Part shown: positions 1 to 34,360 of the stretch, one piece after another
Layout of the letters: the number at the start of each line of letters is the position of its first letter
How positions within the stretch are numbered: the stretch's first letter is position 1
DNA from: an uncultured Bacteroidales bacterium
Lineage (GTDB): Bacteria > Bacteroidota > Bacteroidia > Bacteroidales > Bacteroidaceae
Assembly: GCA_945833885.1 (NCBI GenBank)
Contig: CAMAFY010000032.1
Coordinates: 1 to 34,360 of the forward strand
Reading direction: 5' to 3'
DNA: 34,360 bases
Program-made: the position numbers and the translations under genes
The notes under the pieces: generated by a model
Databases searched by the model: none
Seen by the model: only the letters and a program-made list of their open reading frames with translations
Told to the model about the DNA's origin: nothing

Positions 1-13
1 GTTTTGGAAAAAT

Positions 14-110
14 ATCCTACATTTCCTACACCCATACCCCAGAATTCCAGTATTTACTGGTGATTTTGGGTGTAGGATAGGGTGTAGGATTGTGTTTTCG
101 GGTGTAGGAT
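14..110. repeat. Direct and inverted repeats around GGGTGTAGGAT
   Basis: Three direct copies of GGGTGTAGGAT lie at 68-78, 80-90 and 100-110. The complement TCCTACACCC lies at 24-33 and a shorter ATCCTAC at 14-20. The left arm can pair with copies 1 and 2 as a long interrupted hairpin. Inside the loop, 47-52 and 55-60 (CCAGTA/TACTGG) make a second hairpin, and CCCAGAAT at 38-45 can pair with ATTTTGGG at 63-70 as an alternative fold. This is read directly from the sequence; no function is assigned. Confidence 0.7.
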
Positions 111-432
111 AGCCTCGTTTTTCTTGTAAAAATGCACAAAAAAGAGGCAAAATGCATAAGGAAACTGCACGATTCAAATCGGTTTTTGGGCATCAAGAAC
201 GGTAGGAGTGTGGGTGGTAAATGGCGTTGTGTTTGTGGTTAACGACAACTGACGAACAAAGCAATGCGGGACAGGTCTTGCTTTTCCGGTTCTTTGTAGT
301 TGTTCTTTGTTTTTTTCGCATGGTCCATAATTACCGTAGTTTTGGGGGGTGGCACATTACTGAAAATCCATACGAATAGATTTATAGTACACCCCTAAAA
401 TGCAAATTACGTTTGCTTTTTACATACTATCG
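111..432. other. Intergenic region upstream of the sulfatase, no gene seen
   Basis: No convincing reading frame or RNA gene is visible here. The only recognisable element is GATTTATAGTACACCCC at 379-395, a looser match to a motif seen again at 18.1-18.3 kb and 25.7 kb. Confidence 0.5.
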
Positions 433-463
433 TTTGGCATTTTTGGAAAAAATCGTAATTTTG
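433..463 (+). promoter_or_regulatory. Bacteroidetes-type promoter for the sulfatase
   Basis: TTTG at 433-436 and TAATTTTG at 456-463 are separated by 19 bp. This fits the Bacteroidetes primary sigma consensus (TTTG, 19-21 bp, TAnnTTTG). Transcription would start near 470, giving a leader of about 120 nt before the ATG at 591. Confidence 0.7.
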
Positions 464-590
464 CAAGGGCGAAGCCGCGTTTTTTTCTGCGTGAGTATCA
501 CGGCTGTGCACGAAGCACCTTAGTGAAAAAATAGCCTGGTACACTTTGGGTTGTACTCCTAATTATGAAAACACAAACATCTTCCAGAAT

Positions 591-2192
591 ATGAAAAAAA
601 GTTTCCTGACACTTGCTGTTGCATTGCCTTGTGTCGCCATGGCGCAGACACGCTACAATGTGCTGTATATCATGACAGATGACCATACGGCACAGATGAT
701 GTCATGCTACGACCGTACGCATGTCAGCACCCCAAACCTCGACCGAATCGCCCAGGATGGCGTGCGCTTTGTCAACAGTTATGTGGCAAACTCACTCAGC
801 GGTCCCTCAAGAGCCTGCATGATTACCGGAAAACACAGCCATGCAAACGGCTTTACGAACAACGAACACGGCATTTTCGACGGCAGTCAGCAGACGATGC
901 CCAAACTTTTGCAGGCAGCAGGATACTCAACTGCCCTCATTGGCAAGTGGCATCTTGTGAGCACGCCCACAGGTTTCGACCATTATGAGATCATTCCCGG
1001 CCAAGGTGAGTACTACAATCCTACGTTCATTACCATGGACGGCAGCACACATGTGGAAAAAGGATACCTCACAAATCTGCTCACAGACAAGGCAATCGAC
1101 TGGCTCGAAACGGCACGTCAGGCCCGGAACGACGATGGAACGCAGCGCCCATTTGCCCTCTTCCTCCATGAAAAGGCTTGTCATCGCGACTGGCTTCCTG
1201 AAATAAAATACCTCCATGAATACGAGGATGTGACCTTCAAACTTCCCCATGATTTCGATGACAACTACGAAGGTCGTGAGGCCGCAGCCGACCAGGAAAT
1301 GAACATTTCTTCGGACCATGACATGACAATGGACTACGATGTCAAGATATTCGACCCGCAGCATCCCACCCGTCTGACCGACAGTTATCTGGCATACGTC
1401 GGACGTCTCGACAGCCGCGACCGTGCCATCTACGACGCCTTCTACGACTCTCTTGCCGTGGATTTCCGCAGCCGTCACCTCACGGGACGCGCCCTCAAGG
1501 AGTTCAAGTACCAGCGTTTCATGCGCGACTATGCGAAGGTGCTCAAGACTTTCGACGACAATGTAGGCCGAATCCTCGACTATCTCGACCAGACAGGACT
1601 GAGCGAGAACACGCTTGTTGTGTATACCAGCGACCAAGGGTTCTATATGGGCGAGCACGGATGGTTCGACAAACGATTCATGTATCAGGAAAGTTTCTCG
1701 ACACCTCTTGTGGTTCGTATGCCGAAGTCCTACCATAAAGCCGTAGCACACGGCGATATCACCGAGATGGTTCAGAACATCGACTACGCTCCCACGTTCC
1801 TCGACCTTGCCGGAGCCCCCATTCCTGCCGACATGCACGGGCGTAGTCTCCTCCCGCTCCTTGAAGGCGAGCACCCGAAGGATTGGCGAAAAGCAGTCTA
1901 TTACCACTATTACGAATATCCTGCCGAGCATAAAGTGCGTCGGCATTACGGCATTGCCACCGCCGACGGTTGGAAACTCATGCACTTCTATCCCACGGAA
2001 GCCGAGGACACGCTCGACAGCAAGAAGATTGATGCGTGGGAACTCTACAACCTCAATGCCGACCCCGGCGAGACAAACAACCTCTACGGACAGCCTGGAA
2101 CAGAGAAACAACTCCGCCGTCTGCGCAAGGAACTCCGCCAACTTCAGCAGCAATATGCCGACCCCATCCTGCAGGTTTATCCGCTGAAATGA
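591..2192 (+). CDS. Exported sulfatase, serine-type (S1 family)
   Basis: The 533-residue product is a type I sulfatase that hydrolyses sulfate esters, probably from host or plant glycans in the periplasm. An N-terminal signal peptide (residues 1-18, MKKSFLTLAVALPCVAMA) precedes the catalytic domain. Metal ligands Asp30-Asp31 lie in the early MTDDH motif. The sulfatase signature SGPSR at 70-74 has Ser70 as the residue converted to formylglycine, which in this family needs an anaerobic maturase (anSME); none is encoded in the window. The motif TSDQGFYMGEHGW supplies the C-terminal metal-binding Asp. The frame is open back to a TTG at 546, but the ATG at 591 places the signal peptide at the N-terminus. 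glmM follows after 58 bp with no clear promoter between, so co-transcription is possible. The substrate cannot be told from sequence alone. Confidence 0.92.
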   Translation: MKKSFLTLAVALPCVAMAQTRYNVLYIMTDDHTAQMMSCYDRTHVSTPNLDRIAQDGVRFVNSYVANSLSGPSRACMITGKHSHANGFTNNEHGIFDGSQQTMPKLLQAAGYSTALIGKWHLVSTPTGFDHYEIIPGQGEYYNPTFITMDGSTHVEKGYLTNLLTDKAIDWLETARQARNDDGTQRPFALFLHEKACHRDWLPEIKYLHEYEDVTFKLPHDFDDNYEGREAAADQEMNISSDHDMTMDYDVKIFDPQHPTRLTDSYLAYVGRLDSRDRAIYDAFYDSLAVDFRSRHLTGRALKEFKYQRFMRDYAKVLKTFDDNVGRILDYLDQTGLSENTLVVYTSDQGFYMGEHGWFDKRFMYQESFSTPLVVRMPKSYHKAVAHGDITEMVQNIDYAPTFLDLAGAPIPADMHGRSLLPLLEGEHPKDWRKAVYYHYYEYPAEHKVRRHYGIATADGWKLMHFYPTEAEDTLDSKKIDAWELYNLNADPGETNNLYGQPGTEKQLRRLRKELRQLQQQYADPILQVYPLK

Positions 2193-2250
2193 CGGCCGTC
2201 GCACCAGAAGTCACGAAAGAAACAATCTAAAAATTAAATCGTAATACACC

Positions 2251-3645
2251 ATGACACTTATCAAATCTATCTCCGGATTCCGCGGCACCATCGGTGGCCG
2301 TACGGGTGACACGCTCAACCCTGTGGACATTGCCAAGTCGGTGTCGGCATACGCCAGCCTCCGCGAGGCAGTTGTTAACCGTAAATACCGTCGTAAGATT
2401 GTCGTAGGACGCGATGCCCGCATCTCTGGCGAGATGGTCAGCCACGTCGTTTGCGGCACTCTCATGGGTATGGGATTCGATGTCGTGAACATCGGTCTCG
2501 CATCAACCCCTACCACAGAGTTGGCAGTCAAGATGGAAAATGCGTGTGGCGGTATCATTGTCACGGCAAGTCATAACCCCAGACAGTGGAACGCGCTGAA
2601 ATTCCTCAACGAAAAGGGAGAGTTCCTTCCGCCTGCTGAGGCAGCAGAAGTGGTACGTCGCGCCAATGCTGACGACTATGAGTTCGTAGATGTCGACAAT
2701 CTTGGATGCTATACCAAGAACTTTACCTTCGACCAGCGCCATGTTGAACTCGTCAAGTACCTCGAACTCGTTGACGTTGACGCCATCCGCCGTGCCCATT
2801 TCACCGTGGCTCTCGACGCCGTCAACTCCGTCGGTGGTGTCATTGTGCCAAAACTTCTCGGTCAACTTGGCGTCACTCAGGTGACATTGCTCAACTGTGA
2901 GCCTACGGGAGACTTCTCACACAATCCCGAACCCCTCAAGGAAAACCTCAACGAAATCCGCAATCTCATGCGCAAAGGCCGCCATGATATCGGATTCGTG
3001 GTTGACCCCGATGTCGACCGTCTCGCACTCGTCTGTGAGGATGGTACGATGTTCGGCGAGGAAAACACCCTTGTTGCCGTGGCGGACTACGTGCTCCAGC
3101 ACACTCCGGGCAACACGGTCAGCAACCTCAGTTCCACGCGTGGTCTGCGCGATGTGACGGAGAAATACGGCTGCAACTACTGTCCTGCCGCTGTGGGAGA
3201 GGTGAATGTCGTGACAAAGATGCGCGAGACCGGTGCCGTAATCGGCGGCGAAGGCAATGGCGGTGTCATCTATCCTACCGCTCACAATGGCCGTGATGCT
3301 CTCGTTGGTATCGCACTTATCCTCACCTATCTGGCGAAGACCGGCATGAAGGCTACGGAACTCCGCGACAGCCTGCCCCATTATTACATCTCCAAGAACC
3401 GCATCGACCTCGATCCCAAGACCGACATCTATGCCCTTCTCAACAAGGTTAAGGAGATCTATCGCGACGAGCAGATTACCGATATCGACGGTGTTAAGAT
3501 TGACTTTGCCGACAAATGGGTACATCTTCGTAAGTCGAATACCGAACCGATTATCCGTGTTTACTCCGAGGCTCACACCAAGGAGGAGGCCGATGCTTTG
3601 GCACAGCAGATTGTAGATATGGTCTACCAGATGCTGCAGAAGTAA
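2251..3645 (+). CDS. glmM: Phosphoglucosamine mutase
   Basis: The 464-residue enzyme belongs to the alpha-D-phosphohexomutase family. It interconverts glucosamine-6-phosphate and glucosamine-1-phosphate in the cytosol, the step before UDP-GlcNAc for peptidoglycan and lipid A. The phosphoserine loop TASHNP has Ser107. The metal-binding loop DPDVDRLA lies near residue 250, a sugar-binding loop GGEGNGG is present, and the C-terminal phosphate-binding motif is KSNTEPIIRVYSE. Length and the N-terminus (MTLIKSISGFRGTIGG) match the Bacteroidales form usually annotated GlmM. A related phosphomannomutase/phosphoglucomutase activity cannot be excluded from sequence. A strong terminator follows 30 bp downstream. 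Confidence 0.9.
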   Translation: MTLIKSISGFRGTIGGRTGDTLNPVDIAKSVSAYASLREAVVNRKYRRKIVVGRDARISGEMVSHVVCGTLMGMGFDVVNIGLASTPTTELAVKMENACGGIIVTASHNPRQWNALKFLNEKGEFLPPAEAAEVVRRANADDYEFVDVDNLGCYTKNFTFDQRHVELVKYLELVDVDAIRRAHFTVALDAVNSVGGVIVPKLLGQLGVTQVTLLNCEPTGDFSHNPEPLKENLNEIRNLMRKGRHDIGFVVDPDVDRLALVCEDGTMFGEENTLVAVADYVLQHTPGNTVSNLSSTRGLRDVTEKYGCNYCPAAVGEVNVVTKMRETGAVIGGEGNGGVIYPTAHNGRDALVGIALILTYLAKTGMKATELRDSLPHYYISKNRIDLDPKTDIYALLNKVKEIYRDEQITDIDGVKIDFADKWVHLRKSNTEPIIRVYSEAHTKEEADALAQQIVDMVYQMLQK

Positions 3646-3674
3646 TGTTCGGATAAGAAACATCCGGAAATAAT

Positions 3675-3716
3675 AAAAGCCTTGCGCCACATTTCCCGTG
3701 TGGCACAAGGCTTTTT
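3675..3716. terminator. Bidirectional rho-independent terminator after glmM
   Basis: AAAAGCCTTG (3675-3684) and GCCACA (3686-3691) pair with TGTGGC (3699-3704) and CAAGGCTTTT (3706-3715), interrupted by one C/A mismatch and closed by a 7-nt loop. A T-run follows on the plus strand and an A-run precedes it, so it could also stop minus-strand transcripts from the convergent gene ending at 3941. Confidence 0.88.
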
Positions 3717-3836
3717 CTATGCTCTTCATCAGCATTCCGTGGTTGGCGATGCGGATGATCTCGATGGAAAACGCGGTAATGACGTCTCCGAACCTTGGCA
3801 TTCCCGAAACCGGTTTTCTGCAGAAACACTCCGTTG

Positions 3837-3946
3837 TTCCGGCTTGAAGCACTCAATTTTCCGGCTTGAAATATTCAATTTCCCGGCTTGAAATATTCAA
3901 AATTTCGGTTTGAAGTACTCAGTTTCCCGGTCTGAAATGTTCAGGG
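3837..3946. repeat. 22-bp tandem array A (five units)
   Basis: Five consecutive 22-bp units start at 3837, 3859, 3881, 3903 and 3925. Each begins with a form of TTCCCGGCTTGAA and continues to a TTCAA-like half, so most units carry a small inverted repeat TTGAA-N3-TTCAA. In the fifth unit both arms change together (CTGAA/TTCAG). The fifth unit contains the stop codon of the minus-strand gene (3941-3943), and a weak sixth unit runs into its last codons. There are no spacers between units. Confidence 0.85.
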
Positions 3947-6900
3947 TTTCAGCACGAAGCCCACCTTTTTCTTGCCGTCCATCTTGATACATAAGGGTTG
4001 CGGGAACCTTACGTGCCGCACATGTTCCAGTTCCTCTACGGCGGGTAGGGCGTCGAGTGCCGCCTGATTGTAAATGCCGTCGCCGATATGCGGGTTGATG
4101 GTAAAGTATCCGACACCGAAAGATGTGAGGTTTTGGAAGAAATGTGTGCCTTGCGAGGGGTCGATTCTGTAGTTGGTCAGACCTGCTTCCACGATGATTC
4201 GTGCCGCACAGATGTCGGACCATTTGATGGGAATGCCCAACCATGGGTCGCTCGATCCCCAGCGTCCGGGTCCAATCAGCACGTAATGCGGGCCCTCATC
4301 GCCGCCTTCTCCATTGATGATGTTGGGGTCGGGCACCATCTGTTGCAGGAATTTGGCGTTGATTTTCGCCACTTCCTCAGCGATGGTGCGGTTGTCGGCG
4401 GGGTTATAGTCCTCGCCATTGCGTCCGGTCTTCACGTAAACGACGTCGCAGATGTTGTCCATTACGCCGTGACCAAGGGCATTGTCGGAGCGCAGCACCA
4501 CCTGTTCTGGCAGAATCTTCGATGTATCGATGCTGACATCCGCCTTGATGTCTACCATTGGACGGATTTGCAGCAGGTAGAACACGGCGGTCCGCTGCCG
4601 GGCGTCAATGTTCATGGCGAATTCTATCTCCACTGGCCGCTGCATTGCCCGCTCTCCGTGGCTCAGAACCTGCTGGAGGATGGCCGGCAACGGCAGGACA
4701 TTGTGTTGGAGGACACCGGCAAACGTCATCACTTTACGCCCGCCGGGATAGATGCCGGGCAGGAGACTGTCGGAGTGAACGTCGTAAGTCGAGGCCAGGA
4801 ATTGCAGGGAACCGTCGGCGTCTGCCTGTCTTACGGGCAGATGGCTCAGGTTGAAACCGTCGTCGATGCTGAAGTTCTCGCCGTGGTTTTTGAGGTCGAG
4901 GGCATAAAACTGCGTCTGTGTCTCGCGGAGTGCCAGCCTTGTCTCCGAGGTTTGCAGCACTTTCCCCGGGTGGTAGGGCGAGAATCGCAGCGTCGTTCCG
5001 CCGTCGACGATGTATTTTCCCAATCCGAGCGCCAGATTGACGATGCCTTCTTCGGGGCGTTCCTCGCCCAACGGGTAGTAGTTCAGCGAGCGTCCGACAC
5101 CGGAGATCGAGGGATAGTAGTTCTCGCCGTGCTGTGTTCCCACCACTTCTTGAAGGATTACCGCCATTTTCTCCTGGTCAATCACATTCCGAGTGGCCTG
5201 CATGTAGGCTTTTGAGTCGTGGTAATAGACGGAAGCATAGACACCTTTGATGGCATCCTGCAACATCCTCAGCATCTCCTTGTGGTCGTCGAGGTAAGGA
5301 ATCATGTAGGTGGCATAGATTCCGGCAAAGGGTTGGTAGTGGCTGTCCTCCAGAAGGCTGCTTGAACGTACGGCAATCGGGCAGCGTGTGGCGTTGATGA
5401 AGGCCTCGCAGTCGCCGATAAGTTCGTCGGGAAGCCGGGCATTGCGGAAGGCTTCGAGGATGGTGGCGTCGGGGGCGTCGGAGAGTGCCAGCGGATACAG
5501 CGCGTTCTGGTCCATGAAGTGTTCGAAGATGTCGGTACAGAGTACCACAGTCTTCGGTATCATCACCGTGGTGTTTTCCCATTCATTCAGTTCAGGATGA
5601 TGCTTCACCATGCGGTCAATGAATGCCAGTCCGCGGCCTTTTCCTCCAAGACTGCCCTCACCGATGCGGGCGAAGTTCGAATAACGATCGAAACGTTCAC
5701 GGTGGAACACCGCCACAACACCCTGGTTCTTCATCCTCCGATACCGCACAATGGCCTCGAAAATCATCTGCCTGTGGTCGTCAAGATTCTGGAAATCGTT
5801 GATGCTGAGTTGCTTGATGAACTCCGCAGGTGGGAACAATGCGCGGCTATACAGCCAACGGCTGATGTGGTTTCGCCGTATATGATAGAGGAAACTGTCG
5901 GAAGGGATGTCGAAAATGCAGTTCTGCAGTTCCTTTAAGTTGTGAACTCTCATCACTTCCTCCATGGTTTCGGGATTTTTGAAGATGAAATCACCGAAGC
6001 CGAACGTCTCTCTTACCGCCTCGCGCAGGTCAATATTCATCTTCTTGCTGTTCTTGTCGATGAAACTTGCCCCGATTTCCTCCACGTACGCGGCGTTGTT
6101 GCTCTCGGCACTCTGAAGAATGAGCGGCAGGTAGCAGTCGCGGCTGTGTATTTCGCGGAGAAGTTTCACGCCTGCAAGGGGATCTTTGGGGTTGTTCCCC
6201 TTAGGATAGCGTGCGTCAGATATGACTCCGAGGACGTTTTTCTGGTACTTCTCATAGAGATCCATGGCCTCCTCGTAGGTTCGTGCGAGCACAATCTTCG
6301 GTCGTCCGCGCATTCTCAGCGTCCTTTGGTGGCCGTTCAGGGCCTCTGTCGCAAAGTCGAGGCTCTGTTGCAGCACGAATTTATAGAGTTCCGGCAACAC
6401 GGAGGAATAGAAACGTATGCCGTCTTCCACCAGAAGTATCATCTGCACACCCACCTCCTGCACATCATGTTCAAGATTCATCTTGTCTTCGATGAGTTTA
6501 ATGATGGAAAGTAGCAGGTCGGTGTTCCCAAGCCAGCAGAAAACGTACTCGAAAATGCTGAGGTCTTCGTGCTCCATTCTGGCGGTGATGCCGTGACTGA
6601 AGGGTGTAAGCACCACCAAAGGCAGTTCCTGATAGCGGTTTTTGATGGAGCGTGCGATGTCGAAGACGTCCGAAGAGTCGGCACTTGGCATGACGATGAC
6701 CAGGTCGAAGTTGTTGAGCGCCAGGTGTGTGTCGGCCTCCGCCTTGGTGGATACCAGGGTGAAGCGCGGAGGATAGCGCAGTCCGAGCGAGGCATATTCG
6801 TCGAAAAGTTTCTCTTCGATGCGTCCGTCATCCTCAAGCATGAAGGCATCATACGGGTTTGCGATGAGCAAAACGTTGAAGATGCGCTTGAGAATGAGGT

Positions 6901-6955
6901 TCACGTAGTTCGTATCCTTGAAGTAAAGTTGGTTAAGTTTCAGTCTGCTGAGCAT
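3941..6955 (-). CDS. Receiver-like plus PEP/pyruvate-binding (PPDK N-terminal) protein
   Basis: The predicted product is 1004 residues. Residues about 25-160 and 170-310 look like two receiver-type (CheY-like) domains. The first carries a hydrophobic strand ending FDLVIVMPSADSSD, the second VLGVISDARYP with an Asp in the phospho-acceptor position. Residues about 425-820 are a pyruvate phosphate dikinase/PEP synthase nucleotide-binding domain, with glycine-rich GEGSLGGKGRG, the family motif CPIAVRSSSLLEDS near 525-537, and the closing motif LLQIRPMV. The last 180 residues match nothing I can name. The phosphohistidine swivel domain and the PEP-binding TIM barrel of true PEP synthases are absent, so normal PEP synthesis is unlikely. 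The frame extends upstream to 7219, but the ATG at 6955 (MLSRLKLNQLYF) follows a promoter-like -7 box and starts the recognisable protein. It is convergent with glmM. Confidence 0.8.
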   Translation of the reverse strand: MLSRLKLNQLYFKDTNYVNLILKRIFNVLLIANPYDAFMLEDDGRIEEKLFDEYASLGLRYPPRFTLVSTKAEADTHLALNNFDLVIVMPSADSSDVFDIARSIKNRYQELPLVVLTPFSHGITARMEHEDLSIFEYVFCWLGNTDLLLSIIKLIEDKMNLEHDVQEVGVQMILLVEDGIRFYSSVLPELYKFVLQQSLDFATEALNGHQRTLRMRGRPKIVLARTYEEAMDLYEKYQKNVLGVISDARYPKGNNPKDPLAGVKLLREIHSRDCYLPLILQSAESNNAAYVEEIGASFIDKNSKKMNIDLREAVRETFGFGDFIFKNPETMEEVMRVHNLKELQNCIFDIPSDSFLYHIRRNHISRWLYSRALFPPAEFIKQLSINDFQNLDDHRQMIFEAIVRYRRMKNQGVVAVFHRERFDRYSNFARIGEGSLGGKGRGLAFIDRMVKHHPELNEWENTTVMIPKTVVLCTDIFEHFMDQNALYPLALSDAPDATILEAFRNARLPDELIGDCEAFINATRCPIAVRSSSLLEDSHYQPFAGIYATYMIPYLDDHKEMLRMLQDAIKGVYASVYYHDSKAYMQATRNVIDQEKMAVILQEVVGTQHGENYYPSISGVGRSLNYYPLGEERPEEGIVNLALGLGKYIVDGGTTLRFSPYHPGKVLQTSETRLALRETQTQFYALDLKNHGENFSIDDGFNLSHLPVRQADADGSLQFLASTYDVHSDSLLPGIYPGGRKVMTFAGVLQHNVLPLPAILQQVLSHGERAMQRPVEIEFAMNIDARQRTAVFYLLQIRPMVDIKADVSIDTSKILPEQVVLRSDNALGHGVMDNICDVVYVKTGRNGEDYNPADNRTIAEEVAKINAKFLQQMVPDPNIINGEGGDEGPHYVLIGPGRWGSSDPWLGIPIKWSDICAARIIVEAGLTNYRIDPSQGTHFFQNLTSFGVGYFTINPHIGDGIYNQAALDALPAVEELEHVRHVRFPQPLCIKMDGKKKVGFVLKP

Positions 6956-6988
6956 GGTGTAAGTGTAAACTAATGTTTTACATTCAAG

Positions 6989-6996
6989 CAAAATTA
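6989..6996 (-). promoter_or_regulatory. Possible -7 box for the receiver/PPDK-like gene
   Basis: On the minus strand this reads TAATTTTG, 34 nt upstream of the start codon at 6955. No good TTTG is found 19-21 bp further upstream, so the call rests on the -7 element alone. Confidence 0.4.
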
Positions 6997-7061
6997 ACTT
7001 TTTTTGCGCTCCGAAATCCTCTTTGTGCGGAAAAAAACGGCATTTTCGCCGTAATTTACCG

Positions 7062-7069
7062 TAAATTTG
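7062..7069 (+). promoter_or_regulatory. Possible -7 box for the HAD phosphatase gene
   Basis: TAAATTTG fits TAnnTTTG and lies 52 nt before the ATG at 7122. A matching upstream TTTG at proper spacing is not evident. Confidence 0.35.
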
Positions 7070-7121
7070 CCTTGAACAATACCTGCAAAAACCTTGAACG
7101 TCTCCCACAAACGATAAGGAA

Positions 7122-7844
7122 ATGGAACCACGTCCCGCATTCATCTTCGACCTCGACGGCACACTTCTCGACACGCTTGCCGACCTTGCCGCCGCCACCA
7201 ACCATGCTCTTGCCGCCAATGGCCTGCCTCTGCGTACCCTGAGTGAGGTGCGTCAGATGGTGGGGAACGGCGTTCGCCGCCTGATGCTCCGTGCTGTCCA
7301 CGAGCCTTTGTCGCCCGACGGGGGCAAAACGTGGGTGAAACATCCCGTACTTTCCCTCCCCGACGGTTCGCTGCATCCGTTGTTCGATGCCGTTTTCGCC
7401 GAATTCAAACGCTATTATGTGGCGCATTGCCGCGACTGCACGCGCCTCTATCCCGGCATAGCCTCCATGCTCGATGCCCTCCGGCGCCGTGGTTGCCGGC
7501 TCGCCGTTGTGAGCAATAAGTTGCAGGCCGGCGTCACAGAACTCCGCGACGCCTACTTTTCGGAATGGATGGACGTGGCCATCGGTGAGCGCGAAGGCGT
7601 GGCCCGCAAGCCCGACCCCGCCATGCTCCATGCCGCCATGCAGGCGTTGGGGGCTGAGGCGTCGGACACCTTCTACGTCGGCGACAGCGAGGTCGACATC
7701 CTTACTGCGCGGAATGCCGGCATACCCTGCGTCTCCGTCCTCTGGGGATTCCGCGACCGCGACTTCCTGCTCCGTCATGGCGCCACCAGTTTGGCGGAGG
7801 TCCCCGACGACGTCATCGCCTTCCTCGATGCCCTCGGGCGGTAG
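7122..7844 (+). CDS. HAD-superfamily hydrolase, phosphoglycolate phosphatase-like
   Basis: The 240-residue soluble protein has the four HAD motifs. Motif I is FDLDGTLLD with nucleophile Asp10 and general acid/base Asp12. Motif II is the VVSNK stretch near residue 128, and a conserved Lys lies in ARKPDP. Motif IV is YVGDSEVDI with metal-binding Asp residues. The small alpha-helical cap between motifs I and II and the overall length match phosphoglycolate phosphatase (Gph) and pyrophosphatase PpaX-type enzymes. It most likely dephosphorylates a small phosphorylated metabolite; the exact substrate is inferred from family resemblance only. It is transcribed divergently from the receiver/PPDK-like gene, and its 3' side runs into a 22-bp array. 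Confidence 0.85.
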   Translation: MEPRPAFIFDLDGTLLDTLADLAAATNHALAANGLPLRTLSEVRQMVGNGVRRLMLRAVHEPLSPDGGKTWVKHPVLSLPDGSLHPLFDAVFAEFKRYYVAHCRDCTRLYPGIASMLDALRRRGCRLAVVSNKLQAGVTELRDAYFSEWMDVAIGEREGVARKPDPAMLHAAMQALGAEASDTFYVGDSEVDILTARNAGIPCVSVLWGFRDRDFLLRHGATSLAEVPDDVIAFLDALGR

Positions 7845-7909
7845 TCAGCGGTGGTCCGTGCGGTGATGTCCGCGGAAAACCTCCGCAGGATGCTCCTTCC
7901 TGTCCAATG

Positions 7910-7998
7910 TCTTCGCCGTCTTTCCGCTCCGTCTTCGCTATTTCTCCACTCCGTCTTCCGCCGTCTTATCCCTTCGTTCCCACCCCTCCTTCCGCCCT
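7910..7998. repeat. 22-bp tandem array G (four units)
   Basis: Units begin at 7910, 7932, 7954 and 7977. The first two are 22 bp, the third 23 bp and the fourth 22 bp. Units one to three start TCTTCSSC-like and end TCCG or TTCG; the unit is pyrimidine-rich. The array lies about 65 bp after the HAD gene stop and upstream of the probable mdh promoter. A very weak fifth unit may reach 8020. Confidence 0.65.
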
Positions 7999-8106
7999 TC
8001 CATCCCGTCGAAAGCCAGGGTGAAAAGTTGCTTTTTCCGACATTTCCCACGGAAAAGAAGGACAAAAACGCCCACCTTTGCGAAAAAAACGGCACAAAAT
8101 AGCGCA

Positions 8107-8132
8107 TTGTGTAGAAATTATTTGTAATTTTG
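8107..8132 (+). promoter_or_regulatory. Probable mdh promoter
   Basis: TAATTTTG at 8125-8132 is a perfect -7 element. The nearest upstream TTG (8107-8109) leaves only 15 bp, shorter than usual, so the -33 assignment is weak. The leader to the mdh ATG would be about 200 nt. Confidence 0.45.
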
Positions 8133-8174
8133 GCACGTAAATACCCGCAGAATGCACGGCAAGTGTCCGGAAGT

Positions 8175-8218
8175 CCTCTCTGACGATGCGGAGAAGCCTC
8201 TCCGACGGTCGGGAAAAA
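8175..8218. repeat. Possible 22-bp array H in the mdh leader
   Basis: Two adjacent 22-bp units (8175-8196 and 8197-8218), both beginning CCTCTC, agree at about 16 of 22 positions. Sequence up to about 8284 can be laid out in the same period but matches poorly. It lies between the probable mdh promoter and the mdh start. Confidence 0.4.
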
Positions 8219-8343
8219 GGTGGCGGAACCATGCGGAAACCGTCGCGGATTTCCTGAAGGATTTCGCCCGCATTCTGGGAATGATGTTGAAAAACACCCG
8301 TCAGAAACGACAGAAACAATAACCCTCTAAATATTATAATCCA

Positions 8344-9336
8344 ATGGCTTTTCTTACTGAAGACAAACTTGTGATTGTTGGTGCTGGTGGAATGATCGGT
8401 TCCAACATGGTTCAGAGCGTCCTGATGCTCGGTCTCACCCCTAACATTTGCCTGTACGATATCTATGAACCCGGCGTACATGGCGTGTACGATGAGATGT
8501 GTCACTGTGCTTTTCCCGGAGCGAATCTCTCCTACACTGTTGACCCCGAGGTAGCATTTACCGGAGCAAAGTATATCATTTCATCCGGTGGCGCTCCCCG
8601 TAAGGATGGCATGACCCGTGAGGACCTCCTCAAAGGTAACTGCCAGATTGCCGCAGAATTCGGTGAAAACATCAAGAAGTATTGCCCCGATGTGAAGCAT
8701 GTTGTGGTGATTTTCAACCCTGCTGACGTTACTGCCCTCACCGCTTTGATCCACTCCGGTTTGAAGCCCAACCAACTGACATCCCTTGCCGCCCTCGACT
8801 CTACCCGCCTGCAGCAGCAACTTGCTCAGGAGTTCGGCGTTCAGCAGGACAAGGTTACCAACGCCTACACCTATGGTGGCCACGGCGAACAGATGGCAGT
8901 CTTCGCTTCAAAGGCAATGGTTGACGGCAAGCCTCTCGCTGAACTTCCCCTCAGCGACGAGCGTTGGGCAGAGATTAAGCACATGACCATCCAGGGAGGT
9001 TCCAACATCATCAAACTCCGTGGCCGTTCTTCTTTCCAGAGTCCTGCCTATCAGGCTGTGAAGATGATCGAAGGTGCTATGGGCGGAGAGCCCTTCACCT
9101 GGCCCGCAGGATGCTATGTCAACTGCGATAAGTGCGGCTTCAAGAATGTGATGATGGCTATGCCTACCGTCATTGACAAGGATGGTGTTCACTTCACCGC
9201 CCCCGAAGGCACCCCCGAAGAAATGGCATCTCTGGCCGCTTCTTACGAACATCTGCAGAAGATGCGCGATGAAATCATCTCGCTTGGCATTATTCCCGCA
9301 GTTGAAGATTGGAAGAACGACAATCCCAACCTTTAA
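8344..9336 (+). CDS. mdh: Malate dehydrogenase
   Basis: The 330-residue member of the LDH/MDH family interconverts malate and oxaloacetate with NAD in the cytosol. The dinucleotide-binding loop is VGAGGMIGS (residues 12-20). Substrate-binding arginines lie in GGAPRKDGMTREDLLKGN (Arg86, Arg92), with FNPADV as the cofactor/substrate Asn loop and Asp152/Arg155 in the LDSTR motif. The catalytic histidine is His180 in YGGHGEQM; this motif has Glu where many MDHs have Asp after HG. Length and sequence fit the Bacteroidales enzyme used in the reductive branch to succinate. Monocistronic: its own probable promoter lies about 210 bp upstream and a strong terminator follows. Confidence 0.9.
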   Translation: MAFLTEDKLVIVGAGGMIGSNMVQSVLMLGLTPNICLYDIYEPGVHGVYDEMCHCAFPGANLSYTVDPEVAFTGAKYIISSGGAPRKDGMTREDLLKGNCQIAAEFGENIKKYCPDVKHVVVIFNPADVTALTALIHSGLKPNQLTSLAALDSTRLQQQLAQEFGVQQDKVTNAYTYGGHGEQMAVFASKAMVDGKPLAELPLSDERWAEIKHMTIQGGSNIIKLRGRSSFQSPAYQAVKMIEGAMGGEPFTWPAGCYVNCDKCGFKNVMMAMPTVIDKDGVHFTAPEGTPEEMASLAASYEHLQKMRDEIISLGIIPAVEDWKNDNPNL

Positions 9337-9389
9337 TTAAATCCTGCGGCAGGCCGTAATCTCCGGCTCTGCTGACAGCAAAACCTTAT

Positions 9390-9431
9390 ACTGCACAGGC
9401 TTTCCTCCGTGAAGGTTCTGTGCAGTTTTTA
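9390..9431 (+). terminator. Rho-independent terminator after mdh
   Basis: ACTGCACAG (9390-9398) pairs with CTGTGCAGT (9418-9426), with an inner CTTTC/GAAGG stem, followed by a T-run at 9426-9430. It lies 54 bp after the mdh stop. Confidence 0.88.
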
Positions 9432-9526
9432 TTTGTTCCAGCGGAGAAATCCGCCGTAAAAAGCCGTGTCCCTGATATGGAAGCACAGGTATCTGCCGTT
9501 TCGGCATGCGGGATGACGCCACAAAA

Positions 9527-9658
9527 TAGCGGATCTTCGTGGCGGAATGTTCCGAGGTTTGCATTGAAAAGTTCGGATGTTTCTGCCCGAAAGTACGGAG
9601 GTTTACAAAAGAAAGTTCCGAGTACTTCGATGCGTAGTACGGAAGGCTTCAATGCAGA
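9527..9658. repeat. 22-bp tandem array B (five clear units, one weak)
   Basis: Clear units begin at 9549, 9571, 9593, 9615 and 9637, all exactly 22 bp. They start GTTCCGAG, GTTCGGAT, GTACGGAG, GTTCCGAG and GTACGGAA and mostly end in an A-rich GAAAA-like tail. A weaker unit fits 9527-9548. The array lies between the mdh terminator and the helix-turn-helix gene. The sequence from 9659 to 9940 shows no further convincing unit and no gene. Confidence 0.8.
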
Positions 9659-9940
9659 ATGCGTAGGATGGTACGGGCTGCAATGGGCTTTCCATGTCGG
9701 GGAAGAGGCTGTTTCGCGTAATTCCTTCGATATTAGACGTAATAAATGCTGTGATTATCCTTAATTTTTCGGAAGAAAATCGTAATTTCGCGGAAATTTT
9801 TTAATCGCAAAGTAAGTGTCCATAATCAATTTATGCTTAAAACGCCGATGTCTTTTTGACGGTTTCGTACTATATGGTCGGGAATAACAAGCCGGAAGTA
9901 TAAAAGATGAATCAGCCTTACTTATAAATAGAATAATCTT

Positions 9941-11080
9941 ATGTTCGTCGTTAACGAAGACCTTATCCGTAGGCTCCACAAAATGTTGGGGCTCTCCCAA
10001 CGCCGTTTTTCTGAGGAGACATTCTCACATAACCAAGTATGGCCGCAGCGCATGACCTTCTTCAACCGTATGCTGCTCAGCGATCTGGTAACCATCTCCA
10101 ACCATTGGCACATCCCCATCCGTTACCTCATCCGCAAAGATACGGAGACCGAGCCGCTGATGTCCGTCGATGACATTGTCTATCAGGGCGATTGGCGCGA
10201 GGTGAAGTTGAACGTCGATGCTTTCCGCCGCGTCTATCAGACGGCATGTGCAAGGAAGGGCCGCAAGAATGTCCACGATGCCCTGGGCGTCACGGCGTCC
10301 TGTATATGGCGATGGCTGACTGTCCGCTTCACCGTCCGCGCGCAAATGGTGTGCGATTTCTGTAACTTCACGGGAGTTGACCTGCTGGATTTCGTCAGAG
10401 ACCCCAACTGGAAGGCGATGAAATCCGCTCCTCTCCACGCCCAAAACCAGCCGTCGCCGACGCCAGTCTACGAAGGTTTTTTCAGCGCCGGCGTAGCGAA
10501 TACCGAGGATGTGCTGGCTTCGCTGACGCGACTTCAAAGCGAGAACATGGTGCTTTCCGCCAGTGTGCGCAGCCTTCGCCAGCAAATGGAGCAGGTGCGC
10601 GGCATTCTCCTGACCCTCGATGGCGTTTCCCCCGCGTCAACAGCGCCGCAGACGGTGGAAATCCTCCGTGCCTTCGGTTTTGCGGGTAGCGAAAGTCTGT
10701 TCACTCCCTACGGTTGGCAGGGCGATGCTTGGGGCGAGGGTGTTCCTACGCTTGAGGATTTCGTGGCGCGCTGCAATGAGCGTCAGGAATCCACCTCGCG
10801 CTTTCTGGTTCTTCCTGCCGTGGCGGCCATCTTCAATGCCGGTGCCTTGCGTCCGGCGGACGGCGCCTTCCAACCCATTCTTCTGCACGACGACGCGCTC
10901 GATTACGTGATGAAGGCAGCAGGGCTTGACGTTCCGAACGCGCGGAGCGTCAGTGTGGCCGACTTCTGCTGCGCTTTGAATGCCCTTCATCTTACCCCCG
11001 CGTGCTGCATCGACGATGTCAACACCTGCTATCCTCCGCTTTTCGCCGACAAGATGGTGCGCGAACTCGCCGGGAAATGA
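9941..11080 (+). CDS. Helix-turn-helix/coiled-coil protein of unknown function
   Basis: I do not recognise this 379-residue protein. Residues about 5-66 and 92-154 each look like a small helix-turn-helix fold: the first carries LHKMLGLSQRRFSEETF, the second VHDALGVTASCIWRW. The second is followed by a segment reminiscent of XRE-type regulators (FCNFTGVDLLDFV). Residues about 190-224 (SLTRLQSENMVL onwards) form a probable coiled coil. The C-terminal 150 residues contain several cysteines (DFCCALNAL, ACCIDDVNTC) but no motif I can name. There is no signal peptide or membrane segment, so it is probably a cytosolic DNA-binding protein. The start ATG follows an AT-rich stretch without a Shine-Dalgarno. 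It stands alone, with array B upstream and a hairpin terminator downstream. Confidence 0.7.
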   Translation: MFVVNEDLIRRLHKMLGLSQRRFSEETFSHNQVWPQRMTFFNRMLLSDLVTISNHWHIPIRYLIRKDTETEPLMSVDDIVYQGDWREVKLNVDAFRRVYQTACARKGRKNVHDALGVTASCIWRWLTVRFTVRAQMVCDFCNFTGVDLLDFVRDPNWKAMKSAPLHAQNQPSPTPVYEGFFSAGVANTEDVLASLTRLQSENMVLSASVRSLRQQMEQVRGILLTLDGVSPASTAPQTVEILRAFGFAGSESLFTPYGWQGDAWGEGVPTLEDFVARCNERQESTSRFLVLPAVAAIFNAGALRPADGAFQPILLHDDALDYVMKAAGLDVPNARSVSVADFCCALNALHLTPACCIDDVNTCYPPLFADKMVRELAGK

Positions 11081-11167
11081 GGGGCTGACCGACGGCATCT
11101 GTTGCGATATAGGCGGATACTGTAAATTATCATCGCACTTTAAGTCTGCAAAAACTGATTGTTGAAC

Positions 11168-11265
11168 CCGCATGGGGTGAAATCCATGCGGCTGTAAGCA
11201 TCCGCGATTTCCGCATATTCTGCTGAAATCCCCTTCCGTCACACCCTGTCGGCAGGGGATTTTGC
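11168..11265 (+). terminator. Two hairpins after the helix-turn-helix gene, second terminator-like
   Basis: CCGCATGG (11168-11175) pairs with CCATGCGG (11184-11191) across an 8-nt loop. Further on, AAATCCCC (11226-11233) pairs with GGGGATTT (11255-11262) across 21 nt, followed by TTTGCGTTT. The second is the probable terminator of the upstream gene; the role of the first is unknown. Sequence from 11270 to 11440 shows no gene. Confidence 0.6.
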
Positions 11266-11443
11266 GTTTGACGTGCGCGTCGGCAACGCCGGAAGAATGC
11301 TTTTCGGGAGCGGGGAGATGCAGCGTTTCATGCCGACACCTTTAGGGCCGGAGGAGGGAAATGCCCGTTTTCCTGCCATTTGCATATCTGAAAACCTGAC
11401 AAGTTTTCCTCGGAAGGTGGCCGGAAAGTTCCACAAAGGGTAC

Positions 11444-11476
11444 AAAAAAACGGCATGCAGAATCCTCTGCACGCCG
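11444..11476 (-). terminator. Rho-independent terminator for the 41-residue gene
   Basis: CGGCATGCAGA (11451-11461) pairs with TCTGCACGCCG (11466-11476), with one mismatch and a 4-nt loop. On the plus strand seven A residues (11444-11450) precede it, so on the minus strand a U-run follows the stem. This orients it for transcripts coming from the right. Confidence 0.8.
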
Positions 11477-11672
11477 AAATGATATGTTGATGTTACGGGT
11501 ATTCTACAATCACTTTTACAAGTGATACTGCTGTCAATGGTGTTGCATAGTCGGCAACACATCGTAGGTTGTCATTCAGAAACCTCGGTTGGAAGAGCGG
11601 AATGCTCTGCCATCACAAGGTCTGAAATCGGAGGATGCCATACTCATCTGTGGAAGATGAGATGGGATGGTG
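11477..11672 (-). other. Hairpin-rich 3' region of the small-protein transcript
   Basis: At least three stem-loops stand between the 41-residue gene and its terminator. They are CTCATCT/AGATGAG (11643-11661), GTGTTGC/GCAACAC (11540-11560) and ATCACTT/AAGTGAT (11509-11526), each with a perfect 7-bp stem and a 4-7 nt loop. Together with the terminator this looks like a structured RNA tail. No known RNA family is recognised. Confidence 0.5.
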
Positions 11673-11798
11673 TCATTTGTTGGCGGCCAACATCTGGTTA
11701 AGTTCAATGAGAAGGTCCTGGCACATGGCGCCATTTCCCATTTCCTTGTAACGCTTGATGCGGTAGCGCAACTGGTCAATAGTTCTTTTCTCGTTCAT
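11673..11798 (-). CDS. Small basic 41-residue protein of unknown function
   Basis: A short frame begins ATG at 11798 and ends TGA at 11673. The product begins MNEKRTIDQLRYRIKRYKEM and ends MLAANK. It is predicted to be almost wholly helical and positively charged in its first half, with a more hydrophobic second half (CQDLLIELNQMLAA). There is no signal peptide. Support for a real gene comes from a perfect Bacteroidetes -7/-33 pair upstream on the same strand (12051-12080), an AT-rich start context and an oriented terminator downstream. The composition is protein-like rather than random. Function is unknown; a DNA- or RNA-associated or protein-partner role would only be a guess. Confidence 0.7.
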   Translation of the reverse strand: MNEKRTIDQLRYRIKRYKEMGNGAMCQDLLIELNQMLAANK

Positions 11799-12050
11799 AA
11801 TTTCCACATTTTTAATGTGCCTTGCTCCAACTCCCGCTCACAAAGTGCTGTAAAGCGGTGTGAGGGGGGCGGGGCTCAGCGCGGTTAATACTGTGACTGC
11901 TCCATTCTGTGGAGAGCAGATTTTGGGTTGTTTATCCTATCTTTCTTTTTACCCAGGCCGTGAAACCCGTTTGGAATCGCGGTCTCCCGACGTGGTGTCA
12001 GGTGATATTTCTGTGTTGGTTTACTGTCTTTTTTGCTATCTTAGACATTG

Positions 12051-12080
12051 CAAAATTAGATTTTTCTTCACCCTTGTCAA
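12051..12080 (-). promoter_or_regulatory. Promoter for the 41-residue gene
   Basis: On the minus strand TTG (12080-12078) and TAATTTTG (12058-12051) are separated by 19 bp. The -33 region sits in the palindrome CCCTTGTCAAGGG. Start of transcription near 12044 would leave a leader of about 245 nt, which also holds a hairpin CTGC-TCCA/TGGA-GCAG at 11897-11919. No other gene is visible between 11799 and 12050. Confidence 0.55.
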
Positions 12081-12109
12081 GGGGAAAAGGGGAAAAATGC
12101 GCGAAAACT

Positions 12110-13027
12110 TCATTTTTTCGGGCGCCGTTGCTTTGATAAGATGTCAAAATTTGCCTTCAATCCTATTGAGAATTGTTGGAAGGGGTAGTCGTGAAGCCCC
12201 TTTTGGTATTCCGCAAAAGGTGTGAAGCGTTTGATGCGTCCTTCGATGGTGGTTTTCATCACCGCCGGACAATCGCCGTCCTTCTCCCAGCCGAAGTATC
12301 CGCGAATGTCCTGTGTGAGGTTGACATGCTTGAATCTTGCCGTGGCTTTCAGCGCGTACATGGTGGCATCGTTCTGCCGTGCATTGTCGGTCTGCCAGCA
12401 AAGGAATCCGCCGCTGATGCCGATGCGCAACGCCTTCAATGTCGGATTTTCCAATGCAAAATCCTTGCCAAACGACATGTCGAAGAAGTATCCCGGACAG
12501 TCATAATAGCGTGCTGTCGTCCAGTCGTCCTCGGATGCCGTCTTGATTCCTGCCCGCACCGCCATGGCGGGACGTCGGTGGTTTTCGCGCATAAGCAGGA
12601 TGTCCGTGCTGGCAAACAGCGTGCCGACGGCACTTCCCCTACGCGGTGTTGAAGGGTCGACCGGCGCATGTTCCATCCAGCGGGTGGAGAGATGATAGCC
12701 CTCGATGACGGGCATCCACACCACCAGGTTCGCGCGCGAGGTGAAGAGGGGTACGCGGATGCTGGCCATTAGGCTCCCCGTATGGTCGCCGAAATCGCCG
12801 CGGAACCAGTCGCCCCGAACCTTGATTTCCAGTTCGCGGCTCACGGCATCGTCCAACATATCAGGGACCGGAAAGGCATTCGGACCAAAGTATGAGGGTC
12901 CGATGTGCGTGGATTCCGTGCGGTCGGTATGGTGCAGGGTGGTCTGGGCGTGGGCGGAAAAAGCCGGAAACAACGCGATGGCGATAGCCAATATTATATT
13001 ATTATATATATGAGTGGCGGAAATCAT
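12110..13027 (-). CDS. Exported, probably outer-membrane beta-barrel protein
   Basis: The 305-residue product starts MISATHIYNNIILAIAIALF and has a signal peptide with cleavage near SAHA-QTT. The mature part shows alternating hydrophobic/polar strands and many aromatic residues, for example SLMASIRVPLF, LKALRIGISGGFLCW and FQQFSIGLKANFDIL close to the C-terminus. This is typical of outer-membrane barrels. I do not recognise a specific family. The frame is open to 13189, but the ATG at 13027 is chosen because it puts the signal peptide at the N-terminus. Codons 6-10 contain an AT-rich dinucleotide run (13003-13011 on the plus strand). It is divergent from the acyltransferase/barrel gene. Confidence 0.75.
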   Translation of the reverse strand: MISATHIYNNIILAIAIALFPAFSAHAQTTLHHTDRTESTHIGPSYFGPNAFPVPDMLDDAVSRELEIKVRGDWFRGDFGDHTGSLMASIRVPLFTSRANLVVWMPVIEGYHLSTRWMEHAPVDPSTPRRGSAVGTLFASTDILLMRENHRRPAMAVRAGIKTASEDDWTTARYYDCPGYFFDMSFGKDFALENPTLKALRIGISGGFLCWQTDNARQNDATMYALKATARFKHVNLTQDIRGYFGWEKDGDCPAVMKTTIEGRIKRFTPFAEYQKGLHDYPFQQFSIGLKANFDILSKQRRPKK

Positions 13028-13322
13028 GGTGGAAGGAAGTTGAGGGTGGGGGAGTGGAGTGGCGTGATGACGGGGAAGGATCTGGGGGCTTTTCTGTGCG
13101 GGCGGCGGGATGTCGTGGCGGAATCCGGCGCGTCCGTGGGGAAGAAGGTGCGGACGACGGTCGGTCCGGTGCGGGCTGTCCGGCTTCAAATTCCGAAAAC
13201 GGAAAACGTGCTATCCGTTTCCTCCGGAGCGTTTCCGCCGTTCTTTTTGCCTCCGTCGGTACGCGTCATATTAGGCAAAGTTAAGGTTTTTATCCAAAAC
13301 TACCGACATCCTGTCCGTTTTT
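13028..13322. other. G-rich divergent intergenic region
   Basis: The plus strand from 13028 to about 13190 is unusually G-rich and purine-biased. Rows of 22 bp can be drawn but match poorly, so it is not called an array. CAAAGTTA at 13276-13283 reads TAACTTTG on the minus strand and may be the -7 box of the exported protein gene, though no -33 element is at the right distance. No gene is seen. Confidence 0.4.
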
Positions 13323-13354
13323 TTTGCCCAATCCCCGCTTTTCCTTTAATTTTG
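13323..13354 (+). promoter_or_regulatory. Promoter of the acyltransferase/barrel gene
   Basis: TTTG at 13323-13326 and TAATTTTG at 13347-13354 are 20 bp apart, a textbook Bacteroidetes promoter. The leader to the ATG at 13376 would be only about 15 nt. This also argues against the far-upstream in-frame starts (frame open from 12905). Confidence 0.78.
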
Positions 13355-13375
13355 CACGGCAAAATACTGACATCC

Positions 13376-16300
13376 ATGCTGAAAACCATTGAATATTACC
13401 TTGTCTTGGCCGTGTGGTATCCCCTTTCGCTCCTGCCTTGGTGGATATTGTACGGCATTTCCGACCTCATCCTCTATCCTTTGGTGCGCCATGTCCTGCG
13501 TTACCGCCGCCGACTCGTGCGGACGAGCATCAAGGAGTGCTTTCCCGAGAAGGACGATGCCGAACTTCGCGCCATAGAAACCGGATTTTACCATTGGTTC
13601 TGCGACTATATCGTGGAACTTATCAAGCATTTGACGATGAGTGTGGAGGACATCGAGCGTCACATGCAAATCATAGGCACGGAAAATGTGGAGCGGGAGT
13701 TTCTGGAGAGCGGCAAATCCATGTGTGTTGTCTACCTCGGACACTTCAACAACTGGGAATGGGTGTCGGTGCTCGGCGCGAAATTCTCCCCCGAATGCAC
13801 CCCTTCGCAGGTCTATCATCCCCTCCACAACAAGGTGCTCGACCGCATCTTCACCCAAAACCGTGAGAAGTGCGGCGCCCGGAATGTGGCGATGAAGGAG
13901 ACCTTCCGCTTCATCCTTACCCAAATTCGTGCGGGACGCAAGGTCATTATGGGCTTCATTGCCGACCAGCGTCCCAAGACCATCCACCATTGGATGCCGT
14001 GGCTCAACCACGACACCCCCGTGATTACGGGTGCCGAGACCATAGGCCAGCGTATCGGAGCCGTCTACTATTACCTCGATGTCCGCCGTGTGCGCAGGGG
14101 ATATTATCAGGCCACTTACCACAGAATCCCCGAGGATGGCGACGGCCCCTTCCCCATTACCGAGCGGTATATGCGGATGATGGAGGCCAGCATCAAGGAA
14201 GACCCCGCCCATTGGCTTTGGACCCACAACCGCTGGAAGTACAAGCGTCCGCTGGAAACCTTGGCGGCTCTCGTCGCCTCCATCCCCCTCTGGCTGTCGG
14301 TTCTCGCGATGCCGGTGCAGGCACAGACGGTGATGGAGCACGACAGTTGCAGCGCAGCCTTCTTCGCCGACCGCCTTCACACCTCCGATGTTGTGACCTA
14401 TCTGCAGGGAATCTCCCCACATGTCGTCTATCAGGGCAACCATACCGGCCGGTGGAGCGACGCTGACGGACTCATCTTTTCGGTCGACGGACAGAGTTTC
14501 CGGCAAAACCGCTACTATATGAACGGCATGCGCACCAATCTCCGCCTCACTTCCGGCATGTCGCCCTATATGTTGAACATGGAACATCAGCATTTGCGCA
14601 TCGATCCGCTGCGTTCCGCCCTCCATTTCACGGCAGACACCGCCGAAACTGCCTATCTCAGCCTCACGGGAAACTTTGGAAATCTCGGCGGCATCAATCC
14701 TACGACCGAAGGAATCGTGCATCTTTTCCACGGAACCGGCGTGGAAGGTCTGCACAAAGCCGTCACCGAGGACGCCAGGCAGCACATCCGGGCGGCAGGA
14801 AGTCTGGATGTCGCCACCGAAGTGGGGGGATATCGCCAGCGACTCTTTGTGAATGCCGGCTGCAGACGCCTACCCCAATACGATGTCGATGGGCAGTATG
14901 ACGCCTTTCCCCTGTATTCCGCGCGCTATTTTCAGGTGCAACTCGATGGCGAACTTCCGTCTCCCCGGGGATTTTCCCGCGCAGGATATTTCGCCGCGGT
15001 CAAAGGAAAGGATGACGGACTTTCGGAATACGGGTTCAACCGCGACGAGCAACCGCAGACGCTGACCGCAGCCCTCACCCTCTATGGTCAGAGGAACCGC
15101 AGCCGCAGCACGCTCACGACGGGACTGACATGGGGACTTAACCGCCAGGAACGCCGCAATCCGGAATTTTCGCGCAACGTTGCCGACCAGGACGGCGAGG
15201 CGTTGGAACCCTGGATAGCCGAGGGTACGCACCACGAAATATCGTGGGCGCTGACCGCCAGACGGGGGATTACGCCGTGGCTCTCCTTCAATGCCGATGT
15301 CTGGAACAGCCTTCTCGCCTTCTCACCCCGGCAGAAGACGTGGTCGAACCTTGTCTATCTGCAACATTGTGGCGAGGTTGCTCCCACCGCCCTCTACCGT
15401 TACGACTGGGAAAGCCGGGCCTTTGCGGGGGCTTTGCTGGAAAACACCTTCACATTGGAGGCACAACGCGAATACCTCGACCGGCGTCTGCGCCTCAAAG
15501 GTGCGTTGGGCATGAGTCTCGACGGCATGTTGATGAGGACAAATTCCAAGGTGACGCCCAATCTGGAGGCGCTTTTCGACCTTGAGGCACGCCCCTGGAA
15601 GTGGCTGACATTGGGTGTCCAACTCTCCCATAGCCGCATGACGTACAACGTAGAGACGATGCGCTATATGAGTTCGCGCTACCTTAACGGCAAGGTCTAC
15701 GCAACATCCGCCACCGAAACGCGGTCGCCCGAGAAGGCGGACTACGCCACTTTGCTCTCCACCACCGGAGGTTCATCGCATCATTACGCCTCGAACCTGT
15801 GGCAACCTTCGTACTTTACCCTCAGCATTCCCATCCGTGCCCGTTTCGGACGCCACGAAATCCTGGCGCTACAACTGATCCGCAAGTATTATCATACGTG
15901 GCACACCTCGTTTTCCGGCGGTATCTCGGGTCAGGGTGTCTGGGGCGACGCTACGGTAACGCCGGAGATGGCGGAGGAATGGCAGACGACGCGGGCGGAA
16001 CTTCCCGTATATTTCGTCACGCCCGGCGCGAAAAGTTATGAGATCGCCCATCTTTCCTCCGACCTTATGGGGAAGGGGCTGAAGAGCAGTCCGTACTATC
16101 TGTCGCAGATTACGCAATATGCCTATCACGGCAGCCGCCTCTATTTCAGCCTTTCGTGGCATTCGATGATCGGTGCCAACGTCTCGCCGTTGGGAACAGG
16201 CCCCGCTGTGAACGATTTTTGCAGTCTTTCGGAGACGACGGCCCTGCCTTCTACGCTCAGCGTGTTGCAGAATCTTGACGGAAGTTCGCCTGCCGTGGGG

Positions 16301-16744
16301 CGCACCGACCAGGATCGTGCCTACATTGCCCGCATCGTACTGCTCTGGAACGCCACGCGGAATTTCGCCATCGGCGGAACCGCCAGTTGGACCGACGGAC
16401 AACCGATACAACTTTACCGAACCTTCCTCAACACGGAGACCACACTTTCCGCCAGTCACCGCGATGTCACCGTCATCCCCCTCTGCACACGTGGCATCAA
16501 TCCTACGGACGGCAATTTCGGATGTCGCGAAAGCGCCATCTTCCACATCGACCTTCATGCACGCTTGTCGTGGCGTTGGGGAGGGCATGATATGCAGTTG
16601 ACCGCCCAATCCTACAATGTCTACGACTTCGGAAACGTCCTTACCGAATACTGTTTCGCGCAAGGCTACACCGAAAGTCGCGGTGATAACCTGCTGTTGA
16701 CCATTCCCCGTGGCCTCTTGTTGACGTATACCGTCAAACTTTAA
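13376..16744 (+). CDS. Fusion of LpxL-type acyltransferase and outer-membrane beta-barrel
   Basis: One uninterrupted frame encodes 1122 residues. Residues 1-290 are an LpxL/HtrB-type lysophospholipid acyltransferase with an N-terminal membrane helix (MLKTIEYYLVLAVWYPLSLL). The catalytic H-x4-E is GHFNNWE (His123, Glu128), and the C-terminus is the usual HWLWTHNRWKYKRP; such enzymes add the late acyl chains to lipid A at the inner membrane. Residues about 291-316 then form a signal-peptide-like segment (ETLAALVASIPLWLSVLAMP, cleavage after VQA). Residues 317-1122 look like a TonB-dependent-receptor-type barrel: a short plug-like start (GISPHVVYQG, YYMNGMR), many aromatic beta strands and a barrel-style terminal strand ending LLTYTVKL. 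No stop or ATG separates the halves. A TTG at residue 293 is the only plausible internal start near the junction. Either it is a true fusion split after export, or two genes lost their stop codon. Confidence 0.8.
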   Translation: MLKTIEYYLVLAVWYPLSLLPWWILYGISDLILYPLVRHVLRYRRRLVRTSIKECFPEKDDAELRAIETGFYHWFCDYIVELIKHLTMSVEDIERHMQIIGTENVEREFLESGKSMCVVYLGHFNNWEWVSVLGAKFSPECTPSQVYHPLHNKVLDRIFTQNREKCGARNVAMKETFRFILTQIRAGRKVIMGFIADQRPKTIHHWMPWLNHDTPVITGAETIGQRIGAVYYYLDVRRVRRGYYQATYHRIPEDGDGPFPITERYMRMMEASIKEDPAHWLWTHNRWKYKRPLETLAALVASIPLWLSVLAMPVQAQTVMEHDSCSAAFFADRLHTSDVVTYLQGISPHVVYQGNHTGRWSDADGLIFSVDGQSFRQNRYYMNGMRTNLRLTSGMSPYMLNMEHQHLRIDPLRSALHFTADTAETAYLSLTGNFGNLGGINPTTEGIVHLFHGTGVEGLHKAVTEDARQHIRAAGSLDVATEVGGYRQRLFVNAGCRRLPQYDVDGQYDAFPLYSARYFQVQLDGELPSPRGFSRAGYFAAVKGKDDGLSEYGFNRDEQPQTLTAALTLYGQRNRSRSTLTTGLTWGLNRQERRNPEFSRNVADQDGEALEPWIAEGTHHEISWALTARRGITPWLSFNADVWNSLLAFSPRQKTWSNLVYLQHCGEVAPTALYRYDWESRAFAGALLENTFTLEAQREYLDRRLRLKGALGMSLDGMLMRTNSKVTPNLEALFDLEARPWKWLTLGVQLSHSRMTYNVETMRYMSSRYLNGKVYATSATETRSPEKADYATLLSTTGGSSHHYASNLWQPSYFTLSIPIRARFGRHEILALQLIRKYYHTWHTSFSGGISGQGVWGDATVTPEMAEEWQTTRAELPVYFVTPGAKSYEIAHLSSDLMGKGLKSSPYYLSQITQYAYHGSRLYFSLSWHSMIGANVSPLGTGPAVNDFCSLSETTALPSTLSVLQNLDGSSPAVGRTDQDRAYIARIVLLWNATRNFAIGGTASWTDGQPIQLYRTFLNTETTLSASHRDVTVIPLCTRGINPTDGNFGCRESAIFHIDLHARLSWRWGGHDMQLTAQSYNVYDFGNVLTEYCFAQGYTESRGDNLLLTIPRGLLLTYTVKL
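14252..14323 (+). other. Internal signal-peptide-like segment at the fusion junction
   Basis: The hydrophobic stretch LAALVASIPLWLSVLAM, preceded by basic KYKRP and followed by VQA-QT, has all three parts of a signal peptide but lies at residues 293-316 of the fused frame. The first codon of this stretch is TTG, which could serve as a separate start. Confidence 0.6.
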
Positions 16745-16776
16745 GCCGCATCCCTGTCCCTCTTTCCCCGTGCTTA

Positions 16777-16931
16777 CGAAGTTTTATCTTTGTAATTTTA
16801 AGGAAGATCTCTTGTAATTTCAAGGAAAATTTCTTGTGATTTCAATGAAATTCTTGCATTCTTTTGAAGAAATACTCTTGTCCTTTCGAAGCCCTTTCCT
16901 TTGTAATTTCAAAGAACTTCTCTCGTGTTTT
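16777..16931. repeat. 22-23-bp tandem array C (about seven units)
   Basis: Units start at about 16777, 16798, 16820, 16842, 16864, 16886 and 16909. The middle four are exactly 22 bp, the last two 23 bp. The consensus resembles TCAAGGAARWTYTCTTGTAA followed by TT. The array lies between the convergent fusion gene and GH130 gene, before the terminator at 17007. The rest of this gap holds no gene. Confidence 0.8.
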
Positions 16932-17006
16932 CGGGGATGTTTCAATGTTCTTTCATCGGAGATTTGAGGAAAGAACGCAGAGAAAGTTGAGGAAAGTGCA
17001 TAAAGA

Positions 17007-17056
17007 AACCCTCCACATGGCAGTTCCCTTTTCGGGCTTCTGCGATGTGGAGGGTT
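17007..17056. terminator. Terminator between convergent genes
   Basis: AACCCTCCACAT (17007-17018) pairs perfectly with ATGTGGAGGGTT (17045-17056). The loop contains a second stem (GCAG/CTGC, CCC/GGG). On the minus strand it is followed by TTTCTTTA, so it most likely ends the GH130 transcript, but it could also stop the fusion-gene transcript. Confidence 0.75.
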
Positions 17057-17157
17057 GGTGTTATTGTACGGAACGTCGGGACTTGGCGTCCTCCGGTGCG
17101 GAAACCGTCGCCCCGTTCCGTGCGACATTCAGGCTTTATCGCTTCCTAAACCGGCGT

Positions 17158-18123
17158 TTATTGCTTCTTAAGCCATTCGATAACCTCGCTGATATAGCAG
17201 TGACACATGGCGACACAGGTGTCGGCGGCACCGTAGTAGATGGTGCATTTGTCGCCTTCGGTGAGGGTGGCGCAGGGGAAACATACTGCGGGAACGTCGC
17301 CGTCGAGTTCGTATTGTGTGGCAGGTGCGAGCAGATATTCCATGGAACGGTAGAGAACCTTTGAGGGATCCTCGAGGTCGAGCAATGCCGCGCCCATCGA
17401 ATAGCGGTATCCGCTGCATGTGGTGATGACACCATGGTAGAAGACGAGCCATCCTTCCTCGGTCTTTACGGGGACGGGACCGGCACCGATCTTCGTGCAT
17501 TGCCATGCGCTGTCGGGGAATGGAGTGGGCTTCATGACGAGGCGATGCTTGCCCCAGAACGTCATATCGGGCGACTGGCTCAGCCAAATGTCACCGAAAG
17601 GTGTGTGTCCGCTGTCAGAAGGACGGCTGAACATCATGTAGTTGCCGTTGATCTTCTCGGGAAACAGCACACCGTTGCGGTTAAAGGGCAGGAAAGCGTT
17701 CTCGACTTGGTAGAATTCCTTGAAGTCAAACGTGTATCCTACGCCGATGGTTGGGCATCCTCCGAAGCCGTTGCACCAAGTAATCCAATAGCGGTCCTCG
17801 ATCCAGACGCAGCGGGGGTCGTATTTGTAGAGGTGTTCTGCCACGATGGGATCGCATCCGGGCGCAGCCTTGAACTGGATAGGTTCGTGGTTGATTTCCC
17901 AATGTACGCCATCTTTCGAGAATCCTGCGAAGATGTTCATCTGCACGCGTTTGTTGTCGCAGCGGAAAACACCGGCGAAAGCGTCGCCGAAACGTACGAC
18001 GGCACTGTTGAAGATGCTGTTGCTGCAAGGAATGGAGTAGCGGTCGATGATGGGATTTTCAGAGTATCGCCATACAACGTCGGAACATCCGGCGGGGCGA
18101 TCTTGCCAAGGAATAGGTTGCAT
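17158..18123 (-). CDS. GH130 beta-mannoside phosphorylase
   Basis: The 321-residue cytosolic enzyme belongs to glycoside hydrolase family 130, whose members phosphorolyse beta-1,4- or beta-1,2-mannosides to mannose-1-phosphate. The catalytic Asp is Asp102 in YKYDPRC. The family motifs [14 protein letters not shown] (residues 207-220) and VFYHGV with His230, a phosphate-site residue in phosphorylase members, are present, supporting phosphorolysis rather than hydrolysis. Length and sequence recall the roughly 325-residue gut Bacteroides enzymes that act on the Man-beta-1,4-GlcNAc core of N-glycans; that substrate is inferred from memory of the family, not proven here. There is no signal peptide, which fits import of the disaccharide by the symporter encoded 187 bp upstream on the same strand. 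Confidence 0.88.
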
Positions 18124-18144
18124 AATGGATATTGTTGGTTAAAA

Positions 18145-18271
18145 GTGGGCTCTATAAATTGGTCTTGCCGGATTGTGTATCCCTTCCGAACCGGGAAGGG
18201 AGCATGGAACGGCAAAACGTAACCCACAGGACAACGATAATGATTGATGGTGGTAATTTATAAAACCCACC
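18145..18271. repeat. Inverted 16-bp motif between symporter and GH130 genes
   Basis: GTGGGCTCTATAAATT (18145-18160) and the reverse-oriented AATTTATAAAACCCAC (18255-18270) match at 14 of 16 positions as an inverted repeat with a 94-bp interval. The left copy lies just upstream of the GH130 start. A third copy of the motif occurs at 25700-25720. The inverted pair could form a long-range hairpin in the symporter-GH130 mRNA. Confidence 0.55.
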
Positions 18272-18310
18272 TTAATGTTGGAGGAAGGGCAAGAGTCCTT
18301 CCGTCCGCGT

Positions 18311-19699
18311 TTATTTCTTGATAGGATAAAGGTATACCAAAAGGAGCATGATGCCGGCGATGAATGCAGGGAAGAGGGAGAAGAGCATCCAGATCATGTT
18401 CTTCACGCCGTCCATATTCTCGGGGGCGATGGTCACCACTGTCTGGCCGTCGGCATTGGTGCCGGAAACGAAACCTGCAATACCCAGCAGGAGGGCGACG
18501 AGGGCTCCGGAAATGGCAGAGCCGAACTTCTGCGACATGGTTCCGGAGGAGAAGATGAGACCTGTGGAGGATGTTCCGTTCTTTTCCGTAGCATAGTCAG
18601 CCACATCGGCGTACATCGACCAGAGAAGTGGGGAGTAGAAGCCGATTCCGATGGAGGTCAGGATGACAATGGCCACCATAACCCAGATGTATTTGGGGTC
18701 CATCGGGACGAAGAAGAAGCAGATGGAGGTGACGATACAGATGATGGCCGACCACATGAATGCCCTCTTTTTCGAGCCTGCCAGTTCGGTGAATTTCGGT
18801 GAAAGGCCGCCGAAAATCATACAGGTTACCTCACCGAAGGTCATGAACACCGTATAGTTGATGATAAGACCGCTGACGGTGACCTCGCCTCCAAGGCAAT
18901 AAGTGAGCATATAGCCCGCGACGGCGTAGCGGAAACCGTTGAAGAAATTGCTGCAGATACCGATGAGCGTGAGGTAAATCCAGGGGGCGTTGCGGAAAAG
19001 GTCGGCAAAAGGTTTCAGGGAGAACTTCTCCGCGCGGATGGGTTTCAAGCGTTCTTTGGTCAGAAGTCCGCAGGCCAGGGTCATCAAAGCGGCGACGGCA
19101 CCGAGGGCGGCACCGAGGACGGCATACTGATGAGCGTCGCTTCCGCCCACCATCTTTTGAAGATAGGGGAAGGAAAGCAGGGTGATGAAGCCCATGGCAT
19201 AGGCACCGACCATGCGGTATGACGAGAACTGGTTCTTGGCATTGTCGTCAGAAGTCATCACGCCGAGCAGCGAACCATAGGGGACATTCACGGCTGTGTA
19301 GACCGCCATCATCGTCAAATAGAGGGTATAGGCCCATATCCGCTTGCCCATTGGTCCGAATTCCGGGGTGTAAAGCAGGAGGGCGAAGACCAGACCGAGT
19401 GGGATGGCGCCATAGATGAGCCACGGACGATAGGTGCCCCAGCGCGACTGTGTGCGGTCGGCAAGACTGCCCATCAGGGGGTCGGTGACAACATCAAAGA
19501 GGCGGGCAATCAGCATCAGCGTCGCAGTGTCCGCAACGGTGAGTCCGAAAATGTTGGTGAAGAAGAGTGGAAAAGCGATGGACATCACCTTCCATGTGAT
19601 GCCGCCGGCAGCAGCGTCACCGAGGGCGTAACCGATTTTTTCCGAGAAACGGATGTTCTCATTCGCGGGTCGTACGTCCTTGAATTCCGTTTGGGCCAT
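18311..19699 (-). CDS. GPH-family sugar:cation symporter (MFS fold)
   Basis: The 462-residue inner-membrane protein has about twelve membrane helices and belongs to the glycoside-pentoside-hexuronide:cation symporters. The first inter-domain loop carries the family motif DPLMGSLADRTQSRWGTYRP, and the N-terminal GYALGDAAAGGITW is also typical. It probably imports the oligosaccharide that the downstream GH130 enzyme then splits. The start MAQTEFK at 19699 is chosen because it matches the usual cytosolic N-terminus. The frame remains open to 19981, but that extension translates the 22-bp array D and lies in the leader. A good minus-strand promoter is 310 nt upstream, so the mRNA has a long leader containing the array. 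Confidence 0.88.
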   Translation of the reverse strand: MAQTEFKDVRPANENIRFSEKIGYALGDAAAGGITWKVMSIAFPLFFTNIFGLTVADTATLMLIARLFDVVTDPLMGSLADRTQSRWGTYRPWLIYGAIPLGLVFALLLYTPEFGPMGKRIWAYTLYLTMMAVYTAVNVPYGSLLGVMTSDDNAKNQFSSYRMVGAYAMGFITLLSFPYLQKMVGGSDAHQYAVLGAALGAVAALMTLACGLLTKERLKPIRAEKFSLKPFADLFRNAPWIYLTLIGICSNFFNGFRYAVAGYMLTYCLGGEVTVSGLIINYTVFMTFGEVTCMIFGGLSPKFTELAGSKKRAFMWSAIICIVTSICFFFVPMDPKYIWVMVAIVILTSIGIGFYSPLLWSMYADVADYATEKNGTSSTGLIFSSGTMSQKFGSAISGALVALLLGIAGFVSGTNADGQTVVTIAPENMDGVKNMIWMLFSLFPAFIAGIMLLLVYLYPIKK

Positions 19700-19774
19700 G
19701 GTGTTTTTTTGAGAAGTATTTGAAAAAGGTTTGACTTTAATTGGATTCTCTATGGGGTCAGCGTAAATCCTATG

Positions 19775-19884
19775 GATGTTTGCGGATAAAACCTTTGATG
19801 TTTGCAGGCAAAACCTTTGATGTTTGCGGGCGAAACCTTTGATGTTTGCGGGCAAAACCTTTGGTGTTTGCGGCTTGTGCTTTG
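19775..19884. repeat. 22-bp tandem array D (five units), in the symporter leader
   Basis: Units begin at 19775, 19797, 19819, 19841 and 19863. The first four are nearly identical (GATGTTTGCGGGCAAAACCT plus TT, two or three changes each); the fifth keeps the first eleven positions only. A weak unit may precede 19775. It is the best-conserved array in the window. It lies between the predicted symporter transcription start (about 20002) and its start codon (19699), so it would be transcribed. Confidence 0.92.
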
Positions 19885-20009
19885 CCGCCCTCCGATGGAT
19901 TCTGTTGTCCACCGCCATAAAAACTCGGGTGACGGGCGGTGAAAGGCCTGTCATCGTCGTCAGACAATCCTGACAATACATCCGTAGAATGCGGGTGTCT
20001 AATCCTCGG

Positions 20010-20041
20010 CAAAGTTATGTAAAAGTATGGATTGCGGCAAA
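20010..20041 (-). promoter_or_regulatory. Promoter of the symporter-GH130 unit
   Basis: On the minus strand TTTG (20041-20038) and TAACTTTG (20017-20010) are 20 bp apart. Transcription would start near 20002 and run through array D into the symporter gene. Confidence 0.65.
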
Positions 20042-20154
20042 TTTTTACCGCAAAAACGCGGCATTGGAGGCGTATGTCGGGCAGACGTTGACAAAAAGTG
20101 AGGGCTCTTTGTAATTTTCATGCGCCTGAACGGCACGCTTTCGTGGAAAAATGT

Positions 20155-20162
20155 TAACTTTG
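20155..20162 (+). promoter_or_regulatory. Possible -7 box for recJ
   Basis: TAACTTTG fits TAnnTTTG and lies 59 nt before the recJ ATG. No clear TTTG is present 19-21 bp upstream. Confidence 0.4.
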
Positions 20163-20221
20163 CCATCTAAAAGTTGTTGTATGTGTGCCGGAATGCACAT
20201 CGATAATCCCCTACTTGCCCC

Positions 20222-21940
20222 ATGATATACCAGTGGAATTATGAACCGTTGACGCCGGAAGAGAGCGTCGAATCCCAACGTCTTGCCGAGGCGCTTGGCA
20301 TTCATCCTGTATTCGGACGGATGCTTCGCGAGCGATGTATCTTCAATGTCGGCGAGGCACGGCGTTTCTTCCGCCCGCAACTGACGGAACTCCACGACCC
20401 CTTTCTGATGAATGACATGCAAAGAGCCGTTGACCGCCTGAATTTTGCCATACGTCGCAACGAACGTGTCATGGTTTACGGCGATTATGACGTGGATGGC
20501 GTCACGGCTGTCGCATTGGTCTACAAGTTTATCAGCAAGTTCTATAAGAATGTGGACTACTATATCCCCGACAGATACGAAGAAGGTTATGGCGTTTCCG
20601 AAAAAGGCATTGACTTTGCTGCGGAAACGGGCGTGAAACTCATCATTGTCCTCGACTGCGGCATCAAAGCCGTCGATGAGGTGGCATACGCAAAGTCCAT
20701 GGGAATCGACTTCATCATCTGCGACCATCATGTGCCTGACGAGCGGCTTCCCGAGGCGGTTGCCATCCTGAATCCCAAACGTCGTGACAACCATTATCCC
20801 TATACCCACCTTTCCGGCTGCGGCGTCGGCTTCAAGTTCATGCAGGCCTTTGCCAGCAACAACGGCATAGAATTCAACCAGTTGGGGGACATGCTCGACC
20901 TTTGTGCCGTCAGCATCGCCTCGGACATCGTGCCCATCATGGGCGAAAACCGCATTTTGGCCCACCATGGTCTGCGCAGGCTCAACAGTTGTCCCACCAT
21001 CGGATTGCAGGCCATCGTGGAAAGTTGCGGACTTGGCGACAGGGAATTGACGATGAACGACATCATTTTCAAGATCGGACCCCGCCTGAACGCCTCCGGA
21101 CGTATGCAGAACGGCAAGGAAGCCGTGAAACTTCTTGTGGAGCAGGACTATGCTACGGCACAGGAACTGGCGTCGCACATCAATCTTTATAACGAGGCGC
21201 GCAAGGACCTTGACCGCCAAATGACGGAGGAGGCCACGGAACAGGTGAAGCAGATGACGGGACTTGAAAACCGGCGCGCCATAGTCATCTATAACGAAGC
21301 ATGGCACAAGGGCGTCATCGGTATTGTGGCCTCGCGTCTGACTGAACTGTATTACCGGCCCGCAGTCGTGCTTACGCGATGCGAAGGTGTGGCAACCGGC
21401 TCCGCACGTAGCGTAAATGGCTTCGACATCTACAAAGCAATTCAGAGTTGTGCCGACATCCTTGAAAATTTTGGCGGACATACCTATGCCGCGGGACTGA
21501 GCATCAAGGTGGAGCATGTGGAGGAATTCGCACGCCGCTTCGAGGCTTACGTCGAGGAACACATCAGTGACGAGCAGACAAAGCCGATGCTCGACATTAC
21601 GGGTGTGCTCGATTTCCGCGACATCAACTACGATTTCTATAAGCAACTGAAGCGTTTCGCCCCCTTCGGACCCGGCAATGAGCGTCCGTCGTTCTGCACC
21701 TACCGTGTCTATGATTACGGAACTTCGAAGGTGGTGGGCCGTGGTCAGGAGCACATCAAACTGGAACTCGTCGACAATAAGTCGAACAATATCATGAACG
21801 GCATCGCGTTCGGACAGTCAAGTCAGGCGCGGTACATCAAGACACGACGCGCATTTGACATCTGCTACAACGTAGAGGAGAACTCCCACAAGCGCGGGGA
21901 AATCCAGTTGCAGATTGAGGATATCCGCCCCTGTGAGTGA
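20222..21940 (+). CDS. recJ: Single-stranded-DNA-specific exonuclease RecJ
   Basis: The 572-residue cytosolic 5'-3' exonuclease of the DHH phosphoesterase family acts in recombination, mismatch and base-excision repair. The metal-binding motif VYGDYDVDG (Asp88, Asp90, Asp92) begins the DHH domain; LDCG (Asp145) and ICDHHVP (DHH at 168-170) follow. The C-terminal DHHA1 motif is the glycine-rich FGGHTYAAGLSI, and an OB-like domain completes the protein. Length fits the family. The start ATG at 20222 gives the standard N-terminus MIYQWNYEPLTPEE. recQ follows on the same strand after 226 bp, an arrangement that suggests joint function in the RecF-type pathway. Confidence 0.94.
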   Translation: MIYQWNYEPLTPEESVESQRLAEALGIHPVFGRMLRERCIFNVGEARRFFRPQLTELHDPFLMNDMQRAVDRLNFAIRRNERVMVYGDYDVDGVTAVALVYKFISKFYKNVDYYIPDRYEEGYGVSEKGIDFAAETGVKLIIVLDCGIKAVDEVAYAKSMGIDFIICDHHVPDERLPEAVAILNPKRRDNHYPYTHLSGCGVGFKFMQAFASNNGIEFNQLGDMLDLCAVSIASDIVPIMGENRILAHHGLRRLNSCPTIGLQAIVESCGLGDRELTMNDIIFKIGPRLNASGRMQNGKEAVKLLVEQDYATAQELASHINLYNEARKDLDRQMTEEATEQVKQMTGLENRRAIVIYNEAWHKGVIGIVASRLTELYYRPAVVLTRCEGVATGSARSVNGFDIYKAIQSCADILENFGGHTYAAGLSIKVEHVEEFARRFEAYVEEHISDEQTKPMLDITGVLDFRDINYDFYKQLKRFAPFGPGNERPSFCTYRVYDYGTSKVVGRGQEHIKLELVDNKSNNIMNGIAFGQSSQARYIKTRRAFDICYNVEENSHKRGEIQLQIEDIRPCE

Positions 21941-22166
21941 ATTGCCCGGGACGGAGGTACGGCATTTCCGTATGAAAAGGTCGAATGCCGGCCAGACGTG
22001 TTCCGCAAAGCGACAGATGAAGTTTTGCGGTTGTAATTCAGCGAGCCCGCATATAAAGATGCGGAAGCCGTCACAAATCAGCCTTGTCCACCAACTTTGA
22101 TGAAAAGTATCCGTAGGATGGAAGGTGCTTCTTTCCACCTATGGCTGTTTCTTTCCCGACAGATTT

Positions 22167-24296
22167 ATGTATAACGACGAAGAATTCTTGGAAGAAGAGT
22201 TTCCTCTTTCTCTGGCGCAGTTGGCGGATTGTGCCGGAAATGCCGTATACGACGGGAGTGAAAGCGTGCCTTTCCCTACGGAAGACGGTGTAAGGGCGGA
22301 ACTTGACGGCACTTTGGGAGAAAAAACACCGCAGGAGACGGAGAAGAATCCGCCTCCAGGACCTGATGCCACGCCGGAAGAAGTGTTGGAGTATTGGTGG
22401 GGGTACAAGAGTTTCCGTGGCATCCAACGACAGATTATCGACAGCGTGCTTGCCGGTCACGACACTTTGGGACTCATGCCCACGAGTGGTGGCAAGAGTA
22501 TCGCCTTTCAAGTACCCGCCTTGCTCAAAGGTGGGCTTTGTCTTGTTGTGACACCTCTGATCGCCCTTATGCGTGATCAGGTGAAAAACCTCAGAAACCG
22601 CGGCATCAAGGCAACGTGCATCCATGCCGGAATGACGCGTGACGACATCCTGAGAGAGGTGGACAATTGCATCCTCGGACGCTACCATTTCCTCTATCTC
22701 TCCCCCGAGCGTGTGGAGACAGACCTGTTTCTGGTGAAACTTCCGCAGATGAATGTCACGCTCATCACCGTGGATGAGGCCCATTGCATCAGCCAGTGGG
22801 GCCACGATTTCCGCCCATCTTACCTCAGGTTGCGCGAGTTGCGCCGTCATCTTCCGGATGTTCCCGTCCTCGCACTGACGGCAACGGCCACCAAAACGGT
22901 GGTGGACGACATCTGCCAGCACCTCTCTTTCCGTGCCGGAGCGCAGACGTTCACGATGAGTTTCGTCCGCCCCAACCTGACATACAGCGTGTATACGGTC
23001 AATCCCACCGCGGGCGAGGACAAGCAGGAGGCGCTGCTTTACCTGTTGAAGCACAGCGAGGGCTCCGCCATTGTCTATACCCGGAGCCGCCGGAGGACGG
23101 AGGAACTGGCGCAGGTGTTGGTGAGTGAGGGCATCATGGCGTTGTACTATCATGCCGGATTGGTGCAGGCCGACCGCAACGAACGCCAGCGGATGTGGGA
23201 GGAAGACCGTGTCCGCGTGATGGTTGCTACGAATGCTTTCGGTATGGGTATTGACAAATCAGACGTCCGCAACGTGTTTCATGTCGATGCCCCCGACTCT
23301 ATCGAGGCCTATTTCCAAGAGGCCGGACGCGCGGGACGCGACGGAGAGCCTGCGGAGGCCGTACTTATTGTCGACGGAAAGGAAATCGACAACCTTTCCA
23401 AGCGTTGTGCCGAGGGATTTCCTTTGAAGAAAACCATCCGGGATGTCTATGAGGATTTGGGAAGTTTCTTCCAGTTGGCGGTCGGAGATGGGGAGAATGT
23501 CTCCTATGATTTCGATCTTTTCCGCTTTTGTCACGCCTTTCACCATCAGGCTACCGTGGTAGATTCATCGCTACGCATACTGCAAGGCGCCGGATATGTT
23601 GAATATGTGAACAACGATGACAGCCATTCGCGCGTCATGTTCATCTGTAACCGTGAGGAACTCTACCGTTTCCGTTCCTCTTCCACGCTTGATGACCGCG
23701 TGATGCTCGCCCTTCTCCGCAGATATCCGGGACTCTTCTCGCAGTATGTCCTCGTTGATGAGAAGTCGCTTGCCCATATTTGCGAGTGTACCGAACATGA
23801 GGTCTACCAGGCGTTGCTCTCCCTTAGCCGCCGGCGGATTCTGCATTTTATCCCCCGCAAGACCACGCCTTCCATCAGATTTCTCCAACGAAGGGTGGAG
23901 AAGGAACACCTTGCCTTCCCCCCCGAGGTCTATGAATACCGCTACAAACGTCAGTTGGTGGGCTACTCCTCCATGGCGCGCTACATCCGCACGGACAATG
24001 TCTGCCGTTCCCATCAACTGATATCCTACTTCGGAGAGACGCCGGGTTCCACGGCATGTGGCAGGTGTGATGTCTGCAAAGCCTTTGCGGAACAGGGGGC
24101 GGCGACCCCATCCGAGATGCCGGATATTCGGCAAATCATAATGGACATTATCGGGGATGGACGCGAACATGAGGTGCGGGAGTTCTACGAACTGCCATAT
24201 CCGCGCGAGGTGGTGGTGGAGAATCTCCTGCAACTGATGGACAAACGCCGGTTGACTTTGCGTGGTGCCCATGTGGTGAAGGTGGGAGAAGATTAG
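22167..24296 (+). CDS. recQ: RecQ-family ATP-dependent DNA helicase
   Basis: The 709-residue 3'-5' superfamily 2 helicase has Walker A PTSGGKS (105-111), Walker B DEAH (203-206) and TATATK (motif III). Motif VI lies in YFQEAGRAGRDGEPAE. The RecQ zinc-binding cysteines are in NVCRSHQL and ACGRCDVCKAF, and a winged-helix region follows. No HRDC domain can be seen; the short C-terminus after the zinc region is different. The first 65 residues form an acidic, proline-rich extension before the helicase core, absent from short RecQ forms. The ATG at 22167 (MYNDEEFLEEEF) is preferred to in-frame alternatives upstream. It probably works with RecJ at stalled forks and gaps. No promoter is evident in the 226-bp gap after recJ. 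Confidence 0.92.
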   Translation: MYNDEEFLEEEFPLSLAQLADCAGNAVYDGSESVPFPTEDGVRAELDGTLGEKTPQETEKNPPPGPDATPEEVLEYWWGYKSFRGIQRQIIDSVLAGHDTLGLMPTSGGKSIAFQVPALLKGGLCLVVTPLIALMRDQVKNLRNRGIKATCIHAGMTRDDILREVDNCILGRYHFLYLSPERVETDLFLVKLPQMNVTLITVDEAHCISQWGHDFRPSYLRLRELRRHLPDVPVLALTATATKTVVDDICQHLSFRAGAQTFTMSFVRPNLTYSVYTVNPTAGEDKQEALLYLLKHSEGSAIVYTRSRRRTEELAQVLVSEGIMALYYHAGLVQADRNERQRMWEEDRVRVMVATNAFGMGIDKSDVRNVFHVDAPDSIEAYFQEAGRAGRDGEPAEAVLIVDGKEIDNLSKRCAEGFPLKKTIRDVYEDLGSFFQLAVGDGENVSYDFDLFRFCHAFHHQATVVDSSLRILQGAGYVEYVNNDDSHSRVMFICNREELYRFRSSSTLDDRVMLALLRRYPGLFSQYVLVDEKSLAHICECTEHEVYQALLSLSRRRILHFIPRKTTPSIRFLQRRVEKEHLAFPPEVYEYRYKRQLVGYSSMARYIRTDNVCRSHQLISYFGETPGSTACGRCDVCKAFAEQGAATPSEMPDIRQIIMDIIGDGREHEVREFYELPYPREVVVENLLQLMDKRRLTLRGAHVVKVGED

Positions 24297-24396
24297 GCCG
24301 AACACGGCACAATCCATCTATGGGCATCCTTTTTTTCCCCTTCAAGAACAAACATCTGACGACCGTTTTTCCGGTCTTGTCATCAACAATCCTGCT

Positions 24397-25629
24397 ATGG
24401 TACTGAATTATATATGGGTGGCATTCTTCCTGATTGCCTTTGCCATCGCCGTCGTGCGTCTGGTGTTTATGGGAGACTATGAGGTGTTTCCCGCCATCAT
24501 GTCCTCCACATTCGATACGGCACGTACGGCCTTTGAGATATCTTTGGGCCTTACCGGTGTGCTCACCCTTTGGATGGGCATCATGAAAGTCGGTGAGCGC
24601 GGTGGGGTGGTGAACGCCTTGGCGCGCCTGCTTGGTCCGCTTTTCAAGCGCCTTTTCCCGGAGGTTCCCGAAGGGCATCCCGTTGTCGGCAGCATTTTCA
24701 TGAACATCTCCGCCAACATGCTCGGCCTTGACAATGCCGCAACGCCCTTGGGCTTGAAGGCGATGGAGGGCTTGCAGGAACTGAATGCCAAAAAGGACAC
24801 GGCGTCGAACGCCATGATCATGTTCCTTGTGCTGAACACCAGCGGACTGACCCTCATTCCCGTGAGCATCATGGTCTATCGTGCGCAGCAGGGAGCGGCG
24901 AACCCTACCGACATTTTCATCCCCATTCTTCTCGCCACCTTCTGTTCCACCCTTGCCGGAATCGTGGTGACGAGCCTCTTTCAGCGCATCAATCTGCTCA
25001 ACCGTACGCTGCTTCTCGCCCTGGGGGGCGTCACTTTGGCCATGGCAGGCGTCATTTACGGTTTCTCATGTTTGGACAATGTGATGATGGAACGCGTGGG
25101 AACCACCTCGGCGAACGTCATCCTCTTTACCATCATCATTGCTTTCATCCTCGCCGCCCTGCGAAAACGGGTGAATGTCTACGAGTCGTTCATCGAGGGT
25201 GCCAAAACCGGTTTCGACACGGCCGTAAGGATTATCCCCTATCTTGTGGCCATTCTTGTAGCCATTGGCGTGTTCCGTGCCAGCGGCGCCATGGATTTCC
25301 TTATCGACGGCCTCAAATGGAGTGTCTCCGCATTGGGATTTGATGCGGAATGGGTGGGGGCTTTGCCGACAGCCATCATGAAACCCCTCAGCGGTTCCGG
25401 TGCACGCGGCATGATGGTCGATGCAATGACCACCTATGGTGCGGACAGTTTTGTCGGACGTCTGAGTTGCATCTTCCAGGGTTCCACAGATACCACCTTC
25501 TACATCCTTGCCGTCTACTTCGGAAGCGTGGGAATCCGCTATACGCGCCATGCGGTCGCCGCCGGTTTGTTGGCGGATCTTGCCGGCGTCGTCGCTGCCA
25601 TCGGCATCGCTTACCTTTTCTTCGGGTGA
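24397..25629 (+). CDS. Nucleoside-recognition (Gate) domain membrane protein, SpmA-SpmB fusion type
   Basis: The 410-residue inner-membrane protein has about ten hydrophobic segments. Its N-terminal half resembles SpmA: GVLTLWMGIMKVGERGGVV, then NISANMLGLDNAATPLGLKAM, the conserved family signature. The C-terminal half resembles SpmB: FIEGAKTGFDTAVRIIPYLV, then MKPLSGSGARGMMVDAM. In spore formers these are two spore-maturation genes; in the non-sporulating Bacteroidales they occur as a single fused protein of this size, with an undetermined, probably transport-related, role. The start ATG is 100 bp after recQ. A small GACCG/CGGTC hairpin lies in that gap, and no promoter is obvious. Confidence 0.85.
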   Translation: MVLNYIWVAFFLIAFAIAVVRLVFMGDYEVFPAIMSSTFDTARTAFEISLGLTGVLTLWMGIMKVGERGGVVNALARLLGPLFKRLFPEVPEGHPVVGSIFMNISANMLGLDNAATPLGLKAMEGLQELNAKKDTASNAMIMFLVLNTSGLTLIPVSIMVYRAQQGAANPTDIFIPILLATFCSTLAGIVVTSLFQRINLLNRTLLLALGGVTLAMAGVIYGFSCLDNVMMERVGTTSANVILFTIIIAFILAALRKRVNVYESFIEGAKTGFDTAVRIIPYLVAILVAIGVFRASGAMDFLIDGLKWSVSALGFDAEWVGALPTAIMKPLSGSGARGMMVDAMTTYGADSFVGRLSCIFQGSTDTTFYILAVYFGSVGIRYTRHAVAAGLLADLAGVVAAIGIAYLFFG

Positions 25630-25699
25630 CATCTCCGCATCCTTTTGTTTCCGAAGGGCGGCAAAACGCGCCCCTCTATGCAATAAATAATATGTGCGT

Positions 25700-25720
25700 T
25701 GGTGATTTATAGAACCCGCC
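25700..25720 (+). repeat. Third copy of the ATTTATAGAACCC motif, upstream of ridA
   Basis: The 21 bp here match the copy at 18251-18271 at 18 positions, and all three differences are A/G changes. It lies 135 bp before the ridA start. No promoter could be fitted in the gap 25630-25855, which is AT-rich near the start codon. Confidence 0.5.
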
Positions 25721-25855
25721 ATAACTGAATGTGCGGAATGGAATTTGGCACATAAACAATATGAATTCCGCCTGATTTCATTCGCTTACTGCACAAATGG
25801 ATATTACATACTACACAATATAAATATTATATAACCATCATTCATTCCCCAAACC

Positions 25856-26233
25856 ATGAACAAACCCGTATCCACTGCCGCCGCTCCTGCCGCCATCGGT
25901 CCGTACAGCCAGGCTGTCGTTGCCGGTAATATGCTGTTCGTCAGCGGACAACTTCCCATCAATCCCGCCACAGGAGAATTTGCCGAAGGCGGCATAAAGG
26001 AACTCACAACCCAGTCCCTCAAGAATCTTTTCGCCATTGTTGCCGAGGCCGGTTTCCAGCCTTCCGACATTGTGAAGACCACCGTCTTCCTTGCCGACAT
26101 GGCGGATTTTGCCGAGATGAACGAGGTCTATTCCCAGTTTTTCTCCGCTCCCTTCCCCGCACGTTCCGCCGTTGCCGTGAAGACCCTCCCGAAGGGTGCC
26201 CGTGTGGAGATTGAGTGCATTGCCGCCCGTTGA
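25856..26233 (+). CDS. ridA: RidA-family enamine/imine deaminase
   Basis: The 125-residue cytosolic protein hydrolyses reactive enamine/imine intermediates such as those from serine/threonine dehydratase, protecting PLP enzymes. The family signatures are present: AIGPYSQAVVAGNMLFVSGQ near the N-terminus, and the C-terminal ARSAVAVKTLPKGARVEIE. The latter contains the Arg (in PARSAV) that binds the substrate carboxylate and the Glu near the end. Length matches the trimeric YjgF/YER057c/UK114 family. It is a single gene with a near-perfect terminator immediately downstream. Confidence 0.93.
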   Translation: MNKPVSTAAAPAAIGPYSQAVVAGNMLFVSGQLPINPATGEFAEGGIKELTTQSLKNLFAIVAEAGFQPSDIVKTTVFLADMADFAEMNEVYSQFFSAPFPARSAVAVKTLPKGARVEIECIAAR

Positions 26234-26258
26234 CGGACATTCCTGTACAAAAGCGCGT

Positions 26259-26305
26259 AAGGCTTCCAGACGCTGCCGCATGATGGCGTCTGGAAGCCTT
26301 TGTGT
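26259..26305 (+). terminator. Rho-independent terminator after ridA
   Basis: AAGGCTTCCAGACGC (26259-26273) pairs perfectly with GCGTCTGGAAGCCTT (26286-26300), a 15-bp stem with a 12-nt loop, followed by TGTGTTTGTG. It lies 25 bp after the ridA stop. The minus-strand GH27 transcript also ends toward this hairpin. Confidence 0.88.
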
Positions 26306-26479
26306 TTGTGCTGTAAACGGCAATGCTGATTCGTCGGTTCAGCCTTTTGCCCGAAAAGGATTTACAATCTTTTTAGGTGACAGATGGGGACATTCCGTTT
26401 GCAGTCAGCGCATTTTTCGTATCAAAGTCTGTCTGTTCCCACCATCCATATCATAGCATAAGGGGGTAGGAGGAGGGCT

Positions 26480-28084
26480 TTACCGCGCGAGACGTTTGAG
26501 CCTGAAGCAGTCGATGTCAGGCGTCCAGCCGTAGGCATTCCCCATTGTGATGCGGTTGAAGCCGGGGTTGAGGCGGACACGCACGGTTGTCGATGCCAAC
26601 TTCTGTCCGTCGTTGCGTGGCGATTCGGGGACGATGTTGATGGGCGATTCTTGGTTGATGGCAACCTCAATCTTGCTGTACGGGCGCGGAACATAGTCGA
26701 TGGTCATCAGATAGTCCCCACCGTTCTCGCTGTAAACCTCGTCCCAGACGGCGTGGTTCTCGCGACGTCCGCCCAGATATTGCAAGACTGTCCCTCCCGA
26801 AGCCTCGGGGCATGGAGCGTAGAACACGTCCTTTTCCGTCTTTCCAAGGTCTTGGAAACAAGGCAGATACGCCCATTCCGCCTCATAGATTTCGGGTTCC
26901 GTCCGCCCTTCGCCCTCCACTCGCAGTATCTTCACGCTGTGAGGCTGAAGGCAGGCGCGGAGGATTCCGTCGCGGACGTCTGGCAAGTCGCGGCGCTGCA
27001 CCAAATCGCGCACCCTCAGTGTTCCCGACAGTTCAAGGTCTTTTGTGGCTATTTCCATGTCGCACGGGCTTTCCGAAGGGTTGTAGAACGCCACAGCACG
27101 TGTGTTTCCCCGCAACTTTCCGATGTCTTTCGCCAGGATGTAACCCTCGCCGACGCGCAGGATGACCTTCGCCTGACGGCCGAGAGGGTCCTGGTTGACG
27201 GCAATCAGTTCCTCGTTCGACAGCAGCCGGAGCGAGGCGTCGGGGATGTTTGTCAGGTCGCACCCGATAAGAAGGGGTGAGGACATCATGCACCAGATGC
27301 CGAAATGAACCTCCTCTTCCGACGGAGAAAGCCCACGTCCGATTTCAAGCATGTCCATGTCGTTGTAGTGCCCGTCGCGGCAATAGGCCGAAAGATACAG
27401 GTTCTTGCCGATGATATGTTTGACGGAATTCCAGTCGGGGGCGATGTCTCCGCTGATTCTCCACGATTGCGCAAGGTCCTTTGCCCAAGTTCCGGGAAAC
27501 GCCCAGCGGCAGATGTTGATGGAAACGTTGCCGCATCCGACGTCGTCGAAGGCGCGTCGGATTTCCGAATAGCGGCGTTCCTCGTCGAGATTCAACTCCT
27601 GTCCGGCCCCGCAATAGTCGATTTTGATGAAGTCGAACCCCCAGTCCTTGAAATAAAGTTCGGCATCCTCGTGCTCGTGTCCGTAAAGTCCGGCACCGAC
27701 ACCATTGACATCGTTGTCCCAAATGGAGCCGCAGGTGTTGCTTCCGGCGTCAGAATAGATGCCGGCCTTCAATCCTAAGGCGTGGATATGTTCGGCGATT
27801 CCTTTCAGCCCATCGGGAAAACGTTCGGGATGGGTGTGCATTTTGCCGTCGGCATCGCGGTGGCCGAAGAATCCGTCGTCGATGTTGATGTAGCGGTATC
27901 CCTTGTCTTTCAGCCCCAACTCCACCATGGCCCCGGCCTGTCTGCGGATAAGCCTGTCATTGATGTCCACACGATAGGTGTTCCAGGAACTCCATCCCAT
28001 GATGGGAGGCTCGAAGTTCCGTTGCTGTGCTGTGGCAATCATGGTGCCGGCGGGCAGGAGGAAGGCAAGAAGAAGTCGGTTCAT
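26480..28084 (-). CDS. Exported GH27 alpha-galactosidase with C-terminal carbohydrate-binding module
   Basis: The 534-residue enzyme removes terminal alpha-linked galactose. A signal peptide (MNRLLLAFLLPAGTMIATA) directs it to the periplasm or cell surface. The family 27 barrel starts PPIMGWSSWNTY. The nucleophile is Asp156 in FIKIDYC and the acid/base Asp213 in RISGDI. The YINIDDGFF and WCMMSSPLLIG motifs are also typical. After the beta-sandwich, residues about 400-534 (starting IYEAEWAYL) look like a CBM35/CBM6-type module, ending in IDCFRLKRL. It stands alone with its own promoter and no SusC/D partner. Specificity for galactose over N-acetylgalactosamine is assumed from family resemblance. 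Confidence 0.93.
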   Translation of the reverse strand: MNRLLLAFLLPAGTMIATAQQRNFEPPIMGWSSWNTYRVDINDRLIRRQAGAMVELGLKDKGYRYINIDDGFFGHRDADGKMHTHPERFPDGLKGIAEHIHALGLKAGIYSDAGSNTCGSIWDNDVNGVGAGLYGHEHEDAELYFKDWGFDFIKIDYCGAGQELNLDEERRYSEIRRAFDDVGCGNVSINICRWAFPGTWAKDLAQSWRISGDIAPDWNSVKHIIGKNLYLSAYCRDGHYNDMDMLEIGRGLSPSEEEVHFGIWCMMSSPLLIGCDLTNIPDASLRLLSNEELIAVNQDPLGRQAKVILRVGEGYILAKDIGKLRGNTRAVAFYNPSESPCDMEIATKDLELSGTLRVRDLVQRRDLPDVRDGILRACLQPHSVKILRVEGEGRTEPEIYEAEWAYLPCFQDLGKTEKDVFYAPCPEASGGTVLQYLGGRRENHAVWDEVYSENGGDYLMTIDYVPRPYSKIEVAINQESPINIVPESPRNDGQKLASTTVRVRLNPGFNRITMGNAYGWTPDIDCFRLKRLAR

Positions 28085-28223
28085 AGGGCGTTTCTGTTCG
28101 GAGTAAATACTGTGGATGCGTGGCGTTTCCGCGTCTTTCGTGCGTCTGTGTGTCCGTCCGGTTGTGTTTTTTCGTATGGATTTTCCGGGCGCTTGCAGGG
28201 AAGAAAGCGGTAGCCTTCAAGTG

Positions 28224-28254
28224 CAAAGATACGGTTTTGTGGCAGATGTGCAAA
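28224..28254 (-). promoter_or_regulatory. Promoter of the alpha-galactosidase gene
   Basis: On the minus strand TTTG (28254-28251) and TATCTTTG (28231-28224) are 19 bp apart. The leader to the start codon at 28084 would be about 130 nt. Confidence 0.7.
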
Positions 28255-28331
28255 GGATTTTCTTGCGCTTTCCCGTCTTTTCCCGAGCAACTTCCGCAAA
28301 GTCGGAGTCCTTCTCCGCAGGATGGTGTGGA

Positions 28332-28419
28332 AAACATCGGAACTTTCCCTTGCAAACATCGGAACAATCAGGCACGAAGTTCCGCATTTCCTGTTGAAAA
28401 GTTCCGCACTTTTTCAGCC
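28332..28419. repeat. 22-bp tandem array E (four units)
   Basis: Units begin at 28332, 28354, 28376 and 28398, all exactly 22 bp. The first two share AAACATCGGAAC; the last two share AAGTTCCGCA and a TTTC-type centre. A degenerate unit may precede 28332. The AAAGTTCCG core is shared with array B. It lies between two divergent promoters and is transcribed by neither. 28420-28640 holds no recognisable gene. Confidence 0.78.
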
Positions 28420-28641
28420 CGCCCTCCGGATGTGGAAATCCAGGTTGCCGCGCTTGACGGATGCAGTCGCGGACAGCCTGAAAAGTATGCCCGGAAAACG
28501 GACGGTAAAGTTGAGGCGAAAACGTCGTTCGCGCAATGCCCTTTCAGCGGGAATGCGGTAAAATCTTATGGGAAAGCCCCTGTGCCCGATGGCAGAAGAC
28601 GGGCGCGCCGGGAGTTTTTGGCGGTTTTCTGCGCATAATTT

Positions 28642-28672
28642 TTTGCCGTTTGGATAAAAAATCGTACTTTTG
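28642..28672 (+). promoter_or_regulatory. Promoter of the NlpC/P60 gene
   Basis: TTTG at 28642-28645 and TACTTTTG at 28665-28672 are 19 bp apart. This placement rules out an in-frame TTG at 28670 as start codon and supports the GTG at 28715. Confidence 0.77.
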
Positions 28673-28714
28673 CCAACAGTTTTTCTGAAAAATACGACAA
28701 AAACAGCGCTAAAA

Positions 28715-29362
28715 GTGAGATTTAAGAACTTTATTCTGGGCTCGATAATGGCCGTTGCCGCATGGATAGCGGCGGCGAACAGTATCGGTGTCCAGGCACG
28801 ATATGAGGACGATGTGACGGAGTATTCCGCACTGATCGCCGGCGATTCGCTGCCTATGCAGGCGAAGGTGGAGCGCACCCAACAGCAGTTGGCGGCCATC
28901 AGCCTTGTGAATGTGGCGAAAAATCAGGAAGGTGAAGCACCGGCTTCCTTGAAGAGCGCATCGGAAAGCCTCCTCGATAACCTCCTCGCCACCGCGCATA
29001 AGTACATCGGCGTCAGATACCGCAGCGGACATAGCGGGCCTGACGGTTTCGACTGTTCGGGATTTACCAGTTACATCTTCCGTCAGTACGATATCAAACT
29101 CACGCATTCCTCGCGTGCGCAGTACAATGAAGGAGAGCGGATTTCCGACATCGCCAGTCTGAAGAAGGGCGATTTGGTGTTCTTCGGAGGCAGCCGTTCG
29201 TCGAAGAATATCGGACATGTGGGAATCGTTACGGAGGTTGACCCTACAAACCGCAGTTTCAAATTCATACATGCCAGCACTTCGAGCGGCATAAAGGTCG
29301 ATTCCTCGCTTGACCCCTACTACACCCGTCGTTACGTTGGTGCGTGCCGCGTGGTGCAATAA
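28715..29362 (+). CDS. Exported NlpC/P60 cell-wall peptidase
   Basis: The 215-residue protein is a cysteine peptidase of the NlpC/P60 family, which cleaves peptide stems of peptidoglycan in the periplasm. From a GTG start the N-terminus MRFKNFILGSIMAVAAWIAA is a good signal peptide with cleavage near VQA-RYE. The catalytic domain follows after about 65 residues. Cys114 is in GFDCSGFTSY, His168 in IGHVGIVTEV, and the third polar residue is His186 in KFIHAST. There are no LysM or SH3 modules. The frame opens at a TTG at 28670, but that lies inside the -7 box. No clear terminator follows. Confidence 0.9.
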   Translation: MRFKNFILGSIMAVAAWIAAANSIGVQARYEDDVTEYSALIAGDSLPMQAKVERTQQQLAAISLVNVAKNQEGEAPASLKSASESLLDNLLATAHKYIGVRYRSGHSGPDGFDCSGFTSYIFRQYDIKLTHSSRAQYNEGERISDIASLKKGDLVFFGGSRSSKNIGHVGIVTEVDPTNRSFKFIHASTSSGIKVDSSLDPYYTRRYVGACRVVQ

Positions 29363-29945
29363 GCCGCGGCAGGCGTAGCCATTCACGGCCGAAACAACAA
29401 CAAATCAAGGTGGCAACCTGCGGAAGCCGCCTGAGTGACATCGATAATCAAGGGCTGTCGTTTTTCCACGGCTCCCATCTATAAAAATAAAGGCGCGTCG
29501 GAAGAAGTGACGATTTTCCGCACAAAGCGTGGAAAAGAGGCGTGCCGACAAATTGCAAAAAGAAAGGAGGGTAGTTTTTTCACTTGGGACAAGCGTCGAG
29601 CGTTTCCCCAAGCAGCAAACCTGAGAACAAAATTTTAAGGTAGGTTCCACAAATCCGATTTTATTGGATTTCGGGTCCATTCCGGGATAAAAACTTCTGT
29701 AAATAAGGGAACGTAGCGTGCTATGTGACTGAATGAGCAGGATTTATAACCGAAAAGCCATTCGCGAATGTGAAGATCGTCAGATTCCGTTCGCTGACTT
29801 TGCCGGGAACAAGACCGCAAAACCCAATGATGGATATTTGGAGAACCGCACCTTTGCCGCATCACATTCCCCCAAAAAGGTCGTATCGACCTGACACTTC
29901 AAGCATAAATATTGCGCGAAGACCGAAAAAATCCCCCTAAATTTA
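29363..29945. other. Long intergenic region without recognised gene
   Basis: Nearly 600 bp separate the NlpC/P60 gene and the rpsU promoter. Small stems occur, such as CTTGGG/CCCAAG (29583-29612), AAATCC/GGATTT (29651-29671) and GGTCG/CGACC near 29880. Short frames on both strands (for example minus 29635-29865) have no protein-like features that I trust. No 22-bp array is seen. A non-coding RNA cannot be excluded. Confidence 0.4.
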
Positions 29946-29975
29946 TTTGCAATTTCACAATATTACGTAATTTTG
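29946..29975 (+). promoter_or_regulatory. rpsU promoter
   Basis: TTTG at 29946-29949 and TAATTTTG at 29968-29975 are 18 bp apart, giving a leader of about 70 nt before rpsU. The -7 box overlaps the palindrome ATTACGTAAT. Confidence 0.66.
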
Positions 29976-30029
29976 CGCCTCGAATCTCTGTAAAACGGAT
30001 TCGCAAAAGACAAGATTATTACGTAATAA
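29962..30029. promoter_or_regulatory. Pair of ATTACGTAAT palindromes at the rpsU promoter
   Basis: The 10-bp palindrome ATTACGTAAT occurs at 29962-29971, overlapping the -7 element, and again at 30018-30027 within the leader, where it extends to the 14-bp palindrome TTATTACGTAATAA (30016-30029). The copies are 56 bp apart. This is a plausible operator pair; the binding protein is unknown. Confidence 0.5.
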
Positions 30030-30053
30030 CAATAAAAAAAGTCACACAACACT

Positions 30054-30245
30054 ATGATCGTAGTACCCATCAAAGAGGGCGAGAACATCGAACGCGCTCT
30101 CAAGAAGTTCAAGAGAAAGTTTGAAAAGACCGGCATTACCAAGGAACTCCGCCGCCGTCAGCAGTTCGACAAGCCCAGCGTTACCAAGCGTCTTGCTATG
30201 GAACACGCTATCTATGTTCAGCAACTTCGTCGCAACGAAGAATAA
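30054..30245 (+). CDS. rpsU: 30S ribosomal protein S21
   Basis: The 63-residue product is the small, basic bS21 protein of the 30S subunit, near the anti-Shine-Dalgarno end of 16S rRNA. The sequence MIVVPIKEGENIERALKKFK, the central ELRRRQQFDKPSVTK and the C-terminal RRNEE fit the Bacteroidetes form. In this phylum S21 takes part in keeping the anti-Shine-Dalgarno sequestered, consistent with the absence of Shine-Dalgarno sequences in the genes here. It has its own promoter with a palindrome pair and a strong terminator about 150 bp downstream. Confidence 0.96.
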   Translation: MIVVPIKEGENIERALKKFKRKFEKTGITKELRRRQQFDKPSVTKRLAMEHAIYVQQLRRNEE

Positions 30246-30393
30246 TCCTTGAAATGTTTTCTCCGTTTTCCCGTCATGGCAGACCGCGAACGGCCTACGC
30301 TTGTTTCGGCACAGCCTGCATGATTTGATGGAGACGGATCCCGGCCAGATTCGACGTTCTCGTCCCTAAATCCGGCGGGAAACAGAAAAATGG

Positions 30394-30441
30394 GCATCGC
30401 TTTCAGTAAAACACTTTTGCTGAATGCGATGCTTTTTCTTT
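30394..30441 (+). terminator. Rho-independent terminator between rpsU and the Xer gene
   Basis: GCATCGC (30394-30400) pairs with GCGATGC (30426-30432), with an inner TTCAG/CTGAA stem, followed by TTTTTCTTTT. It is inside the open frame upstream of the recombinase, which supports the later start at 30657. The rest of 30246-30656 shows no gene. Confidence 0.85.
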
Positions 30442-30656
30442 TATGGCGACTTCTGGAGAATCGGTCCGTAAAACGCAATTCCACGTATTCCGGAAAAGAA
30501 ATTGCGGCAGGGAGCGGTGAAGTCTTGCCTTATGATGATGCTGGAGAGCGATGTTTCCCGCTCCGGACTGTTGAGGACGGACCGGGCACAATCCGTCCCG
30601 TTCGAAAGGTTTGGCGGAAATTGCACACTTGTTTACGCACAACAACACACGAAAAA

Positions 30657-31619
30657 ATGGATACAAGAATGGAGGAGATGCAGACGTGGGTGGAGGATTT
30701 CCTCACATACCAGGCTGCCCAGCGCGGAGCATTGCCGCGGACAATCGACACCTATCGCGTGGTGTTGAAGTATGCCATGGAGTATTTTGTGGCATCCATC
30801 CCCGCAGAGCGCAGGTGTATGTGGGACGCGTTTGGGACCGACGACCTCCGTTCGTGGGTGGCGGAGCAGATGCAGCGCGGCTGTGCGCCGGCGTATGTGC
30901 GGAGAAATGTCGCCACGTTGCGCTCGTTCTATCGTTTCCTGCTCCGTGAGAAACGGGTGAAAACCGACCCCGCACGACTCCTGAAAGCCCCCAAACAGCC
31001 CAGACGTCTGCCGACATTCGTCAAGGAATCCGAACTGGACCGCCTTTTCGAATACTATCCTTTCGGCGACGGATATGAGGGGATCCGCGACCGTACCATG
31101 CTGCTCATGCTCTACCATACCGGTATGCGCTCGGCGGAACTGCTGGGATTGCAGTTCGCCGACCTGAACATGGCGGAAAACAGTTTGAAGGTTACGGGAA
31201 AGGGCGACAAGCAACGTGTCATACCCTTTGGGAAGGAGTTGGCGGACACATTATATATATATATAAAGGAGTGGCGCGAATTTATGGGCGTTTCGGAAGG
31301 GGAGGGGGCGACATTGCCGCTCTTCGTGAATTCGCGGCGCCGCAGATTCTCCTATAACGAACTGCTGAAACTTGTACACGAAGCCCTTGGAGCCGTGACG
31401 ACCCAGAAGAAAAAGAGTCCGCATGTGCTGCGCCATAGTTTCGCGACCGCCATGTTGGCGAACGGCGCCCAACTTGAAGTCATCCAGCAACTCCTGGGAC
31501 ATGCCAGTGTCGCTACGACGGCCATCTACACCCACACCACATTGGCGGAACTGAAAGACCAGTATCGTATGGCACATCCGAGGAACGATTCTGACGGCAG
31601 CGACGATAAGGGGGAATGA
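30657..31619 (+). CDS. xerC: Tyrosine recombinase, XerC/XerD-type
   Basis: The 320-residue site-specific recombinase is probably one partner of chromosome-dimer resolution at dif. An N-terminal SAM-like core-binding domain (residues 8-100) precedes the catalytic domain. The full active site is present: Arg158 in TGMRSAELLGL, Lys182/185 in TGKGDKQRVIP, His256 and Arg259 in SPHVLRHSFAT, His282 in LLGHAS, nucleophile Tyr291 in TAIYTHT. The length and the location in the conserved rpsU-hpf-tuf cluster argue for a housekeeping Xer protein, not an element integrase; XerC versus XerD cannot be settled from sequence alone. The start ATG at 30657 (MDTRMEEM) comes after the terminator; 30669 is an alternative. 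A (TA)7 run lies inside the gene at 31252-31265. Confidence 0.88.
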   Translation: MDTRMEEMQTWVEDFLTYQAAQRGALPRTIDTYRVVLKYAMEYFVASIPAERRCMWDAFGTDDLRSWVAEQMQRGCAPAYVRRNVATLRSFYRFLLREKRVKTDPARLLKAPKQPRRLPTFVKESELDRLFEYYPFGDGYEGIRDRTMLLMLYHTGMRSAELLGLQFADLNMAENSLKVTGKGDKQRVIPFGKELADTLYIYIKEWREFMGVSEGEGATLPLFVNSRRRRFSYNELLKLVHEALGAVTTQKKKSPHVLRHSFATAMLANGAQLEVIQQLLGHASVATTAIYTHTTLAELKDQYRMAHPRNDSDGSDDKGE

Positions 31620-31665
31620 CATCCTCCGCCCTTTTTCCGCCGGAAACGCAGTGTCCCGGAGTTGA

Positions 31666-31797
31666 AAGACGGACCTTCACGCCGCGTTTCCCAATTCATC
31701 GCCAAGAATTTCTCAATTCGTCGTTGCGTCTTTTTCAGATCACCAATGAACGTTTCCCGGTTTATCGCTGCCCGTTTTTCAATATTTTTACGTTTGG
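31666..31797. repeat. 22-bp tandem array F (five units and one partial)
   Basis: Units begin at 31688, 31710, 31732, 31754 and 31776, all exactly 22 bp, with a weaker one at 31666. Each starts TTYYC (TTCCC, TTCTC, TTTTC, TTCCC, TTTTC) and most end in a CGT-like triplet. The TTCCCGG start of the fourth unit resembles array A. It lies between the recombinase stop and the hpf promoter. Confidence 0.78.
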
Positions 31798-31921
31798 ATT
31801 TAAGGTCGTCGGGATGCAGCGCGCAAGTTTTTGTATGGTGGCGTGAAAGCCTTTTTGCAGACTGTCTGCGGGGATAATTTCCAGGCTTTTGATTTTTGCT
31901 TGCAGAAAAACGGTTTTTTTC

Positions 31922-31952
31922 TTGCCGGCTACCGCAGAAAACCTTATATTTG
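31922..31952 (+). promoter_or_regulatory. hpf promoter
   Basis: TTG at 31922-31924 and TATATTTG at 31945-31952 are 20 bp apart. The leader would be about 60 nt and is AT-rich up to the ATG. Confidence 0.7.
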
Positions 31953-32017
31953 TGGCGTAAAACCAGACGATGTTCCGCCTGGATGTTATCCTTTTATATT
32001 AATTTAAATATAGAACT

Positions 32018-32296
32018 ATGGAATTCAATCTTCAGACTCTTCGCTTCAATGCCACAGAGAAGCTTGTCGAGTATGTGAACAAGAAAGTAGCCAAGCTCGA
32101 GAAAAATCCCGATATCCAGACCGTTGATCTGACCCTTAAAGTGGTAAAGCCTGAGACCGCCAACAACAAAGAGGCCCATCTCCATGTTGTAATGCCCGGA
32201 CAGACCTTCCATGTTGAGAAGGTTGCGGACACTTTTGAGGAGGCTGTCGATAATTGTGTTGACGTTGTACGCCGTTCTCTCGAGAAAACAAAGTAG
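32018..32296 (+). CDS. hpf: Ribosome hibernation promoting factor, short form
   Basis: The 92-residue protein of the HPF/RaiA (sigma-54 modulation) family binds the 30S decoding centre in slow growth and inactivates ribosomes. The N-terminal strand (LQTLRFNATEKLVEYVNKKV) and the core VDLTLKVVKPETANNKEAHL fold as the S30AE domain; the final helix is EEAVDNCVDVVRRSLEK. No long-form C-terminal dimerisation domain is present. It sits between the Xer gene and the tRNA-tuf cluster and has its own promoter. Confidence 0.9.
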   Translation: MEFNLQTLRFNATEKLVEYVNKKVAKLEKNPDIQTVDLTLKVVKPETANNKEAHLHVVMPGQTFHVEKVADTFEEAVDNCVDVVRRSLEKTK

Positions 32297-32385
32297 TGTA
32301 AAGGCGGCTTTCGTGAACAATCGCCGCGAAAACGCATTGATAAACCGCATTCAAACCGTAAATGTCCGGTAAAATTCTCCTTTCG

Positions 32386-32449
32386 CGCCCACTTTTGCAA
32401 ACTGAATAGTGTAAAAGTGGGCGTTAAATCTCAAAAAAACGCCTTTTTT
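32386..32449 (+). terminator. Two mutually exclusive hairpins after hpf
   Basis: Hairpin 1 pairs CGCCCACTTTT (32386-32396) with AAAAGTGGGCG (32413-32423). Hairpin 2 pairs GGCGTT (32420-32425) with AACGCC (32438-32443), followed by six T residues, a terminator. The two share 32420-32423, so only one can form fully. It may be a simple tandem terminator or an attenuator-like switch. Confidence 0.7.
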
Positions 32450-32469
32450 CAAAAAAAACATTGGGATTG

Positions 32470-32501
32470 TTTGGAGCGTATCGGATTTTGCCGTACCTTT
32501 G
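32470..32501 (+). promoter_or_regulatory. Promoter of the tRNA-tuf operon
   Basis: TTTG at 32470-32473 and TACCTTTG at 32494-32501 are 20 bp apart, giving a transcript starting about 60 bp before tRNA-Tyr. Confidence 0.76.
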
Positions 32502-32566
32502 CACTCGAATTCGAAACAAGGTTGTTGTGCAACACATGTTCAACGCTTTGTTTATCGAAATTCAAA

Positions 32567-32652
32567 GGGCAAATACCAGAGTGGCCAAATGGGGCAGACT
32601 GTAAATCTGCTGGCGTACGCCTTCGGTGGTTCGAATCCATCTTTGCCCACCA
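32567..32652 (+). tRNA. tRNA-Tyr (GTA anticodon)
   Basis: The acceptor stem GGGCAAA/TTTGCCC closes an 86-nt class II tRNA with a long variable arm; the anticodon GTA is at 32601-32603. The T-loop GGTTCGAATCC is present and the CCA end is encoded. Confidence 0.97.
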
Positions 32653-32669
32653 CTCCTTCGCGGAGAAAC

Positions 32670-32742
32670 GCGGAAGTAGCTCAGTCGATAGAGCACTAGC
32701 CTTCCAAGCTGGGGGTCGCGGGTTTGAGCCCCGTCTTCCGCT
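32670..32742 (+). tRNA. tRNA-Gly (TCC anticodon)
   Basis: The acceptor stem is GCGGAAG/CTTCCGC, and the anticodon TCC at 32703-32705 sits in loop CTTCCAA. The T-arm contains GGTTTGAGCC. CCA is not encoded. It lies 17 bp after tRNA-Tyr. Confidence 0.96.
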
Positions 32743-32766
32743 CAAATCATAAATAAACGTAAAGTT

Positions 32767-32838
<72 letters not shown>

Positions 32839-32853
32839 CAACTTTCACAAACG

Positions 32854-32891
32854 ATTAGGGGAAGGTATTCACAGCTTTACCCTAATTTTTT
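32854..32891 (+). terminator. Terminator-like hairpin between tRNA-Thr and tuf
   Basis: ATTAGGG (32854-32860) pairs with CCCTAAT (32880-32886), with further pairing possible inside, followed by a T-run to 32891. It lies 44 bp before the tuf ATG, with no convincing promoter in between, so it may act as a partial terminator or attenuator that sets the tuf/tRNA ratio. Confidence 0.55.
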
Positions 32892-32934
32892 GCTACCTAT
32901 AGCAAATATTAACTAAAAATATATATCTGTCACA

Positions 32935-34116
32935 ATGGCAAAAGAAACATTCCAGCGTACCAAGCCCCATGTGAACATTGGTACCATTGGTCACGTTGAC
33001 CACGGTAAGACCACTCTTACCGCTGCTATCACCGCTGTACTCGCTAAGAAGGGTCTTTCTGAGGTGAAGTCGTTCGACTCTATCGACAACGCTCCCGAGG
33101 AAAAGGAACGCGGTATTACTATTAACACTGCCCACGTTGAGTATCAGACCGAGAAGCGTCACTATGCTCACGTTGACTGCCCGGGCCACGCTGACTACGT
33201 GAAGAACATGGTTACCGGTGCTGCTCAGATGGACGGTGCCATCATCGTTGTTGCTGCTACTGACGGTCCTATGCCTCAGACTCGCGAGCACATCCTTCTC
33301 GCTCGTCAGGTGAACGTTCCCCGTCTTGTTGTGTTCCTCAACAAGTGCGACATGGTTGACGATGAGGAAATGCTCGAGCTCGTTGAGATGGATATGCAGG
33401 ATCTCCTCTCTCAGTACGACTTTGAAGAGGACACTCCTATCATCCGCGGTTCTGCTCTTGGCGCACTTAACGGTGTTGCTGAGTGGGAAGATAAGATTAT
33501 GGAACTCATGGATGCTTGCGACAACTGGATTCAGGAGCCCGAGCGTGACCGTGACAAACCCTTCCTCATGCCCGTTGAAGACGTCTTCTCTATCACTGGT
33601 CGTGGTACCGTTGCTACCGGCCGTGTTGAGACTGGTGTCGTAAAGGTTGGTGACGAAGTTCAGATTCTCGGTCTCGGTGAAGACAAGAAGTCTGTTGTTA
33701 CTGGCGTTGAAATGTTCCGTAAGCTCCTCGATCAGGGTGAGGCTGGCGATAACGTAGGTCTTCTCCTCCGTGGTATCGACAAGAAGGAAATCCGTCGTGG
33801 TATGGTAATCACCCACCCGGGCGTTATCAAACCTCACACCAGCTTCAAGGCTTCCATCTACGTCCTCAAGAAGGAGGAAGGTGGTCGTCACACTCCCTTC
33901 GGTAACAAGTATCGTCCTCAGTTCTACCTCCGCACCATGGACTGCACCGGTGAGATCCATCTCCCCGAGGGTATCGAAATGGTAATGCCTGGTGATAACG
34001 TTGAAATCACCGTAGAACTCATCTACGCCGTTGCTCTCAACGTAGGTCTCCGCTTCGCTATCCGTGAAGGTGGCCGCACCGTTGGTTCTGGCCAGATTAC
34101 CGAAATTATAGACTAA
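32935..34116 (+). CDS. tuf: Elongation factor Tu
   Basis: The 393-residue GTPase delivers aminoacyl-tRNA to the ribosome. GTP-binding motifs GHVDHGKT (G1), [10 protein letters not shown] (switch I), DCPGH (G3) and NKCD (G4) are all present. Domains 2 and 3 follow, with the C-terminal [15 protein letters not shown]. Codon choice is strongly restricted (many GCT, GTT, CGT) compared with neighbouring genes, as expected for very high expression. It is embedded between tRNA-Thr and tRNA-Trp as in other Bacteroidales. Confidence 0.98.
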
Positions 34117-34150
34117 TACGACTTGATTGTCTGAAAGGACAAAAGAATAC

Positions 34151-34197
34151 AGCAACAGGTCGGGTTGAATTTTATAAAAGGAATCAGACCTGTTGCT
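34151..34197 (+). terminator. Hairpin between tuf and tRNA-Trp
   Basis: AGCAACAGGTC (34151-34161) pairs with GACCTGTTGCT (34187-34197), an 11-bp perfect stem with a 25-nt loop, followed only by TCCTTA. It could be a weak terminator or an RNA processing site releasing tRNA-Trp from the tuf message. Confidence 0.5.
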
Positions 34198-34202
34198 TCC
34201 TT

Positions 34203-34275
34203 ACGGGAATAGCTCAGTCGGTAGAGCACTGGTCTCCAAAACCAGGTGTCGGGAGTTCGAGCCTCTCTTCCCGTG
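34203..34275 (+). tRNA. tRNA-Trp (CCA anticodon)
   Basis: The acceptor stem is ACGGGAA/TTCCCGT. The anticodon CCA at 34236-34238 sits in loop CTCCAAA, and the T-arm contains AGTTCGAGC. The 3' CCA is not encoded. Confidence 0.96.
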
Positions 34276-34293
34276 CTAAAAAAATAAAGAATA

Positions 34294-34360
34294 ATGAATC
34301 GTATCATCAGATATTGTAAAGATTCTTACGCAGAATTGGCGCATAACACGACATGGCCTA
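34294..34360 (+). CDS. secE: Preprotein translocase subunit SecE (partial)
   Basis: The first 22 residues (starting MNRIIRYCKDSYAELAHN) are seen before the window ends. The pattern basic start, ELAHNTTWP, matches the cytosolic amphipathic helix of SecE (ELxxKxxWP), and the position directly after tRNA-Trp is where secE-nusG sits in Bacteroidales. The single membrane segment lies outside the window. Confidence 0.85.
   Translation, partial: MNRIIRYCKDSYAELAHNTTWP

Follow-up and report, generated by a model that had tools for sequence, protein, structure and literature searches.

The intergenic DNA of an Alloprevotella-like Bacteroidaceae genome bin (G000) has a fixed 22-bp period that is real and genome-wide, and small intergenic clusters of mirror-symmetric sites, in many cases three or four per cluster, occur in some gut and mouth bacteria, with a motif and a step (21 or 22 bp) that are species-specific. 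We think that these clusters are probably best read as operator-like modules, particular to each species, on which a protein assembly made of dimers would step along the DNA by two helical turns.

Lag analysis covered 805 kb of G000, out of 3.1 Mb in total. The autocorrelation of intergenic DNA that the initial annotation had proposed as a check gives a clear excess, with 90 segments at lag 22 versus 9 at lag 21, 4 at lag 23 and 3 at lag 20, and 0-3 segments at each of the remaining lags within 8-41. Of the 102 arrays in the same 805 kb, 98 are intergenic. When the first 434 kb of G000 were Markov-shuffled once, no segment appeared at any lag from 9 to 80, where the real DNA has 51 at lag 22, and a 50-kb control from E. 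coli K-12 contained a single segment, at lag 18 (lags 15-30 examined).

The window, i.e. the whole stretch of 34,360 nt of G000 that was analysed, had been described as holding seven main arrays with a 22-bp unit (Table 1). Each was compared at lag 22 with 300 Markov shuffles of its own sequence, for which the lag could be chosen freely between 15 and 30. For arrays A, C, D, E, F and G none of the 300 shuffles was as good as the real array, while B reaches p = 0.03 at lag 22 and p = 0.22 with a free lag. As B is weak, six of the seven main arrays stand. Tandem Repeats Finder (TRF) run on the window missed C, F and G. By the crude gene calls made in this analysis the window arrays are intergenic, and the overlap of one of them with a stop codon is confirmed, array A sharing 4 bp with the end of a minus-strand gene that stops at 3941. 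The initial annotation was also right to set CRISPR aside: the linkers between the variable cores are only 6-7 bp long, and no cas family was detected among the 20 window ORFs scanned.

Table 1. Repeat features of the 34,360-nt window, with identity at lag 22 and matches to the common dyad core.
Feature	Position	Strand	Lag-22 identity	Description
Array A	3837..3944	.	0.75	about 4.9 units of 22 bp; outside the core family; TRF score 106
Array B	7909..7958	.	0.51 (7910-7998)	about 2.3 units of 22 bp; weak; lag-22 segment score 18
Two-copy 22-bp repeat	8175..8218	.		p = 0.007 with free lag
Array C	9524..9626	.	0.55	core-family member; five common-dyad-core matches in 22-bp steps, starts 9524, 9546, 9568, 9590, 9612; matrix scores 11.6, 15.4, 18.9, 16.8, 10.1
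Array D	16790..16891	.	0.57	about 4.6 units of 22 bp with small indels; outside the core family; TRF; lag-22 segment score 34
Array E	19775..19873	.	0.83	about 4.5 near-identical 22-bp units; sugar-symporter gene on one side, recJ on the other; degenerate core, starts 19789, 19811, 19833; weak link to the core family (score 7.8)
Array F	28332..28412	.	0.55	four dyad cores in exact 22-bp steps with unrelated linkers, starts 28332, 28354, 28376, 28398; matrix scores 18.9, 11.8, 12.6, 20.0; textbook example of a four-site cluster, one of 43
Array G	31666..31797	.	0.47	about six units of 22 bp, degenerate; lies downstream of a tyrosine-recombinase gene; no core match with a score of at least 9 at the locus

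Grouped by single linkage, 48 of the 87 22-bp arrays of G000 share a 15-bp dyad that is AAAGTKCSGMACTTT-like (four of them weakly), with 759 profile pairs over threshold versus 3.7 expected; 39 arrays lie outside this core family. The distant relatedness that had been suspected from short shared cores thus goes further than claimed. A companion claim, that the period is set by a bound factor reading two helical turns rather than by shared ancestry, fares differently in its two parts: the factor is the best-supported cause and largely holds, but the denial of shared ancestry is too strong, since so many arrays group around one dyad core. With the core matrix at a score of 10, 192 of 200 site pairs lying 20-24 bp apart are at exactly 22 bp, and at a score of 12 the same is true for 165 of 167 pairs less than 25 bp apart. 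Between neighbouring units, 60% of linker positions and 26% of core positions differ (207 pairs, the units being chosen by their core), and in units defined by register only, linker columns differ in 45% and AAA/TTT columns in 12% of cases (43 arrays). The linkers are nearly array-specific, with 12 identical 7-mers in 18,114 between-array pairs where 2.9 are expected. A blind measure of dyad symmetry on whole G000 arrays gave a slight excess over shuffles (mean 3.9 vs 3.4, 64 arrays). The second harmonic of A/T phasing has z = 11.2 in core arrays and 2.7, -1.6, 1.5 and -2.6 elsewhere; no 11-bp A/T phasing of a general kind was seen beyond the core family and, with a signal this weak or absent there, we do not claim general helical phasing.

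One number of sites is also favoured. Four-site chains account for 43 of 65 in about 785 kb of G000, and four is the commonest number at every matrix threshold from 6 to 13. Cluster ends are not perfectly sharp, as positions one step past four-site clusters have a mean score of -5.2 against a background of -11.5 (5 of 86 reach a score of 6). Neutral minisatellites, produced when replication slips in steps of 22 nt, could account for some arrays outside the core family that are near-identical and extend up to 14.8 units, and for the uniform units of window array E. Slippage would not, however, be expected to leave diverged linkers at fixed spacing, to favour one site number or to give two species one motif skeleton at different steps, 22 bp in the first and 21 bp in the second, and we give it little credence as the general explanation. 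Local duplication, which the initial annotation had listed among possible origins, is therefore insufficient as the main cause, although it explains homogenised, degenerate arrays such as E.

Based on the comparison with other genomes, both motif and step change between species. G033, from the same genus as G000, carries a related dyad with 50 of 52 pairs at 21 bp; exact site pairs in the whole genomes number 267 at 22 bp and 2 at 21 bp in G000 versus 1 and 23, respectively, in G033. Another motif is found in G093 (89 pairs at 21 bp, 0 at 22 bp) and a third in G020 and G008 (90 and 45 pairs at 21 bp, respectively, and 0 at 22 bp in both). The favoured site number is four in G093 and three in G020, and in G033 it spreads from 2 to 6 with no sharp peak. 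The G000 core matrix itself finds few site pairs in the relatives (three at 21 bp and one at 30 bp), and no site pair was found in G025. Dyad symmetry in the relatives reaches p ≤ 0.05 in 40 of 112 array rows, one array being counted twice.

Among 121 orthologue pairs, not one has a cluster position common to G000 and G033, where about 3 would be expected, and, because the positions differ, no conserved target gene is seen. This lack of shared positions would suit selfish dispersed elements of the REP/MITE type, whose dyad rows would be signals for a mobilising enzyme and whose copies would proliferate and decay without serving the host. High, species-specific copy numbers point the same way, as do syntenic gaps of 681 vs 82 bp and 580 vs 81 bp between G000 and its relative G025, which would fit a gain or loss of DNA carrying an array, and one array pair with a common 183-bp flank at 81% identity. 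Otherwise, however, flanks are hardly shared (3 cross matches among 97 arrays with 250 bp per side, compared with 68-151 in five random intergenic draws), the nearly array-specific linkers do not fit, and the carriers G033 and G169 have no match to a Y1 transposase; in the nine genomes searched, G000 has one partial match and the other six have 1 or 2. We regard such elements as an unlikely explanation, and a RAYT system in particular is disfavoured by the two carriers that lack a Y1 match. REP/BIME elements with RAYT transposases are short dispersed intergenic palindromes, present in many copies and species-specific (PMC3733652). The G000 sites are likewise dispersed intergenic palindromes of high copy number, but exact 21- or 22-bp steps, a favoured site number and the lack of half-site covariation in two species set them apart. 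The BrickBuilt minisatellite/MITE of Porphyromonas gingivalis, also in the Bacteroidales, consists of abutting 23-nt repeats with no spacers (PMC4596501). It is intergenic and species-limited, has one repeat sequence as well as a leader and a tail that end in small inverted repeats, and is present 19 times in ATCC 33277. The G000 arrays resemble BrickBuilt in being intergenic and abutting with a similar period, but their motifs vary from array to array and between species, most clusters have four sites, and few flanks are shared. A BrickBuilt-type MITE is rejected, given the variable units and the near-absence of shared flanks that could form a common leader and tail.

If the dyads acted as RNA, rows of small hairpins could serve as terminators, mRNA stabilisers or sponges. 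Predicted folds do beat shuffles in G000 (mean z = -2.3 for 30 of the 43 four-site clusters), G093 (-3.4, 20 loci) and most strongly G020 (-7.9, 20 loci), where some elements are near-perfect long inverted repeats between A and T runs, and 15 of 57 typed G000 clusters lie between convergent genes versus 39 of 315 intergenic regions of at least 150 bp. Compensatory pairing, however, shows no excess over chance in G000 (150 distinct sites) or G033 (99 sites); in G000, half-site agreement at positions 4, 5 and 6 is 0.34, 0.48 and 0.42, where independence predicts 0.39, 0.56 and 0.38. Since the half-sites do not covary, the RNA-level regulators put forward in the initial annotation are unsupported in G000 but may still apply to G020. 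Further against an RNA role, the upstream stop codon is a median of 252 bp away (33 co-directional G000 cases), core arrays between co-directional genes have no orientation bias (17 vs 12, a weak test given the near-palindrome), and no Rfam match was found for the window arrays or for 20 of the 40 G020/G093 loci. Overall, we consider RNA-level elements quite improbable.

According to the protein-assembly reading that we prefer, each dyad of about 15 bp would be read by one protein dimer, and adjacent dimers would sit on the same face of the DNA, two helical turns apart and in mutual contact. Contact between neighbouring dimers is our proposal for why the sites keep one centre-to-centre step (22 bp in G000, 21 bp in several relatives) with no constraint on the linker. 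The favoured site numbers may point to a defined assembly, e.g. of four dimers. Clusters would be gained and lost between species, and some may enlarge through local tandem duplication into homogenised, degenerate arrays. Protein binding, oligomerisation and any role, e.g. in chromosome organisation, are inferred.

A known operator of related design is that of BarR, an octameric Lrp/AsnC-type protein, which comprises a row of 15-bp semipalindromes on one helix face. One dimer is presumed to recognise each of them, within an octamer that wraps the DNA, and a single regulated locus is described with 4 to 5 sites separated by spacers of 15-17 bp (PMC10201364). Like this octamer operator, the clusters contain dyads of about 15 bp at 22 or 21 bp, mostly four in G000; unlike it, their linkers are 6-7 bp, the clusters are many and the conserved Lrp orthologue does not change along with the sites. 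Lrp/AsnC proteins are encoded in all 12 genomes searched, including 3 outside the family. The recognition region of the conserved orthologue is nearly equal in G093 and G020/G008, though their sites are unrelated, and does not differ between G000 and G025, the latter having no site pair. As this region does not vary with the sites, the orthologue is disfavoured as the reader, and no binding protein for the sites was found. Plasmid iterons, which lie at replication origins, are direct repeats with protein sites about two helical turns apart and a sequence that varies between replicons. Unlike iterons, the sites described here are dyads and lie at many chromosomal places.

More speculatively, and with rather less confidence, a lineage-wide system can be envisaged in the Bacteroidaceae. 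Every species would then have its own dispersed modules, from dozens up to a few hundred, each with three or four dyads, and a fast-evolving protein assembly would read them. Between species, the motif, the number of sites and the step (21 or 22 bp) would vary, much as for a satellite that has a reader of its own, and the role of the modules would be to organise the chromosome or to mark gene boundaries.

In one open-access library, where most subscription journals are missing, we recognised no description of such fixed-step dyad modules. If a protein assembly does read them, each species would amount to a built-in ruler experiment, with one exact step genome-wide and a sister species shifted by one base. 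The geometry of a nucleoprotein complex would then be readable from sequence alone, and the modules would represent a chromosome-organising or boundary system that has gone unstudied, in Bacteroidaceae that are abundant in gut and mouth.

The initial annotation had described seven arrays with a 22-bp period in the window, and six of them exceed 300 shuffles each when the lag is freely chosen, while array B does not exceed its shuffles at a free lag. In the first 434 kb sampled of G000, the genome bin to which the window belongs, we found 51 segments at lag 22, seven at lag 21 and none at lag 23; one Markov shuffle of the same DNA gave zero segments at every lag from 9 to 80. A wider lag check, run on 805 kb of G000 with genes called by our own codon-usage script, yielded 90, 9 and 4 intergenic segments at lags 22, 21 and 23, respectively. 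After merging, 98 of the 102 arrays in these 805 kb are intergenic, and the four coding arrays have a period of 21, a multiple of three. With the detected arrays masked the intergenic 22-bp rhythm is still there (z of 21, 22 and 20 at lags 22, 44 and 66), demonstrating that older, degenerate arrays are present in addition to those counted. The earlier observation of intergenic 22-bp arrays thereby stands, and more strongly than first stated.

The window is the entire contig C32 of G000 (3.11 Mb, 87% complete). Its RecJ shares 92% identity with two uncultured Bacteroidales bins, 84% with Alloprevotella sp. OH1205_COT-284 and 75% with Alloprevotella tannerae, which, as judged from this protein sequence, places G000 as an Alloprevotella-like Bacteroidaceae. 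Contigs C19 and C20 of the bin are identical wherever sampled (20 kb in stretches L027 and L028, intergenic regions matching at 100% with an offset of 48 bp) and are probably a duplicated contig. The early G000 counts (434-kb and 805-kb spectra, family linkage and core-picked mismatch) thus include one array two times; later counts omit the duplicate.

Comparison of unit profiles in all rotations by single linkage joins 48 of the 87 22-bp arrays into a single family, four members of which score below the pair threshold against the family average, and leaves 39 outside. The family core comprises 15 bp, AAAGTKCSGMACTTT-like, with half-sites including AAAGTGC, AAAGTTC and AAACATC. Among matrix matches 20-24 bp apart, 192 of 200 pairs are spaced by 22 bp. 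Neighbouring units chosen by their core mismatch at 60% in the linkers and 26% in the cores; since this measure selects units via the core, it was repeated by register only, giving 45% in linker columns and 12% in AAA/TTT columns. Linkers of different arrays are barely more similar than by chance. Exactly four sites are present in 43 of 65 chains, and four is the commonest number at every matrix threshold from 6 to 13. One step past the cluster ends, 5 of 86 positions score at least 6, with a mean still above background. In stretch L026 core sites pass gradually into a derived repeat with unchanged register; based on this locus the 39 core-less arrays may be decayed, locally re-amplified relatives of the core family.

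Repeat loci and neighbouring features
Sequence	Position	Feature
Window	7910-7998	Array B
Window	9524-9626	Array C, five matching core sites
Window	28332-28412	Array F, cluster of four sites
Window	32567-34275	EF-Tu gene amid four tRNA genes, ordinary layout
L026	4880-5040	Core sites passing into derived repeat
L141 (G025)	9783-9846	23-bp palindrome
L142 (G025)	11654-11716	23-bp palindrome
L143 (G025)	8225-8287	23-bp palindrome
L145 (G025)	10620-10681	23-bp palindrome
L150 (G022)	12301-12362	About 2.8 copies of a 22-bp repeat, unit a perfect dyad with 10-bp arms

Clusters of at least three core sites (n = 60) occur in every class of intergenic region of G000. Convergent genes flank 15 of the 57 clusters with both neighbours known compared with 39 of 315 regions of at least 150 bp, an excess with p 0.001 if clusters are treated as regions. 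The 33 co-directional clusters lie a median of 252 bp after the upstream stop and 494 bp before the downstream start. TAnnTTTG, a promoter-like word which we take to be the Bacteroides -7 box, occurs less often in cluster flanks (15 in 18.0 kb versus 317 in 208 kb). Between G000 and G033 (Prevotellaceae bacterium Marseille-P2826), none of 121 reciprocal best hits has a same-side array in both, with about three expected. Two gaps with arrays in G000 measure 681 and 580 bp there versus 82 and 81 bp in the close relative G025, which carries a 21-bp array of unrelated unit upstream of recJ. At each of four loci G025 also repeats an almost perfect 23-bp palindrome about 2.7 times, a further motif with a further period. 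The flanks of 97 arrays have almost nothing in common, and the clusters are therefore not pieces of a longer, BrickBuilt-like mobile element (PMC4596501).

In 542 kb of G033, period 21 is seen in 13 of the 16 intergenic arrays, and ten of these 13 share the dyad AAAYSTCSGASRTTT, whose skeleton is that of the G000 core. The G033 sites are spaced by 21 bp in 50 of 52 cases, in chains of 2 to 6 without a sharp peak. Across 58 same-genus genomes the exact two-site pattern was counted at 22 bp in G000 (267), G214 (4), G169 (2), G033 (1) and G004 (1), and at 21 bp in G033 (23), G169 (6), G000 (2), G011 (1) and G019 (1), the rest being zero. A reversed control pattern matched twice in G000 at 22 bp and 20 times in G093 (A. 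tannerae) at 21 bp, the latter accounted for by that genome's own motif; nine matches at 22 bp in the whole G012 genome suggest one further motif family. Intergenic DNA of G004 (11.6 kb) has no segments at lags 20-23, so that occurrence within the genus is uneven.

Searches covering five genomes gave 89 CAAAC-N4-GTTTG pairs at 21 bp and 0 at 22 bp in G093, and AGAAWWTTCT pairs at 21 bp in G020 (90) and G008 (45), with 0 at 22 bp in both. Among the matches listed, four sites occur at 17 of 20 loci in G093 (counted as GTTTG-N7-CAAAC) and three at 19 of 20 in G020 (a count over five positions), of which the upper limit alone is informative because the patterns already require nearly three adjacent sites. 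Named RecJ loci of the family (1.45 Mb) hold 29 segments at lag 21, 38 at lag 22 and eight or fewer at each other lag from 12 to 40. Single stretches from 20 genomes of other Bacteroidales families (337 kb) contain no intergenic segments at lags 22 and 23 and one at lag 21. Stretches L175-L178 of G009 show many lags, multiples of 8 and others (14, 16, 24, 28, 32, 35, 40), and so carry another type of short tandem repeat.

The best-supported interpretation, proposed initially and moderately probable, is that the period is set by a bound factor; the remaining probability is divided among a selfish-element, an RNA-level and a neutral-slippage explanation. Predicted RNA folding counts against the bound-factor interpretation for G020, whose elements also look like bidirectional terminators. 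The half-sites of the G000 core vary independently of each other, a pattern that speaks for two protein subunits rather than a conserved hairpin. Given this independence, the fixed step despite drifting linkers, the favoured site number and the one-base-shorter step that a sister species combines with this skeleton, the arrays are best explained by side-by-side protein dimers. The two half-sites of each site would be read by one subunit each, and contacts among neighbouring dimers would hold the step at two helical turns, resembling the rows of semipalindromes that PMC10201364 describes for octameric Lrp-type regulators. An Lrp/AsnC orthologue is present in all 12 genomes searched; its recognition region is nearly constant across species whose sites are unrelated, making it an unlikely reader, and this check across 12 genomes did not find the putative reader. 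The elements have some REP features but fail two REP tests: covariation in two species, and the transposase in two carrier genomes. We therefore classify them as a new form of dispersed intergenic palindromic repeat.
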